Positions 1 to 64,000 are shown, counted from the stretch's first letter. The stretch: DNA of 64,000 nucleotides from Sphingobium sp. BYY-5 (GCF_022758885.1 NZ_JALEBH010000002.1:372001-436000); one strand, 5' to 3'. Numbers and translations are program-made. Notes: generated from the sequence alone by a model not told the origin.

Positions 1-37
1 TCACACCAACTGCGGCAGTTTGAACCCACCTTTTCAT
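1..37 (-). CDS. N-terminus of an exported protein, cut by window edge
   Basis: A minus-strand ATG at 35-37 follows a strong GGAGGGAGG ribosome-binding site (41-50 on the plus strand) and opens a frame reading M-K-R-W-V-Q-T-A-A-V-G-V to the window edge. The basic start followed by small and hydrophobic residues suggests a signal peptide. Only 12 codons are visible, so the product cannot be named. A palindrome at 77-91, which recurs before the DUF4861 gene, lies about 40 nt upstream. The gene is therefore probably co-regulated with the FadR-like regulator and pectin-type genes to its right, and in this genus could be a TonB receptor or a secreted enzyme. Confidence 0.5.
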   Translation of the reverse strand, partial: MKRWVQTAAVGV

Positions 38-76
38 ACATCCTCCCTCCATGCACGATTTGTGTCACGTAAAGAG

Positions 77-91
77 AGTTATCATATAACT
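77..91. promoter_or_regulatory. Candidate FadR-type operator, copy 1
   Basis: AGTTATCATATAACT is a 15-base inverted repeat (six-base arms around a CAT centre). Its core TTATCATATAA recurs at 945-955. It sits upstream of the leftward gene that starts at 37 and behind the GntR/FadR-like gene at 125-850. Two copies flanking the regulator gene suggest it is that regulator's binding site. This assignment is inference. Confidence 0.5.
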
Positions 92-124
92 TTTCGAGAC
101 TGTCAATTGTCTGACTTTTCGGGG

Positions 125-850
125 TCAACCAGGCATATCCGCCTCTGCTATGGCTTCGCTCAGCTCGGAATGGCGATGCAAACTCTCCAGCATATGGGCG
201 CGCGCTGCCCCGCGCGCTTTCTCGATGTCCATCCGGATGATGGCGTCCAGCACCGCTTCATGTTCGTCCCGCACCTTGTCCGCATAGGCATGGTGCGCGT
301 CATCGGACTGGTCACGCAGATAGAGGCTGCGCGGCGGCACCAGGCGGACACCGAGGAAATCGATGAAGCGCGCGAAATAATCATTCCGCGTCGCCCGCGC
401 GATCGCCAGGTGGAATTGACTGTCCGCTACCGCAGAGGCAGCCGGATCATCGCTAACGTCCCGCATCTGCCGCAGGGCCGCGCGCATTGCGCCAATATCC
501 TCCTGCGTACGGCGGGCCGCCGCCAGTCCGGCCATCTCCGTCTCGATCGCCAGACGCATTTCCAGCAGCTTGATGACGTCGGACAGCTCGGACAATTCTT
601 CCCGCGTGACCTGAAACGCACGATAACGCGCATTTTCCGATACATAGACACCCGATCCCTGACGCGCCACGGCGAAGCCCTGCGCCTCCAGCCGCGCCAC
701 AGCCTCTCGCACGACGGTACGGCTCACCTCCTCCTCTTCGGCGATATCCTTTTGCGAAGGCAATTTTGACCCGGCCGGAATGTCGCCCGAAACGATACGC
801 GCTTCGAGCTTGGAGTAGAGAATGTCCGCGAGGGAGACGGCTTTGGCCAT
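125..850 (-). CDS. GntR family (FadR subfamily) transcriptional regulator
   Basis: The 241-residue protein (from ATG 850) has an N-terminal winged helix-turn-helix (about residues 7-75; key string R-T-V-V-R-E-A-V-A-R-L-E) followed by an all-helical FCD ligand domain containing the usual Asp/His metal-ligand positions (for example D-S-Q-F-H near residue 148). FadR-type regulators usually repress uptake and catabolism of a sugar acid or organic acid and release DNA on effector binding. The gene is divergent from the DUF4861/DUF2264 pair, and TTATCATATAA copies lie on both sides, so autoregulation and control of both flanking units are likely. An ATG at 895 would add 15 residues; no start has a convincing ribosome-binding site. 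The effector, perhaps a uronate, is unknown. Confidence 0.85.
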   Translation of the reverse strand: MAKAVSLADILYSKLEARIVSGDIPAGSKLPSQKDIAEEEEVSRTVVREAVARLEAQGFAVARQGSGVYVSENARYRAFQVTREELSELSDVIKLLEMRLAIETEMAGLAAARRTQEDIGAMRAALRQMRDVSDDPAASAVADSQFHLAIARATRNDYFARFIDFLGVRLVPPRSLYLRDQSDDAHHAYADKVRDEHEAVLDAIIRMDIEKARGAARAHMLESLHRHSELSEAIAEADMPG

Positions 851-944
851 GAAGGGAGACTTTCGTGAATCCGACAGAAACGACATTGCTGCCATGCGAA
901 TCTAACGCAAGCCCTTGGCAAACGACAGATGCTAATTTATCATC

Positions 945-955
945 TTATCATATAA
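945..955. promoter_or_regulatory. Candidate FadR-type operator, copy 2
   Basis: TTATCATATAA repeats the core of the palindrome at 77-91. It lies between the divergent regulator gene (start 850) and the DUF4861 gene (start 973), 18 nt from the latter's start codon, where a bound repressor would block transcription. Confidence 0.5.
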
Positions 956-972
956 ATATTGGGGATGCCTTT

Positions 973-1908
973 ATGGGTTGGCTTCTGCATAAAACTGCAT
1001 CGCGTTGCGGAATTGGTTTGATCGCCCTCCTCGCCGCGGCAAGTGCGCCGGCCCAGCCGCCCATGCCGGTGGACAAGCCCCTTCCCCCTCCACCGAGCAA
1101 GACCGCAGCGGCCGTCGCGCTGGTCGCCCCCTATCGCTATAACGACCTGCTCTGGGAGAATGACAAGACCGCCCATCGCATCTACGGCCATGCGCTGGAA
1201 GCGGCCGAGCCGCCATCGGGTTCAGGCATCGATAGCTGGGGCAAGAATGTCGCCTGGCCCTTCGCCGACCGGCAACTGCGATCAGGCGACCAGCATGGTT
1301 ATCATGGCGAGGGGCTGGACTTCTACAATGTCGGCACCGGGCGCGGCGCTGGAGGCCTGGGCATCTGGCAGGACAACAAGCTCTGGACTTCACGCAACTA
1401 TATCCGGTTCCACATCCTGCGATCGGGCGGCAAGGCGGCGGATTTCACTGTCGATTACGCGCCCTGGCCGGTGGATACCAGTCGCAAGGTTTGGGAATCG
1501 CGGCGCTTTACCCTGCCGCTCGGCACCCATTTCACCCGAATGATATCGACGCTGCAATCCGACAGTCCGGCGGCGCTGACCGTGGGCGTGGGCATCGGCA
1601 AGCGCACAACCGGATCACGCGACGGCGAGGTGACGGTCGATCGCGCTAAGGGCCTCATCAGTTGGTGGGGGCCGGAGGACGGCGATCATGGCCGCATGGC
1701 CATCGCCATCCGCGTCGATCCCGCCCGCATCATCGAGATACGGCAGGATTTCGACAATCATCTGATCCTGCTTATCGTCAAGCCGGGCGAACCCTTCGTC
1801 TATTATTCGGGCAGCGCCTGGAACCATGGGAAAGGGGGCTTCACCACGCGCGCCGCCTGGGACGCCTATGCCGCCCAACCCCTCGATTTCAGCCTGCCCA
1901 AGGAGTGA
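973..1908 (+). CDS. Secreted DUF4861 family protein
   Basis: This 311-residue protein has an N-terminal signal peptide (a basic stretch, then I-A-L-L-A-A-A-S-A-P-A-Q). The body resembles DUF4861, a beta-rich family found in pectin and rhamnogalacturonan loci whose biochemical role is not established to my knowledge. Visible family-like strings are N-D-L-L-W-E-N-D near residue 58, G-E-G-L-D-F-Y-N-V-G and the C-terminal Y-Y-S-G-S-A-W. ATG 973 was chosen because GGGGA precedes it by 7 nt and the signal peptide starts there; the frame is open further upstream. The next gene starts 2 nt after the stop, so the two form one transcript and probably act on the same oligosaccharide in the periplasm. 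Confidence 0.75.
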   Translation: MGWLLHKTASRCGIGLIALLAAASAPAQPPMPVDKPLPPPPSKTAAAVALVAPYRYNDLLWENDKTAHRIYGHALEAAEPPSGSGIDSWGKNVAWPFADRQLRSGDQHGYHGEGLDFYNVGTGRGAGGLGIWQDNKLWTSRNYIRFHILRSGGKAADFTVDYAPWPVDTSRKVWESRRFTLPLGTHFTRMISTLQSDSPAALTVGVGIGKRTTGSRDGEVTVDRAKGLISWWGPEDGDHGRMAIAIRVDPARIIEIRQDFDNHLILLIVKPGEPFVYYSGSAWNHGKGGFTTRAAWDAYAAQPLDFSLPKE

Positions 1909-1910
1909 CA

Positions 1911-3188
1911 ATGCCAATCATGATGGATCGCCGCGCGATGCTGGCCGCCGCCGGGAGCAGCGCCTTGACGACCGCCCTGCCCGCCCTCGCGCAAGGACAA
2001 TCTACGGCATCGGCCCCAGCCACCGGCCCGGACGACCGGCGCTATATGCTCGACCTGCTCGAACGCATGGCCACGCCCATCCTGTCCCGCATGGCGCAGG
2101 GACGCCTGCAACAACAATGGACACCCGAACTCAGCCCGACCTGGGACGGGCGCAATCCCAAGGTCGCCTATCTGGAGGCGTTCGGTCGGTTGATCGACGG
2201 CATCGCCCCATGGCTGGCGCTGGCCGATGACAACGGCCCGGAAGGACGGCTGCGCGCGCAATTGCGCACCCAGGCACTGCAAAGCTACGTCCATAGCGTC
2301 GATCCGCGCAGTCCCGACTATCTGCTGTGGAGCAGCGAGGGCCAGGCGCTGGTCGATTCCGCCTATTTCACCAGCGCCCTGCTGCGCGCGCCGCAAGCTC
2401 TGTGGGAACCACTGGATCGCAAGACCAAGGATCGCATCATCGCCGAGATACAGGGGCTTCGCCGCGTATCTCCGCCCTATACCAACTGGCTGCTGTTCGC
2501 GGCGATGAACGAAGCTTTCCTGCTGTCGGTCGGCGCACAATGGGACCCGGTGCGCATCGATCTTGCCATTCGCAAATTCGGCGAATGGTATGTCGGCGAC
2601 GGCTGGTATGCCGATGGCGTCCATTTCCATTTCGACCTGTACAACAGCTATGTCATCCACCCGATGCTGACGCAGATATTGGAGGTTCTGGTCCGCACCG
2701 ATGCCCGTTTCAACAGCCTGGGCGCCAAGGACCGGTTGCCGGTGCAGATCAAGCGGATGCAGCGTTTCGGTGAGGCACTGGAGCGGATGATCGGGCCGGA
2801 CGGCGCCTTTCCGCCGGTCGGCCGATCGCTGACCTATCGGACGGCGGTGCATCAGCCGCTCGCCTATCTCGCCTGGCGCAAGCTGCTCCACGACAAGCTC
2901 CCCGAAGGACAGGTGCGCGCCGCCACCCTGGCGACGCAGCGACGCATCTTTGCCGATCCCAGCAATTTCAACGCGGATGGGTTCCTGACCATCGGCTTCG
3001 CCCGGCATCAACCGTCGCTGGGTGACATCTATTCCAACGCCGGCAGCATGTATATCACGGCCGAAAGCCTGCTGGCGCTTGGCCTGCCCGCCAGCGACAG
3101 CTACTGGACTGCGCCCGCCCAGCCCTGGACGATGCGCAAGGCTTATGACGGGCAGGATTTTCCCAAGGATTATTATGTCGACTTCTGA
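1911..3188 (+). CDS. DUF2264 family probable glycoside hydrolase, exported
   Basis: The 425-residue protein begins with a twin-arginine-like leader (M-M-D-R-R-A-M-L-A-A-A, then A-L-P-A-L-A-Q) and continues as a DUF2264 domain, an (alpha/alpha)-barrel family seen in pectin and uronate loci; some members are assigned to CAZy as glucuronidase-type hydrolases. Recognisable family segments are N-W-L-L-F-A-A-M-N-E-A, D-G-W-Y-A-D-G-V-H-F-H-F-D-L-Y-N-S-Y-V and G-R-S-L-T-Y-R. An AGGAG site overlaps the end of the DUF4861 gene and the start follows after 2 nt, so the genes are coupled. The ATG at 1911 gives the leader directly. Substrate is not deducible from sequence alone; an unsaturated or uronic-acid oligosaccharide is my guess. 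Confidence 0.75.
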   Translation: MPIMMDRRAMLAAAGSSALTTALPALAQGQSTASAPATGPDDRRYMLDLLERMATPILSRMAQGRLQQQWTPELSPTWDGRNPKVAYLEAFGRLIDGIAPWLALADDNGPEGRLRAQLRTQALQSYVHSVDPRSPDYLLWSSEGQALVDSAYFTSALLRAPQALWEPLDRKTKDRIIAEIQGLRRVSPPYTNWLLFAAMNEAFLLSVGAQWDPVRIDLAIRKFGEWYVGDGWYADGVHFHFDLYNSYVIHPMLTQILEVLVRTDARFNSLGAKDRLPVQIKRMQRFGEALERMIGPDGAFPPVGRSLTYRTAVHQPLAYLAWRKLLHDKLPEGQVRAATLATQRRIFADPSNFNADGFLTIGFARHQPSLGDIYSNAGSMYITAESLLALGLPASDSYWTAPAQPWTMRKAYDGQDFPKDYYVDF

Positions 3189-3205
3189 TCGCGGAGGGAG
3201 ACAGG

Positions 3206-4387
3206 TCAGACCGTGTCTCCGCACAGCGACGCATTGACGGCGGCGGTCTTGGACGGGCGAGCGAGGAAGATCGCCCCAAGGCCAAGCGCCGCCATCACTG
3301 CCCCTGCCAGCGCCACCGCCGGCAAGCCCAGACCCATTGCAATCACGCCACCCCCGATCGCCGCGCCAATCGCATTGCCCAGGTTGAACGCACCGATATT
3401 CATTGCGGAAGCCAGGTTCGGCGCGTCTGCCGCCGCTGTCATGATCCGCACCTGCAACGGCGGCACCAGCGCGAAACTCGCAACGCCCCACAGGAAGACC
3501 AGCACCGCCGTCGGACCGGCATAGGGCATCAACAGCGCGAACAGGAACAGGATGATCGTCAGCGATGCCAAGGTGACGATCAACGTCCTATCCACCGATC
3601 GATCAGCGAACTTCCCGCCCAGCCAGTTACCGACGGTCAGGCCGACACCATAGGTGACGAGCATAGCCGTCACAAAGCCGATCGAGGCATGGGTCTGCTC
3701 ACGCAGGATCGGGGTGATGTAGGTGAAGACGGTGAACATGGCGCTGGCGCCCACCACGGTCAGGCCCAGCGCAGCAAGCACCGGCCCGCGCATCAACACA
3801 CGCAGTTCAGATCGGGCATCGCCGTCAGCAGGCGCCGCCATCTTCGGCAGGGTCAGTCGCAACGCCGCCATGGTCACAAGGCCAAGGCCGGCTATGCCCC
3901 AGAAAGCAGCCCGCCAGCCGATCTGTTCGCCCGCCCAGGTGGCGAGCGGAACGCCCACTACATTGGCGATGGTCAAACCCATGAACATCGCCGCCACCGC
4001 CCCCGCCTGCCGCTGCGGCGGCACCAGCCCGGCCGCGACGATGGAACCAACGCCGAAGAAAGCGCCATGATTGAGCGAGGTGACGATCCGTGCGAACAGC
4101 AACATCCCGTAGCCGTCGGAAAGGGCGGCGATCAGATTGCCGAGCGTGAATATGCCAGCCAGACCGATCAGCAATGTGCGGCGCGGTATCCGACCGGTAG
4201 TCAAGGTCATCAGCGGCGCGCCCAGCATCACGCCGATCGCATAGGCGCTGATAAGCAGGCCTGCCGCCGGGATCGACACATTCAGGTCGCGGGCGATGAC
4301 CGGCAGCAGGCCCATAGGTGCAAATTCGGTAACGCCGATGCCAAAGGCTCCGGCGGCGAGCGCCAGAAGGGGGGGATTGATCTTCAT
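3206..4387 (-). CDS. MFS transporter, AraJ/YdhP-like exporter
   Basis: This 393-residue inner-membrane protein has about twelve hydrophobic segments and the DHA1-type features of the drug/sugar exporter group: A-F-G-I-G-V-T-E-F in TM1, G-R-I-P-R-R after TM2 and a proline/glycine-rich TM5. Members are proton-driven exporters of sugars or drugs. ATG 4387 has GGAG ten nt upstream; the longer reading frame with six extra residues lacks a site. It is divergent from the LysR gene at 4540, the usual arrangement of an exporter with its regulator. It converges on the DUF2264 gene, with 17 nt between stops, so it is not part of that operon. Substrate is unknown. Confidence 0.85.
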   Translation of the reverse strand: MKINPPLLALAAGAFGIGVTEFAPMGLLPVIARDLNVSIPAAGLLISAYAIGVMLGAPLMTLTTGRIPRRTLLIGLAGIFTLGNLIAALSDGYGMLLFARIVTSLNHGAFFGVGSIVAAGLVPPQRQAGAVAAMFMGLTIANVVGVPLATWAGEQIGWRAAFWGIAGLGLVTMAALRLTLPKMAAPADGDARSELRVLMRGPVLAALGLTVVGASAMFTVFTYITPILREQTHASIGFVTAMLVTYGVGLTVGNWLGGKFADRSVDRTLIVTLASLTIILFLFALLMPYAGPTAVLVFLWGVASFALVPPLQVRIMTAAADAPNLASAMNIGAFNLGNAIGAAIGGGVIAMGLGLPAVALAGAVMAALGLGAIFLARPSKTAAVNASLCGDTV

Positions 4388-4539
4388 CTTGCGTCTCCAA
4401 CCCATGCCAGCAACAGGTTCGAACGGGCGAAAAACTGCCGATATTCCATGTCACATCCCTTTCCGATTGATATGTGTGCGCATAGATGGAAAGCGCCTTC
4501 AAGTTGGAGTAGCGCCGATTGACGCGAAGGATTTTTGAT
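4388..4539. promoter_or_regulatory. Divergent MFS/LysR promoter region
   Basis: The 152-nt gap separates the leftward exporter from the rightward LysR gene. TATG-N6-CATA at 4471-4484 is an interrupted dyad of the kind LysR proteins bind. The dyad is short, so this is only a candidate. Confidence 0.3.
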
Positions 4540-5454
4540 ATGGATGCAAAAATACCACTTCACGCAGATCGCGCCCGCGCGCTGGAAATATTCACTTCAG
4601 TCGCAGCCGAAGGCAGTTTCTCGGCCGCCGGACGCCAGTTCGGCTTGACCCCCTCTGCCGTCAGCCGGACGGTCGATCGCATCGAAGCGCGGCTGGGCGT
4701 GCGCCTGCTGCTGCGCACGACCCGCGCGCTCACCCTAACCGCTGAGGGCCAAGCCTATCTCGCCACGGCACGCCGCATCCTCGCCGATCTCGATGACGCG
4801 GAACAAGCGATCGCCGACCAGGGCGCACCACGCGGACGGTTGCGCGTCAACGCGGCGCACGCGCACGGGCGGCTGCGCATCATCCCCCTGCTGGGCGATT
4901 TCGTGCGCCTCTATCCCCACATCCTGGTGGACATCAGCCTCAGCGACCGGATCGTCGACGTGGCGGGCGGTCAGGCCGATGTTGCGATCCGGTTCGGTCC
5001 GCTCGCCGATAGTCCGTTGACGGCGCGCAAATTAGGCGAAAATCGGCGCGTTATCGTCGCTTCGCCTGACTATCTCACCCGGCATGGCACCCCCCGAACG
5101 CCGGAGGATCTGCACGACCATGTTTGCCTGAATTTCAACTTCCGCCGCGCCGAACCGGTCTGGCCGTTCCACAAGGACGGGCGCGATTATGCGCTGAGCG
5201 TCAAGGGAAGCATCGAGGCCAATAATGGCGAGACGCTGGGGCAATTGGCGGCCGATGGAGTGGGCATCGCGCGCGTGGGACGGTTCAGCGTCGAGGCCGA
5301 ACTGGCGTCCGGACAGCTCGTCGCCCTGTTGGAAGACTATAACCCTGGCGACATAGAAACCGTCCATGCCGTCTTCGTCGGCGGTTCCAACATGCCCGCC
5401 AGGGTACGTGTCTTCGTGGATTTCCTGACCCAGAGGTTGGGCAGTTCGCTGTGA
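4540..5454 (+). CDS. LysR family transcriptional regulator
   Basis: The 304-residue protein has an N-terminal LysR helix-turn-helix (about residues 12-68, with V-A-A-E-G-S-F-S-A-A-G-R and S-A-V-S-R-T-V-D-R-I-E) and a periplasmic-binding-protein-like effector domain with the motifs R-G-R-L-R-V-N and Q-A-D-V-A-I-R-F-G, typical of the CrgA/DsdC-like cluster. ATG 4540 is preceded by AAGGA. It is transcribed away from the MFS exporter and probably controls it in response to an exported or toxic compound. No other target is evident nearby. Confidence 0.85.
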   Translation: MDAKIPLHADRARALEIFTSVAAEGSFSAAGRQFGLTPSAVSRTVDRIEARLGVRLLLRTTRALTLTAEGQAYLATARRILADLDDAEQAIADQGAPRGRLRVNAAHAHGRLRIIPLLGDFVRLYPHILVDISLSDRIVDVAGGQADVAIRFGPLADSPLTARKLGENRRVIVASPDYLTRHGTPRTPEDLHDHVCLNFNFRRAEPVWPFHKDGRDYALSVKGSIEANNGETLGQLAADGVGIARVGRFSVEAELASGQLVALLEDYNPGDIETVHAVFVGGSNMPARVRVFVDFLTQRLGSSL

Positions 5455-5507
5455 GGCCCGCAAGCAAATGCTCAGGATGATCCGAGGGTCATCAAAAACG
5501 CTTGCGC

Positions 5508-6257
5508 CTATCCGTCACGCGCAACCTGAAAACCGGCAAAAGACTGGCTGACCGGCATCAGTTCGATACGGTTGAAGTTGAGGTGGGGCGGCTGTTCCGC
5601 AACCCAAAGCAGCGTCTGCGCGATGTCCTGCGCCGTCATGGGGTTGGCATTGCCATAAAGCGCATCCGATGCGGCCTGGTTGCCGGTGCGTACCAGCGTG
5701 AATTCGGTTTCCACCATGCCCGGCTCGATCGAGGTGACGCGCACGCCCGTTCCGAGCAGGTCGGACCGCAAGCCCAACGAGAATTGCTTCACAAATGCCT
5801 TGGTGCCGCCATAGACGTTGCCACCCAAATAGGGATAGGTCGCGGCAACCGAACTCAGGTTGATGATCGCCCCCTTGCGCGCGACTAGCCCCGGCAGCAA
5901 TTTATGGGTGATCGCCACCAGCCCGCCGATGTTGGTCTCGATCATCTGCTGCCATTGGGCAAGATCGGCCTGCTGCGCGGGCGCCGTGCCAAGCGCCAGG
6001 CCTGCATTGTTGACGAGCAGGTCGACGCCCCGGAAACCCTCCGGCAACGACGCCAGCGCGGCGTCGATCGCCGCATCATCGCGCATGTCGAAGGCCAGCG
6101 CCCGCATCTGCGGCCCGATCTCGGCGGCCAGCGCCTCCAGCCGGTCGGCCCGGCGACCGGTGCCGATCACCTGCCATCCCGCCGCGGCAAAGGCGCGCAC
6201 GGCCGCCTCTCCAATCCCCGCAGTGGCTCCGGTGATGAACGCCGTCCTGTTCGTCAT
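5508..6257 (-). CDS. YdfG-like short-chain dehydrogenase/reductase
   Basis: This is a 249-residue classical SDR. The cofactor motif T-G-A-T-A-G-I-G starts at residue 9, with R35/R36 after strand 2 favouring NADP(H). N-N-A-G is at 83-86 and the catalytic S136-Y149-K153 is intact. The overall pattern, including E-P-G-M-V-E-T-E-F, is that of the YdfG group, which oxidises 3-hydroxy acids such as serine, allo-threonine or 3-hydroxypropionate. The gene converges on the LysR gene with a 53-nt gap and stands alone, so context does not indicate a pathway. Confidence 0.85.
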   Translation of the reverse strand: MTNRTAFITGATAGIGEAAVRAFAAAGWQVIGTGRRADRLEALAAEIGPQMRALAFDMRDDAAIDAALASLPEGFRGVDLLVNNAGLALGTAPAQQADLAQWQQMIETNIGGLVAITHKLLPGLVARKGAIINLSSVAATYPYLGGNVYGGTKAFVKQFSLGLRSDLLGTGVRVTSIEPGMVETEFTLVRTGNQAASDALYGNANPMTAQDIAQTLLWVAEQPPHLNFNRIELMPVSQSFAGFQVARDG

Positions 6258-6555
6258 GCTATCTCCTGTTCCAAATCACTGCCCACTGCGAGCGGCACGC
6301 ATATGGTCCCATAAAAGGCTTCAATCGAAGCGGGAAACAATATCGGCGAGCCTAGATTCGCGTAATTCTAATTTGGCAAGACCAATTCATTTTTCGGATT
6401 GATTTGTCCGACAAGGCGTGTCACCCACAGGCATCGAATCCCAAATAGGGGTTTGTGGGGTTACATGCTGGGAGCAGGTGGGGACGCTCCGGGTCCGACG
6501 AGAGGGGCAAAGCTCTGAAGGACACCAGCCTCAGCGAACAGGGTGGAGAGGGTGC

Positions 6556-9500
6556 ATGAAACATCGATTCGATGTCCGTCATACTATGGCCGCGACCGTG
6601 TCGTGGTCGGTACTGGGACTGGGCTTGCTGTCCGGCGGACAGGCCGTTGCGCAAACCATAGGGTCGTCCGAAGTCCGCGATGCCGACATCGTCGTCGTCG
6701 GCTCGCGCGCAAGCCAGCAGTCCGCGAACAACCGCAAGAAGGACGCCAAGACGGCGACGGACTCGATCGTCGCTGACGATATCGGCTCCTTCCCCGATCG
6801 CAACGTCAACGAAGCCATTTCGCGTATTCCAGGCGTCGCGCTGGGTCGCAACGAGTTTGGCGAAGGCGAATCCGTCGCCGTACGCGGCAACGGCCCTGAC
6901 CTGACCCGCGTCGAGCTGGACGGCATCGGCGTGCAGAGCACGACCGGCCTAGCGCTGGGCACGTCGGGCGGGCGCAGCGCGGACCTGCGCGAACTGCCGG
7001 CCGAAATCGTGAAGAGCGTGGACGTGGTGAAAGGTTCCACCGCCGATATGACCGAAGGGTCGCTGGGCGGATCGGTCCAGATCAAGACCCGTACCGGCCT
7101 CGACTTCAAAAAGCCCTATTTCTCCTTGCGCGGGGGCGCGGGGCAAAATTCGCTGGGCAAGGACTGGACACCCGATTTCAACGGCGTCGCCGCGCGCAAA
7201 TTCTTCGACGATCGTTTGGGCGTCATTGTCAGCGGCAGCTATTCGAAGATCCAGAATAACGGCCATGGTTATGAAACCACGACCAGCAATAATCGCGGCT
7301 ATGGACGCCTGTTCGATTTCGACCAGTCGCCCGAAAAAACCTTCGAATATAATCCAAGCACGATCGGCACCGATGCCGCCGACGTCCTCTTCCCCAACAG
7401 CACCGAAACACCCCGCACGCTCATCACCAAGGCCGCGTCGGCCCAGAGCAAGGCGGAATGTTTCGACATGTTCCCGCATAATCCCACCGGCACCGCCGGG
7501 CAGCGGTCGCAGCGCATCCTGGAACAGCAAAGCTGCCTCAATCAGTGGAACGACTATACGCCGTCGCTGATCCGCAACTTCATGAATACGCAGACCGACC
7601 AGCGTTATGCGCTCGATGCGCGCCTGGATTATCGACTGACCGACAATCTCACCATCTTCGCGAAGGGCACGATGGCCAATCGCAAAGTGCATGACCAGAA
7701 TCGCAGCCGCAACCCGGTCACGCTGTTCGGCCAGAACATCAACGGCACATTCGCCGACAGCGCCACGGGCTATCCGCGCACCCGCACCGTATCGCCTACG
7801 GCGCCGGCCGGCTATTATCTGTTCGATGGCCTCAACAATCAGGGCAACAATGCGGTTTTCGGCAATGTGCTGAATGTGGTGCCAGGCAGCGTCGTCGTGG
7901 ATGGGAACCACAATGTCACCCAGATGACGCTCACCAACAATTCGGTGAACATCGACCAGATCGAAAATACGATCGACACCAAGACCAAATATGGCCAGTT
8001 CGGCGCCGAATATCGCAGCGATCGGCTTGAAATCGATGCGATGGCGGGCATGACCCAGGCCAGGTCCAGCCGCGGCGACATGCGCACGTCGCGCAACTAT
8101 GCCTATGGCGACGCGACTCTGACCCTTCAGCCCAACGGCCTGTGGGACATCGCCCTGCCGTCCAATTATGATGACACCAACCCGGCCAACTTCGTCCAGT
8201 TGAACCGGCCGGCCTGCATCGGCGGCGGCACCGCGCCCACCTGTACTGGTCAGACCGCCGTCGTGGCCGGCCCGAACGGCCCGGCGACCCCGGTCTATAC
8301 AGTCGGACAAATGCCGCTCACCACGCCCTCATTCGGCGTGTCCTACTCGCCGCAGATGGGCGAATCCTCCGAACGGATCGCGAAGCTCGACCTTGCCTAC
8401 AAGACCGACGAGTTTCTGCCCTTCATCACGCGGGTGAAGGTCGGCGGCATGTATCGCAAGAATAAACTCGATCGGTGGGGCGGCGGTGGATATACTGCCA
8501 GCAGCGCGGTCGGCACCTTTGGCCAGCCGGGCTATGTGCCCGCCGTGATCGTACCGACCGCCAATGTGCGCGGCACGTTGCGCGCGTGCGAACCGACAGC
8601 CGGTTCCTCGGCGGCGGGCGGCCTGTCGTGCAATTATGGCTTCGTGCCCAGCGCCAATCCAAACAATATCCGTTCGGGTGTCGATACGCTGACCCCGGCC
8701 GATCTGGAGGCCCTGTTCCGCCGGACGCTGGAGAACAGCGATTCCCAATATTTCGGTGGCCTGCCCAATCGCGGCAACCTGCCCAACGCCTGGCAGGGCA
8801 TAAGGACCGACGAGCTGTTCGATGCGCTGGGCGGCTCGCAATATATGAATTTCGACTGCCTCAAGACCTGCATGGGCAGCGACGGCCAGATGTATGACCA
8901 GCCGGTCACGCGCGTGCGCGAAGAGATCAAGAATATCTACGCCATGGCCGATTTCGAACAACGCCTGCCCTGGGGGCTGGTGTTCAACGGCAATGTCGGC
9001 GTGCGCGGCGTCTTCGCCAAGGTCAGCGGATCGGCGCTGCTGACGCTCAGCACCATCCGCACGACGCCAACCTTCAACCCGGCCGATCCGGACAATCCGG
9101 GCGGCATGATCGTCCAGACCTTCAGCCAGAACACGACGCTCAATTCCAGCACCAGCGACTGGCTGCCCAGCTTCAACTTCAACCTCTGGGGTTTCAACGA
9201 TTCCGTGGTGTTGCGCCTCTATGGCGGCAAGACCGTGGCGCGTCCGTCGATGGATCGCCTGATCGCCGGCGGCACCTGCACCATCGACCAGCGCACCCTG
9301 CTCGACACATCGGGGGACGACATCTTCGGCTGTACGGGTCGCGTCGGCAATCCGGGGCTGAAGCCCTTTACCGCCTGGAGCTACAACGCCTCGCTCGAAT
9401 GGTATCCCAATGCGGATACGCTGTTGTCGGTCGCCTATGGCAAGCTGGACGTGAAGACCGGCAATCCGATCGCCGTGACCCGCGTCGATCGCCCGTTCGC

Positions 9501-10161
9501 GGGCAGCGATCAGGTCGATCCCGCGACCGGTCAGTCCTTGTCCGACTATGAGTTCAGCTATCCCACCTGGGATAATGGTCCCGGTTACAAGCGGTCCATC
9601 TGGGAGTTTTCGGCCAAGACCGCCTTCACTTTCCTGCCCTGGTTCCTCAAATATACCGGCGCGGACGTGAATATGTCGATCCTGGGATCGTCGGCGACCA
9701 CCGGGCAGCAGGACCCGCTGACCGGCGACGTCATGGCCCCGCCCAACGAATCCAAGCGCTATACCAACGCCTCGCTCTGGTATGACGACGGCAAGCTCAA
9801 TATGCGCATCGCCTATCAGAAGCGGAGTTCGACCTTCAACTGCATCACGCCCTGCGGCGGCAACAATATCGACATCAACTATCCCGGTGAACAATGGACC
9901 AATGTTCGCCTGGTTGCGCCCGGCTATAATCCCGGCGTGCCGCGCTTCACCGACGCCACGACCTTCATCGATATGAAGATTTCCTACAACATCACGCGCA
10001 ACTTCCAGGTCTATATGGAAGGGCGCAACATGACGCGGGAATCGGCGACCGCATCGACGGGCAGCTATGTGCCTTTCGAAGACGGCACGCCGCGCGTCAT
10101 GCGCCTGTCCTATGGCGGCCGCCGCATCATGGCCGGTATGCGCATCCAGTTCGGCAACTGA
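6556..10161 (+). CDS. TonB-dependent receptor (Xanthomonas/Caulobacter type)
   Basis: A large outer-membrane receptor of 1201 residues. It has a signal peptide (cleavage near A-V-A-Q), a plug domain beginning I-V-V-V-G-S-R and containing the D-S-I-V-A-D-D-I-G-S-F-P-D-R-N-V-N-E-A block characteristic of the polymer-associated Xanthomonas/Caulobacter receptor subfamily, then a 22-strand barrel ending in aromatic-poor R-I-Q-F-G-N. Such receptors import oligosaccharides or other bulky ligands using TonB energy. The start at 6556 follows GGAGAGG; the frame is open to 6418. The preceding 298 nt (6258-6555) hold the promoter, but I see no operator shared with the other loci. Cys pairs in extracellular loops are frequent. 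A patatin lipoprotein follows 168 nt downstream. Confidence 0.9.
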   Translation: MKHRFDVRHTMAATVSWSVLGLGLLSGGQAVAQTIGSSEVRDADIVVVGSRASQQSANNRKKDAKTATDSIVADDIGSFPDRNVNEAISRIPGVALGRNEFGEGESVAVRGNGPDLTRVELDGIGVQSTTGLALGTSGGRSADLRELPAEIVKSVDVVKGSTADMTEGSLGGSVQIKTRTGLDFKKPYFSLRGGAGQNSLGKDWTPDFNGVAARKFFDDRLGVIVSGSYSKIQNNGHGYETTTSNNRGYGRLFDFDQSPEKTFEYNPSTIGTDAADVLFPNSTETPRTLITKAASAQSKAECFDMFPHNPTGTAGQRSQRILEQQSCLNQWNDYTPSLIRNFMNTQTDQRYALDARLDYRLTDNLTIFAKGTMANRKVHDQNRSRNPVTLFGQNINGTFADSATGYPRTRTVSPTAPAGYYLFDGLNNQGNNAVFGNVLNVVPGSVVVDGNHNVTQMTLTNNSVNIDQIENTIDTKTKYGQFGAEYRSDRLEIDAMAGMTQARSSRGDMRTSRNYAYGDATLTLQPNGLWDIALPSNYDDTNPANFVQLNRPACIGGGTAPTCTGQTAVVAGPNGPATPVYTVGQMPLTTPSFGVSYSPQMGESSERIAKLDLAYKTDEFLPFITRVKVGGMYRKNKLDRWGGGGYTASSAVGTFGQPGYVPAVIVPTANVRGTLRACEPTAGSSAAGGLSCNYGFVPSANPNNIRSGVDTLTPADLEALFRRTLENSDSQYFGGLPNRGNLPNAWQGIRTDELFDALGGSQYMNFDCLKTCMGSDGQMYDQPVTRVREEIKNIYAMADFEQRLPWGLVFNGNVGVRGVFAKVSGSALLTLSTIRTTPTFNPADPDNPGGMIVQTFSQNTTLNSSTSDWLPSFNFNLWGFNDSVVLRLYGGKTVARPSMDRLIAGGTCTIDQRTLLDTSGDDIFGCTGRVGNPGLKPFTAWSYNASLEWYPNADTLLSVAYGKLDVKTGNPIAVTRVDRPFAGSDQVDPATGQSLSDYEFSYPTWDNGPGYKRSIWEFSAKTAFTFLPWFLKYTGADVNMSILGSSATTGQQDPLTGDVMAPPNESKRYTNASLWYDDGKLNMRIAYQKRSSTFNCITPCGGNNIDINYPGEQWTNVRLVAPGYNPGVPRFTDATTFIDMKISYNITRNFQVYMEGRNMTRESATASTGSYVPFEDGTPRVMRLSYGGRRIMAGMRIQFGN

Positions 10162-10329
10162 TGCGTGGCCGGCGCGGGGCTTTCGGTTCCGCGCCCGATC
10201 AAGCTGGCAGAGCCATGCCCATTCGTTGGCGCGCGAAAATCCGCATGATCGAAACCATAATGGCCACAACCGGTGGCCGCAGGCTGTCAGCTATGGCATC
10301 GTCCCCCGCAAATGCAGAGGGGGGAATAT

Positions 10330-11643
10330 ATGCGGAAATTCATCGGGCTGATCCTGACATGCATGATGTTGACCGGCTGCGCGACGCGCGGCATGTTGAC
10401 CGTCGACTGCAAGAACTTCGATAATTATCGCGTCAAGCTCGGCAAGACCGCACTCGAAAACGACATCCATAATCTGGCCCAGGACAGCGAACGGCTCGAT
10501 CTTGACGTCTTCCGGGCCGATCTCGCCGAAACCAGCGGAGACGCATTGGACGGCACGGCGCGAGACGAAGCCATCCTGTTGCTCTCCGGCGGCGGGCAAT
10601 GGGGTTCCTATGGCGCCAATTTCCTGCGCACGCTGCATGAGAAGAACAAGCTGCCGGATTTCCGGATCATCACCGGCGTCAGCACCGGCGGCCTCCAGTC
10701 CCTCTTCCTGGCGGTGGGCACGGACGCAGCCTATCAATTGATGACCGACAATTATGCGCCGACCCGCGAGAGCGAAGTGGTGCATCGCAACCCCCAGTTG
10801 CTCGCAATCGTCACAGGATCGATGGCGGGCCTGAAGCCGCTCAAGAAGAAGATCGAACGGTCCTTATGCCCCGATCTCTCCCAACGCTGCTTCATGGATG
10901 CGATCGCCGAAAGCGGACGACATGCCTATATCGGCTTCGTCGAGGCAGAAAGCGGCGATTTCTATTTCGTCGACGCCGTGAAACTGGCCGCGATCAAGGA
11001 TCGCGAGCAGGCCCGCACCTGCCTGACCGGCGCGGCCCTCGCTTCCGCCGCCATGCCGGCCTTCTTCCAGCAGGTGAAGGTCGGAAAGAAGGTCTATTAT
11101 GATGGCGGAGTGCGCCAGTCGGTGTTCGAGGCGCGGATCAACAAGGCTGCGGAGGAACTGACATCGGAACGGGTCGACCGCTATCTGTCGACCCATCCGA
11201 TCAGACCGGAGGCGCTTGCCAACGACCGGCGAAAGGCGTTGTTCGGGTCCGCCCGCCTTCCCATCTTCGTGGTCCGCAATGGGCCGACCACTGCAAAGAT
11301 CGACGAAAAGGCGAACGACACCGGCAATCTCGTCACCAATGCGCTGCGCGCGGAAACCATCATCGTCAATCAGTTGGAGATAATCTCCATCGCCGCCCTG
11401 CGGATCGAAAATCCGGTTGGACCCATCTACCTGACCACTGCCGACGGCTATGACCAGGAGATCATCCGGCCCGATGGCACGAAAGGGCCACGCTGCGAGA
11501 AGCGCGACAGCAATGCTATGTTCGAACCACAGTTCATGCAATGCCTGGCACGCTATGGCCAGGAACAGGGCAGCCGGAACGTGGCGTGGATAGCTTTGCG
11601 CGATCTGGTGCTTCCGTCTTCCGTCCGTGCGGCAACACCTTGA
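10330..11643 (+). CDS. Patatin-like phospholipase lipoprotein
   Basis: A 437-residue lipoprotein with lipobox L-T-G-C (C17), so it is membrane-anchored on the periplasmic side. The patatin domain shows the oxyanion-hole loop G-G-G-Q-W-G, nucleophile elbow G-V-S-T-G with S118, and catalytic D258 in D-G-G; both halves of the Ser-Asp dyad are intact. Patatin enzymes hydrolyse acyl esters of lipids. ATG 10330 gives the lipobox at the usual distance and has GGGGAA upstream. It lies on the same strand as the large TonB receptor and may be co-transcribed. The genes to the right converge on it with a 15-nt gap. Its physiological substrate is not apparent. Confidence 0.85.
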   Translation: MRKFIGLILTCMMLTGCATRGMLTVDCKNFDNYRVKLGKTALENDIHNLAQDSERLDLDVFRADLAETSGDALDGTARDEAILLLSGGGQWGSYGANFLRTLHEKNKLPDFRIITGVSTGGLQSLFLAVGTDAAYQLMTDNYAPTRESEVVHRNPQLLAIVTGSMAGLKPLKKKIERSLCPDLSQRCFMDAIAESGRHAYIGFVEAESGDFYFVDAVKLAAIKDREQARTCLTGAALASAAMPAFFQQVKVGKKVYYDGGVRQSVFEARINKAAEELTSERVDRYLSTHPIRPEALANDRRKALFGSARLPIFVVRNGPTTAKIDEKANDTGNLVTNALRAETIIVNQLEIISIAALRIENPVGPIYLTTADGYDQEIIRPDGTKGPRCEKRDSNAMFEPQFMQCLARYGQEQGSRNVAWIALRDLVLPSSVRAATP

Positions 11644-11658
11644 TAGCAAGAAATGTAA

Positions 11659-13524
11659 TCAGATGTTCCGTCCCTCATCAACCGCCTTGAACCGTTCCTG
11701 GGAGGCAAGACGCACACCGGCATTGGCGGCGCCATAGCCTTCATAGCGCCGCCGCTCGACAAATTCGAAGAAGAAGCGTTTGTGGAAGGCGCGCGTGTAA
11801 AGCTGGTGATAGTCCCCTTCCGCATCCGCGTCATAGAGCATGTTCGTGGCAGCCATTGTCTCGATCGCGCTATCATCGAGACCAAAGCGCGCGGCAAGGT
11901 CATCATAATAATTATCGAAGATTGGCAAAATATCCGCACCATCAGCGATGATCTCGCCAGCTTTTCGGATCAGATCCGGTGTCGCGAAAGCGATATGCTG
12001 ATATCCGCCACCGAAATTATGCTCGACGAAACGGGAAGACAGAGTGCCCATAGCATCGGACGCATTGAGGGTCAGGCGCAAACTGCCATCCGGGGATTGA
12101 AGCGGCTGGCTGAGAACCAGGCCCGACGGATCGATGACGTCGGCCTGCAATGCCTGCTGCAAACCGAAAAGCGACCGCCAATATAATTGCCAGGACAGAT
12201 ATTCCTCGATCCGGACGACAGCCGCCAGATGATCGATCACCAACGGCGCTTCAGGAACCGAAGCGCCGGTCGCCTGAAATTCCCTTGCCCAGATCGAATC
12301 GACTTCCTGTTCAGCCATCAAATAGATGAGACTTCCGCCAATGCCGCGCAACGCCGGCAGCGCAAGATTGTCCGGAGCATCCTGCTCATCTACGGCCTGA
12401 ATGCCAAGATAAGCTGCCCGCGCGGCGACCGCGTCGCGGTCCGGCACAACCAGCCCCACCGCACAGATGGACGGTCCGTGCGTCGTCTGGAAACTATGCC
12501 CGAAACCGGCTCTTTCAGCGTTGACGACCAGATTGACAGAGCCAGCCTGCCATCGCGACACGGCCTTGATCGGATGAACGCCCGTCTTGGCAAAGCCGAT
12601 GGATTGGAACAAAGTTTCCAATGCAGGCGCATCCTGCCGATCGACGGCAAATTCGACAAACTCCGGACGAACATCGACAGGTGCGGCAGGCACGGCAGAG
12701 GGCCTGTCAAGGATGCGGCACGCAGCATCCTCGATATGGCGGAGCGATCGCAAACCATCGGCCGCGATCAGGTCGGCGGACCAGCCGCGGAAGCGATCGT
12801 TGAAAATTTCGAGCGAGAGCGGCCCGTCATAGCCGGTCTTCATGATCTCCACGACATAATCGGCGACGGGCAAGCCGCCTTGTCCTGGGAAGTTGCGATA
12901 GTGACGGCTCCAGTAGAGCAGATCCATGTCCAACCTTGGCGCATCGGCGAGCTGGACGAATGCGATCTTCTCGCCTGGAATGGCGCGGATGCTGTCACTG
13001 GCTATGCCGCGCGAAAGCGAATGGAAGCTGTCCAGGATGATGCCGATATTGGGATGATCGACCGCCTCGACGATAGCCCAGGCATCGCGATGATCGAACA
13101 CATGTCGACCCCAGGCCAGCGCCTCATAGCCGACGATGATGTTGCGCTTGACCGCGCGATCGCCCAGTTCGCGCAGGTCGGCCACGATGCGGTTACGCTC
13201 GCCCAATGCCTGGGGCGAGCAGTTGGAGCAGAGGAGGATGCGGTCGGCGCCTAATTCGCCCATAAGGTCGAACTTCGCTTCAGCCCGGTCCAGCGCCTTT
13301 TGCCGCAGCGCGCCCGGCATCCCTTCGAAATCGCGGAAGGGCTGATAGAGCAGGCAGGCAAGACCCAGATCGTCCATCATCGCGCGCACGGCTTTGGGTC
13401 GCAGCGGCGAAGCGATGAGGTCATTCTCGAAAATCTCGACCCCATCGAACCCGGCGGCGGCCGCCGCCCTGAGCTTGTCCTCCAGCGTGCCGCTGAGGGA
13501 GACTGTGGCGATACCGAACTTCAT
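11659..13524 (-). CDS. quiC: 3-Dehydroshikimate dehydratase fused to VOC domain (QuiC)
   Basis: This 621-residue two-domain enzyme converts 3-dehydroshikimate to protocatechuate, the last step of quinate/shikimate breakdown before ring cleavage. Residues 1 to about 280 form a xylose-isomerase-like TIM barrel in which E134, D165, Q191 and E239 fall at the metal-ligand positions described for the Pseudomonas QuiC enzymes. Residues from about 290 to the end form a vicinal-oxygen-chelate part resembling 4-hydroxyphenylpyruvate dioxygenase, a fusion typical of the proteobacterial form. The start at 13524 has AGGAGG six nt upstream. It follows the quinate/shikimate dehydrogenase gene by 18 nt on the same strand and is the last gene of an operon with the TonB receptor at 17415. 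Cytoplasmic. Confidence 0.9.
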   Translation of the reverse strand: MKFGIATVSLSGTLEDKLRAAAAAGFDGVEIFENDLIASPLRPKAVRAMMDDLGLACLLYQPFRDFEGMPGALRQKALDRAEAKFDLMGELGADRILLCSNCSPQALGERNRIVADLRELGDRAVKRNIIVGYEALAWGRHVFDHRDAWAIVEAVDHPNIGIILDSFHSLSRGIASDSIRAIPGEKIAFVQLADAPRLDMDLLYWSRHYRNFPGQGGLPVADYVVEIMKTGYDGPLSLEIFNDRFRGWSADLIAADGLRSLRHIEDAACRILDRPSAVPAAPVDVRPEFVEFAVDRQDAPALETLFQSIGFAKTGVHPIKAVSRWQAGSVNLVVNAERAGFGHSFQTTHGPSICAVGLVVPDRDAVAARAAYLGIQAVDEQDAPDNLALPALRGIGGSLIYLMAEQEVDSIWAREFQATGASVPEAPLVIDHLAAVVRIEEYLSWQLYWRSLFGLQQALQADVIDPSGLVLSQPLQSPDGSLRLTLNASDAMGTLSSRFVEHNFGGGYQHIAFATPDLIRKAGEIIADGADILPIFDNYYDDLAARFGLDDSAIETMAATNMLYDADAEGDYHQLYTRAFHKRFFFEFVERRRYEGYGAANAGVRLASQERFKAVDEGRNI

Positions 13525-13542
13525 CTGGAACCTCCTGCGCCT

Positions 13543-14430
13543 TCAATCCGCCAGCGCGGCGCGAAAATTGGCGGCCATACGCCGTGGGTCCGCGTGGCGA
13601 CCGGTGAAATGTTCAAACGCGCCGGCAGCCTGATGCACGGTCATACCGCTGCCATCCAGCGTGACGCAGCCCGCCGCCTTCGCTTCGCGGAGCAATTGGG
13701 TCTCCAGCGGGAAATAAACGATGTCCGTCACCCAAAGATCGGGCCGCAGCAGGTCGCGCGGCACCGCCGAGCCGGGATAGCCCACCATGCCGAGCGGCGT
13801 CGCATTGACGATGCCATCCGCTTCGCCAATCCCGCTGGAAAGATCCTGACCCACTATCGCCCTTCCCTCACCATAATAGGAGCACAGCGACACACATAAA
13901 TCCCGCACGCGATCGGTATTCGGATCGAACAGGACAAGCGTCCCCGTATCCATCGTCATCAGGGCATGGGCGGTGGCGGCGCCCGCACCGCCACCGCCCA
14001 TCTGCACGACCTTCCGGAATTGCGACCCGGAAGGCAGCCCAGCACGCAAATTCTCCGCAAAGCCCTGGACATCGGTATTATGTCCGATCCGCCGACCGTC
14101 ACCGAAGACGATAGTGTTGACCGACCCGATCTGCGCCGCTTGCGGCGACAGTTCATCGAGATGCGCGATGACGGCCTGCTTATAGGGGTGGGTGACATTG
14201 ACGCCGGCGAAGCCCGCCAATTGCAGTGCATCGAGCAGGCGGGGTAGATCGCCAGCGTCCATACCTTCCGCCGCCAGATCGAACAGGCGGTAAACCAGCC
14301 GAAATCCCTGCGCATCCGCCTCGCTTTCATGAAGGAAAGGCGAAAGCGATGCCTGGATGTCGCGTCCGATGAGGCCTGTAAGGTAACGCGAAGGGACGGG
14401 GTGGAACTGGGTCAATGTCTTCCAATCCAA
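13543..14430 (-). CDS. qsuD: Quinate/shikimate dehydrogenase, QsuD-like (AroE family)
   Basis: A 295-residue AroE-fold enzyme likely to oxidise quinate to 3-dehydroquinate or shikimate to 3-dehydroshikimate with NAD. The catalytic pair K84 (H-P-Y-K-Q-A) and D120 (N-T-D) is present. The nucleotide loop is G-G-G-G-A-G (145-150), and strand 2 ends in F-D-P-N with Asp169, the acidic residue that favours NAD over NADP, as in corynebacterial QsuD. The similarity to QsuD is also seen in the substrate-side strings and in G-M-T-V-H-Q-A near the C-terminus. The only start compatible with the full N-terminus is TTG at 14430; ATG and GTG are absent upstream. Flanked by the receptor gene (45 nt) and quiC (18 nt), it is catabolic rather than biosynthetic. 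Confidence 0.85.
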   Translation of the reverse strand: MDWKTLTQFHPVPSRYLTGLIGRDIQASLSPFLHESEADAQGFRLVYRLFDLAAEGMDAGDLPRLLDALQLAGFAGVNVTHPYKQAVIAHLDELSPQAAQIGSVNTIVFGDGRRIGHNTDVQGFAENLRAGLPSGSQFRKVVQMGGGGAGAATAHALMTMDTGTLVLFDPNTDRVRDLCVSLCSYYGEGRAIVGQDLSSGIGEADGIVNATPLGMVGYPGSAVPRDLLRPDLWVTDIVYFPLETQLLREAKAAGCVTLDGSGMTVHQAAGAFEHFTGRHADPRRMAANFRAALAD

Positions 14431-14475
14431 AGAGAAGATGAACCGCCCCCGCCCGATGGACGGAGGCGGCGAAGG

Positions 14476-17415
14476 TCAGAATTTGAACTTGGCGCCGACG
14501 TAAAAGGACCGTCCGACCATGTCGTAAGTTCCCGGATCGGTGCCATTTTGCGAACTGGCGACGAAGGGAATGCCCTTGTCGAACAGGTTGGTGATGCCGC
14601 CGCGCAGTTGAAGATTGTCGTTAATGTCCAGTGTCGAGAAGATATCGAACAGATTATAGGGCTTCACCCCCACCTGCTCGGCTGCAGGAGACGTTACTGC
14701 GCTGATGTCGCGCAGCTTGCCCTGGTAACGCCAGCGCAGGCCGACGCCGAAAACATCGGAGCTATAGCCCACGGTAGTCAGCGCCTTCCATTTGGGCAAC
14801 GGACGGCCCGGCGTGCTGGTGCCGACAAAATCCTGCGATGCGGTGCCCGGCAGGGTCTGAACCTTATAATGGTTCAGCCAGCCGATGGCGGAGGAAGCAT
14901 AGATCTTGCCCGAACCATCACCGATGCCGGCATCGGACAGTTTCAGCGACCAGTTGACCTGCACGTCGACGCCATCCGTGTCGAGCGCACCAAGGTTCAG
15001 ATAAGGTTGGGCGATCGCGACCAACTGACCGGTGGGGTCGCGCTGGATCAACTGGCAGAATTCATTGCTGTTCGAATAACCGCTGTTGGACCCGTCCAGA
15101 TTATAGCATTTGGCCAGCACGGTCAGGCCGTTGATGGTCGAGATGACGTTGCGGATCTTGATGTTGTAATAGTCGACCGAGAAGGAGAAGCCTGACAGCC
15201 AAGGTGTCGAGAATTTCGGATTGAAGACGAAGCCGACATTGAAGGTATTCGCCTTTTCCGGGGTCAGCGCATTATTGCCCTGGATGTTGCCGCCAGTTGC
15301 GGTGGTGGCGAACTGATAGGCGTCGATCGCGGCGGCCGGAATGCCCTGCGCCAGACAGAGACCGCGCACTTGCGCCCCATTGATGCCCGTCCGCGCGGTC
15401 GAACGGATGTCGCACGGATCACCGATCGCTGCCGGCGGCGTGCCGATCGCGAGTTGCGATCCGGTGACGGGGGAGAAGAGTTCGCCGATATTGGGCGCGC
15501 GGACTGCGCGCTGATAGCTGCCACGGATCAGCAATGCCTGCACCGGCTGCCAGCGCGCATCGAACTCATAGCTTTTCACGCTGCCGGTCGGATTATAGTC
15601 CGAATAACGGAAGGCGGCGCCCACGCCCAGTTCGTGGAAGAAGGGCGTATCCGACAGCAAGGGCACATCGATCTGCGCCGCAAATTCCTTAACGCTGATC
15701 TCGCCCCGTGCCGGGTTGGAGCCGACCACGGATTCCACATTGTTGGACACCAGGTCCGGGCTGGGATCATATTTATACGTGTTCTTGCGATAGCCAGCGA
15801 GCAAGGCGAGCTGCACCGGCCCGGCCGGCAGGTCGAACAGCGCGCCATTGACCTGACCCTGTGCCTGCGTCTGAGCCAGACGCTCGCGGCTCTGGACGGT
15901 AGCGGTCATATAATTCTGGCATTCCTGCGACAGGCTGGTCGCATTGGTGATGCCGAACGGGTTGAACCCGCCCGCACAAAGCGACGCGCCGCCATCCGCC
16001 GCGTTGAGCAGCGTCTGCACGCGTGACTTGAGCACGGCGTTGAACATCGACTGGCTATGGATCGTCTCGTCATAGGAAACGAAGGCATCAAATTTCCACG
16101 ATCCGCTGATCGTGCCCTTGAGACCGCCCAGATATTGTTGGACCCGGTAATTCTCGTCCCAGCCCTTGTCGCCGATGCCGACATAGCGCCCGCTCCAGCG
16201 GAAGGGTGCAGTCGGATCAGCGCGTGAAGCCAGCAACGTGCGCAGATCGGTGGGGATGTGAGGGTTAGTGACCGGAATGGTGGTGAAGGGCGCAAACTGC
16301 GTCAGGCTGCCGCCACTCTCGGTCGTGACCGTGGAATCAACGTAGAGGAATTGGCCATAAGCGGTCAGCGATTCGGTCAGGTCGAACTCACCCTTGGCGA
16401 AGGCCGACTTGCGTTCGAACGCGTTCAGGATCTGGAGCTGCGGTCCCACCGGCATACGGACATTACCGCCGACCACGGCATAGCCGTCGCTGGTCGGTCC
16501 CTGATAATTGATCGCGCCGGTCTGAGCGAACAGCGACCCATTATTGTTGAAGCCCAGGTTCAAGGTCCGGTTGATCGGGGTCGTCACGCCATATTGGGCA
16601 AACACGCCGTTGAGCGCCGCCTGGCTCGGCAGGTTGAGGGCATCGGGAACGAAAGCGCCTGTGCCAATGAAGGAGGACGGTACCTTGTCCGCAAAGAAAT
16701 CGCGTTGCGAACCGGAGAGCGGATCGCGCTTGCCATAGCTCAGCGCCAGCATCAGCCGACCGCGATCACCGGCGAACTTGGTGCCCAGCGCCAGCGAAGC
16801 GTTGAACTTGCCATAGTCGCCACGGAAGGAATCGCCATTCTGGATGTCGACGCGAACGCCGTCGAAATAACGGTCGGTCTTGAAATTGACCACGCCCGAC
16901 ATCGCGTCCGACCCATAGATGGCCGATGCGCCGCCGGTGATGACGTCGACCGATCCGATGATTGATTCCGGCAGGATGTTGATGTCGACATTGCCGTTAA
17001 TATCCGACAGCGGCAGGCGACGGCCGTCCAGCAGGACAAGGTTGCGGTTGGAACCCAGGCCTCGCAGATTGAGCGTAGCCCGCCCACCCGCGCCCTGGCC
17101 GCCGGTCCCGGCATTGCCCGACGGGGTGAAGCCGGGAAGCTGGTTGAGCGAGTCCTCCAGCGTGATCTGGCCGCTCTGCTGCACCAGTTCGCTGGACACG
17201 GTGACGATCGGGCTGACCGCGACATTGTTGGGACGCGCGATCAGCGATCCGGTGACGACGATGTCGGCAACGGGTGGCTGATCGACGGCGGATGGCGTGG
17301 TGGTGGTGACCGGAGCGGCCTGGTCTTGCGCGATCGCAGGCACGACAAAGCTGCTCAAGGCAAGCGTCGCGAGCGATCCGCCCAGGCGCAGTCGGCTGTT
17401 AAGTGTCGGTGTCAT
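14476..17415 (-). CDS. TonB-dependent receptor of the quinate/chlorogenate locus
   Basis: This 979-residue outer-membrane receptor has a signal peptide (cleaved after V-P-A-I-A-Q), a plug with D-I-V-V-T-G-S-L and the conserved S-A-I-Y-G-S-D-A-M-S-G-V-V-N-F, and a barrel ending in F-Y-V-G-A-K-F-K-F with the terminal Phe required for assembly. ATG 17415 follows GGGAGGATAGA. It is the first gene of the operon receptor - qsuD - quiC, and a perfect 16-base palindrome lies 20 nt upstream of the start. Context suggests uptake of a caffeoylquinate-type ester or quinate conjugate too large for porins. The open frame continues upstream to 18039 through the next gene and is not coding there. Confidence 0.9.
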   Translation of the reverse strand: MTPTLNSRLRLGGSLATLALSSFVVPAIAQDQAAPVTTTTPSAVDQPPVADIVVTGSLIARPNNVAVSPIVTVSSELVQQSGQITLEDSLNQLPGFTPSGNAGTGGQGAGGRATLNLRGLGSNRNLVLLDGRRLPLSDINGNVDINILPESIIGSVDVITGGASAIYGSDAMSGVVNFKTDRYFDGVRVDIQNGDSFRGDYGKFNASLALGTKFAGDRGRLMLALSYGKRDPLSGSQRDFFADKVPSSFIGTGAFVPDALNLPSQAALNGVFAQYGVTTPINRTLNLGFNNNGSLFAQTGAINYQGPTSDGYAVVGGNVRMPVGPQLQILNAFERKSAFAKGEFDLTESLTAYGQFLYVDSTVTTESGGSLTQFAPFTTIPVTNPHIPTDLRTLLASRADPTAPFRWSGRYVGIGDKGWDENYRVQQYLGGLKGTISGSWKFDAFVSYDETIHSQSMFNAVLKSRVQTLLNAADGGASLCAGGFNPFGITNATSLSQECQNYMTATVQSRERLAQTQAQGQVNGALFDLPAGPVQLALLAGYRKNTYKYDPSPDLVSNNVESVVGSNPARGEISVKEFAAQIDVPLLSDTPFFHELGVGAAFRYSDYNPTGSVKSYEFDARWQPVQALLIRGSYQRAVRAPNIGELFSPVTGSQLAIGTPPAAIGDPCDIRSTARTGINGAQVRGLCLAQGIPAAAIDAYQFATTATGGNIQGNNALTPEKANTFNVGFVFNPKFSTPWLSGFSFSVDYYNIKIRNVISTINGLTVLAKCYNLDGSNSGYSNSNEFCQLIQRDPTGQLVAIAQPYLNLGALDTDGVDVQVNWSLKLSDAGIGDGSGKIYASSAIGWLNHYKVQTLPGTASQDFVGTSTPGRPLPKWKALTTVGYSSDVFGVGLRWRYQGKLRDISAVTSPAAEQVGVKPYNLFDIFSTLDINDNLQLRGGITNLFDKGIPFVASSQNGTDPGTYDMVGRSFYVGAKFKF

Positions 17416-17434
17416 TCTATCCTCCCTATTATAA

Positions 17435-17450
17435 TACGAACTAGTTCGTA
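17435..17450. promoter_or_regulatory. TetR-type operator T1 (perfect palindrome)
   Basis: TACGAACTAGTTCGTA is a perfect 16-base palindrome between the MFS gene (stop 17487) and the receptor gene (start 17415). Related copies are at 19320-19335 (12 of 16 identical) and 23075-23090 (13 of 16), each in front of another operon of the same pathway. The TetR gene at 23128-23787 is the obvious candidate binder. Confidence 0.7.
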
Positions 17451-17486
17451 CATTCAATATTATGCGTCGTGCGGTTTTCCGCTTTT

Positions 17487-18779
17487 TCAGTCCAGTTCCA
17501 CCCGGCGCACATCCCCCACAATGAAGACATAGGCGGCGGCCCCCACCAGCGCGAGCACCCCGATGAAAGCGAGCGCACCGTAGAAGGAGCCGGTCTGACC
17601 CACGATCAGGCCGACCACGATCGGCGTCACGATTCCTGCCAGATTGGCGCACAAGTTGAACACACCGCCAGTCAGCCCGATGAATTGCCGCGGCGCGACA
17701 TCCGAAATCAGCGTCCAGCCCAGATTGACCATCCCCTGCCCGAAAAAGGCGACGGACATGATCGCGATCACCAGTGCATTGCTCTGCACGAAATTGGCGG
17801 CGACGATGGTGGATGCCAACAGCAGCCCGGCAACGATCGGTAGCTTGCGCCCGATATTGGCGGACCCTGTTCGCCGGATCAGCAGGTCCGATACCTGCCC
17901 ACCCAGCAGCACGCCCGCCGAAGCCGCGATATAGGGCAGCACTGCGAAAGTGCCGGACTTCAGCCAGTCCATCCCCCGTTCGGTCGCCAGATAGGTCGGG
18001 AACCAGGTCAGGAAGAAGACGAGCGTCGAATTGCCGCAAAACTGCCCGATCGACGCGCCCAATATCTGGCGACGGGACAACAGCTTGCCGACATTGCTCC
18101 AGGAAAAGGGGATGTTGTCATCCATCTTGGCAGCAGCCAGCCCGCCACCGGCGCGAATATAGTCCAGCTCCGCCGCATTGACACGATGGCTATCACCCGG
18201 ATCGCGATAGCGGGCGTACATGAACAGGCCGAAGGCGACCCCTAACGCGCCGGCGATCAGGAACAAGGCGCGCCAGCCGAAGCTGCCGACCACCCAGAAG
18301 AGCACAGGACTGAAGAAAGCCAGGCCCGCATATTGCCCCACCGCATAGACCGAATTGGCGCGCGCCCGTTCATCCTGCGGGAACCAGCTACTGAGAATGC
18401 GGCTGTTGCACGGGTAGCAAGGCGCCTCCGCCACGCCCAGCGCCAGGCGGAAGCCGAACAGCATCGCTACATTTCCAGCTATGCCATGAAGGAGGGTGAA
18501 GAAGGACCAGAGGATCAATGATCCCGCATAGGTGATCCGCGTGCCCAATCGGTCGAGGATCAGCCCTCCCGGTATCTGCGCCGCCGCATAGGTCCAGGAA
18601 AAGGCGGAGAAGATGAAGCCCATCATCTCCGGCGAAATCCGAAGTTCGGCCGTCAAAGACGGAGCCGCCACACCCATGGCGGCACGGTCCATATAGTTGA
18701 GCAGCGTGGCAACGCTAATCAGCGCCAGCACGCCCAGCCGCGCCCTGGTTGGCCGCACCATGTCGGTCGGCGCCCTCAT
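17487..18779 (-). CDS. MFS transporter, anion:cation symporter type (probable quinate importer)
   Basis: A 430-residue inner-membrane carrier with about twelve hydrophobic segments. The TM1 string N-Y-M-D-R-A-A-M-G-V-A-A-P and the TM4 string G-V-A-E-A-P-C-Y-P are typical of the ACS family (GudP, ExuT, phthalate and galactonate porters), which import organic acids with protons. Its ATG (18777-18779) overlaps the aroQ stop as ATGA, so translation is coupled. Its place in a quinate-degrading cluster makes quinate, shikimate or a hydroxycinnamate the likely substrate. A Met-Val-Arg start seven codons in is possible, but the coupled ATG fits better. Confidence 0.85.
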   Translation of the reverse strand: MRAPTDMVRPTRARLGVLALISVATLLNYMDRAAMGVAAPSLTAELRISPEMMGFIFSAFSWTYAAAQIPGGLILDRLGTRITYAGSLILWSFFTLLHGIAGNVAMLFGFRLALGVAEAPCYPCNSRILSSWFPQDERARANSVYAVGQYAGLAFFSPVLFWVVGSFGWRALFLIAGALGVAFGLFMYARYRDPGDSHRVNAAELDYIRAGGGLAAAKMDDNIPFSWSNVGKLLSRRQILGASIGQFCGNSTLVFFLTWFPTYLATERGMDWLKSGTFAVLPYIAASAGVLLGGQVSDLLIRRTGSANIGRKLPIVAGLLLASTIVAANFVQSNALVIAIMSVAFFGQGMVNLGWTLISDVAPRQFIGLTGGVFNLCANLAGIVTPIVVGLIVGQTGSFYGALAFIGVLALVGAAAYVFIVGDVRRVELD

Positions 18780-19231
18780 GCCGCGTCCCGCCGATCGATC
18801 TGGAGCAGATGGCGGACCGCCAACGCATAGCCGTCAACCCCCAGCCCGGACAGGATCGCAGTCACAGAGCGAGTCATGATGGAGCGCGCACGCCATTCCT
18901 CCTCTCGCCGGTGAATATTGGAAATATGCACTTCGATGATCGGGCAGTCGCACATTTTCAGCGCGTCCAGCACGGGATAGGCCGCGTAGGAAAAGGCGGC
19001 GGGATTGATGACGATGCCGAAGGCTCCCACCCGCGCCTGGTGCAGCCAGCCGACCATTTCATGTTCGGCATTGGTCTGGCGAAAGATTAGACCGATGCCG
19101 CTCCCCTCCAGTTCATGCAGGCAGTCGGCCTTGATATCGGCCAGGGTCCGATGACCATAAATTTGCGGTTCCCGCACACCCAGAAGATCCAGGTTGGGTC
19201 CGTTGAGAATATGAATGAAACGCTGGCCCAT
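18776..19231 (-). CDS. aroQ: Type II 3-dehydroquinate dehydratase
   Basis: This 151-residue protein is full length for the family, which dehydrates 3-dehydroquinate to 3-dehydroshikimate as a dodecamer in the cytoplasm. Visible active-site residues, one above the Mycobacterium numbering, are R20, Y25 (the catalytic Tyr), N76, E100, H102 and S104, with the E-V-H-I-S-N-I motif intact. One usually invariant substrate-binding histidine (position 81 in the Mycobacterium enzyme) is replaced: the segment N-P-A-A-F-S-Y-A-A-Y-P carries Y82 where T-H is normal. Also, G-P-N-L-D replaces the usual G-P-N-L-N. It is first in an operon with the MFS importer, and TetR-type site T2 lies about 90 nt upstream. 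Here it serves quinate breakdown; biosynthetic use is not excluded. Confidence 0.92.
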   Translation of the reverse strand: MGQRFIHILNGPNLDLLGVREPQIYGHRTLADIKADCLHELEGSGIGLIFRQTNAEHEMVGWLHQARVGAFGIVINPAAFSYAAYPVLDALKMCDCPIIEVHISNIHRREEEWRARSIMTRSVTAILSGLGVDGYALAVRHLLQIDRRDAA

Positions 19232-19319
19232 GGTTGGCCCGATCCTCCCCTAGTCAGGATATATCCCGATCTTGCTGAACCGCATCTACGCGGATTATCG
19301 ACCTTGGGCAAGAAAAATG

Positions 19320-19335
19320 TACTAACTAGTTAATT
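19320..19335. promoter_or_regulatory. TetR-type operator T2
   Basis: TACTAACTAGTTAATT matches the perfect palindrome at 17435-17450 at 12 of 16 positions, with the ten-base core TAACTAGTTA itself symmetric. It lies upstream of the aroQ-MFS operon (start 19231) and overlaps the 3' end of the lipoprotein gene. Confidence 0.6.
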
Positions 19336-20448
19336 CATTCCCGGCAGTCGCTTGATCGCGATCCGATCCGCCTGATAGGAGCCCAGCCACAGTTCATTGC
19401 CTATCACCACCGCCGCTGACACGCCGTTGAAAACCGGATCGGCCATGCCATGGGCGATCAGGGAAAACCGCCTGGTCATCGGATTCAGTTGCGCCACCGC
19501 ATAGCCGCGATGGCAGGTCATGCCATCGGCCACGCCATTGATAATCTGCCGCACGCCTCCGCAGGCCGGCTCATCGCGCATCATGCCCGCCAGCAACAGG
19601 CGATCTCCATCCCAATGAATATTGTCGGGCATGAATTCCGGCGCTTGCGCCCGCCATAGCGGTTCATGCGTATCGCGCCGTGCATAGGCGACAACCTCGC
19701 GCAGACCGAACGCGATGACATAGAATCCGCTGTCGTCCTTCGCCGTTTCCAGCCCGTTATTGCCGGGCAATTCCGTCCCCGGTAGCAGGCGAAATGCCTT
19801 GTCGCTCGGCGCCCGCTCATAGACGCCGCCGGTCGCACGACCCAGCACGAAGTCCGTGATGCTGGTCCCCGGCCGGGTCAGGACCGTCGCGATCACCGTA
19901 CCATCGCTGTAGGAAGCGACGCTGTTCGCGACATGTCCGTCCGGCATCGCCAAACAGCCTTGCCAGCGCAGTCGCGGCTGCGCCTGCGGATTGCCATAGT
20001 CAATGGCGAAAATCTCGATCGCCTCGCGCCCGCCATGGTTGACCACCAGCAACCGCGCGTGGCCGGGCGCCGTCACGCGCAGGCTGAGGCCCCGTGCGGT
20101 GAACAGCACCGGATCGGGCGGGGTGGCGCAATCGGGATATTGGGGATCGCGTGCGATCTGCCCGCTCGCACCTTCGAACCAAAGCCTCCCCTTGCGCGTC
20201 CGGCTGTCAACGATCTTGAGACCCGCGCCGGTCGCAAAGCCACTTGCGACCACCCAGGGCGTATCTGGAATATGCGCCAGATCCTCCGGCTTCATCGCTC
20301 CGCATATGAAGGCGAATTGCGCGGTTGGCGCACATGCCTCATGTGCTGTCGCGTCAGGCCGCGCCTTGGGCAAGGCGACGCATCCGCCGAGCAGGATCGC
20401 CGCCATCAGAAGGGTGAATGCCGCGGCGCGTTCCGTGCGATCGACCAT
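19330..20448 (-). CDS. SMP-30/strictosidine-synthase-like beta-propeller lipoprotein
   Basis: A 372-residue lipoprotein with lipobox L-L-G-G-C (C23). The mature part consists of repeated beta-blade-like segments resembling SMP-30/gluconolactonase and strictosidine-synthase propellers (for example N-H-G-G-R-E-A-I-E-I-F near residue 140 and N-G-V-S-A-A-V-V-I-G near the end). Such proteins often hydrolyse lactones or esters with a bound metal. ATG 20448 lies 6 nt beyond the stop of the preceding esterase gene, and its ribosome-binding site overlaps that stop; the longer frame lacks support. As third gene of the esterase operon it is probably periplasmic. Action on a quinic or caffeoylquinic lactone is my speculation. 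Confidence 0.65.
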   Translation of the reverse strand: MVDRTERAAAFTLLMAAILLGGCVALPKARPDATAHEACAPTAQFAFICGAMKPEDLAHIPDTPWVVASGFATGAGLKIVDSRTRKGRLWFEGASGQIARDPQYPDCATPPDPVLFTARGLSLRVTAPGHARLLVVNHGGREAIEIFAIDYGNPQAQPRLRWQGCLAMPDGHVANSVASYSDGTVIATVLTRPGTSITDFVLGRATGGVYERAPSDKAFRLLPGTELPGNNGLETAKDDSGFYVIAFGLREVVAYARRDTHEPLWRAQAPEFMPDNIHWDGDRLLLAGMMRDEPACGGVRQIINGVADGMTCHRGYAVAQLNPMTRRFSLIAHGMADPVFNGVSAAVVIGNELWLGSYQADRIAIKRLPGMN

Positions 20449-20453
20449 GGCGC

Positions 20454-22061
20454 TCAATCCCTGATCCGGGGCCGTTCTGCCGGAACGGGTGGCGCGGCAT
20501 CCTTGAACAGGGGCAGTGTCTTGAAATGTGGCCAATCCACCATTCCGCCCGCTTCGCCCAAGAGGTGCACACGCGGTTGCGAAACTTTCCAGGCAGGCCA
20601 GTCACGACCGGGATCGCCATCACGGGCGAAGGCGAGGAGTCGATCCATCATCTCGGCCGACAATTGCCGGTCGCCCTGCGTCCAGTCGCGCGTCACGCGG
20701 AAGAGGTTGAGGCTGTCCAGCGTCCCCAGCCAATAGGGGACATCGGCGGTATGATAGGCGCCAACCGTCGCCGGATCATGATCGGCAAAGGTGACACCCG
20801 GTCGATAGGGATGGGTGCGGGTGAAGAAATAGGCATAGGCCGGGGCCTTGCCCTTCATGGATTGCCCTTTCGCCCATTCCGCCATTTGCAGGCCCAGCGT
20901 CGCATCACGCTCAATGTCGCGAGCGGCACGGCGCGCTTCCTCTGCCATTCGCGCCGGATAGGCCTGCAATATCTGCGCGGCGTGTGCCGGGAAGGTCAGG
21001 CGCACCGCCCTCTCATATTCGGCGACGCCCGCAATCGGACCGAGGGACCGAAAACTCTCATCGCGCGTGAAACCGATCATCACCGGCACGTCACTCTGCT
21101 GACCCGCCGCAAAGGCGGCTTCCGGCGGCACCGGCACCACCCGCCCATCCAGCACGATCGGTCGACGCTTTACGGGCGCGGCTAGCGCGATCAGCCTGTC
21201 AGCGGGCATATCGCGCATCGCCTCGATCGATGACGCGCCCAGCGCTTTTTGCAGCGCGACACCCTCTACCTCCGCTTCGGCAAGGGGCGCAGGCGCCATC
21301 TGTCCGCCGAAGACGCCCCCGCTCATTCCAACGACGCGATGAAACAACCCCTTGGCCACCGGACTGGCTTGCAACAGCGACACCGACATCGATCCGGCAG
21401 ACTGGCCCGCTATCGTCACATTGCCGGGATCGCCGCCGAAACCGGCAATATTATGCTGTATCCATTGCAGTGCGGCGATCTGGTCCTTCAGGCCGTAATT
21501 GCCCGAACCGCCATTCCCTTCTGCCGTAAGGGCGGGATGCGCCAGGAAACCGAGTGAGCCGACGCGATAGGCAATCGACACATAGACCGCGCCTTTGCTT
21601 GCCAGCGGTTCGCCGGAATAATTGGCCATGGAGGCGGAGCCGACATTGAAGCCGCCGCCATAGATCCAGGCTATTACCGGATAAGCCTTGCCCGGCGGTG
21701 GCGGCTCTGGCGGCGCCCAGATATTGAGATAGAGGCAATCCTCACTGGTCGCCTCCTCCCCGAAATAATGGTTGATGTTGCGCCCCCGCAGCGGCTGAAT
21801 GCATTCAGCCGCTGCACGATCGGCGTTCCAGACGCCATTCCACGCCGCATGAGGCTGCGGATCGCGCCAGCGCAGGTCACGCACGGGCGGCGCGGCGAAG
21901 GGCACGCCAAGCCACGCGCGCACGCCGGACGGCAGTGTCTTGCCCGCCACCAATCCCGCCTCGGTCGATACCGGATCGCCCGCAGGCCGATCAACCACCT
22001 GCGCCGGGGCCACCGACGTCAGCGCCAGCAACCCCAGGGTCAACCCCAGACGGCGCATCAT
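20454..22061 (-). CDS. Secreted type-B carboxylesterase (probable chlorogenate/hydroxycinnamate esterase)
   Basis: A 535-residue carboxylesterase B with a signal peptide (ending A-P-A-Q near residue 21). The alpha/beta-hydrolase triad is visible: S221 in G-Q-S-A-G-S, E335 in F-T-R-D-E-S-F and H437 in A-Y-H-T-A-D. The oxyanion string G-G-G-F is at 135-138. Members hydrolyse a wide range of esters, including tannins and feruloyl or caffeoyl esters. The ATG overlaps the preceding gene's stop as ATGA, so the two are translated together. With quinate catabolic genes under the same operator family, cleavage of caffeoylquinate into caffeate and quinate in the periplasm is the most economical role. 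Specificity cannot be read from sequence. Confidence 0.8.
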   Translation of the reverse strand: MMRRLGLTLGLLALTSVAPAQVVDRPAGDPVSTEAGLVAGKTLPSGVRAWLGVPFAAPPVRDLRWRDPQPHAAWNGVWNADRAAAECIQPLRGRNINHYFGEEATSEDCLYLNIWAPPEPPPPGKAYPVIAWIYGGGFNVGSASMANYSGEPLASKGAVYVSIAYRVGSLGFLAHPALTAEGNGGSGNYGLKDQIAALQWIQHNIAGFGGDPGNVTIAGQSAGSMSVSLLQASPVAKGLFHRVVGMSGGVFGGQMAPAPLAEAEVEGVALQKALGASSIEAMRDMPADRLIALAAPVKRRPIVLDGRVVPVPPEAAFAAGQQSDVPVMIGFTRDESFRSLGPIAGVAEYERAVRLTFPAHAAQILQAYPARMAEEARRAARDIERDATLGLQMAEWAKGQSMKGKAPAYAYFFTRTHPYRPGVTFADHDPATVGAYHTADVPYWLGTLDSLNLFRVTRDWTQGDRQLSAEMMDRLLAFARDGDPGRDWPAWKVSQPRVHLLGEAGGMVDWPHFKTLPLFKDAAPPVPAERPRIRD

Positions 22062-23047
22062 TGTACAGCCTTCAACTGCGTGTCGAAAAAGCGGAAAGTC
22101 AGGTCCAACGCGCGCAGGCTGGCCGCGCGCGTTGCGGCGGCATCCACGCCGATCCAGCTATGGCCGACATTGGGAATGATCTCCAACGTGACCGGCACAT
22201 GCGCCGCCTTTAGCTTCGCCGCCAATTCCTGGGACTGGGACACGGGCACAGTCTTGTCGTCGGTGCCGTGGATCAACAGCATCGGCGGGTCCTTCGCATC
22301 GACATGGGCGGCTGGGCTGGCGGTGGAGATGCGGTCCGCGGGACAATCGCCCTGTACGCAATCGAGATACCGGTTCTCGGCGCGAGGGGTGGCCGATTGC
22401 GGCATGGTCGCGAAATCATAGACGCCATACCAGCCCACAGCCGCCTGCACGCAATCATTCTGCCCGGCATTGCTCTTGTCCGCACCGGCAGGCGCATGGC
22501 CGCAATCAAGCGCAGCGAGCGCGGCAAGCTGCCCGCCTGCGGAACCACCCCAGATCGCGACATGCCCGGTATCGATGCCGTAACGGTCGGCATTGGCCTT
22601 CAAGAAACGGATCGCCGTGCGAACATCGTCGATCGCAGCCGGGAAAGGCGCTTCTCCCGACAGCCTATATTCCAGGGAAGAAACGACATAGCCCTTGGAC
22701 GACAGGTCGGCCAGTACGGCAGGAAAGTCGCTGAACGCCCCTGACTGGCGCGTATGACCCGCCATCCATCCACCACCATGGACATAGATGACCAGCGGCA
22801 GGCGCGCCGTCGCCTTGGTCGGGCGATAAAGGTCCAGTGTGAGCGGGCGATATCCGGGGATCGTGGAAAAGCTGATGTCCGTGCTGACGCGGACGCCGTT
22901 GGCGAGGCTCAATATGCGTTCCGGCATCGGATCGCCAAGGGCAGGCTCTGGCGATGTTGCGAGCCGCTCCATCTGCGCCTGGGCCGGGCCGGTTTGCATC
23001 GCCAAGGCGGCGATCAAGGTCAGGCTTGCGCCAACCCATTTGCGCAT
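22058..23047 (-). CDS. Secreted alpha/beta-hydrolase esterase, BD-FAE-like
   Basis: A 329-residue protein with a signal peptide (M-R-K-W start, cleavage after A-Q-A-Q). It has the hormone-sensitive-lipase-like motif H-G-G-G-W at 90-94, nucleophile S169 in G-G-S-A-G-G, D264 in G-T-D-D-K-T-V-P and H296 in G-H-S-W. It resembles the bifunctional feruloyl/acetyl-xylan esterase group. It is first of three coupled genes, and a copy of the TetR-type operator lies 28 nt upstream of its start. Two different esterases in one operon suggest removal of two ester types, such as acetyl and hydroxycinnamoyl groups, or position isomers of caffeoylquinate. Confidence 0.82.
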   Translation of the reverse strand: MRKWVGASLTLIAALAMQTGPAQAQMERLATSPEPALGDPMPERILSLANGVRVSTDISFSTIPGYRPLTLDLYRPTKATARLPLVIYVHGGGWMAGHTRQSGAFSDFPAVLADLSSKGYVVSSLEYRLSGEAPFPAAIDDVRTAIRFLKANADRYGIDTGHVAIWGGSAGGQLAALAALDCGHAPAGADKSNAGQNDCVQAAVGWYGVYDFATMPQSATPRAENRYLDCVQGDCPADRISTASPAAHVDAKDPPMLLIHGTDDKTVPVSQSQELAAKLKAAHVPVTLEIIPNVGHSWIGVDAAATRAASLRALDLTFRFFDTQLKAVQ

Positions 23048-23074
23048 GTCTCTCTCCCACGTTGTTTAATATTG

Positions 23075-23090
23075 AGCGAACTATTTCGTA
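23075..23090. promoter_or_regulatory. TetR-type operator T3
   Basis: AGCGAACTATTTCGTA matches the perfect palindrome at 17435-17450 at 13 of 16 positions. It lies in the 80-nt gap between the TetR gene's stop and the esterase operon's first gene (start 23047). Confidence 0.65.
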
Positions 23091-23127
23091 CATATCTAAT
23101 CAAAGCAAATATGGGAAGCAAGCCATG

Positions 23128-23787
23128 TTAGCGGCGGCACCAGCTTTCAATGACATCGATAACGCTCATGCGCCGGCGCGCCAGCGCCTTGGGAGAACTC
23201 ATGTCCCGCTCAAAGCCATAGGAAAAGGTATAGCGGTTGGAGACATTGTAGAAGCACAGGGCGCTGATCGTCATGTGCAGTTCGACCGGGTCTATGCCTT
23301 CGCGAAAATGTTCGCTGGCGACCCCGCGCGCCAATATGCCGCGAAGCTGCTCGACAACCTTGCGATTGCGTTCGCGAATGCCCGGCACTTCGCCGACATG
23401 GGTGCCACGCAGGATATTCTCATTCATGACCAGCCGGACAAATTCGGGATGCTGGTTATGATAGTCGAAGGTCGCGCCCACCACGTCCCGCAACGCCGCG
23501 TCCGGCGCGAGATGGTCACGCCGATTATCCGCATCCACTTCCCGGACCGCTGTGTAAGCGCGTTCAAGCACGGCCCGGTACAATCCCTCCTTGCCGCCGA
23601 AATAATAATAGATCATGCGCTTGGAGGCATTGGTCCGCTCCGCGATTTCGTCGATCCGCGCACCGCTCAATCCCTTGTCGGCAAATTCGGCCGTGGCCAC
23701 GTCCAGAATATTGAGGCGCGTTTCCTCCGCATCCGCAGCCCGACCGTTCCCACCGCCCTCAACACCCGTCAGTGTCGATTTGACCAC
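23128..23787 (-). CDS. TetR family transcriptional regulator of the quinate/chlorogenate locus
   Basis: The 219-residue protein has an N-terminal TetR helix-turn-helix (about residues 25-70, with A-R-I-D-E-I-A-E-R-T-N-A-S-K-R-M-I-Y-Y-Y-F-G-G-K) and a helical C-terminal ligand domain. I place the start at GTG 23787 because AAAGGAG lies eight nt upstream; the ATG at 23823 would add 12 residues without a site. It is co-directional with the esterase operon, and three similar palindromes stand before the three pathway operons. It therefore probably represses them until an aromatic or quinate-derived effector binds. No copy of the palindrome is evident directly upstream of its own start. Confidence 0.85.
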   Translation of the reverse strand: MVKSTLTGVEGGGNGRAADAEETRLNILDVATAEFADKGLSGARIDEIAERTNASKRMIYYYFGGKEGLYRAVLERAYTAVREVDADNRRDHLAPDAALRDVVGATFDYHNQHPEFVRLVMNENILRGTHVGEVPGIRERNRKVVEQLRGILARGVASEHFREGIDPVELHMTISALCFYNVSNRYTFSYGFERDMSSPKALARRRMSVIDVIESWCRR

Positions 23788-23889
23788 CGCATCCGCTCCT
23801 TTCCATGTTCCGCCAAGCGCCATAGCATCTTAGCCACGAGACGCCATATTTCGAAAACGGAAATGAAGGGCGTGCTGATGCCCCCTGTT

Positions 23890-24969
23890 TCAGATGTCGA
23901 CGCGCCGAACTTGTGCTCTGGCCGCCTTGGGCTTCTTGAACCAGAAGGTCCACACCGCCAATGTTCCCAACATTGCCAGAGCAAGGCCGGACAAGGTCAT
24001 GACGATCCGGAACGGCAACCCGCCTACCTTGGCCGCATGGAGCGGATAGAGAAGATTATACCCCTTCACGGAAGACGGAAGCGTTGCGGCATCGCGCGCA
24101 GCCACAAGCGCGCCGGTATCAGCGGCGAACCAGAGGGTCGTACGCCCATTGGGCAGCCATTCCTCCGGCGACCGCATCCGCAAGGTGATCAGGCCATTGT
24201 CCTTTCGCGGCAGGCTGATGCTGCGCAATTCGGCGTCCGGAAATCGCGCGCGCGCCGTCCGGATCATGGCCGCCCAGTTCAGCGTGTCGGCGAGTTGCGC
24301 TTCGCGCGGCGGCGGCGCTTTGAGCGATGCGTCGATGGTCGCAGGCGCACCGGGGCCGAGCAACAGGGCAGCCATCGGCCTGAACACCAGCACCGCGCCC
24401 GTCACCAGCGACAGCAGCAATAGCGGCGCGATGACTATGCCCAGGTCTCGATGATGGCGCACGATGGCCGGACGGTTCATCCGCGCGGGCATCAGGCGGA
24501 ACGCGAAGGTCTTGCGTGTCCGCCACCACAGCAGGACCCCGCTGATGACGAAAAACAGCCCGCAAAGGGCCACGATGCCGATCACCGTTTCACCCGCATC
24601 GCCGGAGAAGAGATGGTGGTGGAGATCGAACAGCCAGATTTCGGGCCGTTCCCATTGGCTCTGCCATTGCGCCACGATCGCACCATTCTGGTCGAGATAG
24701 GCACCACCGCCATCCCCATAGGCGGCCCGCAGCAATCCGAAACTTTGCGACGCATAGGTCAACGCCTGTGGCTGGACTGCGGAATCGGCCATGACCCTTT
24801 GCGTGACCATCGCCAGATGCGTGGTGTCCTGTACCAACGCATCATGCGCATGGGGCAGCATCACCCAGGCATCCTTGTGGACCAGCAACGCGCCGGTCAG
24901 GCCAAGCATCGCCAGCAGGAGGCCGACAATGCCGCCTGTCCAGCGATGCAACAGGTCGATCAGCTTCAT
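23890..24969 (-). CDS. PepSY-associated TM protein of an iron-uptake operon
   Basis: A 359-residue inner-membrane protein with four clear membrane segments (near residues 10-30, 135-155, 185-210 and 325-345) and two periplasmic PepSY-type regions. L-L-H-R-W-T-G at the N-terminus, F-D-L-H-H-H-L-F-S-G and R-H-H-R-D-L-G are the His-rich signatures of the PiuB/FsqB-like family. These are proposed to reduce ferric siderophore complexes or act in their processing. Its ATG at 24969 shares one base with the receptor's stop (TGATG), so it is coupled to the TonB siderophore receptor. The longer frame to 24987 would overlap further. Confidence 0.85.
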   Translation of the reverse strand: MKLIDLLHRWTGGIVGLLLAMLGLTGALLVHKDAWVMLPHAHDALVQDTTHLAMVTQRVMADSAVQPQALTYASQSFGLLRAAYGDGGGAYLDQNGAIVAQWQSQWERPEIWLFDLHHHLFSGDAGETVIGIVALCGLFFVISGVLLWWRTRKTFAFRLMPARMNRPAIVRHHRDLGIVIAPLLLLSLVTGAVLVFRPMAALLLGPGAPATIDASLKAPPPREAQLADTLNWAAMIRTARARFPDAELRSISLPRKDNGLITLRMRSPEEWLPNGRTTLWFAADTGALVAARDAATLPSSVKGYNLLYPLHAAKVGGLPFRIVMTLSGLALAMLGTLAVWTFWFKKPKAARAQVRRVDI

Positions 24970-27113
24970 CAGAAGCGATAATCCCATGACAGGGTGAAGT
25001 TACGCCCGCGCCCGGCGAAATAATTATTGACGAAGTCCGGCCGCACGGTCTGGCTGTAATAATCGATATAGAATTTGTCGAAGATGTTCTGCGCCGCCAA
25101 TGTCAATGTGCCGAACCCGGTCTGATAACGGATGCTGGCGTCGGTCACGCTATAGCCGTCGAAGCGATAGAGCGGATCATAATTGCCCGGCGTCCGTTCG
25201 AACTGACGCGACAGGAAGAATTGCGTCTGCACCCGGAGCGACAGCGGCCCGCGCGCATAATTGGCGGCAACGTTCAGCCGGTCGGGCGAGATGTTCGCGC
25301 CGTCCAGATCGCGGTCCACCATGTCGATACCATTGTCCGACCCATCGGTGCGGCCGATCAGATGTGCATAGCCGGTCGATAGGCTCAGCCCCGGCACGGG
25401 CATCTTGACCGACAGGTTCAATTCCAGCCCCTGTATCTCAACTCGCTGGCGCTGCACCTCATAGACGCCGCCAGTCTGGACCAGCACCGACCCGTTCTTA
25501 CTGGTCGACCAGAAATAGGCGGCGCTGGCATCGACCGGCCCGCGCTTCAGCTCGACCCCAATCTCTCGATTGTTGGACACGATCGGGGCGACATTGACGT
25601 TGCGGCCGATATCGAAGCCCGGCTTGGCCACGGCACGTGCGATGCGGCCGACATCTGGCACGGTATAGCCCTCGGCATAGCTGGCATAGGCGCGGATGCC
25701 CGCCCACGGCTCCAGGATGACGCCGCCGTTGAACAAGGTTGAGTTGAAGCGGGGCGTACCACCCTTCACATCCACGCCGCCGCCATAGGTCCACAGCGTA
25801 TGATAATCGTTGATATGGATGCGCACATCCTCATAGCGCACACCGCCCGCAAACCGCAGCTTCTTGTCGAACAACGCCAGGTTGAACTGGGCGAAGGGCG
25901 CAAGGCTGCGATAATCGGTTGGCGGCACCCAGGTCCGACCCGTTGCGATCAACCGCTGTTCGGTCAGGTCGTAAAGCACATCGAGGCCCAGCGTCGTGGT
26001 CAGCGCATCGAAGCCCGGAACGGTCCGCTCATAGCTGATCTTGCCGCCATATTTGCGGCTGCGGTTCTGCGACTGGTCGAACAATGTGCCGACCGGCGCG
26101 ATAGCGGGGTCCTGGAAGCTCGCGAGCGGTGCGATCTCCCCGCCATAGGTATCGCGGGAGCGGTTGAAGAAGATCTGCGCGATGAAATTGCCGCCCCACA
26201 AATTGCTGTCGGTCAACGACAGGGCTGCGCTTTCGGTACGGTTGGTCGCGGGCACGCCCGGCGGCGTCCCCCGGACAGAGGTGGTCGGGCGGTCGATGGA
26301 GGGAATACCGGGAATCGAGACATAATCGCCTTCACCCTTCAACTCGAACCGGCTCATTGTCAGGTCCAGTCGGGCACTGTCGCTCAGCGCATAGCCGAAC
26401 CGGCCGAACAGAGACCAGCTCCGGCTGTCCTGCGTCTCACCCTGGGTCAGGTCGGTGCCGACCCGGCTGCCATGGCCGTCATAGAAGGCACCCCGCTTTT
26501 CGAAGGCCGCGCCCGCCATCGCATCCCATCGACCGCCCTTCCAGGCGATCAGACCCGCGATCTTCCCGCCTCGACCGTCACTGTTGAAACCGCTGTCGCT
26601 ATTACCCTGCACCAGCACGCGACCGGAAATACCGTCATTAGCAGGCGGCGCAACCGTCACCTGATTGACGATGCCGCCAGCGCCGCCGATCCCCTGCAAT
26701 GCGTTCGACCCGTAGATCAGCTCGACCCGATCGATAAAGAAGGGATCGATGGTGAAACCATCACGCGACCCGTCGCGCAGCGGCGTGGTCTGCGGAATGC
26801 CGTTGATGGCGTAAAGCGGCGACCGCCCCCGCAATGTCTCACCCGCGCCCGACAGCTTTTGCCGCGTGGGGGAGAAGGAAGGGGTCAGCGCCGACACGGC
26901 GTCGACAATCGATCCGCCAATCGCGACCTGCTGATTCAGCGTTTCCTGATCGATGACATCGATGGTCAGCGGCAGCGCATTAGCCGGCAGGATGGTGCGC
27001 GCAGCGGTGACAATGATGGAATCGCCCGATTCCGACGCATCCGGCGCCTGCGCCAAGGCAGGCGTGGAGAAGAGCAAGACCGAGACCGACGCGGAGCAAA
27101 TAAGATGACGCAT
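24969..27113 (-). CDS. TonB-dependent siderophore receptor
   Basis: A 714-residue outer-membrane receptor with a signal peptide (ending T-P-A-L-A-Q), a plug starting S-I-I-V-T-A-A-R and containing I-N-G-I-P-Q-T-T-P-L-R-D and the Y-G-S-N-A-L-Q-G-I-G-G-A-G-G-I-V-N block, and a barrel ending in F-T-L-S-W-D-Y-R-F. The size and plug are those of ferric-siderophore receptors rather than the ~900-1200-residue polymer receptors elsewhere in the window. The start at 27113 has GGGGGT upstream. With the coupled PepSY gene it forms an iron acquisition unit; a TGC/GCA-ended palindrome at 27160-27174 may be an iron-regulator box. Confidence 0.88.
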   Translation of the reverse strand: MRHLICSASVSVLLFSTPALAQAPDASESGDSIIVTAARTILPANALPLTIDVIDQETLNQQVAIGGSIVDAVSALTPSFSPTRQKLSGAGETLRGRSPLYAINGIPQTTPLRDGSRDGFTIDPFFIDRVELIYGSNALQGIGGAGGIVNQVTVAPPANDGISGRVLVQGNSDSGFNSDGRGGKIAGLIAWKGGRWDAMAGAAFEKRGAFYDGHGSRVGTDLTQGETQDSRSWSLFGRFGYALSDSARLDLTMSRFELKGEGDYVSIPGIPSIDRPTTSVRGTPPGVPATNRTESAALSLTDSNLWGGNFIAQIFFNRSRDTYGGEIAPLASFQDPAIAPVGTLFDQSQNRSRKYGGKISYERTVPGFDALTTTLGLDVLYDLTEQRLIATGRTWVPPTDYRSLAPFAQFNLALFDKKLRFAGGVRYEDVRIHINDYHTLWTYGGGVDVKGGTPRFNSTLFNGGVILEPWAGIRAYASYAEGYTVPDVGRIARAVAKPGFDIGRNVNVAPIVSNNREIGVELKRGPVDASAAYFWSTSKNGSVLVQTGGVYEVQRQRVEIQGLELNLSVKMPVPGLSLSTGYAHLIGRTDGSDNGIDMVDRDLDGANISPDRLNVAANYARGPLSLRVQTQFFLSRQFERTPGNYDPLYRFDGYSVTDASIRYQTGFGTLTLAAQNIFDKFYIDYYSQTVRPDFVNNYFAGRGRNFTLSWDYRF

Positions 27114-27159
27114 GATACCCCCAGAGAGCCGGGGCGCTCTATGCAATGTGCGATGCTTT

Positions 27160-27174
27160 TGCAAGTCATTCGCA
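27160..27174. promoter_or_regulatory. Candidate Fur/Irr-like box
   Basis: TGCAAGTCATTCGCA is an imperfect 15-base inverted repeat, 47 nt upstream of the siderophore receptor start and in the gap to the divergent LuxR gene. Its layout resembles iron-responsive boxes of alphaproteobacteria, but I cannot score it against a matrix. Confidence 0.35.
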
Positions 27175-27252
27175 TGGACATGAGGCGAGCAATGGCGGGA
27201 GAGATGCCGGTTTGGCGATTGAACCTCCCAAATGGGAGGCTATATATCGATC

Positions 27253-28353
27253 ATGCGACTGGATGATGATGGACTGCTGGCCGCGCTGCACGAAGGCATA
27301 TTCGAGCAGCCCCTGTGGCATGGATTTCTGGAAAAGCTACGCGCGCGCACCGGCTCCCTCTATACCGCCCTGGCATTTCGCCCGATCGACGAAGATGCGA
27401 TCATCGAACTGCATACCGGACCTGCAACGCCGCCACATCTCGATCGACTGTTCAGCGAAAAATACGGACAGCGCGACCCGCTGCCCTATCGAAACATGCG
27501 CGAAGCGCGCATCTACACGCTCGATGAACTGCTAAATCCCCTCGATCCGGTTCAACGCGCCTATCGCGACGAATTTCTTCATGCCCTTGGCATCATCAAC
27601 ATGCGCTCGGTGCGCGTTACCGAACCCAGCGGGGTCGATGCCTGGCTGACCTGCGCAGGCGACCGCGCTATAGGGTCGACCGTCAGCGCCCTTTTGACCG
27701 CGCTGGTGCCACATCTGAGGATCGCATTACGGAGCTTCGTCGCCCTGGAACGCGAACGCTTTCGGTCTTCGGTGACATCCGACGCCTTTGGACGGTTGAA
27801 CTTCGGCTGGTTGACCCTGGATGCGCGCTGCCGGATCATCGACATGACCCCGCATGTCGAGCAATTGTTCCAGCGAACCACCGTCCTTCGTCGCGGCCGC
27901 TATGATCGGCTGACCCCTGCCTCTCCCGAAATGGACCGGAAGCTGACTCAACTCGTCAAATCCTATGCGGCAAAGGATGAAGGCAGACCGCGCGCATTCA
28001 ACCTGAGCCGTGATCCCTGGATGGATATGCTGGTAACGCCCATCCACAACCGCTTCGCATCGCCGCATTCAAAGCCGGTCGCCATCGCCTATCTGAGTGG
28101 CGACCGTTGGTCCCATGCGGATCGGTGCGAACAGCTTGCCGATCTCTTCGGCCTGTTGCCGAGCGAGGCAAGATTGGCATGGGCCATCGCCAGCGGCTTT
28201 TCCATCCAGGAAGCCGCAATAGAACTTGGCATCACGGTGGAAACGGCGCGCAACTATTCAAAGAAGGTCTACGCCAAGACCGGCGCACGCGGCCAGGCTG
28301 AACTGGTTCGCAATATATTGACCAGCGTTTTGTCGATCGCGGGCAGTCCATGA
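27253..28353 (+). CDS. LuxR family helix-turn-helix regulator
   Basis: The 366-residue protein ends in a LuxR/GerE-type DNA-binding domain (about residues 300-360: L-L-P-S-E-A-R-L-A, then S-I-Q-E-A-A-I-E-L-G-I-T-V-E-T-A-R-N-Y-S-K-K-V-Y-A-K-T-G). The N-terminal two thirds look like a divergent sensor region without a recognisable autoinducer or receiver signature. It is divergent from the siderophore receptor operon and may control it. ATG 27253 was taken as start, though its GGGAGG site is 13 nt away; ATG 27232 would add seven residues and is possible. Confidence 0.8.
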   Translation: MRLDDDGLLAALHEGIFEQPLWHGFLEKLRARTGSLYTALAFRPIDEDAIIELHTGPATPPHLDRLFSEKYGQRDPLPYRNMREARIYTLDELLNPLDPVQRAYRDEFLHALGIINMRSVRVTEPSGVDAWLTCAGDRAIGSTVSALLTALVPHLRIALRSFVALERERFRSSVTSDAFGRLNFGWLTLDARCRIIDMTPHVEQLFQRTTVLRRGRYDRLTPASPEMDRKLTQLVKSYAAKDEGRPRAFNLSRDPWMDMLVTPIHNRFASPHSKPVAIAYLSGDRWSHADRCEQLADLFGLLPSEARLAWAIASGFSIQEAAIELGITVETARNYSKKVYAKTGARGQAELVRNILTSVLSIAGSP

Positions 28354-28590
28354 TCACCTCCAATGCAGGATCGGGAAAGTCCTCATCCCCCGCAGGACGA
28401 TGAGCATCTTGATCGAATAACAGCCTACGTTCGCCGCAAATGCTTTCCCTGGTCGAAACACAATGTTCTTGTCGAACTTCCCGCTAATTTCTAACCTTTG
28501 ACAAAATCAGTCATTGGCAGCTAAATAATAGCCATATCCGCAAGAATGACGAACATCGTGGATTGACATCGATATGGACAGGAAATCGCC

Positions 28591-29433
28591 ATGGCAGATA
28601 TTGAAAAGCCCGATTACACAACGCTGACTGTGCAATTGTTGAGCGCTTATGTTGCCAACAATCCCGTCCCCAGCAACGAGTTGGCGACCCTCATTCAGTC
28701 GACGCGATCCGCATTGATTGCAGAAACCGCGCCGCCAGAAGTTGAAACGCCGGAATTCAGCCCTGCAGTCAGCGTTCGCAAAAGTCTCGCGTCACGAGAC
28801 CATATTATCAGCCTGATCGATGGACGCCCATACAAGACACTGAAGCGGCACCTGGCAACCCATGGACTGACTCCTGACGAATATCGCGAACGCTTCGGAC
28901 TGGCCAAAACCTATCCGATGGTTGCCCCAAGCTATTCCGAGCGACGCAGGGCGGTTGCGCAGAAAATCGGCCTCGGTCAACGCGGCTCCGCCACGAAAGT
29001 CGTGACGCCACCCTCAACGACCAACGATACGGCAAGTGCGAAAGTTACGGGACGCAAGAAGCAGGGGAAATCCGAAGCCAAAGTCACCGCACCACGCTCC
29101 ATAGCATCCGCACGCGCAACCAAGGCAAAACAGCAGCCGTCCGAACCGCAGCCTGTAATCACCGCTGCCGTGCCGCGCGCACCCAAAAAGAGCAAGCCTG
29201 AGGCCGAAAAGCCACCCGTATCCACCGGCAAGGCTTCCCCCAAGGTGAAATCGGCGGGAGCCCCTATCGATACTCACGAAAAGGGAGCAAAGCCCCGGTC
29301 TCCTAAAGTAAGAGCAGCGGCGCAGGGAAAGACCGAGACATCTGTGGCAGCGACCGGGACCTCGAAACCTGTCCGCCGAAAGCTCGGTATCAAGACCACC
29401 AAGTCGAAAACCGCAGCCGCATCAAACGGTTAG
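28591..29433 (+). CDS. mucR: MucR/Ros-like regulator without cysteines and with a long basic tail
   Basis: Residues 1-130 match the MucR/Ros family: an N-terminal helix bundle (T-V-Q-L-L-S-A-Y-V-A-N-N), then D-H-I-I-S-L-I-D-G, L-K-R-H-L-A-T-H-G-L-T-P-D-E-Y and Y-P-M-V-A-P-S-Y. MucR proteins bind AT-rich DNA and silence surface, motility and horizontally acquired genes. Two features are odd. There is no cysteine anywhere, so the usual two zinc-ligand Cys are missing although H87 and H91 remain. Residues 131-280 form a Lys/Ala/Pro/Ser/Thr-rich, probably disordered tail reminiscent of H1 or nucleoid-associated proteins, doubling the normal length. AGGAAA precedes the start, and a strong hairpin follows the stop. 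It is monocistronic. Confidence 0.85.
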   Translation: MADIEKPDYTTLTVQLLSAYVANNPVPSNELATLIQSTRSALIAETAPPEVETPEFSPAVSVRKSLASRDHIISLIDGRPYKTLKRHLATHGLTPDEYRERFGLAKTYPMVAPSYSERRRAVAQKIGLGQRGSATKVVTPPSTTNDTASAKVTGRKKQGKSEAKVTAPRSIASARATKAKQQPSEPQPVITAAVPRAPKKSKPEAEKPPVSTGKASPKVKSAGAPIDTHEKGAKPRSPKVRAAAQGKTETSVAATGTSKPVRRKLGIKTTKSKTAAASNG

Positions 29434-29439
29434 GAGTTT

Positions 29440-29473
29440 GTTTGAGAATGCGCCTTTCGGCGCATTCTCAAAC
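29440..29473 (+). terminator. Hairpin terminator after MucR
   Basis: Two perfect 15-base arms (GTTTGAGAATGCGCC and its complement) flank a TTTC loop, seven nt after the MucR stop. The run of T after it is poor, so termination may need Rho, or the hairpin may protect the 3' end. Confidence 0.7.
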
Positions 29474-29819
29474 AGGCCAAAACCCGGCCGATTGCCATCA
29501 TGGCCAACGGAAAGCGCGAGCTATAGGAGACGGAGCCAGCCTGTCATCGAAGCTGGCTCCCGCAGCGTGTGGATCGAGGACGTCCATACGCGAATATTGA
29601 CGAATATTTATCAGATCCTCCGTCCAACTCGCTGAGCACCCGATATCAAACAGATCGTTCTGGGCGAGATACTCATTCCTTTATCCGTGCCTTGAGGCAA
29701 TCGACAAACCCCTTCTCCGGTTCGGCTACACCGTCTTCCACTACGCTGTCGCCCGCTATAAGGATCATCTCAGGTCCGACAGTTTCCAAGTCGTCGACAA
29801 CATAAGGACGGGGGAGAGA
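29474..29819. other. Intergenic stretch before the aromatic-acid transporter
   Basis: The 346-nt gap has lower GC around 29590-29650 (several ATATT-type runs), as expected for a promoter, and GGGGGAGAGA at 29810-29819 as ribosome-binding site of the next gene. The frame of that gene is open back to 29601 but contains no ATG, GTG or TTG start I can support. No repeat or operator was seen. Confidence 0.5.
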
Positions 29820-31127
29820 ATGACGCAGAGCGGATCGGCCATCAGACGCCAATTGGATGAAAGCCCCATGGGCCGAATCCAGATCATAGCGATTATTCTC
29901 TGCATCCTGCTCAACGCGCTCGACGGGTTCGATGTGCTGGCGATCAGCTTCGCATCCCCCGGCATCGCCACCGAATGGGGCATAGATCGCGCCGCGTTGG
30001 GCCTCGTTCTTTCGATGGAGCTGATCGGCATGGCGGTCGGTTCGGTCCTGCTCGGCAACCTCGCCGATCGCATCGGGCGCCGTCCGACCATATTGGGCTG
30101 CCTTGTGGTCATGGCCGCCGGGATGGGCGTGGCGACCCAGGCCTGGAGCATTCTTTCCCTTTCCATCATCCGCCTTGCGACGGGTTTCGGCATTGGGGGA
30201 ATGCTCGCCTGCACCAACGCAATGGTCGCAGAACTGGCCAATGCCCGCGCGCGCAGCCTTGCGGTCGCGATCATGGCGGCAGGCTATCCGATCGGCGCGA
30301 TCGTGGGCGGCTCGGTCGCCTCGCACTTACTGATCGCCGGGGGATGGCGCGACATCTTCCTGTTCGGCGCTATCGTCACCGCGCTCTTCCTGCCCGTCAC
30401 CCTGTTGTTGCTGCCCGAATCGGTAGGATTCCTGATGCAGAAGCGGTCGCCCGACGCGCTGGCGCGGATCAACCGGATACTGACCCGCATGGGTCATGCC
30501 GCTGCCGACGCCCTGCCCCCCATCGATGCCGCTGCTCCCAAACCGTCCTTGTCCGCCCTGTTCGCGCCTGGCCTTGGGCGCACGACCGTTCTGCTGACGC
30601 TCGCCTATTTCTGCCACATCATGACCTTCTACTTCATCCTGAAATGGGTACCGAAGATCGTCGTCGACATGGGTTATGCGCCGGCAACGGCAGGTGGCGT
30701 GCTGGTCTGGGCCAATGTCGGCGGCCTGCTCGGCTCGCTGTTGCTCAGCGCATTGAGCTGGCGCTTGTCCGTCCGTGCCCTAGTGATCGCCGCCATGGTC
30801 GCATCGACCATCATGGTCTCCATTTTCGGCCAGGGACAGACGAGCCTGCAAGGCCTCAGCCTGGTCGCGGCGGCCGGCGGCTTCTGCACCAATGCCGCGG
30901 TCGTCGGCCTTTACGCGCTGGTAGCCCAATCCTTCCCCACCGCCGTCCGCGCGGGTGGCACCGGCATCGTCATCGGTGTCGGACGTGGTGGAGCTGCACT
31001 GGGACCGATCATCGCCGGCTTCCTCTTCACCCTCGACTTCGGCCTGCCGCTGGTCGCCTTCGTCATGGCGCTCGGTTCACTGGTCGGCGCGTTGCTGCTG
31101 ATGCTGCTCCGCGTCCGCACCCCCTGA
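29820..31127 (+). CDS. MFS transporter, aromatic acid:H+ symporter type
   Basis: A 435-residue, twelve-segment inner-membrane carrier. TM1 carries L-D-G-F-D-V-L-A-I-S-F and the loop 2-3 motif is G-N-L-A-D-R-I-G-R-R, both typical of the AAHS family (PcaK, BenK, MhpT), which imports aromatic acids. In family members the Asp in TM1 is needed for transport. GGGGGAGAGA directly precedes ATG 29820. The gene's 3' end abuts a truncated aldo/keto reductase remnant on the other strand, so its present right-hand neighbour was probably acquired by a deletion. Whether it serves the quinate locus or a lost pathway is unclear; it lacks the TetR-type operator. Confidence 0.85.
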   Translation: MTQSGSAIRRQLDESPMGRIQIIAIILCILLNALDGFDVLAISFASPGIATEWGIDRAALGLVLSMELIGMAVGSVLLGNLADRIGRRPTILGCLVVMAAGMGVATQAWSILSLSIIRLATGFGIGGMLACTNAMVAELANARARSLAVAIMAAGYPIGAIVGGSVASHLLIAGGWRDIFLFGAIVTALFLPVTLLLLPESVGFLMQKRSPDALARINRILTRMGHAAADALPPIDAAAPKPSLSALFAPGLGRTTVLLTLAYFCHIMTFYFILKWVPKIVVDMGYAPATAGGVLVWANVGGLLGSLLLSALSWRLSVRALVIAAMVASTIMVSIFGQGQTSLQGLSLVAAAGGFCTNAAVVGLYALVAQSFPTAVRAGGTGIVIGVGRGGAALGPIIAGFLFTLDFGLPLVAFVMALGSLVGALLLMLLRVRTP

Positions 31128-31139
31128 CGATCGCAGCGA

Positions 31140-31223
31140 GCGCGCGTCGCCATCCGGGATTGCCTGATAGAGATTGCCGATCGCTGCCGCCCCAAAGCCC
31201 AGCTTGCCAAAATCCAACGTCAC
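31140..31223 (-). pseudogene. 5' remnant of an aldo/keto reductase (L-fucose/threo-aldose dehydrogenase-like)
   Basis: On the minus strand a GTG at 31223 overlaps the stop of the lactonase gene as GTGA and opens a frame reading L-D-F-G-K-L-G-F-G-A-A-A-I-G-N-L-Y-Q-A-I-P-D, the N-terminal beta-strand and cofactor-loop pattern of the L-fucose / D-threo-aldose 1-dehydrogenase branch of the AKR family. After about 28 codons the resemblance ends, and the frame runs into the antisense of the MFS gene, stopping at 31077. A full enzyme has about 300-330 residues, so more than 90% is missing. The coupled start shows that an intact gene once followed the lactonase, which fits oxidation of the sugar to the lactone that the lactonase opens. 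Confidence 0.7.
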
Positions 31224-32077
31224 TTATGCCCCTCCTGTGCGGCCAGCCCGTAAAAGGCGCGCGCCGCGCCCTCGAACAGCCGCGCCCGCATCGGCGCATC
31301 CAGGTCGCCCGCCAGCCGCAGCGCATCATCGACCCAATCGATATAGCGATCCTCCATATGGAGCAGCACCGGCCAGTCGCTGCCCCACATCGTCCGGTCA
31401 CCGAAGCTGCTCAGAATATGCGCGATATAGGGAGCCAGCGCATCCGCGCTTTGCCCCTGCGCCTGCTCGGTACGCAGGCCCGACAACTTGCACCAGATAT
31501 TGGGATGGCGGGCGAGCATCGCGAGTTGATCCCGCCAGGGGTCTAGGGTCATGTCCGCCGCATGGGGCTTGGCGCCATGATCGATCACGATGGGCAGATC
31601 CGGCCAGCGTTCAGCGAAGCAGACAAGAGCCGGCAGATGTCGCGGCTGGACAAGAGCATCGAAACGCAGACCGTGCGCCAGCATCGCTTCGATCGCCGGA
31701 GCGAGATCATCCCGAAGTATCCAGTCGTTATCGTCTATCGCCTGCAGCATGGGCCGAAGCCCGACAAATTTCGGCCACGCCGCGAGTTGCGCGATCCGCG
31801 CGGGCGCGCGCTTATCCTCCAGCGCGACCCAGCCGACCACGCCAAGTATCAGAGAATCAGCCGCCGCCAGATCGAGCAGCCAGTCGGTGTCACGATCGTC
31901 CGGCTGCGACTGGACGAGTACCGTGCCCACCACATCCAGCCCTTCGATCGCGGTGCGCAAATCGCCGGGCAGAAAGTCGCGATGGAGCAAGGGCCAGTCC
32001 GCATCGGGCCAAAGCTGTTCCGGTCTTCCGATGCGCCAGAAATGCTGATGTGAGTCTATAATGCGTGGCCGTTTCAT
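31220..32077 (-). CDS. Amidohydrolase-fold sugar lactonase (L-fuconolactonase-like)
   Basis: A 285-residue TIM-barrel hydrolase of the COG3618 type. Metal-site motifs are D-S-H-Q-H-F-W at residues 8-14, V-I-D-H-G near residue 165 and W-G-S-D-W-P near residue 245. Family members open L-fucono-, L-rhamnono- or galactono-lactones to the sugar acid. It is divergent from an FAH-family hydrolase of the same non-phosphorylative pathways, and its stop overlaps the start of a truncated sugar dehydrogenase. No signal peptide is present, so it is cytoplasmic. Which 6-deoxy sugar lactone is used cannot be told from sequence. Confidence 0.82.
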   Translation of the reverse strand: MKRPRIIDSHQHFWRIGRPEQLWPDADWPLLHRDFLPGDLRTAIEGLDVVGTVLVQSQPDDRDTDWLLDLAAADSLILGVVGWVALEDKRAPARIAQLAAWPKFVGLRPMLQAIDDNDWILRDDLAPAIEAMLAHGLRFDALVQPRHLPALVCFAERWPDLPIVIDHGAKPHAADMTLDPWRDQLAMLARHPNIWCKLSGLRTEQAQGQSADALAPYIAHILSSFGDRTMWGSDWPVLLHMEDRYIDWVDDALRLAGDLDAPMRARLFEGAARAFYGLAAQEGHK

Positions 32078-32209
32078 GTCATGTCACTCATGAACACATC
32101 CTCTCTTGCCTCACCATAATATTGCACCACCACAAAACATACGACATCACACAACGCGACTGGCGGCTGCCCATGCCGCTTGGACACGCTCTTTGAAAAG
32201 GAGTTCATA

Positions 32210-33055
32210 GTGAAATTATGCCGCATCGGGGAAGCCGGTCAGGAACGCCCCGCGATGATCGATGCCGACGGCAGGATTCGTGACCTGTCGGGCCATATCG
32301 CCGACATCGATGGCGCAGCGATCGGGCCGGAAGGACTGGCCCGACTGACAGCGATCAATCCAACCTCTCTGCCTTTGGTCGAAGGCCCCGTCCGTTATGG
32401 CCCGCCTGTCAGCGGCACGCGGCAATTTGTCGCCATCGGTCTCAACTATGCCGATCACGCCGCTGAATCGAACCTGCCCATTCCTGCAGAACCCGTAGTG
32501 TTCAACAAATGGGTAAGCTGCATCCAGGGTCCGAACGACCCCGTCATCATTCCCGCCGGATCGCGCAAAACCGATTGGGAAGTTGAGCTGGGCGTCATCA
32601 TCGGCAGCACCGCGCACTGTGTCAATCAGGCCAACGCGCTCCATCACGTTGCGGGCTATTGCGTCGTCAACGACGTGTCCGAACGCGAATGGCAGATCGA
32701 ACGCGGCGCGACCTGGGACAAGGGCAAGGGCTTTCCGACCTTTGGCCCCATCGGCCCCTGGCTGGTGACTGCCGACGAGGTGAACGACCCGCAGGCACTG
32801 TCCATGTGGCTCGACGTCAATGGTGAACGCAAGCAGGACGGCAGCACGAAGACGATGATCTTCACCGTGGCGGAAATCGTCGCCTATGTCAGCCAGTTCA
32901 TGACCCTGCTGCCCGGCGATGTCATCACCACCGGCACCCCGCCCGGCGTCGGCCTGGGGCAGAAGCCCGAACCCTGGTATCTGATCCCCGGCGATGTCGT
33001 GACGCTCGGCATCGAAAAGCTCGGGGAGCAAAGACAGGTCTTCACAGGCGGCTGA
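32210..33055 (+). CDS. FAH-family 2,4-diketo-3-deoxy-sugar-acid hydrolase
   Basis: This 281-residue cytoplasmic protein belongs to the fumarylacetoacetate hydrolase family. Visible elements are the N-terminal M-K-L-C-R-I-G-E-A-G-Q-E typical of the deoxy-L-rhamnonate/L-fuconate hydrolase group, the metal ligands in the D-W-E-V-E-L-G-V-I-I-G block and in V-V-N-D-V-S-E-R-E-W, and the end G-D-V-I-T-T-G-T-P-P-G-V-G. Such enzymes split 2,4-diketo-3-deoxy-L-rhamnonate or -fuconate into pyruvate and lactate. The start is GTG 32210 with AAAAGGAG eight nt upstream. A frame from 32180 lacks a site. It faces the lactonase across a 132-nt shared promoter, but dehydratase and dehydrogenases are missing here. 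Confidence 0.85.
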   Translation: MKLCRIGEAGQERPAMIDADGRIRDLSGHIADIDGAAIGPEGLARLTAINPTSLPLVEGPVRYGPPVSGTRQFVAIGLNYADHAAESNLPIPAEPVVFNKWVSCIQGPNDPVIIPAGSRKTDWEVELGVIIGSTAHCVNQANALHHVAGYCVVNDVSEREWQIERGATWDKGKGFPTFGPIGPWLVTADEVNDPQALSMWLDVNGERKQDGSTKTMIFTVAEIVAYVSQFMTLLPGDVITTGTPPGVGLGQKPEPWYLIPGDVVTLGIEKLGEQRQVFTGG

Positions 33056-33060
33056 TCGAA

Positions 33061-33098
33061 AAAGGGAGGGGATCCATCGCGCCGATCCCTTCCCCTTT
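33061..33098 (+). terminator. Imperfect hairpin terminator after the FAH hydrolase
   Basis: AAAGGGAGGGGATC and its near-complement GATCCCTTCCCCTTT form a stem with one bulge six nt after the stop. The following T run is short. Confidence 0.5.
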
Positions 33099-33177
33099 GG
33101 AGCATTTTCCAGTCAGGTGGAATCACCTGATGACCGGAGCCACAGGCCAGCGCAGCTAAAATGCGTTAAACCAAAAC

Positions 33178-33304
33178 TTATACCAAACTGCGTAGAGAAT
33201 GGCTCATTAAGATCGATCGGATGCTGTTCCCCGGCGAAAGCCGGGGTCCAGGTCCACGGTTCGAACTGGATCCCGGCTTTCGCCGGGGAACAGGCCGGCA
33301 TGAG
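33178..33304. repeat. Palindromic intergenic repeat, copy 1
   Basis: The element begins TTATACCAAACTGC, continues with a conserved AGAGAATG segment and contains a large imperfect palindrome: arms 33224-33250 and 33267-33293 (CTGTTCCCCGGCG…CGCCGGGGAACAG) with GC-rich inner hairpins. A second copy, similar across both the palindrome and its left flank, is at 59264-59386. Both lie between convergent genes. Other short hairpins surround it at 33113-33130 and 33328-33367, filling the 310-nt gap (33056-33365), in which I see no gene. Confidence 0.75.
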
Positions 33305-33327
33305 TTCTCATCAGTATATCTTGATAC

Positions 33328-33367
33328 AGAGCGGCCGAGCCGATGCAATCGGACCGCAAACCGCTCT
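33328..33367 (-). terminator. Nested hairpin at the end of the hydroxyproline epimerase gene
   Basis: AGAGCGG and CCGCTCT (33328-33334, 33361-33367) pair around an inner CCGAT-GCA-ATCGG hairpin. The outer arm overlaps the epimerase stop. It could act as a terminator for the leftward operon, but no T run is visible. Confidence 0.4.
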
Positions 33368-34364
33368 AAATCACCTGGAAACCGGCCCAGAAAGGATCGG
33401 CGCGGTCGATCCATATGGTGTTGAAGCCGGTCGCCACCGCCGACCCTTCGATCGACGGGACGATCGCGGGCTGGTCGCCCAGCATCACCGCCTGCTCGAC
33501 CCGGCCGATGAAGCGGCTGCAGATATAGCTTTCGTGGACGAAACGATCGCCCACCTTCAACCGGCCCGATGCCGCCAGATGCGCCAGCCGCGCAGAGGTG
33601 CCGGTGCCGCACGGACTGCGGTCGATCGCCTTATCCCCATAGAAGACGGCATTGCGGCCATCGGCACCATCGCTCTTGGGCCTGTCTGCCCACAGAATAT
33701 GGCTGACGCCGCGGATGGTGGGATCAAGCGGGTGGACCGGTTCATACTTCTCCCGCACCGCCGTGCGGATGCGACCACTCAGATCGATCAGCCGCGACGC
33801 CCCCATATCGTCCAGGCCGGTATAAGCGCCCTGCGGCTCGATGATCGCATAATAATTGCCGCCATAGGACACATCGATCGACAACGGGCCGATGCCCTCG
33901 ACATCCACCTCGATCCCCTTCGCCGCGACATAGGCCGGGACATTGGTGATGCGCACCGCCGTCACCTTCTGCCCTTCCGTCTCATAGGCGATGTCAATCA
34001 CACCCGCAGGCACCTCGACCTTCAACCGCCCCGGCGTTGCGGGCTGGATCAGGCCATGTTCCAGGCCGAAGGTGATGATACCGATCGTGCCATGACCGCA
34101 CATGGGCAGGCAGCCACTGGTTTCGATGAACAATATGCCGATGTCATTCTGCGGATCGACCGGCGGATAGAGGAAGCCGCCCGACATCATGTCATGCCCG
34201 CGCGGTTCGAAACAAAGCCCGGTGCGTATCCAGTCGAAACGCGCCAGGAAATCCTGCCGCCGTTCCGACATGGACGCGCCCTTCAGCAGCGGCGCCCCGC
34301 CCGTCACCAGGCGGACGGGGTTTCCGGCCGTGTGGCCGTCAATGCAGAAGAAGGTGTGACGCAT
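33366..34364 (-). CDS. 4-Hydroxyproline 2-epimerase (proline racemase family)
   Basis: The 332-residue protein is full length for the proline racemase family. Both catalytic cysteines are present, C89 in M-C-G-H-G-T and C252 in S-P-C-G-T-G-T-S-A, which indicates the epimerase rather than the trans-3-hydroxyproline dehydratase (which has a Ser/Thr in one position). It converts trans-4-hydroxy-L-proline to cis-4-hydroxy-D-proline, the first step of bacterial hydroxyproline catabolism, in the cytoplasm. It lies 11 nt downstream of the DapA-like deaminase gene in one operon led by a perfect copy of the GntR-type operator. Hydroxyproline occurs mainly in plant extensins, arabinogalactan proteins and animal collagen. 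Confidence 0.9.
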   Translation of the reverse strand: MRHTFFCIDGHTAGNPVRLVTGGAPLLKGASMSERRQDFLARFDWIRTGLCFEPRGHDMMSGGFLYPPVDPQNDIGILFIETSGCLPMCGHGTIGIITFGLEHGLIQPATPGRLKVEVPAGVIDIAYETEGQKVTAVRITNVPAYVAAKGIEVDVEGIGPLSIDVSYGGNYYAIIEPQGAYTGLDDMGASRLIDLSGRIRTAVREKYEPVHPLDPTIRGVSHILWADRPKSDGADGRNAVFYGDKAIDRSPCGTGTSARLAHLAASGRLKVGDRFVHESYICSRFIGRVEQAVMLGDQPAIVPSIEGSAVATGFNTIWIDRADPFWAGFQVI

Positions 34365-34375
34365 CGCCGCTCGTC

Positions 34376-35290
34376 TCAGGCCGCAGCCGCGACCGACAGG
34401 TCGGGACGGGTCGCCGCCGCCTTCTCCACCATGGCGATGACCTCGGCGCGACGCTCACCCTGCAACACCAGGCGCGGGGGCAGAACGCGCTCCGAACCAC
34501 GGCCCATCACCTGCTCGGCCAGTTTGATCGACTGGACCAGATCATGCTCGGCATCCAGATGCAGCAGTGGCATGAACCAGCGATAGATTTCCATCGCCTT
34601 GGCATGATCGCCGCGCTCGAAGGCGCAAACCAGTTCGACCGACTCCTTGGGGAAGGCGTTGGTCAGACCCGACACCCAACCCTGCGCGCCGAGATACAGC
34701 CCCTCCAGCGCCACGTCGTCCAGGCCGGCGAACAGCGTATAGCGATCCCCGAATGCGTTGCGAAAATCGGTGAAGCGACGCGTATCCGGCGCCGATTCCT
34801 TGACCGCGACGATATTCTTCACATCGACCAGCGCGCTCAGCACATCCTGGTCGATGACGGTGCGATAGGCTGGTGGGTTATTGTAGAGCATGATCGGCAG
34901 GCCGGTCTGGTCCGCAACACCCTTGAAATGGGCGACCAGTTCGTGCGGCTTGGTGACATACACCATCGGCGGCAGCAGCATCAGGCCATCCGCGCCAGCC
35001 TTTTCAGCCGCCTGAGCATAGCGGACGGCGCGGCGCGTATCAAACTCCGACACGCCGGTGATGACGGGAACGCGGCCCGCAACAACCTCCACGATCGCGG
35101 AAAGAACCGACACTTTCTCATCATATTCCAAGGAGTTGTTCTCGCCCACCGTACCCAGCGCAATGATACCGGTGACGCCATCCTTGATAAGATCGTCAAC
35201 GACGCGCTGCGTATCGGCGAGGTCGATCGACAGATCCGCACGCAGTTGCGTAGTGACCGCCGGGAACACGCCCTTCCAACCAATTGCCAT
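34376..35290 (-). CDS. DapA-family aldolase/deaminase, probably 1-pyrroline-4-hydroxy-2-carboxylate deaminase
   Basis: A 304-residue DHDPS-fold enzyme with Schiff-base K164 in V-A-V-K-E-S, Y136 in L-Y-N-N-P-P and the phosphate-loop-like G-T-V-G-E-N-N at 46-52. In hydroxyproline operons a DapA homologue deaminates 1-pyrroline-4-hydroxy-2-carboxylate to alpha-ketoglutarate semialdehyde; co-transcription with the epimerase supports that role. Other DapA-like functions (a keto-deoxy-acid aldolase) cannot be excluded by sequence. The start codon lies 34 nt from a perfect 18-base palindrome. The D-hydroxyproline dehydrogenase and the semialdehyde dehydrogenase needed to complete the route are not in the window. 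Confidence 0.82.
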   Translation of the reverse strand: MAIGWKGVFPAVTTQLRADLSIDLADTQRVVDDLIKDGVTGIIALGTVGENNSLEYDEKVSVLSAIVEVVAGRVPVITGVSEFDTRRAVRYAQAAEKAGADGLMLLPPMVYVTKPHELVAHFKGVADQTGLPIMLYNNPPAYRTVIDQDVLSALVDVKNIVAVKESAPDTRRFTDFRNAFGDRYTLFAGLDDVALEGLYLGAQGWVSGLTNAFPKESVELVCAFERGDHAKAMEIYRWFMPLLHLDAEHDLVQSIKLAEQVMGRGSERVLPPRLVLQGERRAEVIAMVEKAAATRPDLSVAAAA

Positions 35291-35321
35291 AGATGTTCAT
35301 CCTGCCTTTTCTGATAATCTA

Positions 35322-35339
35322 AATATCGTATACGATATT
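35322..35339. promoter_or_regulatory. GntR-type operator, site A (perfect)
   Basis: AATATCGTATACGATATT is a perfect 18-base palindrome upstream of the hydroxyproline operon. Its 14-base core TATCGTATACGATA recurs with 10-13 matches at 38257, 45157, 45358, 52144, 52311 and 62384, each before a gene of the presumed glycoprotein-utilisation set. Confidence 0.75.
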
Positions 35340-35428
35340 ACGTTAAAGGTTGCAACGGATTTTTTGCAGTGCGGCAATCCTATAGCGGTTTGGGTGTAGC
35401 AACGATCGGGATCGCCCCAAAAGAGAAA

Positions 35429-35454
35429 GGGCTGCGACGTCTCCGTCGCGGCCC
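35429..35454 (-). terminator. Terminator of the TonB receptor gene
   Basis: GGGCTGCGACG and CGTCGCGGCCC form an 11-base stem (one G-T pair) with a TCTC loop. On the minus strand it is followed by a T-rich tract, placing a terminator 25 nt after the receptor stop. Confidence 0.65.
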
Positions 35455-35479
35455 CTGGTCCTTCTTCCGTCCCGTCCGT

Positions 35480-38218
35480 TCAGAAGCGAAACCGGACGCT
35501 GGCTTGCGCTGTCCGTGCAAGGGTGCGAACGCCCAGCGGCAAGAGATTCTGGCTGCCATGGTAACGGAACACATCACTGCCCAGGAGGTTCGTCGCCTCC
35601 AACGACAGGGTCATGAACTTGACTGGCGTGTAGTTAACGGCAGCATCGAGCCGTTCCGTTGACGCATTATAGGGCGAATAGGTCGCATCCTGCGTACCGT
35701 CGCTGGTATCGAGCCAGATACCCATGCGATAGGACGAACGGTAGTTATAAGCGACGCGCGCGCTGAACTTCGTCGTGTCGTAGAACAAGGCCAGATTGGC
35801 GGTCCATTTCGAAGTGTTCGGGGAGTCAAACTCGCCCGGAAAACTTTCCTCATCATCATATTCGACCCGCGCCTTGAAGATGTGCGACGCATTCAGGCTG
35901 ACGCCGAAATTGCGAAGTGCGCCCGGTAGAAAGTCAAAGAAAGTCTGGAACGTGCCTTCGACACCCGTAAAGGTGCCGTCACCAACATTGCGTAACTGCT
36001 CGATATAACCGAAGGATGCATTATACTTGGCCAGGTCGATTCCATAGAGAGCCAATTGTGCAGCGTTAGCCTGCTCACGGCTGCTGAGCAGGAATCCCGT
36101 GGCCTTCTTGTGATAACCAGCGAGTGAAATCTGCCCTCCGCGCCCGAAATAATATTCGGCGCTGATGTCGAAGGCTTGCTCACGCTGGGCTTTCAGGTCC
36201 GGATTGCCCGCATAGACGACCGGCGGATTGGCGCGCGTCTCGGCATAATAGAAGGGACGCGAATCAAAGAAACTGGGGCGCTGGACGTTCGTGCTGTAGG
36301 CAAGGCGAAGCTGCATTTTCGGCGTGAAGTGGATGATCGCCGAAGCGCTGGGCAGGACATCATAATAATTGCCGTGACCCGGCGATGCCTGGACAATGTC
36401 CTGATAGCCGTTGGTCACGTCACCCGGACGGTAGTTGAAGCTTTGCGAATTGCCCCATGTATTGGTGTAACGCACGCCGGCCAAACCATCGACGGGAATG
36501 CTACCCAGCTTAAAGCCCCAGTTGAGTTGGGCGTAGGCTGCGAAATTCTTCTCGTTGGACTCGAAGGTTTGGCCACGGTCGCTCGGCGGATAGACGCTCG
36601 AAAACCGCTCGGTGTTGGCGGGATCATATTGCTGGATGAAGGCGCGAATATCGTCAATATTCGAAAGTACCACCGATCCGGGGATGCGATACCATTGGGT
36701 GGTGGCACCGCCAATGTCAGGACCGACCAGCGACGCGCTGTCATAGCCGGGGAATAGGCTCAGCGGCGCATAAGTCCCGTTCACACGTGGAAAGCCGTCC
36801 CGATAGCCATAATAGCGGCTGGTGCGGCGCTGATTGTAACGTCCGCCGACCTGCAGGCTGCGCAGGAAGGATTCGTCGCTAAGCCGCAGGGTCAGGTCGG
36901 CCTGGCTGGCGAATTCCTTGTTCTTCGATCCGCCACGATTGTCCTGGAAGCGGTCTATCCCATAACTCGACAGGTCGGAAAGATCGACGCCGTTGAAGGT
37001 GATCGACGGCGCACCCTTGCTGTACAGGTCCGAAGCGAAATCGACTGTGGCCGAGTTCAGGTTCGTCGGGCGCAAAATGGTCTCGACGAAATAATTGCCT
37101 TCATTCGACCAGTTATACTGCGCACTGACGTTAAGTTGCACGCGATCATTATGCCAATGTGCTTCGAGGTTGCTGGTGTAGAGGTTCGAGTGGATTGAAT
37201 TATATTGGGAATCTATGCCCGCCGGAATACCGTTCGGATTGCTGATCGTCAACGACTTCACCGTCCGGCCGTCAGGCATGAGCACGATGTCACTATAGTT
37301 GGTGGCGAACGGCATATCTTGGACGTAGAGGCGTTCGACCGAGCGCTTTTCGCGCGATCCCAGATAGCCGCCTTCCAGCACAAAATCGAGATTGTCGCTC
37401 GCCCGCCACTGCAACACGGCATTGATGGAGGGGCGCTTCACATTGCCCTGCTCAATGCCGTATTGCGCTCGATACGGGATCACCACGGTCGAGCCATCGA
37501 TGTTGGTCTTGAAAGGCGATTCACTCTCGATATAGTTTTCGCGATAATTGTTTCTGGTCAGCGAAGCGTTCACCAGGAAACCGATTTCACCGATGCCGGT
37601 ATCGAAGCGGTTCGCCACCAGAAGGCTGCCATAGGGGCTGACTTTCTCGGAGATGTCGTCATAGGAGCCGCGAAGGCTGCCCGCGACAGTCCAGCCCTTC
37701 TTGAGATCGAACGGCCGGCGCAATTCGACATTGACGGTACCGGCGATGCCGCCCTCGACCTGATCGGCCGAACGGGTCTTGTAGATGTCCACCGATTTGA
37801 GCAGTTCAGCCGGAATATCCGCGAGATTGAGCGAACGGCCATCACCAAGGTTGGTATTGTTGCCGTTGACCGTGGTCTGCACCTGGGCAAGGCCGCGAAT
37901 TGTCACGCTTTGCCCCTGACCGCGCGCGCGGTCGATCTGCACACCGGTCACGCGCGCCAGCGCTTCAGGAACGTTATTGTCCGGCAATTTACCGGCATCT
38001 TCCGCGACAATCGAGTCGACGATCTGCTTGCTGTTCCGCTTTTTGGTGGATGCAGCCTCGACGCTGCCGCGGACGCCGGTGACGATGATGTCTGCCTTGG
38101 TGGTATCCTTGGAGTCCGAGGAATTGGGCGCATTCTGCGCCATTGCCATGGCGGAAACGGACGCAAATGCAAGGACGGACAAAGCCGCCGACATGTTGAA
38201 AATCGTACGTGACTTCAT
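35480..38218 (-). CDS. TonB-dependent receptor of the hydroxyproline-glycoprotein regulon
   Basis: A 912-residue outer-membrane receptor with a signal peptide (M-K-S-R-T start, cleavage after M-A-M-A-Q). The plug opens with D-I-I-V-T-G-V-R-G-S and carries the D-S-I-V-A-E-D-A-G-K-L-P-D-N-N-V-P-E-A-L block of the Xanthomonas/Caulobacter polymer-receptor group. The barrel ends in A-Q-A-S-V-R-F-R-F. GntR site B is 39 nt upstream of the start. Placed between hydroxyproline catabolic genes and the GH127 operon, it probably imports glycopeptides or arabino-oligosaccharides released outside. Monocistronic, with its own terminator. Confidence 0.9.
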   Translation of the reverse strand: MKSRTIFNMSAALSVLAFASVSAMAMAQNAPNSSDSKDTTKADIIVTGVRGSVEAASTKKRNSKQIVDSIVAEDAGKLPDNNVPEALARVTGVQIDRARGQGQSVTIRGLAQVQTTVNGNNTNLGDGRSLNLADIPAELLKSVDIYKTRSADQVEGGIAGTVNVELRRPFDLKKGWTVAGSLRGSYDDISEKVSPYGSLLVANRFDTGIGEIGFLVNASLTRNNYRENYIESESPFKTNIDGSTVVIPYRAQYGIEQGNVKRPSINAVLQWRASDNLDFVLEGGYLGSREKRSVERLYVQDMPFATNYSDIVLMPDGRTVKSLTISNPNGIPAGIDSQYNSIHSNLYTSNLEAHWHNDRVQLNVSAQYNWSNEGNYFVETILRPTNLNSATVDFASDLYSKGAPSITFNGVDLSDLSSYGIDRFQDNRGGSKNKEFASQADLTLRLSDESFLRSLQVGGRYNQRRTSRYYGYRDGFPRVNGTYAPLSLFPGYDSASLVGPDIGGATTQWYRIPGSVVLSNIDDIRAFIQQYDPANTERFSSVYPPSDRGQTFESNEKNFAAYAQLNWGFKLGSIPVDGLAGVRYTNTWGNSQSFNYRPGDVTNGYQDIVQASPGHGNYYDVLPSASAIIHFTPKMQLRLAYSTNVQRPSFFDSRPFYYAETRANPPVVYAGNPDLKAQREQAFDISAEYYFGRGGQISLAGYHKKATGFLLSSREQANAAQLALYGIDLAKYNASFGYIEQLRNVGDGTFTGVEGTFQTFFDFLPGALRNFGVSLNASHIFKARVEYDDEESFPGEFDSPNTSKWTANLALFYDTTKFSARVAYNYRSSYRMGIWLDTSDGTQDATYSPYNASTERLDAAVNYTPVKFMTLSLEATNLLGSDVFRYHGSQNLLPLGVRTLARTAQASVRFRF

Positions 38219-38256
38219 CCCTTTTCCCCTTTTATCAGACTTAACGCCTTACTTTA

Positions 38257-38270
38257 TATCGTATACCAAC
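38257..38270. promoter_or_regulatory. GntR-type operator, site B
   Basis: TATCGTATACCAAC keeps the complete left half-site of the 14-base core (11 of 14 matches to site A) and lies 39 nt upstream of the TonB receptor start. Confidence 0.6.
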
Positions 38271-38367
38271 TACATTATTTTGTCGGAGTCAAGAAAATTG
38301 CAAGCTGCCGGCAACAAAGCCGCAAAGGTGCAAAATCACCCGCCCAAGTCACAGAAAATCAAAGAAA

Positions 38368-38398
38368 AAGGGGAATGCGGCTCATCCGCATTCCCCTT
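38368..38398 (-). terminator. Terminator of the GH127-GH43 operon
   Basis: AAGGGGAATGCGG and CCGCATTCCCCTT form a perfect 13-base stem with a CTCAT loop. Read on the minus strand it is followed by TTTTCTTT, a typical intrinsic terminator 30 nt after the GH43 stop. Confidence 0.8.
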
Positions 38399-38428
38399 GT
38401 CGTGGAACTGTCCGTTTTGCTGTACGGT

Positions 38429-39988
38429 TCAACCGCAGGCGGGCGCCGGTCCTTCATCCCCTTTGCGCGTAATCGGCGGCGCAGCCTTGGGTGCCAGCAC
38501 CGCCCATTCCTGGACGGCAAGGCCGGCGTGGCTCTTGCCGTCACCCGACGCCGTCATGACCGCCCGCAGGCAACGGGTGCGGATCGGCGGGAAAGCAACC
38601 GCCTGGAACATGCCAGGCGTGGTGCCGTAAACGCCATGGCCCGGCACGGCTTCCCACCCCTGGTTCCAATATTCCAGATGCCAGGCGGCCGGCGGCGCCA
38701 CGCCGATGCCCGATCCGGCCGGCTGGTCGTTCCAGAACCAGATGCGCGATCCGTTGATCGTGACCGGCTTGTCCCAGCGATATTCGATCCATTGGCTGGG
38801 CGGATTGTTTGCGGTCCAGCTTCCCCACATATCGGGCGGCAAGGGTGCAGCCTTGGTGATGCCGTCATTCAGCGCCTTGATCCAGAACTGGACCGGCACC
38901 GGATCGTTGGAGGCGTTCGCAGAGGCCGCGCGCGCGATGTTGCGGGTAGGCGGCAACGGCGGCTGGGGCCGCAGCGTCGGCACAACCGTGCGGATACGCG
39001 CAGGCGTGACGCTGTCATCCCATTCCATCCGGTCGATTGCCACACTGCGGCGGAAATGCCCCCCGCCCTTCGCATCGGCGGTGTGATAGGCCAGATACCA
39101 TTGCCCCTTATAGTCGACCGCGCCCGGATGGGATGTGGTCGAGGATACCGGTTTCAGCACGACCCCGCGATAGGTCCACGGTCCCATCGGCGAGGACGCG
39201 GTGCCATAGGCGATACAGGCATGATAGACCGCCTGGGTGCAGTCGGAGGTCGGACCGGCGTTGTTGCCGGCATAGAGCATATAATAGACGCCCTTGCGCT
39301 TCATGATCCAGGGCGCCTCGAAGAAGCCGGTCAGCCCTTCGATCGCCTGTTCCGCTCCCTTGGGCGTCACCATGTCGCGGTCCAGCTCAATACCACGCAA
39401 TTGGCCGAACGTACCCCAATAGATATAGGCGCGGCCATCATCGTCGATGAGGATGGTCGGGTCGATATTCTGGATATCGTTCTTCACCGGCACTCGTTGG
39501 GAGATGATTGGTCCCGACGGATGCGCATCGCGCCACGGCCCGATCGGACTGTCCGCCACCGCCACGCCGATGGCGAAACGGTCCTTGGCGTCACTGTTCT
39601 TTTCCAGCACCGGCGCGTAGAAATAGTAACGCTTGTCCGGCCCCTGCACGATCTGCCCGGCATAGGCGCGCGCCTCCTCCGCCCAGGCGAAGACATTTTC
39701 GGGCCGGGCGATGTTCGGATAATGGGTCCACCTGCCCGCCACCGGATCGTCGGTCTTGAGCAACTGCCATTCGCCCATGATGAAATCATTGACGTCGGGC
39801 GGCGCCTGGTCGCGGCCCGCCAATATCCACAATGCGCCATCGGCGACGAAGGGCGCAGGGTCCGTCGAATAATAGTCGCCATCCGCCAGGATGGGATTGC
39901 CCGGCACGCTGATCTGGCGCGGCTCTTCCGCGCGGGCCGAACCGGCCACCATCGCCAGCGCAAGGCCGACGAGCAGTCTATTCCTCAT
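38429..39988 (-). CDS. Secreted GH43 family glycosidase with C-terminal sugar-binding-like domain
   Basis: The 519-residue protein has a signal peptide (M-R-N-R start, cleavage after G-S-A-R-A). The GH43 five-bladed propeller shows the expected acidic triad: general base D43 (T-D-P-A-P-F), D176 (I-D-P-T-I-L) and general acid E224 (F-E-A-P-W). Residues from about 340 resemble a discoidin/F5-8C-type beta-sandwich (W-I-E-Y-R-W, then R-I-W-F-W-N-D). GH43 enzymes attack arabinan, xylan side chains or arabinogalactan; specificity is open. The ATG lies inside the end of the DUF885 peptidase gene (11-nt overlap), making it the last gene of a four-gene coupled operon. The frame to 40012 gives no better start. 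Confidence 0.85.
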   Translation of the reverse strand: MRNRLLVGLALAMVAGSARAEEPRQISVPGNPILADGDYYSTDPAPFVADGALWILAGRDQAPPDVNDFIMGEWQLLKTDDPVAGRWTHYPNIARPENVFAWAEEARAYAGQIVQGPDKRYYFYAPVLEKNSDAKDRFAIGVAVADSPIGPWRDAHPSGPIISQRVPVKNDIQNIDPTILIDDDGRAYIYWGTFGQLRGIELDRDMVTPKGAEQAIEGLTGFFEAPWIMKRKGVYYMLYAGNNAGPTSDCTQAVYHACIAYGTASSPMGPWTYRGVVLKPVSSTTSHPGAVDYKGQWYLAYHTADAKGGGHFRRSVAIDRMEWDDSVTPARIRTVVPTLRPQPPLPPTRNIARAASANASNDPVPVQFWIKALNDGITKAAPLPPDMWGSWTANNPPSQWIEYRWDKPVTINGSRIWFWNDQPAGSGIGVAPPAAWHLEYWNQGWEAVPGHGVYGTTPGMFQAVAFPPIRTRCLRAVMTASGDGKSHAGLAVQEWAVLAPKAAPPITRKGDEGPAPACG

Positions 39989-41750
39989 CGGGATACGGCC
40001 CCTTGCCGCCATCGGCGATCAACTGGTCTACGCGCTGGTCAATCACCGGCAACGGCACCGCGCCCAACGCCAGCACCGCGTCATGGAAGGTGCGGATGTT
40101 GAACTTCGGCCCCAGTGCCTTTTCCGCCTTCTGCCGCGCGCCGACAAAGGCCAGTTCGCCCATATAATAGGACAACGCCTGCCCCGGCCAGGCGATATAG
40201 CGATCGACCTCCGTCTCGATCTCATGATCGGACAGGGCCGTATTGTCGTGCAGATAATCCTGCGCCTGTTTGCGGGTCCAGCCCATCGCGTGAATGCCCG
40301 TATCGACCACCAGCCGCGACGCGCGCCACGCCTGATAGCTCAGCATCCCGAACCGGTCATAGGGCGTTTCATACATGCCCATATCCTCGCCCAGCGCCTC
40401 GCAATAGAGCGCCCAGCCTTCGCCATAGGCGGAGAGGTAAGTATCGCGGCGGAAGGCGGGCAAGGCCTTGTTTTCGGCCGCCAGCGGCATCTGCATCGCA
40501 TGGCCCGGCGCGCTTTCATGCAGGGTCAGCGCGACCTGTGAGTAGAAGGGACGCGAGGGCAGGTTATAGGTGTTGACCAGATAGATGCCCGGCCCGCCAC
40601 GCCCGCCGGTGTAGAAGGGGGCGATATCGTCCGGCACCGGCTTGATCGCGAAACGCATACGCGGCATTCGGCCGAAATATTGCGAAGCCTTCCCGTCGAA
40701 GGTCTTGGCGATCCAGGCGGCCCGGTTGAGCAGTTCCTGCGGCGTCTTGGCATAGAATTGCGGATCGGTGCGCAGGAAGGTGAGGAAGGCCGGAAGGTCG
40801 CCCTTGAAACCCACCTGTTGCATCACCTCACCCATCTGGGCGCGGATGCGCGCCATTTCGGCAAGGCCGATCTCGTGGATCTCCGCCGGGCTTTTGTCGA
40901 GGGTGACGAACTCGCGGATCTTGGACTGATAATAGGCCTTGCCGTCGGGCAGCTTGTAGGCGGCCAGATCCTTGCGCGCGCCGGGAATATACTCCCGCCG
41001 CAGGAAGGTCAGCAGCGTCTGGTGCGCGGGCACCACCGCCTGCGTGATCGCGGCCTGCGCCTCGGCCTTCAGCTTGGCCTGCACATCGGCGGGGATGGTC
41101 GCGGGTAGCGTTTTGAACGGCGCGTAGAAAGGCGACTCCTCGACGCTCTTCGCATCAACCACCTGCGCGACACCAATGTCGCGGCCCTGGAGCGTGATCT
41201 GCGCGGGCGTGAAACCGCGCTTGAGGCCCGCGCGCATATTGGCGATCTGCTGGTCATAATAGCGCGGAATGTCACGCAGCATGGCGATATAGCGCCGCGC
41301 GCCCGCCTCGTCGCGCAGCGGATCACGCGCCCAGCCCGCCAGTTCGCCCCAGAAGCTGGTGTCGGCGTTGAGCGGCTTTTCATAATCGCGATAACGCTGC
41401 TCGGCGAGGAGCGCGTCAATCTGTCCTTTATAGACGGCGAAATTGACGGCTTGTGCCTGCGTCAATTGATCGACTTTGATCGCGGCAAGCTGCTTTTCAA
41501 CCTGCTCCCAGCGAGCGAGCCGCGCCGCCTGCGCCTGCGGGCCAACATCGGGCAGGAACAGCCCCTGATCCTTGGGACCATCCTCGCTGGGACCGAACTG
41601 CTTCTGCCGCCAGTCATATTCCGCCGTATAGATCGCCTCGAACGCCTGGTCGGCGGATAGGGCCGTAGGCTGGGCCTGGGCGGACGGCGCCGTCAGGCTG
41701 AAGAATGCAGCCCCGGCAAGCAACCAGGTCCGGCCGCCAAAGATCGTCAC
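39978..41750 (-). CDS. DUF885 family zinc-peptidase-like protein, exported
   Basis: A 590-residue DUF885 protein. It has a signal peptide (cleavage near A-Q-A-Q), a helical body and the metallopeptidase-like H-E-S-A-P-G-H at 411-417, followed by E-G-W-A-L-Y-C-E, the pattern of thermolysin-like gluzincins in this family. Some relatives are annotated as dipeptidases or carboxypeptidases, but physiological substrates are mostly unknown. The start is GTG 41750, overlapping the previous gene's stop as GTGA; the frame to 41807 is unsupported. A peptidase embedded between glycosidases fits digestion of a glycoprotein backbone. Preference for hydroxyproline-containing peptides is my inference. Confidence 0.8.
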   Translation of the reverse strand: MTIFGGRTWLLAGAAFFSLTAPSAQAQPTALSADQAFEAIYTAEYDWRQKQFGPSEDGPKDQGLFLPDVGPQAQAARLARWEQVEKQLAAIKVDQLTQAQAVNFAVYKGQIDALLAEQRYRDYEKPLNADTSFWGELAGWARDPLRDEAGARRYIAMLRDIPRYYDQQIANMRAGLKRGFTPAQITLQGRDIGVAQVVDAKSVEESPFYAPFKTLPATIPADVQAKLKAEAQAAITQAVVPAHQTLLTFLRREYIPGARKDLAAYKLPDGKAYYQSKIREFVTLDKSPAEIHEIGLAEMARIRAQMGEVMQQVGFKGDLPAFLTFLRTDPQFYAKTPQELLNRAAWIAKTFDGKASQYFGRMPRMRFAIKPVPDDIAPFYTGGRGGPGIYLVNTYNLPSRPFYSQVALTLHESAPGHAMQMPLAAENKALPAFRRDTYLSAYGEGWALYCEALGEDMGMYETPYDRFGMLSYQAWRASRLVVDTGIHAMGWTRKQAQDYLHDNTALSDHEIETEVDRYIAWPGQALSYYMGELAFVGARQKAEKALGPKFNIRTFHDAVLALGAVPLPVIDQRVDQLIADGGKGPYPDEE

Positions 41751-42769
41751 GCCATTTCCCCTTCCAACAATGCCAATATGTCCCGGTGAAGCTGTACCGG
41801 AATGCACACGCCTTCCACGTCCGACCGTGCCCGCGCGGCATAGCGGCGCGATCCGGGCAGGCGCGCGCCCTGCCCCTCGATCGCGTCGAACATCGCCTCA
41901 GCGCGGCGCAGATGATCCTCGACGCTGGCGCCCAGAAAGCCCGCCGGATCGACCGCAATGACCAGTTCGCCGCCGATCGGCGATCCCATCCGGCCTTCGT
42001 CCGCCGCCATGGACTCCGCGCTGGTCATGTCGCCGATCAGCGGCCCGGCGATCAGCTCGACCATGGCGGCGAGCGCCGACCCCTTATGCCCGCCGAAAGT
42101 ACGCATCGCGCCGTCCAGCACCGCCTTCGGGTCGATCGACGGATAGCCTTCCACATCATAGCCCCAATCGAGTGGGATCGCCTTGCCCGCGCGGCGGTGC
42201 AGTTCGATCTCGCCCCGCGCCACCGCGCTGGTGGCAAAGTCGAAGACGAAGGGCAGCTTGCCGGGGCGTGGCCAGCCAAAGGCAATCGGGTTGGTGCCGA
42301 AGACAGGCTTCGTCCCACCCTCCGGCGCGACCCAGGCATGGCTGGGGGTGAAAGCGAGGCCGACCAGTCCCTGTTCGGCGACCGCCTCGACTTCCGGCCA
42401 GAGCGCGGCAAAATGCACGACATTGTTGAGCGCCATGGCGGCGATGCCGAACTTGCGCGCCTTGCCGACCAACAGCGGGAGGCCGCGCTCGAAGGGTAAT
42501 TGCGCAAAGCCGCCCTTGCCATCGACACGAACCAGCGCAGCGGCCGGTTCGCTCACCACCGGCACGGCGTCGGGTACGACGACCCCGCGCTCGATCGAAT
42601 TGGCGGCGACCAGCAGGCGATAGAGGCCGTGCGACGCGCAACCGTCCCGCTCGCCCGCCACCATGGTCCGCGCGACGGCGGCGGCGTGATCGGGCGCGAG
42701 GCCACGGCTTTCAAGCACCTTGCGGGCCAGCGCATCCGCTTGCCCCAGCGTCAGCGCGACATCACTCAC
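41747..42769 (-). CDS. Ldh2-type NAD(P)-dependent oxidoreductase (pyrroline-2-carboxylate reductase-like)
   Basis: A 340-residue member of the malate/L-sulfolactate dehydrogenase-like (Ldh2) fold. The catalytic His lies in C-A-S-H-G-L-Y-R-L near residue 48, and the family strings N-N-V-V-H-F-A, G-T-N-P-I-A-F-G-W-P and F-D-F-A-T-S are present. Several members reduce 1-pyrroline-2-carboxylate or 1-piperideine-2-carboxylate, and such genes accompany 3-hydroxyproline catabolism; others oxidise malate, lactate or ureidoglycolate. The GTG start overlaps the GH127 stop (GTGA), and its own stop overlaps the DUF885 start. No signal peptide. A role in hydroxyproline or proline metabolism is likely but unproven. 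Confidence 0.78.
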   Translation of the reverse strand: MSDVALTLGQADALARKVLESRGLAPDHAAAVARTMVAGERDGCASHGLYRLLVAANSIERGVVVPDAVPVVSEPAAALVRVDGKGGFAQLPFERGLPLLVGKARKFGIAAMALNNVVHFAALWPEVEAVAEQGLVGLAFTPSHAWVAPEGGTKPVFGTNPIAFGWPRPGKLPFVFDFATSAVARGEIELHRRAGKAIPLDWGYDVEGYPSIDPKAVLDGAMRTFGGHKGSALAAMVELIAGPLIGDMTSAESMAADEGRMGSPIGGELVIAVDPAGFLGASVEDHLRRAEAMFDAIEGQGARLPGSRRYAARARSDVEGVCIPVQLHRDILALLEGEMA

Positions 42770-45135
42770 GCCGGGGTGCCGGGCTTGGCGGTGAAGAGGC
42801 GCACGCCGAACACCGGCCCGGCCGAACTACGATCATGCGGCACGAAACGCACCTTGACGCTGTTCTTGCCCTTGGTCAGCGCCTCCGGGATCGGATAGTC
42901 GACATCCAGGAACTTGCCCGGTCTGTCGTTATCGAGGCTCTGGGTGGCGAGCGTCACATTGTCGATCACTATGTCGAAGCTGCGTTTGCGCTCGCCACCC
43001 CAATAGGTCGCCTGGAGCAGCAGCGGGCCGGGCTTCACCTTCATGGCGAACTCGAAATAGCCGCCCGATCGCGCATCACGTCCGTTGCGTCCGCGATAGG
43101 AGACGGGATAGCTGATCTCCGACGTCAGCGCATGATCGCGTTCGGGCTGCATCTCGCCCAGATGCATGATGTCGATCGATCGGGCGGCGAGATCCTTCTG
43201 CCGCGCCTGTTCGGCAAGGAAGGCGGCCTCCTCCTGCTTCCACGCCGTTTCGGAGAAACGCTTGAAATAGACCGCGCTGCGCCGTTCATATTGGCTGTAG
43301 AAAGGCACGAAGGCGAGGTTCGCCGGACGGATGATATTCTGCGTGCGATAGCGCGGGCGATCCGACACGATCGGGGCGAAGGCGGTCAGCGGCTCTTCGC
43401 CGACCATTGCGGGTTCGACGCCGGTCCAGTCCATTTCCGCCGGACCAAGGTCGGCCGCCATCACCATCGGCCCGCGCACCACCGCAACGACATCAGGTGC
43501 CCCCGGCGCGGATTCGAGGCGCAGGTCGAGCGGTAACGAAAGCGACACCACATCGCCCTTCTTCCAGCGCCGGTTGATGACCGCATAGCCATTGGCGGGC
43601 ATCGCCGACACCGGGCTGCCGTTGACGGTCAGGGTAAAGCGCCCGTTCGCCCAGCCGGGAATACGCAGCGCGAGTGCAAACTGCCCCTGTCGCGCGGCGT
43701 CTATCGTCAGGCGGATGCCGGGCTTGAACGGATATTCGGTATCGAGCGTCAGGCCGACACCCTTCGCCTTCCATTGGGCTTCGGACGGGATGTAGAGATT
43801 GACGAACAGCGTGTCGTCACCCTCCCAATAGATGGAATCGCCATGCTTCGCGTGGCTTTCCATGCCGGAGCCGACACAACACCAGAAGGCATCCTCGTCG
43901 GGCTGCGAATAGCCGCGCGGCGCGCCGCTCATCATCGGCGTCATATAGGTGAAGCCGGCATTGGCGGGGTTCTGGGCCGACATGACATGATTAAGATGCG
44001 CGCGCTCATAATAGTCGAACAGCGCGCCGTCGGGCTGCCAGCCATAGAGATGCCGGGTGAGCTTCAGCATATTATAGCTGTTGCAATGTTCGCAGGTGGA
44101 TTCGGTCAGGTGCAACGCCACCGTATCGGGTTCGAAGAAATATTCGCGGTCGGCATTGCCGCCGATCACATAGCTGTGATGCTGCGTCACCCGTTCCCAG
44201 AAGAAGCGCGCGGCCCGCGCCGGTTCCTCCTTGCCGGTCAGTTCATGGATGCGCGCCAGGCCGATCAGCTTGGGCACCTGCGTATTGGCGTGGAAATTGG
44301 CGAGCTTGTCTTCCTGCGCCACCAGCGGATCGAGAACCTTACGGTCATAGATGCGCTCCGCCACCACCAGCCAGCGCGCGTCGCCGGTGCGAGCATAAAG
44401 TTCAGCATAGCTTTCGTTAAGACCGCCATATTCGCAACCCAGCAGTTCCTGCATCTGCGCGTCATTGAGCGCGGCGAACACCTTCTCGAAATAGCCGGCG
44501 AGGCCGGTCGCCACATCCAGCGCCGTGGCATTGCCCCAGGCGCCATGGACGTCGAGCAGCCCAGCGAAATATTTGTGGACGGTGTAGAGCGGCGACCAGC
44601 TTCCGTTGAGGTCGAAGCCGCCGGACTTGATCTGCCCAGCCATGACTTCGGGGAAAATCTGCTCGCCGTCGACGATCTTGCCATCCTTGGTCTTGCGGCC
44701 GAGCGCGCCGATATAGCCGTCCTTACGCTGTGCCTGGCAGAGCGCCAGTTCATCGACGATATAGTCGGCGCGGCGGCGGCATTCTTCATTGCCCGCCTGT
44801 TGCCACCCCAGCACCAGCGCTGTGATATAATGGCCTAGCGTATGGCCGGCGATCGTATCTGACTCCCAGCCGCCATAAATGGGCGCTTTCGGCTCCAGCC
44901 CGGCATATTTGCGGAAATTATGCAGGAAACGATCGGGGCTGAGCGACAGGAGATAGGCGATATTTACCTCGACTGCGGTCGCATAGTCGGACGGGTTCAG
45001 CCGCACATCGGTCAGCGGCAGAGGCTTGGCGCGCAGCGGAATCCGGGGCGTGATCGCCGCCATGCCCGAAAAGGGGACGGTGCACATGGCAAGGGCAGCA
45101 ACCCCCGCCAGCCACTCGCGGCGATTGGCTTTCAT
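42766..45135 (-). CDS. GH127 beta-L-arabinofuranosidase, exported
   Basis: A 789-residue GH127 (DUF1680) enzyme with an N-terminal export signal (N-R-R-E-W-L-A-G-V-A, so twin-arginine export is possible). The (alpha/alpha)6 barrel contains the Zn-thiolate centre of the family: E349-x-C351 (C-E-H-C-N-S-Y-N-M) and C419-C420 (W-C-C-V-G-S-G), C419 corresponding to the nucleophilic cysteine of characterised enzymes. Beta-sandwich domains follow (G-W-A-N-G-R-F near residue 510). Characterised GH127 enzymes remove beta-L-arabinofuranose from hydroxyproline-linked arabino-oligosaccharides of plant extensins. It is the first gene of the GH127 - Ldh2 - DUF885 - GH43 operon, with GntR site C 22 nt upstream. 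Confidence 0.9.
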   Translation of the reverse strand: MKANRREWLAGVAALAMCTVPFSGMAAITPRIPLRAKPLPLTDVRLNPSDYATAVEVNIAYLLSLSPDRFLHNFRKYAGLEPKAPIYGGWESDTIAGHTLGHYITALVLGWQQAGNEECRRRADYIVDELALCQAQRKDGYIGALGRKTKDGKIVDGEQIFPEVMAGQIKSGGFDLNGSWSPLYTVHKYFAGLLDVHGAWGNATALDVATGLAGYFEKVFAALNDAQMQELLGCEYGGLNESYAELYARTGDARWLVVAERIYDRKVLDPLVAQEDKLANFHANTQVPKLIGLARIHELTGKEEPARAARFFWERVTQHHSYVIGGNADREYFFEPDTVALHLTESTCEHCNSYNMLKLTRHLYGWQPDGALFDYYERAHLNHVMSAQNPANAGFTYMTPMMSGAPRGYSQPDEDAFWCCVGSGMESHAKHGDSIYWEGDDTLFVNLYIPSEAQWKAKGVGLTLDTEYPFKPGIRLTIDAARQGQFALALRIPGWANGRFTLTVNGSPVSAMPANGYAVINRRWKKGDVVSLSLPLDLRLESAPGAPDVVAVVRGPMVMAADLGPAEMDWTGVEPAMVGEEPLTAFAPIVSDRPRYRTQNIIRPANLAFVPFYSQYERRSAVYFKRFSETAWKQEEAAFLAEQARQKDLAARSIDIMHLGEMQPERDHALTSEISYPVSYRGRNGRDARSGGYFEFAMKVKPGPLLLQATYWGGERKRSFDIVIDNVTLATQSLDNDRPGKFLDVDYPIPEALTKGKNSVKVRFVPHDRSSAGPVFGVRLFTAKPGTPA

Positions 45136-45156
45136 GATCCAAACACTCCTACTGAA

Positions 45157-45175
45157 TATCGTATACTATACGATA
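45157..45175. promoter_or_regulatory. GntR-type operator, site C
   Basis: TATCGTATACTATA matches the core at 13 of 14 positions. Two eight-base half-sites, TATCGTAT and ATACGATA, flank an ACT spacer (45157-45175). It is 22 nt upstream of the GH127 start in the 304-nt divergent gap 45136-45439, which holds no gene. Confidence 0.65.
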
Positions 45176-45357
45176 GGCCGTGCCTTTCTCCTGTCAATCC
45201 CCATTTGCCGGACGGTCCAGAAACTGCATCTATTCAGGGACATGAGAGGGGTCGGCGGCGGCGCCCGCCTCGACCGGAAAGACATGTCTGTTGGGCCATA
45301 GCAGCGCGATCTTCTTCATGCGACATTTGGCGCCGCGCCAGGAAAGGCCAGATCATA

Positions 45358-45371
45358 TATCGTATAATTTT
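45358..45371. promoter_or_regulatory. GntR-type operator, site D
   Basis: TATCGTATAATTTT retains a complete left half-site (10 of 14 matches) and lies 69 nt upstream of the S9 peptidase start, on the other side of the divergent gap from site C. Confidence 0.45.
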
Positions 45372-45439
45372 ATTGACGCATCCATGATGAATGGTCATGA
45401 CTGCGCCATCTTTCCTGAAATCATGGGCAGCACGCAGTC

Positions 45440-47809
45440 ATGGGCATGTTCCCTTATTCCGTTTCGAAATCGATCAGTCTGCTGGCGCTGGCCTGGGCAG
45501 CGACCATCCCGACCACCGTTTCGGCGCGACCGGCGGCGCCTATGGTGGCGTCCGCGCCGGATATCGCCACCCGTTATGCGCTGGCCGACACATTCAACGG
45601 CCAGGCCCTTGGCGACCTGATCGACAATGCGGACGTCGCCCCCCATTTTGTGGGCGACGGCAAGGGGCTGTTCTATCGCACCGGCAATCGGCTGAACCAG
45701 ACCTATGCCTATGTCGATCTCGCTACGCTGGCCAGGAAGCAGATCACGACCACGACGCAATTGCTCGCCGCCCTGACGTCCGCGAGCGGCAAGCCAATAG
45801 ACATCGACGCCGCGAAGATCGCGGATGTCGACTATGACCCGGCAGCCAACATCGTTCGCTTCCGCGCGCTCGACGGACTGTGGCGTCTCGACACTAGCGG
45901 AAAGGCGGAACGTGTCGCCGAGGAGAAAGCGGACGATCATGCCCTTCCCTCCCCCGACGGCCGGTTCCGCATCGTCGCCCGCAACTATAATCTGATCGCC
46001 ATCGACAGCAAAAGCGGCCGCGAGGTGGCGCTGACCATCGACGGTACGCGCGAGCAGCCCTATGGCCGCTCCATCCCGCAACTGGCCGACATATTGCGCG
46101 AAGGCACCGAAGAACCGGACATGCCAGTGTCGGCCCAATGGTCGCCCGACGGCCGCTATCTTCTGAGCTGGCGGCTCGACACGCGCGACGTGAAGAAACT
46201 GTCCATCACCCAGCAGAACCCGCCAGGCAGCTTCTATCCGCGCAGCTTCTCCTACATCTATCCTCTCGCCGGCGCGGAGACGCTGCCGCAGGCGACCCGC
46301 TTCGTCGTCAATGTCGAACAGGCGATGCGCCAGGGCAAGGCGAAGATCGTGCCGCTAGCGATTCCCAGCGAATCCATCCTCTATCCCTCACCGCCCGACA
46401 TGGGCTGGATCAACGGCAAGCCGCGCATCCTGTGGACCGAACGCGGCTACAAGCAGCAAGCCGTCTATCAGGCCGATCCGGAGACCGGCGCAGCGCGCAT
46501 CGTCGCGCATGAGGCAGTGGAACCGCTCGTCACCGTCACCTCCAGCATGATCTTGCCCGCCCCGGACCTGGGCGGGGAACTCTCCATCTCCGAACGGTCC
46601 GGCTGGGCGCAGCTCTATCTCGTCACCCCTGATGCGCCCGATGGCGGGAAAATGCTTACTCAGGGGGAATGGGAAGTGCTGTCGGTCGACCATGTTGCCG
46701 GGGACAAGACATCGCTCGTCGTGACCGGCGTCGGCCGGGAAAAGACCCGCAATCCCTATTGGCGCGCGCTCTACCGCGTGCCGCTGAACGGTGGCGAGCC
46801 GACCGAACTGACGCCCGAACCACTGGATCATGACGCGACGCTGTCCGACGACGGCAAGTGGATCGTGGATCAGATGTCCAGCCCGACCAGCCCCACACGC
46901 GCCGTGCTGCGCGACGGGCAGAGCGGACGGATCGTCATGGAACTGGCAAAGGCCGATGACAGCCGCCTGCGCACGGCGGGATATACCGCGCCCGAACCCT
47001 TCCGGGGCGTGGCGGCGGATGGCCATACGCCGATCTATGGCATGATCTTCCGCCCGGCGCATTTCGATGCGAAGCGCCGCTATCCGATCATCGACAATGT
47101 CTATACCGGGCCGACCACGACCGACGTGCCGGCCACCTGGAGCGACGCCCGTCGCGTCGCGGGCAACAGCGTGGCGCAGTTGGGCGCGATCGTGGTGATG
47201 ATTGACGGCACGGGCACCTCGCGGCGTGGCCAGGCGTTCCGTCTGCCCGCCTACCAGAATCTGGGCGAAGTAGGCCTGGACGATCATATCGCCCTCATCC
47301 GCCAGATGGCCGCCCGATATCCCTATATGGACGTGAACCGTGTCGGCGTCTTCGGCGGGTCGGCGGGCGGATATGACACCGCGCGCTTCGTGCTGCGGCG
47401 GCCCAATTTTTTCAAGGTCGGCGTCTCCTCCTCCGGCAATCACGACCTGCGGCTGGACAAGACATGGTGGCCCGAAGTGTCCATGGGCAATGCCGACGAA
47501 GCGACCTGGGAGCGCAACAGCAACATGTCGGTCGCGGGCAATTTGATGGGCAAGCTGCTGCTGATCCATGGCGATATCGATGACAATGTGCCGGTGACGG
47601 AGAGCTTCCGCCTCGCCAAGGCGCTGATGGACGCCGGACGCGATGTCGATCTGGTCGTGCTGCCCAACACCACCCACCGGGTCTACCAGCCCTTCTTCTG
47701 GAAGAAGCTGCGTGACTATTTCACGCTGAACCTGCTCGGCGAAACGCCGCCGCCGTTGGATGTGCCAATTGCCGGACCGCAAGCTGCCCGCACCGCTGCG
47801 GCCAGATGA
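45440..47809 (+). CDS. S9 family (DPP IV-like) prolyl peptidase, exported
   Basis: This 789-residue serine peptidase has a signal-like N-terminus, a beta-propeller resembling the DPP IV N-terminal region (about residues 130-500) and a C-terminal alpha/beta-hydrolase domain with S641 (G-G-S-A-G-G), D715 (D-I-D-D-N-V-P) and H746 (T-T-H-R-V). The usual W before the serine motif is replaced by F-G-G-S. DPP IV relatives release X-Pro or related dipeptides from peptide N-termini, the chemistry needed for proline/hydroxyproline-rich backbones. It starts the plus-strand operon opposite GH127, and its stop overlaps the next frame as ATGA. ATG 45446 is an alternative start. Confidence 0.85.
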   Translation: MGMFPYSVSKSISLLALAWAATIPTTVSARPAAPMVASAPDIATRYALADTFNGQALGDLIDNADVAPHFVGDGKGLFYRTGNRLNQTYAYVDLATLARKQITTTTQLLAALTSASGKPIDIDAAKIADVDYDPAANIVRFRALDGLWRLDTSGKAERVAEEKADDHALPSPDGRFRIVARNYNLIAIDSKSGREVALTIDGTREQPYGRSIPQLADILREGTEEPDMPVSAQWSPDGRYLLSWRLDTRDVKKLSITQQNPPGSFYPRSFSYIYPLAGAETLPQATRFVVNVEQAMRQGKAKIVPLAIPSESILYPSPPDMGWINGKPRILWTERGYKQQAVYQADPETGAARIVAHEAVEPLVTVTSSMILPAPDLGGELSISERSGWAQLYLVTPDAPDGGKMLTQGEWEVLSVDHVAGDKTSLVVTGVGREKTRNPYWRALYRVPLNGGEPTELTPEPLDHDATLSDDGKWIVDQMSSPTSPTRAVLRDGQSGRIVMELAKADDSRLRTAGYTAPEPFRGVAADGHTPIYGMIFRPAHFDAKRRYPIIDNVYTGPTTTDVPATWSDARRVAGNSVAQLGAIVVMIDGTGTSRRGQAFRLPAYQNLGEVGLDDHIALIRQMAARYPYMDVNRVGVFGGSAGGYDTARFVLRRPNFFKVGVSSSGNHDLRLDKTWWPEVSMGNADEATWERNSNMSVAGNLMGKLLLIHGDIDDNVPVTESFRLAKALMDAGRDVDLVVLPNTTHRVYQPFFWKKLRDYFTLNLLGETPPPLDVPIAGPQAARTAAAR

Positions 47810-47826
47810 TTTCCATGAGGACAGAG

Positions 47827-50568
47827 ATGACAAAGACACTGCCGCTCATCGCCCTGCTGCTGGCGTCCGCGCCGGTCATGATGCCTGCCGCAGGCGCCCT
47901 CGCTCAGGCCCAGCCGGCCAAGAAGGTCTTCCCGCCGATCGCGAGGACCGCGTTCAGGACCCCGGCCTTCGACCTCGCGCTGCGCACCGACACGCAGACG
48001 CTGGCGCATCTGTCTCCGACCGGGGAGACCACGTTCGACTTCGTGCCTGCGGGCCGGGAGGCCGAGCGAGCGGGCGATGGCTATGTCCATATCGGCGACA
48101 TCCACATCCGCCTGAAAAGCGGCGACGGGGCGTGGCAGGATTTCTCCTCCGCCCATGCGCGCAAGCCCATCGTCAAGCTGGCGGTGCGCGGCGACATGCT
48201 GGCGGCGGCGGACATCACGGCGTCGATGGGCGCGGACATCCCGCTGCGCGTCGAGCGGCAGTGGGTCAATGACAATGGCGTGCTCGCGCTGCGCTTCACG
48301 CTGGTGAACACCAGCCGCGCGCCGGTGGAGATCGGTGCGCTCGGCCTGCCGATGGTGTTCGACAATATCATCCTCGATCGCGACCTGGATCAGGCCCATG
48401 CACAGGCGAGTTTCGTCGATCCCTATATCGGCCGCGACGCGGGCTATGTGCAGGTCACGCGCCTCAACGGCCAAGGCCCCGCCCTGCTGGTGCTGCCCGA
48501 AAAGGGCACTCCGCTCGAAGCCTATCGCCCGGTACTGGAAGCGCGCGCCGCGCCCAAGGACGACATCTTCATCGACCGCAGCCCCCGCAGCCAGGTGTCG
48601 GAAGGCTTCTACGACTGGACCATCGCCAGCAAGGGCTTTGCCCAGAAGGAATGGGCCAAGGCCGGGCAACAATGGAACGAGCCGACCAGCATCACGCTTA
48701 CCCCCGGCCAGAGCCGCACCATCGGCCTGCGCTTCGTAACCTCCCCCGGCATCCGCGCGATCGAGGATATACTGGTCGCCAACAAGCGGCCAGTTGCGGT
48801 CGGGATTCCCGGCTATGTCGTACCCTCCGACCAGTCCGCCAGCCTCTTCCTGAAATCACCCAGCCCGGTCGCGAAGATCGAAAGCTTCCCCGCCACCGCG
48901 CTGACCGCAACGCCCGCGGACAGCGGCACCGGCTGGGCGCGCTATGATGTGAAGGCCAGCGGCTGGGGTCAGGCCCGTCTCACCATCACCTATGCCGACG
49001 GGCAGGCCCAGACCGTCAGCTACTATATCACCAAGCCGCTGGAGCAGGTGATGGCCGATATCGGCCACTTCACTACGACCAATCAGTGGTTCGAGGGCAA
49101 GGATGACCCTTTCCACCGTTCGCCCGCCATCCTCACCTATGACCGGGAGGAGAATAAAATCCTGACCCAGGACGGCCGCGTCTGGGTCGCCGGGATGAGC
49201 GATGAAGGCGGCGCGGGAAGCTGGGTCGCCGCCGCGATCAAGCAACTCGACAATCCGAACCCGGAAGAGGTCGCCAAGCTGGAGCGGCTGGTCAACGAGA
49301 CGGTCCTCGGTCATCTCCAAGTCGCGGAAGGCGACCATGCCGGGGCCGTCAAGAAGAGCCTTTTCTATTACGATCCCAAGGCGTTTCCGAACTTCTACGA
49401 TCCGTCGATCAACTGGAAGAACTGGACCGCCTGGCCGAAGAAAGAGGCCGACGATCTCGGCCGCTCCTATAATTATCCCCATGTCGCGATCGGCCATTGG
49501 GTGCTCTATCGCCTCGCCCGCGAAAACCAGGGGCTGGTGAAGCAGCATGACTGGCGCTTCTATCTCGACTGGGCTTATCGCACCTCGGTCGCGATGATGC
49601 GCGATGCACCCTATTATGCCCAATTCGGGCAGATGGAAGGCGACGTCTTCCTCGACATCCTCAAGGATCTGAAGCGCGAAGGCCTGACCACCGAAGCGGA
49701 CGAGATGGAGAAGCTGATGAAGGGTCGCGCCGACCATTGGCGCACGCTCAAATATCCTTTCGGTAGCGAAATGGCCTGGGATTCGACCGGCCAGCCCGAA
49801 GTCTATGCCTGGATGCGCTATTTCGGGTATCAGCCACAGGCCGACATAACCAAAGAGGTAATATTGGGCTATGACCCGACCATCCCTAGTTGGGGCTATA
49901 ACGGCAATGCCCGTCGCTATTGGGACTTCCTCTACGGCGGCAAGGTATCACGGATCGAGCGGCAGATTCACCATTATGGATCAGCGCTCAACGCCGTGCC
50001 GCTGTTCGACGCCTATCGCCAGAATCCCGAAGACCTGCACCTGCTGCGCGTTGCCTATGGCGGGATGATGGGCGGCATCACCAATATCGACCAGCAGGGC
50101 TTCGGTTCGGCCGCCTTCCATAGCTGGCCCGACATGATGAAATGGGACGCGATCAGCGGCGATTATGGCATGGGCTTTTACGGCCATGCGATCGCATCGG
50201 CGACTTATGTGGTGAAGGATAAGACATTCGGCTGGCTGGGCTTCGGCGGCAAGGTGCAGGCCGATGGCGCAATCGTCCATGTCGTGCCGCAGGACGGCGC
50301 GCGCCGTCGCCTGTTCATTGCGCCGGCAGGCCTGTGGATCACGCTGGAGGCGGGGCGGATCGCCGGCGCCGACTATGACAGCGCTTCGGGACAGGTCATA
50401 TTGGCGCTCGATCCCGCCGATGCTGCCACTCCCAAGGCGCGGCTGCTGTTCGAGACAACAACCAGGGACGGCCGCCCCTATGCGATCGACGGCGCAGCAG
50501 CCGATCGAGGCGGCTATGCCATCCCGCTGGACGCTGGAGTGACGCGCGTCACGCTGATCCCACGCTGA
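47827..50568 (+). CDS. Secreted DUF5695-like protein, possible six-hairpin glycosidase
   Basis: A 913-residue exported protein (signal M-T-K-T-L-P, cleavage near G-A-L-A-Q). I recognise it only at the level of DUF5695-like proteins: an N-terminal beta-sandwich region (about residues 40-330), then an all-helical part with repeated Trp/Tyr-rich motifs (W-V-A-A-A-I-K-Q-L, R-S-Y-N-Y-P-H-V-A-I-G-H-W-V-L, W-G-Y-N-G-N-A-R-R-Y-W-D) as in (alpha/alpha)6 glycosidases, and a C-terminal beta domain. The catalytic residues are unknown to me. ATG 47827 follows GAGGACAGAG; ATG 47806, overlapping the S9 stop, would add seven residues. The neighbours suggest it attacks a glycan or glycopeptide of a hydroxyproline-rich protein. 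Confidence 0.6.
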   Translation: MTKTLPLIALLLASAPVMMPAAGALAQAQPAKKVFPPIARTAFRTPAFDLALRTDTQTLAHLSPTGETTFDFVPAGREAERAGDGYVHIGDIHIRLKSGDGAWQDFSSAHARKPIVKLAVRGDMLAAADITASMGADIPLRVERQWVNDNGVLALRFTLVNTSRAPVEIGALGLPMVFDNIILDRDLDQAHAQASFVDPYIGRDAGYVQVTRLNGQGPALLVLPEKGTPLEAYRPVLEARAAPKDDIFIDRSPRSQVSEGFYDWTIASKGFAQKEWAKAGQQWNEPTSITLTPGQSRTIGLRFVTSPGIRAIEDILVANKRPVAVGIPGYVVPSDQSASLFLKSPSPVAKIESFPATALTATPADSGTGWARYDVKASGWGQARLTITYADGQAQTVSYYITKPLEQVMADIGHFTTTNQWFEGKDDPFHRSPAILTYDREENKILTQDGRVWVAGMSDEGGAGSWVAAAIKQLDNPNPEEVAKLERLVNETVLGHLQVAEGDHAGAVKKSLFYYDPKAFPNFYDPSINWKNWTAWPKKEADDLGRSYNYPHVAIGHWVLYRLARENQGLVKQHDWRFYLDWAYRTSVAMMRDAPYYAQFGQMEGDVFLDILKDLKREGLTTEADEMEKLMKGRADHWRTLKYPFGSEMAWDSTGQPEVYAWMRYFGYQPQADITKEVILGYDPTIPSWGYNGNARRYWDFLYGGKVSRIERQIHHYGSALNAVPLFDAYRQNPEDLHLLRVAYGGMMGGITNIDQQGFGSAAFHSWPDMMKWDAISGDYGMGFYGHAIASATYVVKDKTFGWLGFGGKVQADGAIVHVVPQDGARRRLFIAPAGLWITLEAGRIAGADYDSASGQVILALDPADAATPKARLLFETTTRDGRPYAIDGAAADRGGYAIPLDAGVTRVTLIPR

Positions 50569-50569
50569 C

Positions 50570-52084
50570 ATGGCGATCACCATTCCGTCCCATCAGCCCG
50601 AAACGCTCTGGGGCCATCCCAAGGGTCTCTACGTCCTCTTCTTCACCGAATTATGGGAACGCTTCTCCTTCTACGGGATGCGCGCGCTCCTGATTTTCTA
50701 TCTCACTCGCCATTTTCTCTATTCGGGCAAGGAATCGGGCCTTCTCTACGGTTCCTATCTGGCCCTGGTCTTCCTCTCGCCGATGATCGGCGGCTATCTG
50801 GCAGACAGGTGGCTGGGGCAGCGCAAGGCGGTGCTGTTCGGCGGGATGGTGATCGCCAGCGGCCATATATTGCTGGGAACGGAAGATTTCCTGGGTGGAT
50901 CGCAAGCCACGTTAGGCGTCTTCTGGATCGGCCTGTCGCTCATCGTTGTCGGCACCGGCTTTCTCAAAGCCAATATCTCGGCGCTGGTGGGCAAGCTCTA
51001 TGCCCAGCATGATCCGCGACGGGATTCCGCCTACACACTCTTCTACATGGGCATCAACATCGGCGGCGCGGTCGGTCCGTTGATGTGTGGCCTGCTGGGC
51101 GAAACGCTGGGCTGGAGCTACGGCTTCGGCGCGGCGGCCATCGGCATGATCGCGGGCATCATCGTCTTTGCGCGCGGCAAGCGTCATCTGCTGGGCGGCG
51201 GCGAAGCGCCCGATCCGGCAGCCCTGGCGCAACCCGTGCTGGGCGTGAAACGCGAATGGCTGATCTATGGCAGCACCATCCCCCTCACCCTGCTGAGTTG
51301 GCTATTGTTGGTGTCGCCCAAGCTGACCGGCACGCTTCTCGCCGCAGGCGGGCTGCTGGTCGGGCTGCTGCTGGTCTGGATCGCACTGGCGCGGCTGGAG
51401 GGGGAGGAACGGCGCAAGCTGCTGTATGCGCTGGCGCTGGTCGTCATTCAACCGGTCTTCTGGGGCCTCTATGAACAAAGCGGATCGTCGCTCAACCTCT
51501 TCATCGACTATCATGTAAACCGCATGATCCTGGGCTATGAGGTACCGGCTTCGGTCTTCCAGGCGCTACCCCCTCTCTTCGTCTGCCTGATCGCCTTGCC
51601 CTTCGCCGCGCTGTGGCTGCGACTGGCGAAACGCAACCGAATGCCGACCCCGCTCAGCAGCTTCGGTTTCGGCATCATCATGGTCGGCGGCGGCTTCGTG
51701 CTGATGGCGGCGGCGCAGCTTGTACCGGCGGATCAGAAAGTGCCGCTCACCTTCATCTTCCTGCTGTTCCTCTGTCATGCCGTGGGGGAAATGTGCCTTT
51801 CCCCGGTGGGCCTGTCCGCCATGTCGCGCTTCGCGCCGCGCCACATGACCAGCTTCCTGATGGGCACCTGGTTCCTGGCGACGGCGGCGGGCAATTTCAG
51901 CGCGGGCGTCATCGCTTCGGTGATCGAGGTGATGGGCGGCGGCGCCAATGGCGGCGACCGGGCGATCATCCTCGACGCCTATCTGCGCATCGGCCTGGTC
52001 GCGGCAGCGATCGGCGCATTCGTCCTGACCCTCAATATCGGGGCGCAGCAATACATCCGCTGGCGAGGCGCTATCCCGGTCTAA
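50570..52084 (+). CDS. POT/PTR family proton-coupled peptide transporter
   Basis: A 504-residue inner-membrane carrier with about 12-14 hydrophobic segments. The PTR signature E-L-W-E-R-F-S-F-Y-G-M-R lies at residues 27-38, containing the E-x-x-E-R-F motif that couples protons to di/tripeptide import, and F-Y-M-G-I-N-I-G-G and K-A-N-I-S follow as expected. The ATG is one base after the DUF5695-like gene's stop. Downstream of a DPP-type peptidase and in the same transcript, it should import the released di- and tripeptides, here probably rich in hydroxyproline. Confidence 0.9.
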   Translation: MAITIPSHQPETLWGHPKGLYVLFFTELWERFSFYGMRALLIFYLTRHFLYSGKESGLLYGSYLALVFLSPMIGGYLADRWLGQRKAVLFGGMVIASGHILLGTEDFLGGSQATLGVFWIGLSLIVVGTGFLKANISALVGKLYAQHDPRRDSAYTLFYMGINIGGAVGPLMCGLLGETLGWSYGFGAAAIGMIAGIIVFARGKRHLLGGGEAPDPAALAQPVLGVKREWLIYGSTIPLTLLSWLLLVSPKLTGTLLAAGGLLVGLLLVWIALARLEGEERRKLLYALALVVIQPVFWGLYEQSGSSLNLFIDYHVNRMILGYEVPASVFQALPPLFVCLIALPFAALWLRLAKRNRMPTPLSSFGFGIIMVGGGFVLMAAAQLVPADQKVPLTFIFLLFLCHAVGEMCLSPVGLSAMSRFAPRHMTSFLMGTWFLATAAGNFSAGVIASVIEVMGGGANGGDRAIILDAYLRIGLVAAAIGAFVLTLNIGAQQYIRWRGAIPV

Positions 52085-52143
52085 GCCGGTCCGCCGCTCT
52101 GGCAGGAAGGCGGAAGCGAAAACGCATTGCATCCTCGATAATT

Positions 52144-52157
52144 TATCGTATACCTTA
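52144..52157. promoter_or_regulatory. GntR-type operator, site E
   Basis: TATCGTATACCTTA matches the core at 12 of 14 positions. It lies 60 nt after the transporter stop and 220 nt upstream of the GntR start, presumably in the promoter of the gntR - permease - GH27 - GH2 unit. Confidence 0.55.
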
Positions 52158-52310
52158 TATAAATTATGCACAGCAACAGGCCTTGCTCCACCATGCGCGA
52201 CATCCATCCCAGTATATTATCGTCGGCTCGTGCCGACGTGCGTGCCGGGCGATGATCATGCTGTCGGGCATCGATAAAGCCACGCCTTTGCAGTGCAACA
52301 CCACATCATC

Positions 52311-52324
52311 TACCATATACGGTC
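52311..52324. promoter_or_regulatory. Weak second GntR-type site, E2
   Basis: TACCATATACGGTC matches the core at 10 of 14 positions with centred symmetry and lies 53 nt upstream of the GntR start. It could provide a second, autoregulatory contact. Evidence is weak. Confidence 0.35.
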
Positions 52325-52376
52325 TGGTTGCGACGCGCTATTCCGGCATCGCAGCGCCCTATATGGAGACAGACAG

Positions 52377-53033
52377 GTGACCATCGTCGTCCGCACTCTT
52401 GCCGAACGTATCTTTGAAGTGATCCGCGAACGGATTGTCGAGGGAAAGTTGCCTGACCGGGAGCCGGTACGGCAGGATGCTCTCGCGGCCGAACTGGGCG
52501 TCAGCAAAATTCCCTTGCGCGAAGCGCTGGCGCGGCTGGAGCATGAGGGATTACTGACCAGTCAGGCCAATCGCGGCTGGTTCGTCCGCCCCATGTCGGC
52601 CGACCAGGCCGAGGAAATCTACCTGCTGCGCCTGGTGATCGAACCGGTCGCTGCCGCCTTTTCCTGCGTCCGCGCGACGGAAGAGGACAAGCAGGCGGCG
52701 ATCAAGGCCTTCGAACTGCTGGACGCCGCAGCGCATGACAATCTGAACGATGTCGCGGTGCGCAACCGGGAATTTCACGTCTCGCTGGTTCGTCCGGGCG
52801 GGCGGCTGCTGACCACCCAGTTGGTCGAGCGGCTGGAAGTGCTGGCCGAACGCTATGTGCTCGCGCATCTGGAGCCAGCCGGCCGCGGCGACCGCGCTCA
52901 TCTGGAACATCAGGCGCTGCTCGACGCCTGGCTCGCGGGCAAGGGGGATGACGTCCAGTCATTGCTGACCAGCCACATCGCCAGCACGCTGGACGATCTG
53001 CGGGCGCAACTCGCCGCCAGCCACACACAATGA
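52377..53033 (+). CDS. GntR family (FCD) regulator, presumed master regulator of the glycoprotein regulon
   Basis: The 218-residue protein has a GntR winged helix (residues 5-70: E-R-I-F-E-V-I-R-E-R-I, S-K-I-P-L-R-E-A-L-A-R-L-E-H-E-G) and an FCD effector domain with D/N-R-E-F-H and downstream H-x-x-H-type ligands (A-H-L-E-H). GTG 52377 has GGAG eight nt upstream; the frame back to 52293 has no site. It sits in the middle of the regulon and sites E and E2 precede it. A GntR dimer typically covers a 12-18-base palindrome like TATCGTATACGATA. The effector might be hydroxyproline, an intermediate, or L-arabinose derived; repression relieved by the effector is the usual mode. Confidence 0.85.
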   Translation: MTIVVRTLAERIFEVIRERIVEGKLPDREPVRQDALAAELGVSKIPLREALARLEHEGLLTSQANRGWFVRPMSADQAEEIYLLRLVIEPVAAAFSCVRATEEDKQAAIKAFELLDAAAHDNLNDVAVRNREFHVSLVRPGGRLLTTQLVERLEVLAERYVLAHLEPAGRGDRAHLEHQALLDAWLAGKGDDVQSLLTSHIASTLDDLRAQLAASHTQ

Positions 53034-53057
53034 TCCGGACGCCATAAAGGGGACAAC

Positions 53058-54473
53058 ATGCTCGGACCACGCAAATCCATCGAAAAGCTCGCCCAGCGCG
53101 AGTCCGGGCATAGTCTGGCCAAGACATTGAGTTGGCCCCATCTGATCGCGCTGGGCGTCGGCGCGATCGTCGGCACCGGCATCTATACACTGACAGGTGT
53201 CGGCGCCGAGCGCGCCGGCCCCGCCGTCATCCTGGCCTTCGCCATTGCCGGCGCGGTCTGCGCCTGCGCCGCGCTCGCCTATGCCGAAATGGCCACCCTT
53301 ATCCCGGCGGCGGGCAGCGCCTATACGTTCAGCTATGCCGCCATGGGCGAAACCATCGCCTGGATCGTCGGCTGGAGTCTGATCCTCGAATATTCGCTTG
53401 CCTGTTCGACCGTCGCGGTAGGCTGGTCGGGCTATCTGGTCGGCTGGCTGCAATCGACGGGCGTCCATCTGCCCGCGATGTTGCTGGTCGGGCCGCATGG
53501 CGGGGGTCTCATCAACCTGCCTGCCGTCCTCGTCGCATTGGCCGTGATGGGGATGTTGATCGCCGGGACGCGCGAAAGCGCAACGCTCAACATCATCCTC
53601 GTCATCATCAAGCTGATTGCCCTGTCGATCTTCGTCGCGATGGCGCTGCCTGCCTTTCAATCGACCAATCTCGAACCCTTCATGCCCTATGGTTTCGCCA
53701 GCACAGAGATTGAGGGGCAGAAGCGCGGCGTGATGGCGGCGGCGGCCATCGTCTTTTTTGCCTTCTATGGCTTCGATGCCGTCGCTACTTCGGCGGAAGA
53801 AGCCAAGAATCCGGGTCGCGACCTGACCATCGGCATCATCGGGTCGATGCTGGTCTGCACCGTCATCTATATGGCGGTCGCTATCGCCGCCGTGGGCGCC
53901 CTGCCCTTCCTCCAGCTCGCCAATTCGCCGGAGCCGCTGGCGCTGGTCCTGCGCCAGCTTGGCCAGCCGGTCGCCGCCCACCTGATCGCGCTCGCCGCCG
54001 TCATCGCCCTGCCTTCGGTCATTCTGGTGATGATGTATGGGCAAAGCCGCGTCTTCTTCGTCATGGCGCGCGACGGGCTGCTGCCGCGTAGCCTGGCCAA
54101 GATCAGCCCGCGCACGGGCGCGCCGACCCGCATCACACTGATGACCGGTATCTCGATCGCCCTGGTCGCCGGTATCTTCCGCCTGGATGAGATCGCCGAA
54201 CTCGCCAATGCCGGCACCTTGATCGCCTTCATGGCGGTGGGCGCCTGCCTCATGATCCTGCGCCGCCGATCGCCCGAATTGCCGCGCCTGTTCCGTTGCC
54301 CGCAACCCTATGTCGTCGGCACGCTGACCATATTGGGCTGCGCCTATCTGCTCTTCAGCCTGCCCGACGCCACGCTGGTGCGCTTTGGCGTCTGGAACGT
54401 GATCGGCCTGCTCTTCTACTTCCTTTACAGCCGCAGCCGCAGCGATGCCCGACGGGATGCCGCCATCGCCTGA
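53058..54473 (+). CDS. APC-family amino acid permease
   Basis: A 471-residue inner-membrane permease with twelve hydrophobic segments, of the cationic-amino-acid-transporter-like (YfnA-type) branch. The TM1 unwound motif G-V-G-A-I-V-G-T-G-I-Y and the TM6 string F-F-A-F-Y-G-F-D-A-V-A-T-S-A-E-E are present. It imports amino acids with protons. It begins 24 nt after the GntR gene and precedes the GH27 gene, so it belongs to this operon. Uptake of free hydroxyproline or proline would complete the set with the peptide carrier. Confidence 0.85.
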   Translation: MLGPRKSIEKLAQRESGHSLAKTLSWPHLIALGVGAIVGTGIYTLTGVGAERAGPAVILAFAIAGAVCACAALAYAEMATLIPAAGSAYTFSYAAMGETIAWIVGWSLILEYSLACSTVAVGWSGYLVGWLQSTGVHLPAMLLVGPHGGGLINLPAVLVALAVMGMLIAGTRESATLNIILVIIKLIALSIFVAMALPAFQSTNLEPFMPYGFASTEIEGQKRGVMAAAAIVFFAFYGFDAVATSAEEAKNPGRDLTIGIIGSMLVCTVIYMAVAIAAVGALPFLQLANSPEPLALVLRQLGQPVAAHLIALAAVIALPSVILVMMYGQSRVFFVMARDGLLPRSLAKISPRTGAPTRITLMTGISIALVAGIFRLDEIAELANAGTLIAFMAVGACLMILRRRSPELPRLFRCPQPYVVGTLTILGCAYLLFSLPDATLVRFGVWNVIGLLFYFLYSRSRSDARRDAAIA

Positions 54474-54526
54474 CGGCGGCGCATCCTGTCCATATCAGCT
54501 CCAATCCGATGCCGAAGGAGATCGCG

Positions 54527-56044
54527 ATGTCACGCGCCCTTTTCACCGCAACCGCCCTTGCTGCCGCCTCCCTCTGTGCAGCATCTCCTGCCGCTGCCAA
54601 AACCGCTTTCGACGGCGTCTGGCTGTTCGACAAGGCGCCCCCGATGCCCGGCGTCACGATGATGGAAGTAAGGAGCAAGGGCGCGAAAATCGAAGGTCAT
54701 GTCACCACTCTCTGGTACGGCCCGATCGAGATGATGAACCCGCGTATCCAGGACGGCCGCCTGCTGTTCGAAGCGCGCAACATCAATGATCGCGATCATC
54801 CCACACGCCCATGGAGTGTCAGCCTGGACAAGGGGCAGGCACATCTGAAAGGCCGAATCTGGGCGAGCGAGGTCGATACCCAGGGCTATCGTGGCACGAC
54901 GAAAGACGCCAAGGCCCGCACCTTCCGCTTCACCGCGCTGCCGCCGCTGGGCCAGCCCATTCCCGGCAAGCTCGCCACGACACCCCCCATGGGATGGAGC
55001 AGTTGGAACAAATTCGCCGAACATATCGACGACAGGACGGTGCGGGCCATGGCCGACGCGATGGTGTCAACCGGCCTGCGCGATGCGGGCTATCTTTACA
55101 TCAACATCGATGATGGCTGGCAGGGCAAGCGCGACGCCAATGATATGCTCCAGCCCAATGAGAAGTTCCCGGACATGAAGGCGTTGACCGCCTATGTCCA
55201 TTCGAAGGGGCTGAAGATCGGCATCTATAGTTCGCAGGGGCCGCGCACCTGCGCCGGATATGAAGGCAGCTACGGCCATGTCGCGCAGGATGCGAAGAGT
55301 TTCGCCGATTGGGGCTTCGACTATCTGAAATATGATCTCTGCTCGGGCGAATGGTTCTACGCCGATGCCGATAGGGTGAAACGCAGCTATCATGAAATGG
55401 GCGCAGCGTTGCAGGCGACCGGGCGGGACATCCTCTTCTCGCTCTGCGAATATGGCCGCTTCGACGTGGGCAGTTGGGGCCGGGACGTGGGTGGTCAGCT
55501 CTGGCGCACGACCGGCGACATCACCGACGATTATGAGACGATGACCAAAATCGGCTTCGACAAGAATGGCAATCCCGCTCATGCTGGCCCGCATGGCTGG
55601 AACGATCCCGACATGCTGGAAATCGGCAATGGCGGGATGAGCGCCGCCGAATATCGCACCCATATGACGCTATGGGCCATGTCGGCCGCGCCGCTGATGA
55701 TGGGCCATGACCTGCGCGAAACGAGCGCGGAGACCTTGGCTCTGCTGACCAATCGCCGCGTCATCGCGGTCGATCAGGATGCGCGCGGCGTGCAGGGCAA
55801 GGCGGTGCGCAAACAGGGCGCGCTGGAAGTCTGGGCCAAGCCGCTCGCCGATGGTCGCGTGGCGCTGGCCCTGTTCAATCGCGGCGCCGAAAGCGCGTCT
55901 CTGGAGCTGACCGCCGCCGACGCCGGTTTCTCCTCTGTTACCCAGGTCGAGGATCTCTGGTCGGGCGCCACCGCCGCCATCCTGCCAACCAGCTACACCG
56001 TCCCGGCGCATGGCGCGGTGATGATCGCGGTGAAGGGGCAATAA
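54527..56044 (+). CDS. Secreted GH27 alpha-galactosidase with extra N-terminal domain
   Basis: A 505-residue protein. Its signal peptide (cleavage near P-A-A-A) is followed by an unusual beta-rich domain of about 115 residues (26-140). The GH27 barrel starts at P-P-M-G-W-S-S-W-N, with nucleophile D270 (K-Y-D-L-C) and acid/base D362 (N-D-P-D-M-L); the C-terminal beta-sandwich follows. GH27 enzymes release alpha-linked galactose (some alpha-N-acetylgalactosamine or beta-L-arabinopyranose). Extensins carry single alpha-galactose units on serine, a fitting substrate. ATG 54527 has AAGGAG nine nt upstream; the long frame to 54296 overlaps the permease. The stop shares one base with the GH2 start. 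Confidence 0.9.
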   Translation: MSRALFTATALAAASLCAASPAAAKTAFDGVWLFDKAPPMPGVTMMEVRSKGAKIEGHVTTLWYGPIEMMNPRIQDGRLLFEARNINDRDHPTRPWSVSLDKGQAHLKGRIWASEVDTQGYRGTTKDAKARTFRFTALPPLGQPIPGKLATTPPMGWSSWNKFAEHIDDRTVRAMADAMVSTGLRDAGYLYINIDDGWQGKRDANDMLQPNEKFPDMKALTAYVHSKGLKIGIYSSQGPRTCAGYEGSYGHVAQDAKSFADWGFDYLKYDLCSGEWFYADADRVKRSYHEMGAALQATGRDILFSLCEYGRFDVGSWGRDVGGQLWRTTGDITDDYETMTKIGFDKNGNPAHAGPHGWNDPDMLEIGNGGMSAAEYRTHMTLWAMSAAPLMMGHDLRETSAETLALLTNRRVIAVDQDARGVQGKAVRKQGALEVWAKPLADGRVALALFNRGAESASLELTAADAGFSSVTQVEDLWSGATAAILPTSYTVPAHGAVMIAVKGQ

Positions 56045-59000
56045 TGATACGAATACTGATGCAATCCTGCGCCGCCAGCGCTTTAGTCACCAGTCTTCTT
56101 CTCGTTCCAACCTTTGCGCAGGTCGATCCGCCCGAATGGGAACAGCCGGAGGTGACCCGCCAAGGTGCCGAGCCGATGCACACGACTTTCGACGGGTTCG
56201 AGACGCGCGCGGGCGCCCTGTCGCGCGATACGGCCAAGTCCCGCTATCATCTCTCGCTCGACGGCGAATGGAAGTTTCACCTTTCGCCCACACCCGAAAG
56301 CCGCCCGGTCGACTTCTATCGTCCCGATTATGACACCAGCGGCTGGGGCACGATAACGGTGCCCGGCATCTGGCAGGCGGAGGGCCATGGCCGCCCGGTC
56401 TTCGTCGGCAGCGGCTATCCCTTTCCGCGTAACCAGCCGAAAATCGATCACAGCCTCAACGAGGTCGGCTCCTATCGGCGCGAAGTCGTCATCCCCGCCC
56501 ATTTCGCCGGCCGCCGCCTGCTGCTGACCATCGGCGCGGCGGGCGCGGCCTATTATCTCTGGGTCAACGGCCAGCAGGTCGGCTATTCCGAAGACTCCAA
56601 ACTGCCCGCCGAATTCGACATCAGCCGTTACGCGCGCCCCGGCCGCAATCTGATCGCGATCGAACTCTATCGCTTCGCCGATGGCAGCTATCTGGAAGAT
56701 CAGGACTTCTGGCGGGTCAACGGCATCGAGCGCAGCATCAGCCTTTATGCAGCGCCGCCAACCCATATCCGTGATCTGACCGTCGATGCCGGACTGGAGC
56801 ATGACTATCGCGACGGACGGTTGGGTCTGACGGTCGATGTCGGTGGCAGCGGTCCAGCCGCGACGCGCGTACGCGCGACCCTGCTCGATGGCCAACACAG
56901 CCTGTTCGTGCGTGAAGCAAACGGCCGCCCTTCCGTCCGGATCGCCGCCAGTCTGCCGGACGTGAAGGCATGGACCGCCGAAACACCCAATCTCTACACG
57001 CTGCTGATCGAACTGCTGGATGACAAGGGCAAGCTGATCGAGGCGACCAGCCGCCGCATCGGTTTCCGCACCGTCGAGATCGCCGAAGGCGAAGTGCGGG
57101 TGAACGGCAAGCGGATCATGATCCGCGGCGTCAATCGCCACGAACATGATCCCAAGACCTTCCGCATCGTTTCCGAAGCGACCATGCGCCGCGACATCGA
57201 ACTGATGAAGGCGGCCAATATCAATGCGGTGCGCACATCCCACTATCCCAACGATCCGCGCTGGTATGATCTGGCCGACGAATATGGGCTCTACATCATG
57301 GATGAGGCCAATATTGAGAGCCATGGCTATCTCAGCCTGTCGCAGGAGCGGGGCAATGATCCTTCCGTGCTGCTGGGCAACGACCCTGCCTGGCGCGCCG
57401 CGCATCTCGACCGGGTGCAGCGGATGGTCGCGCGCGATCGCAACCATCCTTCCGTCATCTTCTGGTCGCTGGGCAATGAGACCGGCATCGGCTCCAGCTT
57501 CGAGGAAGCGGCGAAATGGGTGAAGGCCAATGACCCGTCGCGCCTCGTCAGCTTCCTGGGCTGGAGCATGAGCGGCTGGCGCCACCCGGTGAACCCCTAT
57601 GTCGATATCTTCGCGCCCATGTATGACGATGTGCCCAAGATGGTGGATTATGCGCAGGACCCGGCCCTCAAACAACCGCTGATCCTCTGCGAATATGCCC
57701 ATGCCATGGGCAACAGCCTGGGCGATCTGGAGGGATATTGGCAGGCAATGCGGTCGCATCGAAAGTTGCAGGGCGGTTTCGTCTGGGACTGGGTCGACCA
57801 GACGATCCTGATGACGGACAAGGACGGGCGGCCCTATTGGGGCCAGGGGCTGGACTATGATCCCGATCCCAAGGCGCCCGGCGTGCATGGCGACGACAGC
57901 CCGGTGGGCGACGGTGTGATCCAGTCCGACCGCACGCCCGATCCGGAATATTATGAACTGGCCAAGGTTCAGTCCCCGATCGCCTTCACAGCTGACGCCG
58001 GCGGCTATCATATCCTCAACCGCCACGACCATATCGACCTGTCGCGCTTCACATTGGACTGGACGCTGATGGAGGACGGCGTCGCCGCCGCGCAGGGCAG
58101 CCTGCCCATGCCCACCGTCGCGCCGGGGGAAAGCGCGCCGCTGCCCCTATCCCTCCCCGCGCCGAAAAATGGATCGGCCGAGCGCATCCTTATATTGCGC
58201 GCCCGCGCCAGGGCAGGTGCGGTGCCGATGCTGCCCGCTGGCCATGTCGTGGGCTGGGAGCAATTTCCCCTGTCCGCGCCCGCCCTCCCCGCGCCACCGC
58301 CCGGCGATATTGTGCCAGTCGAGACGTCCGGCACGCTCAGCCTGTCGGCCGGCGGCAATGTGCTGGAGATCGACCGCGCGACCGGGCTGGTGCGGCGCTA
58401 TGCGCGTGGCGGTACGCTGCTCCTCTCCGGCGGCGCACCCAATTTCTGGCGCGCGCCGACCGACAATGACATCGGCGCAGGCGTCCCCAAAAGCCATGCC
58501 ATGTGGCAATATTTCTCCGAGCATCGGCGCGTGGAATCGGTCGAGCGATCGGGCAACGCCATCATCGTGCGCCACGATATGGGCGTGGGATCGGTGAAGG
58601 TCGAAACCCGCTGGACGATGGCGGCGGACGGCCGCGTCGGCGTAACGATGCGCTTCGATCCGATCCGCGACACGCTGCCCGATCCATTGCGGGTCGGCCT
58701 TGCCTTCGACACATCCGCCACCCTGACCAAAGTGAACTGGTACGGCCGTGGCCCGCAGGAGACCTATGCTGACCGCAAGACCGGCGGCCTTATCGCACGT
58801 TGGAGCGGGACCGTCGCGGATCAATATCATGATTATGCCCGTCCGCAGGAATCGGGGAACAAGAGCGACGTGCGCTGGATCGAGCTGACCGGCGGCGGCA
58901 CGGGCCTGCGTGTCATCGGCGCGCAACCGCTCTCGGTCAATGCGCTCGCCTTCCCCTATGCCGACCTGGCGATGAAGCCACCGGCCCAAGCGCACAGTTC

Positions 59001-59160
59001 CGACATCCGCCCGCATGGCAATGGCACGCTGCTGATCGATGCGGCGCAGGCGGGCGTGGGCGGCGACACCGGATGGAATCTGGACGGACGGCCCCACATG
59101 CCCTTCCGCATCCCGCTCAAGTCGATGACCTATTCCTTCACCATCGACGCATCGCGCTGA
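56044..59160 (+). CDS. Exported GH2 beta-galactosidase (LacZ-like)
   Basis: The 1038-residue protein has a signal peptide (cleaved near T-F-A-Q) and the five-domain LacZ layout: sugar-binding jelly roll (about residues 60-230, with W-R-V-N-G-I-E-R), two immunoglobulin-like domains around a TIM barrel holding the acid/base E479 (G-N-E-T-G) and nucleophile E550 (L-C-E-Y-A-H-A-M-G-N-S), and the C-terminal Bgal_small_N domain (R-A-P-T-D-N-D-I-G). It hydrolyses terminal beta-galactosides. Its periplasmic location and coupling to GH27 (TAATG) point to plant galactan or arabinogalactan side chains rather than lactose. A strong intrinsic terminator follows. Confidence 0.92.
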   Translation: MIRILMQSCAASALVTSLLLVPTFAQVDPPEWEQPEVTRQGAEPMHTTFDGFETRAGALSRDTAKSRYHLSLDGEWKFHLSPTPESRPVDFYRPDYDTSGWGTITVPGIWQAEGHGRPVFVGSGYPFPRNQPKIDHSLNEVGSYRREVVIPAHFAGRRLLLTIGAAGAAYYLWVNGQQVGYSEDSKLPAEFDISRYARPGRNLIAIELYRFADGSYLEDQDFWRVNGIERSISLYAAPPTHIRDLTVDAGLEHDYRDGRLGLTVDVGGSGPAATRVRATLLDGQHSLFVREANGRPSVRIAASLPDVKAWTAETPNLYTLLIELLDDKGKLIEATSRRIGFRTVEIAEGEVRVNGKRIMIRGVNRHEHDPKTFRIVSEATMRRDIELMKAANINAVRTSHYPNDPRWYDLADEYGLYIMDEANIESHGYLSLSQERGNDPSVLLGNDPAWRAAHLDRVQRMVARDRNHPSVIFWSLGNETGIGSSFEEAAKWVKANDPSRLVSFLGWSMSGWRHPVNPYVDIFAPMYDDVPKMVDYAQDPALKQPLILCEYAHAMGNSLGDLEGYWQAMRSHRKLQGGFVWDWVDQTILMTDKDGRPYWGQGLDYDPDPKAPGVHGDDSPVGDGVIQSDRTPDPEYYELAKVQSPIAFTADAGGYHILNRHDHIDLSRFTLDWTLMEDGVAAAQGSLPMPTVAPGESAPLPLSLPAPKNGSAERILILRARARAGAVPMLPAGHVVGWEQFPLSAPALPAPPPGDIVPVETSGTLSLSAGGNVLEIDRATGLVRRYARGGTLLLSGGAPNFWRAPTDNDIGAGVPKSHAMWQYFSEHRRVESVERSGNAIIVRHDMGVGSVKVETRWTMAADGRVGVTMRFDPIRDTLPDPLRVGLAFDTSATLTKVNWYGRGPQETYADRKTGGLIARWSGTVADQYHDYARPQESGNKSDVRWIELTGGGTGLRVIGAQPLSVNALAFPYADLAMKPPAQAHSSDIRPHGNGTLLIDAAQAGVGGDTGWNLDGRPHMPFRIPLKSMTYSFTIDASR

Positions 59161-59181
59161 CACCTCCCGGTCCGGCACGAT

Positions 59182-59219
59182 AAAAGGCCCGCCTGCATAT
59201 CGATGCAGGCGGGCCTTTT
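59182..59219 (+). terminator. Intrinsic terminator after GH2
   Basis: AAAAGGCCCGCCTGCAT and its exact complement form a 17-base stem with an ATCG loop, ending in TTTT then GTTTC, 21 nt after the stop. The symmetric A/T ends make it usable in both directions. Confidence 0.9.
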
Positions 59220-59263
59220 GTTTCAGCGTGACCGGACTTGCATGATCCGGTCACCACTATCGT

Positions 59264-59386
59264 TTATACCAAGTTGCAAAGAGAATGACTTACCGAAATC
59301 GGCTGGTTGTTCCCCGGCGAAGGCCGGGGTCCAATTCAGACCGTGAAACTGGACCCCGGCCTTCGCCGGGGAACAGGTCGGTATGG
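59264..59386. repeat. Palindromic intergenic repeat, copy 2
   Basis: Begins TTATACCAAGTTGC and shares the AGAGAATG segment and the large palindrome (TGTTCCCCGGCGAAGG… and its complement ending GGGGAACAGG) with the copy at 33178-33304, in the same orientation. It lies between the terminator after GH2 and the convergent receptor gene. A separate hairpin, GTGACCGGA/TCCGGTCAC, is at 59228-59254. Confidence 0.75.
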
Positions 59387-59407
59387 GTCCATCAATGCTT
59401 CCTTATA

Positions 59408-62323
59408 TTAGAAATTGACCGTCGCCCCGAAGAAGATGTTCCGGCCCAGCGAGTCATAGACGCCCGGATAGGTGTTTCCGTTGCCGAAGGACGACAGAAT
59501 GCCGGCGGCTAGTGCAGGCGGGTCCTTGTCGAACATATTGTTGACACCGGCGCGTATGGTCAATTGCTTGCCGATCGACTGGGTCAGCGACAGGTCGAAA
59601 TAATTATAGTCGTCAATCTTGCGGTTGATGACGCTGGACGGCGAACCGTTCAGCAGAGTATTATCCGACAGGCTGGACAATGTCGTGCCGCCGATATGGC
59701 GCCAGGACAGGGAAAGCACCGTATCGCTCGGCGCCATCCAGCTAAAGCGGGCCACGTGCCGCCATTCGGGCGAAGGCTGGCCGCAGGTATAACCGAACAT
59801 GCCCTTGCAGTCATAGCTGCCCAGCCCCGGCTGCGGCTGCGCCACCTGTTCGGCAAGCCAGGTGCCGACCATGTTGACGTTGACCTTGCCCATCTTGCCG
59901 ATGCCGAACGTATAGTCCGCGGTCACATCGATGCCCGATGTCTTCAAATAGCCGGTGTTGAGCGTGGTCGAGACGATATAGCCGTTCTGGCCGAAGATCG
60001 CACCGGAGCGCGGATCGCGATTGAACAGGCTGCAATAATAAGGATCGCCCGACCTGGTGCATTCACTGATAATCAGCGCCGGGCTGATCGAATTGATATA
60101 GTCCTTTACCTTGATCTTGTAATAGTCGACCGACAGCGAGAAGTTACGCAGCGCACGCGGCGTCAGCACAAAACCGGCGGTGATCGTATCGGCCGTTTCC
60201 GGCTTCAGGTTGCGGTTGCCGCCGCCCAGTGCCGAACAGGTTTCGGCCGGGCACTCGACGATGTTGCCATATTGCGCAGTGGTGACGCCGGTGAGTGCAC
60301 AGGTTTCCGGCGATGCGACCGGGTCCGTACCCGCACATGGATCGGAACCGGCGACGTTGCCGACCGACTGCGACGCGAACAGTTCGGTAATATTCGGCGC
60401 GCGGATCGCGTGATTGTAGCTGGCGCGCAGGCGCACATCATCAACCGGCTGCCAGCTCAACTCGCCCTTGTAAGTCCAGACACCATAGCTCGACTTGTAG
60501 CCGGTCGACTTCTGCTCATTCTTGTAGGAGGAGTAACGCAGACCGCCGTTGATCGTCAGCGAGCGGATGAACGGCATATCCTGGATCAGCGGGATTTCGA
60601 TTTCGCCATAGCCTTCGGTCACGCTGATGATGCCATCGGCATTGGTGCTACCGCCCTGCTGCGCGATCTCGTCGGCGAAGAAGTTCAGCGTTTCGCGGCG
60701 ATGTTCCGCACCCAGCGCGATACCGACGCCCCGGCTGGCCCACGGGCTGGTAATGCCCATCTGGCCCAGGTCGCCGCTCAGCGTGCCGGAGAATATCTGC
60801 TGCGCATTGCGCGAAGACGTATTGCTCGGCGTGAAGAGATAGCTGCCCTGCTCGGCGGTCACGCCGCCTGCGGCGAAGACATTGGCCGGAATGCAGTTCG
60901 GGTCGGTGCCGTCGATCACAGAGCGGCAGGTGGCGACGCCGTTGACGCTGACCACATCCAACGCGCGCTGCGCCTTCACCGCGTCGACATTGTTGAGGTA
61001 GCGTTCCTTGAACCGGACCAGCGAATAGAGATAGTTCACATCATAGCTGAACCCGCTACCCAGATCGCCGCGCACACCGGCGGTATAGCGATAATCATTA
61101 TATTTCAGGTCATCGCGGCGCGGCGCGATCGACATGCGATAGCCGACCAGCGCGTCGGCGGTCTGGGCCGTCCCGGCCTTGCTGCCGCACAGGGTCTGTA
61201 ACTGGCTCGCGCTGGCGAGCGGATTGTTGCACGAAATGGCGAAGGGCGACCCCAGGAAGATCGCCGACGGCGCCACCTGCGAAAATGTATGGTCGCGCAT
61301 GAACATGAAGCTGCCATAGACTTCCGCCGCCTTGCTCAGTTCGAACTTGGCGAAGGCGCCCGCGGTGATACGCTCGTCGGAACGCTGGAAATAATTGTCC
61401 GGCGCATAATTATAGGCATAGCTGTTGTCATAAGGGACGAAAGTCTGCGTGCCGTCCCGGTTGTTGGTCAGCGTCCGCCCCTGGGACGCGCCTTCCAGCG
61501 GGACGAAGGTGCCATAGGGCGTGTTGCTCGACCCGCCGCAGAAGAGCGCGGTGCCTGCATCATCCGCCTGTTGCAACGCGCAGGAGGAAACGTCGCGATT
61601 CGACTGGCGGACCGGACTGAAATGGCGATAACCGCCATAGACGGTGATGTTGCCGCGGCCGTCGGCAAAATTCTTGCCCGCCGAAATGGTGATATCCTGC
61701 TTGCCGCCATCCATCACCGACCCGTTGGCCAGGCGATAGCCCTTGTCGTCCAGCAGGCTGCGCACCGCGCCATTATTATTGTCGTGCTGGAAGAAGCCGG
61801 TCTGGGCGTCGATGCGGATGCCGTCCAGATTATCCTTGAGCACGAAATTGACCACGCCCGACATCGCATCGGACCCATAGACGGCCGAAGCGCCGCCGGT
61901 CAGCACATCGACCCGCTCGACCAGGCTGCTGGGAACGAAATTGAGGTTGACCGCCTGCTGCGGCAACATGCGCTGGCCGTTGACCAGCACCAATACGCGG
62001 TTGGAACCCAGATTGCGCAAGTTGATCTTCGACGTGCCGTCCGATCCGTTCGACACATTCTCGTTCTCGGCGGCGGTAAACTGCGGCAGGCGGTTGAGCA
62101 CGCCCTCCACCGTGGTCGCGCCCTGATAGCGAAACTCTTCGGAACCGACGACGGTCTGGGGACTGTTGCTCTCCAGATCCGGGCGCTTGATGCGCGTGCC
62201 GGTGACGACGATTTCACTGGTGCCACCCGCATCCGCAGCCTGCGGTGTTTGAGCATTGGCTGCCCCTGCCAGCAGAGCGGACAAAGCCGCTGCGCAATAA
62301 AATTTCGTGCGGTGATTCCGCAT
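59408..62323 (-). CDS. TonB-dependent receptor, second receptor of the GntR regulon
   Basis: A 971-residue outer-membrane receptor: signal peptide (M-R-N-H-R start, cleavage after A-N-A-Q), TonB-box-like E-I-V-V-T-G-T-R, plug block S-A-V-Y-G-S-D-A-M-S-G-V-V-N-F, and a barrel ending N-I-F-F-G-A-T-V-N-F. It belongs to the same subgroup as the quinate-locus receptor at 14476 rather than that at 35480, so the regulon has two structurally different receptors. GntR site F is 61 nt upstream. It may import a different fragment, for instance galacto- or arabinogalacto-oligosaccharides. Confidence 0.9.
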   Translation of the reverse strand: MRNHRTKFYCAAALSALLAGAANAQTPQAADAGGTSEIVVTGTRIKRPDLESNSPQTVVGSEEFRYQGATTVEGVLNRLPQFTAAENENVSNGSDGTSKINLRNLGSNRVLVLVNGQRMLPQQAVNLNFVPSSLVERVDVLTGGASAVYGSDAMSGVVNFVLKDNLDGIRIDAQTGFFQHDNNNGAVRSLLDDKGYRLANGSVMDGGKQDITISAGKNFADGRGNITVYGGYRHFSPVRQSNRDVSSCALQQADDAGTALFCGGSSNTPYGTFVPLEGASQGRTLTNNRDGTQTFVPYDNSYAYNYAPDNYFQRSDERITAGAFAKFELSKAAEVYGSFMFMRDHTFSQVAPSAIFLGSPFAISCNNPLASASQLQTLCGSKAGTAQTADALVGYRMSIAPRRDDLKYNDYRYTAGVRGDLGSGFSYDVNYLYSLVRFKERYLNNVDAVKAQRALDVVSVNGVATCRSVIDGTDPNCIPANVFAAGGVTAEQGSYLFTPSNTSSRNAQQIFSGTLSGDLGQMGITSPWASRGVGIALGAEHRRETLNFFADEIAQQGGSTNADGIISVTEGYGEIEIPLIQDMPFIRSLTINGGLRYSSYKNEQKSTGYKSSYGVWTYKGELSWQPVDDVRLRASYNHAIRAPNITELFASQSVGNVAGSDPCAGTDPVASPETCALTGVTTAQYGNIVECPAETCSALGGGNRNLKPETADTITAGFVLTPRALRNFSLSVDYYKIKVKDYINSISPALIISECTRSGDPYYCSLFNRDPRSGAIFGQNGYIVSTTLNTGYLKTSGIDVTADYTFGIGKMGKVNVNMVGTWLAEQVAQPQPGLGSYDCKGMFGYTCGQPSPEWRHVARFSWMAPSDTVLSLSWRHIGGTTLSSLSDNTLLNGSPSSVINRKIDDYNYFDLSLTQSIGKQLTIRAGVNNMFDKDPPALAAGILSSFGNGNTYPGVYDSLGRNIFFGATVNF

Positions 62324-62383
62324 TGTCGCGTTCCTCCCTTTTAGGACCGCTCTTTATTGCGATATATGACAGCTCCTGTCAAA

Positions 62384-62397
62384 TACCGTATACGAAA
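62384..62397. promoter_or_regulatory. GntR-type operator, site F
   Basis: TACCGTATACGAAA matches the core at 12 of 14 positions and is centred on the same GTATAC. It lies upstream of the receptor gene (start 62323) in the 349-nt divergent gap 62324-62672, which otherwise shows no gene I can support. Confidence 0.6.
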
Positions 62398-62672
62398 TAT
62401 AATAGACTGATTTGATAGGCCTACGGCAAATCGACCTGCATCGGCCGGGACAGGCAAACGAAAAGGCGTCGCACCAATGGCGTAATAGAGTTGCAAATCC
62501 GGATGATAGGCGGCCAGATCGTACAATCTCGTCAGCGATCCGCTCGACACCAGCTTCGCGCGCCATTATCAGCATATCGCCCCGTCCCTGACGGACCTGC
62601 GCCAGCGAACAACCAATAGATTTGCGCGCCCGCAACATTGTTGCCTCCGCCGATCGACATTATGGTCGCGCC

Positions 62673-63548
62673 ATGCCGACGGTCCCTGTTCCCAGCTTCT
62701 ATCTCTATGGCGAACCCCAACGCAGTGTGGCGGAAGGCTTCGTTCATGTCGAAAACCTGGATGATCGCTCCCGCCCAAGCGAATGGACGATCCGCCCGCA
62801 TGTCCATCACGACCTCAACCATATCATCCTGATCGCCGAAGGCGGCGGCGCGATGCAGGCGGAGGCGACCCAGCTATCCTTCGAAGCGCCCTGCCTGCTG
62901 CTGATACCCGCCGGTATCGTTCATGGCTTTACCTGGCATCAGGAATCGCGCGGCCATGTCACCACCATCGCCGCCAGCTATCTGCGTCATCTCATGGCGC
63001 GCGACACCGAACTCGCGCCGCTTTTCGCCTGCGCACAGGCAGTGGCGCTGCCGAATGAAGAGGGCCAGGACGCCGAAACCGTCATCGCCCGCATGGCCAA
63101 GGAGCTGAGCTGGTCCGGCCCTGGCCGGCGCGCCGCCGTCGAATCCGCTCTGTTGCTGCTCATGGTCCTGGCCCTGCGGCATGTGACGATCGCGAAAGCG
63201 GCGCAATCCGGCACCACACGCCAGGCCGCGCTGGTCGCGCGGCTACGCGAACGGATCGAGCAGCGTTTTCGTCAGCGCGAACCCGTATCGATCCAGGCTG
63301 CGGCGCTGGGCACCAGCCTCACCGCCCTGCGCCAGGCCTGCGCCCGCATCGCGAACAGCTCGCCTGCGCAGATGCTCGATGATCGCGCCCTGCTGGAAGC
63401 CCGTCGGCTGCTGCTGTACTCACAGCTTTCCGTGGCGGAAATCGCCTATGCGGTGGGCTTTGAAGATCCCGCTTATTTCTCCCGCTTCTTCGCCCGGCAT
63501 ATTGGTCAATCGCCGCGCGCCTGGCGCGCCACGCGCGAACGATCCTGA
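62673..63548 (+). CDS. AraC family regulator, PobR-like
   Basis: The 291-residue protein has an N-terminal cupin-type sensor (I-R-P-H-V-H-H-D-L-N-H near residue 48, P-A-G-I-V-H-G-F near 88) and a C-terminal AraC double helix-turn-helix (about residues 190-285, ending S-V-A-E-I-A-Y-A-V-G-F-E-D-P-A-Y-F-S-R-F-F). The opening P-S-F-Y-L-Y-G-E and the cupin pattern resemble PobR, activator of 4-hydroxybenzoate hydroxylase, but no pobA is visible. It is divergent from the TonB receptor and could also activate that gene. ATG 62673 was chosen over the frame start at 62622 because it aligns with family N-termini; its ribosome-binding site is poor. Confidence 0.82.
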   Translation: MPTVPVPSFYLYGEPQRSVAEGFVHVENLDDRSRPSEWTIRPHVHHDLNHIILIAEGGGAMQAEATQLSFEAPCLLLIPAGIVHGFTWHQESRGHVTTIAASYLRHLMARDTELAPLFACAQAVALPNEEGQDAETVIARMAKELSWSGPGRRAAVESALLLLMVLALRHVTIAKAAQSGTTRQAALVARLRERIEQRFRQREPVSIQAAALGTSLTALRQACARIANSSPAQMLDDRALLEARRLLLYSQLSVAEIAYAVGFEDPAYFSRFFARHIGQSPRAWRATRERS

Positions 63549-63553
63549 CCATC

Positions 63554-63649
63554 ATGCACGAAGAAAATCCCTCCATTCGCTGGCGCGCATTGGAAACCTA
63601 TCTTGACCTGCCTGGCCACCGGTCGGCATGGGGCGACGATGACATGTGA
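63554..63649 (+). CDS. Possible 31-residue small protein
   Basis: ATG 63554 opens a short frame (M-H-E-E-N-P-S-I-R-W-R, ending G-D-D-D-M) five nt after the AraC stop and two nt before the next start. It is charged and aromatic, with no membrane segment. Tight spacing on both sides suggests translation, but no ribosome-binding site is clear and I know no relatives. It may only be the leader of the following gene. Confidence 0.25.
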   Translation: MHEENPSIRWRALETYLDLPGHRSAWGDDDM

Positions 63650-63650
63650 C

Positions 63651-63866
63651 ATGATGACCGACCTGATCGTCGCAAGGCTGCTGCGTGACCATGGCAAGAG
63701 CAAGCATCATTGGCGCAAAGTGATCGGTCCGATCCGTCTTTACAGCCGCGAGACACATCCCCATTGCAACTGGACTGCGACACCTACCGGCAGTCTACGG
63801 GATATCGCGCTGATCGAATCCCTGCTCGATGACCTGCGTTTCCTTCACCCGTTGCTCGGTGCCTGA
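63651..63866 (+). CDS. Small conserved hypothetical protein
   Basis: A 71-residue basic protein (start ATG 63651 or the adjacent ATG 63654) with the segment H-W-R-K-V-I-G-P-I-R-L-Y followed by T-H-P-H-C-N-W, a pattern I recall from short uncharacterised proteins in sphingomonads; its function is unknown. The His/Cys cluster could bind a metal. The longer frame from 63603 overlaps the preceding short frame and is less likely. A hairpin terminator follows seven nt after the stop, so the AraC gene and this one may form one transcript. Confidence 0.6.
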   Translation: MMTDLIVARLLRDHGKSKHHWRKVIGPIRLYSRETHPHCNWTATPTGSLRDIALIESLLDDLRFLHPLLGA

Positions 63867-63872
63867 CGCGAA

Positions 63873-63906
63873 GAAGGGCGCGACAGGTTGGCCCGCCGCG
63901 CCCTTC
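63873..63906. terminator. Bidirectional hairpin between convergent genes
   Basis: GAAGGGCGCG and CGCGCCCTTC form a ten-base stem around a 14-nt loop, between the small protein's stop and the stop of the leftward gene at the window end. No long T run follows. Confidence 0.55.
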
Positions 63907-63930
63907 CCTGCGACCCCAGAGGGATAGCGA

Positions 63931-64000
63931 TCAACCCAGTTGCCGTTCCAACTCGCCCAACACGCGATAACAGTCGAACACCTTGGCGACGCTCGAATTG
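63931..64000 (-). CDS. C-terminus of a gene running off the window
   Basis: The minus strand is open from the window edge to a TGA at 63931-63933. The last residues read S-S-V-A-K-V-F-D-C-Y-R-V-L-G-E-L-E-R-Q-L-G, with GC-rich third positions as in real genes here. The end looks helical. Too little is visible to assign a family. Confidence 0.45.
   Translation of the reverse strand, partial: NSSVAKVFDCYRVLGELERQLG

Follow-up and report, generated by a model that had tools for sequence, protein, structure and literature searches.

The window (the whole 64,000-nucleotide stretch of Sphingobium sp. BYY-5 DNA analysed) contained every gene named in the first-pass annotation, as recovered by profile scans, together with six operator-like sites (Table 1). 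Signal-like N-termini, judged by eye, were present on the enzymes of the outer steps and on none of HypRE, HypD, Ldh_2 and the GntR regulator. The Ldh_2 gene, absent from the first-pass annotation, sits between the GH146 and DUF885 genes and overlaps the former by 4 bases.

Table 1. Features of the locus; positions are counted from the first letter of the window
Feature	Position	Strand	Evidence
4-hydroxyproline 2-epimerase HypRE, predicted cytosolic	33366..34364	-	NF010578, PF05544, Cys89/Cys252 pair
HypD, DapA-like, predicted delta1-pyrroline-4-hydroxy-2-carboxylate deaminase	34376..35290	-	PF00701 192 bits
Operator 1, palindrome ATCGTATACGAT, ahead of hypD-hypRE	35320..35341	.	motif search
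TonB-dependent receptor 1	35480..38218	-	TIGR01782 528 bits, cut-off 310
Operator 2, ahead of TonB receptor 1	38257..38274	.	motif search
GH43, predicted exported, alpha-L-arabinofuranosidase or beta-xylosidase	38429..40012	-	PF04616
DUF885 protein, predicted exported	39978..41807, start likelier 41750	-	PF05960 509 bits
Ldh_2 imino-acid reductase, predicted pyrroline-2-carboxylate reductase, HypS/DpkA type	41747..42769	-	PF02615 311 bits
GH146-type beta-L-arabinofuranosidase (Pfam 'GH127'), predicted exported	42766..45135	-	PF07944 393 bits
Operator 3, ATCGTATACTATACGAT, 22 bp ahead of GH146	45153..45174	.	motif search
Operator 4, ATCGTATAA (one mismatch), ahead of S9 operon	45359..45367	+	motif search
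S9 prolyl peptidase, predicted exported, DPP IV / prolyl tripeptidyl peptidase type	45440..47809	+	PF00930, PF00326
DUF5695 protein, predicted exported, PL27-like fold	47806..50568	+	DUF5695 1282 bits
POT di/tripeptide:H+ symporter	50570..52084	+	TIGR00924 351.6 bits, cut-off 130.2
Operator 5, ahead of regulator operon, autoregulation predicted	52144..52161	.	motif search
GntR-FCD regulator, HypR-like	52377..53033, start 52377 inferred	+	PF00392, PF07729
APC amino-acid permease, predicted proline/hydroxyproline uptake	53058..54473	+	PF13520 194.7 bits
GH27, predicted exported alpha-galactosidase	54509..56044, start 54509 or 54527	+	PF16499 227 bits
GH2 LacZ-type, predicted exported beta-galactosidase	56044..59160	+	PF02836 302.8 bits
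TonB-dependent receptor 2	59408..62323	-	PF00593, PF07715
Operator 6, ACCGTATACGAA, ahead of TonB receptor 2	62384..62401	.	motif search

Enzymes of the outer steps and of hydroxyproline breakdown

The protein first annotated as a GH127 with a Zn-thiolate site retained the site but not the family. Its profile, PF07944, spans both GH127 and GH146, and it matched chain 5opj, which is BtGH146 (PMC10728902), with 476.7 bits, compared to 67.2 bits for HypBA1 (GH127). Assignment to the HypBA1 family was rejected, the closest characterised enzyme being a GH146 member. The Zn-thiolate residues (E349, C351, C419, C420) follow the Glu, Cys, Cys-Cys pattern described for Bll3HypBA1 (PMC10850190), and the BtGH146 pocket residues W162, E217 and Q689 aligned to W180, E235 and Q663 (positions derived by manual counting, with the numbering taken to be shifted by 2); both sets were invariant in 13 aligned sequences. 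By sequence and pocket residues, the enzyme, which also carries a C-terminal DUF6805 domain, is GH146-type. This family includes an Araf-beta-Hyp hydrolase, and its member XeHypBA1 is described as favouring Ara-Hyp (PMC6085000, PMC10850190).

Among the other glycosidases, GH43 was nearest to the PDB chains Gly43N and Xsa43E, GH27 to 6f4c (339.8 bits vs 83 bits for a GH27 beta-L-arabinopyranosidase), and GH2 reached 894 bits with NF052611, under the cut-off of 999; signal peptides were recognized by eye on GH43 and GH2. For the DUF5695 protein, searching PDB sequences at E 1 gave no match. Its predicted model combined a beta-sandwich and an (alpha/alpha)6 barrel, i.e. the PL27 fold, with 603 residues aligned to the 669-residue PL27 chain 5no8 at 3.7 A and 14% identity. 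PL27 enzymes, including BACCELL_00875 (5no8), are described as L-rhamnose-alpha-1,4-D-glucuronate lyases with the same N-terminal sandwich and barrel (PMC8377490); the comparison differed by an extra C-terminal beta-sandwich. The modelled protein thus resembles PL27 lyases and a lyase role is predicted; this likeness to gum-arabic lyases favours arabinogalactan proteins as substrates as well as extensin.

The S9 protein possessed a DPPIV_N propeller and a Peptidase_S9 domain (best PDB match 2d5l, 172.7 bits) with GGSAGG at 639, and is predicted from domains and Ser motif to be a dipeptidyl or tripeptidyl prolyl peptidase. The nearest solved chain to the DUF885 protein was 3o0y, a 'lipoprotein', and the HExxH motif was absent from its sequence; that it acts as a peptidase is conjecture, prompted by its context. 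The APC permease gene lay within the hyp locus of most relatives.

HypRE scored 542.6 bits with the NCBIfam '4-hydroxyproline epimerase' model (cut-off 376) and, as a proline-racemase family member, aligned with both catalytic cysteines, so that equivalog score and Cys pair predict a 4-hydroxyproline 2-epimerase. HypD, a DHDPS family protein with an operator 34 bp 5' of its gene, scored 180.2 with the DapA equivalog, under the cut-off of 206.15. The best solved relative of Ldh_2 was 1wtj (243.7 bits), named ureidoglycolate dehydrogenase and delta1-piperideine-2-carboxylate reductase.

A DAO-family gene (PF01266, 161.7 bits) was located ~160 kb outside the window with an operator ~50 bp ahead of it. 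Its product reached no NCBIfam cut-off. In 25 of 27 relatives the fetched hyp locus contained a DAO homologue, and each of these 25 homologues found its best match, among the eight DAO-family proteins of the own genome, in the displaced one (360-498 bits vs at most 41 for the others). The displaced gene therefore probably encodes the D-hydroxyproline dehydrogenase, supplying the missing step of the pathway. As an Asp/Glu-racemase family gene lies nearby, another D-amino acid is possible as substrate. A PelZ-like pectate lyase gene (365 bits, cut-off 840) was also present some 6 kb from the displaced gene. The aldehyde dehydrogenase candidate of the genome (C1:1644957) did not reach the equivalog score for an alpha-ketoglutarate semialdehyde dehydrogenase: its best match, 2,5-dioxovalerate dehydrogenase, gave 85.6 of 750 bits. 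No operator was found for it within one mismatch. The GntR-FCD protein (HTH plus FCD domains) had homologues adjoining hyp genes in three relatives (G001, G029, G095), and is predicted to be HypR-like from its domains, this neighbourhood and the GT-2nt-AC spacing of the operator.

Operator distribution and linkage in relatives

With one mismatch or fewer, ATCGTATAC occurred 10 times in the window, compared to 5.6 +/- 2.6 times in shuffles (7 of 100 reached 10), so that the count inside the window alone was not significant. The shared operator, already proposed in the first-pass annotation, is accepted because of position and conservation instead. The six sites of the window each stand 22-223 bp ahead of the first gene of a unit. 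Across the 4.7-Mb genome, a longer pattern had seven of its nine matches within the window, at five sites (a reversed-pattern control matched 4 times in all), and one of the two outside was the DAO-gene site.

Operators were then counted by gene in 36 loci (from 28 genomes, i.e. the own genome and 27 relatives) and in 80 named loci picked by GH146; these gene counts are not independent, because divergent genes share a spacer. ATCGTATAC(GAT) stood ahead of HypD in 26/26 and 49/51 cases, respectively, of DAO in 26/26 and 22/26, and of GH146 in 23/25 and 67/80, while an operator preceded TonB receptor 2 in 16/20 and 13/14. Operators were rare before APC (0/23 and 2/24), GH43 (0/4 and 0/41) and HypRE (2/28 and 2/36), genes that mostly lie inside operons. 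Relative to the rest of the same loci, the density of the 9-mer ahead of the listed genes was raised 21.4- and 19.0-fold, whereas permutations of it averaged 1.7-fold. The same operator preceded HypD/DAO in G001, G029 and G095, which have no close GH146 homologue, and where GH146 was far from HypRE (1.6 Mb in G294) or on another contig (G297), it was found at both places. The ATCGTATAA variant recurred in the GH146/S9 spacer of G175, and GH146 had no operator in G229 and G083. A further 20 sites were read in relatives, and 11 of them stood at the head of GH27, GH2, S9, DUF885, Ldh_2, TonB-receptor, DHDPS or aldehyde-dehydrogenase genes.

Relatives, in which the first-pass annotation had proposed to look for the gene set, showed conserved neighbourhoods. 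Of 298 family genomes, 25 from 15 genera (the own genome among them) carried GH146 homologues of at least 55% identity, in 26 copies; all 25 possessed a HypRE orthologue, compared to 15 of the 273 others (Fisher 2.5e-26, relatedness not corrected). Twenty-one of the 26 copies lay at most 13 kb from HypRE, compared to 0/16 homologues of 39-52% identity. DUF5695 was present in 13 of the 298, and every one of these genomes also had HypRE. Within their short 10-kb flanks, 36 of the 80 named loci contained HypRE and 55 contained HypRE, HypD or DAO. Six of the 80, including all 4 Acidobacteria loci, lacked both hyp genes and an operator ahead of GH146, and the enzyme therefore works outside the hyp context too. 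Accessory glycosidases varied among relatives (GH43 in 40 named loci, GH27 in 10, GH2 in 3), and S9, in 37, and POT, in 4, were likewise accessory.

A probable HypR-type regulon and its alternatives

What was observed directly is the common motif, the fact that other genomes conserve it, and the linkage of the genes. The earlier proposal, in which deglycosylation, cleavage of prolyl peptides, import and the breakdown of hydroxyproline make up one co-regulated unit, held up in silico: neighbourhoods are conserved, the motif is common, and whole-genome searches recover the same families elsewhere in relatives. Co-regulation of the units is thus well supported at the sequence level. We infer extensins and probably arabinogalactan proteins as substrates and, all enzyme activities being predictions, consider it likely that the locus is a HypR-type regulon through which plant hydroxyproline-rich glycoproteins are consumed. 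With the motif, likely the binding site of a regulator, ahead of both predicted hydroxyproline genes and genes for predicted exported enzymes, this bacterium and many relatives would eat wall glycoproteins whole, backbone plus sugars.

In the proposed mechanism, glycopeptides would cross the outer membrane via the TonB receptors, and their side chains would be trimmed in the periplasm by the lyase-like DUF5695 protein, GH43, GH27 and GH2, while GH146 would take off beta-L-Araf attached to hydroxyproline. The S9 prolyl peptidase, perhaps with DUF885, would cut the freed peptides, and POT and APC would carry di/tripeptides and free amino acids across the inner membrane. The cytosolic epimerase would yield cis-4-hydroxy-D-proline, to be oxidised by the distant DAO-family enzyme; HypD would deaminate the product to alpha-ketoglutarate semialdehyde, which an aldehyde dehydrogenase would convert to alpha-ketoglutarate. 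Ldh_2 may reduce proline-derived pyrroline-2-carboxylate to L-proline. GntR-FCD would keep every unit repressed for as long as neither hydroxyproline nor a derivative of it was bound.

Known HypR regulons of Proteobacteria and Streptomyces share with the locus the GntR regulator, epimerase, DAO-type dehydrogenase, DHDPS-type deaminase, aldehyde dehydrogenase and 'malate dehydrogenase' hypS, to which some taxa add a TonB receptor, proline peptidases and a di/tripeptide permease, along with secreted collagenases (PMC5343134, PMC6608401); the outward extension to protein breakdown is therefore already known. However, their protein target is collagen, with no glycoside hydrolase or lyase mentioned in the available text (PMC5343134), and the Streptomyces operator CTNTGC(A/C)ATGTCAC is unlike ATCGTATACGAT (PMC6608401). 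Proline racemase neighbourhoods likewise place 4HypE/t3HypD next to genes for DAAO, DHDPS, aldehyde dehydrogenase and MLD2 (PMC4113996); the main text of that source has no word starting with sphingo or glycoside. The HypBA/HypAA systems of Bifidobacterium longum and Xanthomonas euvesicatoria similarly pair a GH127/GH146-group beta-L-arabinofuranosidase with GH43 for Hyp-linked arabinosides, and a prolyl oligopeptidase pseudogene adjoins xehypAA in X. euvesicatoria; they differ in employing the GH121 HypBA2, and in the portions available neither hydroxyproline catabolism nor a HypR operator nor DUF5695 is described (PMC6085000, PMC10850190). No word starting with epimerase or catabol occurs in PMC6085000. 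The literature search found no HypR regulon with plant-glycan enzymes, which are likely new in this setting; the general plan is published for collagenases and proline peptidases.

GH43, GH27 and GH2 are frequent in pectin and galactomannan loci, and the glycosidases might serve pectic arabinan and galactan (RG-I), the hyp genes being mere neighbours or co-induced as wall pectin comes with wall protein. The pectate lyase near the DAO gene fits this reading, as does the nearest characterised GH146, BT0349 (BtGH146), described as an arabinan-oligosaccharide enzyme of an RG-I PUL (PMC10850190). We hold it unlikely: the GH146 tied to HypRE is the close-identity group (25/25), its more distant homologues never lying so near HypRE; hyp genes of G001 and G095, with no GH146 homologue found, carry the operator that precedes GH146 even at distant places; and pectin use leaves operator-marked units led by DUF885, Ldh_2 and S9 genes unexplained. 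Less probable still is a regulon mainly scavenging proline/hydroxyproline peptides of any origin, with glycosidases as passengers. Collagen is not known to carry arabinose, no collagenase family was detected among the window genes scanned, and GH146 is mostly preceded by the operator (even if the 80 loci were picked by GH146), against which stand the S9, DUF885 and POT genes of the window and the collagenases, proline peptidases and di/tripeptide permease reported in Alteromonadales HypR regulons (PMC5343134) or the M9 collagenase in that of Streptomyces (PMC6608401).

It is very improbable that promoter-like, AT-rich sequence or another regulator accounts for the GTATAC-core sites, such that a shared motif would not mean shared control. 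Besides the chance-level window count and the shared spacers, this reading draws on a permuted 9-mer, ATATATCGC, enriched 9.4- and 13.1-fold, although inspection showed that it and the flank of these sites overlap, and on one-mismatch ATCGTATACGATW matches in 9 of 14 HypRE-negative genomes, whereas perfect matches occurred in 11 of 18 HypRE-positive and 0 of 14 HypRE-negative genomes searched. Moreover, the operator is absent from genes mostly inside operons, and its GT-2nt-AC spacing is that given for HypR sites (PMC4494728).

Beyond the HypR-type regulon for plant glycoproteins at this locus, we suggest tentatively, with doubt slightly outweighing confidence, that in sphingomonads and Caulobacter the hydroxyproline regulator is the master switch of complete plant-glycoprotein harvesting. 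One repressor, sensing the released imino acid, would control a new DUF5695 lyase family (PL27-like, removing acidic arabinogalactan caps), the Hyp-arabinoside hydrolase, a novel kind of prolyl peptidase (DUF885) and the route to alpha-ketoglutarate. If true, the protein backbone, not sugar, would induce glycan degradation.

Gene content and predicted functions

All genes on the list of the first-pass annotation were recovered between 33.4 and 62.4 kb by Pfam and NCBIfam searches of the window, which lies in a 4.70-Mb genome of two contigs. The same searches identified an Ldh_2-family oxidoreductase missed by that annotation, whose best solved relative is the delta1-piperideine-2-carboxylate reductase 1wtj. 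In the accessible text of two earlier reports, MLD2-type ketimine reductases are placed near hydroxyproline genes in other organisms (PMC4113996), as is a "malate dehydrogenase", hypS, beside such genes (PMC5343134).

The PF07944 gene had been labelled GH127, a label that was replaced by GH146 (predicted beta-L-arabinofuranosidase) on sequence comparison; among the loci listed, from which very near records may be absent, its nearest counterpart was in Sphingobium lactosutens (94% identity). Two other assignments were dropped: the predicted deaminase HypD scored under the DapA equivalog cut-off, and the GH27 protein is unlikely to be a beta-L-arabinopyranosidase, with 83 bits compared to 340 for alpha-galactosidase. 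The 50 VIA-align rows for the DUF5695 protein contained no GH121 chain, an absence that does not count against a relation to GH121. As judged by eye, signal-like N-termini were present in GH43, DUF885, GH146, S9, DUF5695, GH27, GH2 and both TonB receptors and absent from the hydroxyproline epimerase HypRE, HypD, Ldh_2 and GntR. This distribution fits a scheme in which substrates enter through the outer membrane, are trimmed and cut in the periplasm, are carried across the inner membrane and are broken down in the cytosol. Other features of the window and of the stretches read elsewhere are listed in the table below.

Coordinates of individual features (window = G000:C2:372001-436000; L, stretches read; C1 and C2, contigs of the own genome)
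Feature	Stretch	Position	Remark
GntR-FCD regulator adjoining DUF4861 and DUF2264 proteins	window	125-3188	possible uronate or glycan utilisation set
AP_endonuc_2 + HPPD fusion, shikimate dehydrogenase-type protein, large TonB receptor, MFS carrier	window	11659-18779	apparent quinate/shikimate (3-dehydroshikimate) utilisation cluster
REP-like hairpin elements	window	33224-33292; 59308-59376	88% mutually complementary, 26 kb apart; mark edges of most of the locus
Ldh_2-family oxidoreductase	window	41747-42769	4-base overlap with GH146
AraC-family regulator	window	62622-63548	divergent from TonB receptor 2; common operator-bearing spacer
Operator match before displaced DAO gene	C2	210821	some 160 kb left of window
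Asp/Glu-racemase family gene	L049	6346-7089	flanks displaced DAO gene
PelZ-like pectate lyase	L049	15404-16798	on other side of displaced DAO gene; a TonB receptor is also present
Operator-like matches	C1; C2	113119; 1290818	taken as chance; both overlap reading frames
Operator-like match	C1	49784	taken as chance; overlaps short frames, next long frame ~300 bp further
Aldehyde dehydrogenase candidate	C1	1644957	no operator upstream
885-aa protein (G175)	L231	4113-6770	perfect operator 67 bp upstream
Serine carboxypeptidase (S10)-like protein (G144)	L240	4021-5625	operator-like site 11 bp upstream

A predicted shared operator and its conservation

Six copies of ATCGTATAC, or of a one-mismatch variant, were found in the window, 22-223 bp upstream of hypD, TonB receptor 1, GH146, S9, GntR and TonB receptor 2, the strongest being the palindrome ATCGTATACGAT. 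The motif count in the window was not significant (10 compared to 5.6 in shuffles, with 7 of 100 shuffles reaching 10), and whole-genome and cross-genome tests were therefore used in place of these unconvincing window statistics. Searched genome-wide at one mismatch, the longer pattern TATCGTATACNNWNWNNW had nine matches, seven of them in the window at five sites, whereas its reversed control had four. One match outside the window preceded a DAO-family gene (predicted D-hydroxyproline dehydrogenase) by ~50 bp.

In relatives, motif sites were counted in upstream windows (-300 to +14, from starts inferred from homology, divergent genes having common spacers), leaving out two of 38 stretches that held no listed gene. 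Across 36 loci of 28 genomes (own genome included), upstream sequence (74 kb) contained 97 merged sites and the remaining 1.16 Mb contained 71, a 21.4-fold enrichment. A second set, picked by GH146 as the best 80 of 417 relatives found with the GH146 alignment and overlapping in species with the 36 loci, had 196 sites upstream (165 kb) and 99 in the rest (1.58 Mb), a 19.0-fold enrichment. Mean enrichment over 100 permutations of the 9-mer was 1.7-fold, and the top values (9.4 and 13.1) belong, by count, to ATATATCGC, itself overlapping these sites at their flank. The linkage by a shared operator proposed initially was supported by genome-wide placement and by conservation in relatives, and not by the bare count in the window.

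Genes preceded by the operator in the two sets of loci
Gene	36-locus set	Best 80 of 417
HypD	26/26	49/51
DAO	26/26	22/26
GH146	23/25	67/80
TonB receptor 2	16/20	13/14
TonB receptor 1	2/3	18/22
S9	4/8	24/39
DUF5695	7/14	23/56
GntR	8/28	6/30
DUF885	9/28	0/69
Ldh_2	6/16	1/52
GH27	2/4	1/10
HypRE	2/28	2/36
APC	0/23	2/24
GH43	0/4	0/41
GH2	0/2	0/3
POT	0/1	0/4

Genes with few operators mostly sit behind another gene of their unit. In origin, the motif appears to be an operator of hydroxyproline genes, because three genomes with hydroxyproline genes and no close GH146 homologue (G001, G095, and G029, which has one of 39% identity) bear it before HypD or DAO. Where GH146 lies away from the hydroxyproline locus, the operator was kept in G294 and G297, occurred in one-mismatch form in G182 and was not found in G083. 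Perfect ATCGTATACGATW was present in 11 of 18 HypRE-positive compared to 0 of 14 HypRE-negative genomes searched, although with one mismatch allowed nine of the latter 14 also had a match. Homologues of the own aldehyde dehydrogenase candidate occurred in 10 of the loci from the sampled family genomes, and in G083 and G225 an operator stands immediately before the gene.

The window lacks one oxidation step, and the DAO family is the enzyme class for it. In 25 of the 27 relatives read, a DAO homologue lay in the hydroxyproline locus alongside HypRE, the exceptions being G083 and G182 (the latter with its locus on a 3.4-kb contig), and in 17 of these 25 it shared an operator-bearing spacer with HypD. 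For all 25, the best match among the eight own DAO-family proteins was the one encoded behind the distant operator (360-498 bits, compared to at most 41 for any other). Because of these three observations, the gene has probably moved away in the own genome while retaining its operator; its neighbouring Asp/Glu-racemase family gene counts against a role in the missing step.

Twenty further sites, hand-picked from whole-genome motif searches of relatives (excluding those in previously covered stretches, as well as most whose GTATAC core was broken), were read partly blind, each in a stretch no longer than 8 kb. Eleven preceded regulon-family genes by 9-202 bp to the first possible start: GH27, DUF885 (twice), DHDPS (twice), GH2 and S9 back to back, a TonB receptor, Ldh_2 (three times, once back to back with DUF885), S9 and an aldehyde dehydrogenase. 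Seven of these lay apart from the clusters read, either on a different contig or at a distance of over 30 kb, and four were within ~20 kb of them (L226, L239, L242, L243). Three other sites led an MFS carrier, an MFS/GntR-FCD pair and an S10-like peptidase, and six led unannotated or unrelated genes, one a lycopene cyclase. The 885-aa protein of G175, with no Pfam match above cut-off and a weak DUF481 hit (E 0.02), is a candidate new regulon member.

Linkage and taxonomic spread

The proposed search for the gene set in other sphingomonads showed that the linkage of GH146 and HypRE recurs. Within 298 genomes, a sample of the family, HypRE orthologues (at least 70% identity; one, that of G159, split into two parts with 70 and 66%) were detected in 40. 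Close GH146 homologues (at least 55% identity; 26 copies) occurred in 25 genomes, all with HypRE, compared to 15 HypRE-positive genomes among the 273 others; DUF5695 was found in 13 genomes, again all with HypRE. Fisher values, which ignore relatedness, were 2.5e-26 (GH146 split) and 6.7e-13. Twenty-one of the 26 GH146 copies, spread over 14 genera, lay within 13 kb of HypRE, the five others being found in G294, in G052 (its second copy) and, on other contigs, in G182, G083 and G297, while none of the 16 homologues of 39-52% identity did so (identity lists were hand-entered, and GH127-family matches below 39% left out).

The best 80 of 417 loci comprised 66 from sphingomonads or MAGs grouped with them, eight from Caulobacter, four from Acidobacteria and two others. 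Sphingobium limneticum is among the species that carry the locus (L122). In this order, HypRE, HypD or DAO lay within the 10-kb flanks in 51/66, 4/8, 0/4 and 0/2 (HypRE itself in 36/80), an operator preceded GH146 in 58/66, 8/8, 0/4 and 1/2, and DUF885 was present in 60/66, 8/8, 0/4 and 0/2. The acidobacterial GH146 proteins (L186, L187, L190, L197; 66-69% identical to that of the window) may represent a transfer without the regulon. As accessory glycosidases differ from relative to relative, so may the precise substrate (extensin or arabinogalactan protein).

Relation to known hydroxyproline regulons

Plant walls and gums are rich in extensins and arabinogalactan proteins; to our knowledge, the consumption of these whole glycoproteins by common plant-associated bacteria is poorly described. 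In the accessible text of the respective reports, HypR regulons of Alteromonadales and Aeromonas extend upstream to include collagenases, proline peptidases and a di/tripeptide permease (PMC5343134), Streptomyces HypR represses an M9 collagenase (PMC6608401), Hyp-arabinoside glycosidases of Xanthomonas adjoin a prolyl oligopeptidase pseudogene (PMC6085000), and extensin breakdown with GH127 is predicted for Latescibacteria (PMC4454575), a prediction that, in that text, names no hydroxyproline catabolic gene. The accessible part of PMC9203511 held nothing on such a system. No hydroxyproline regulon containing glycosidases was found in searches of the open PMC literature, from which most subscription papers are absent. 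Since collagen versions are published and a glycosidase-holding one was not found in these searches, the locus would appear to represent a novel HypR-regulon variant, a plant-glycoprotein counterpart of the collagen versions.

A hydroxyproline-keyed regulon of this kind, seen in Sphingobium, Novosphingobium, Sphingomonas and Caulobacter loci, would link two separate fields, HypR/collagen regulons and Hyp-arabinoside glycosidases. It would also offer testable functions for DUF885 and for DUF5695, the latter turning up in searches of the open PMC literature in a single paper, on fungal velvet regulators, and a search with one motif would serve to find further glycoprotein-degrading enzymes.
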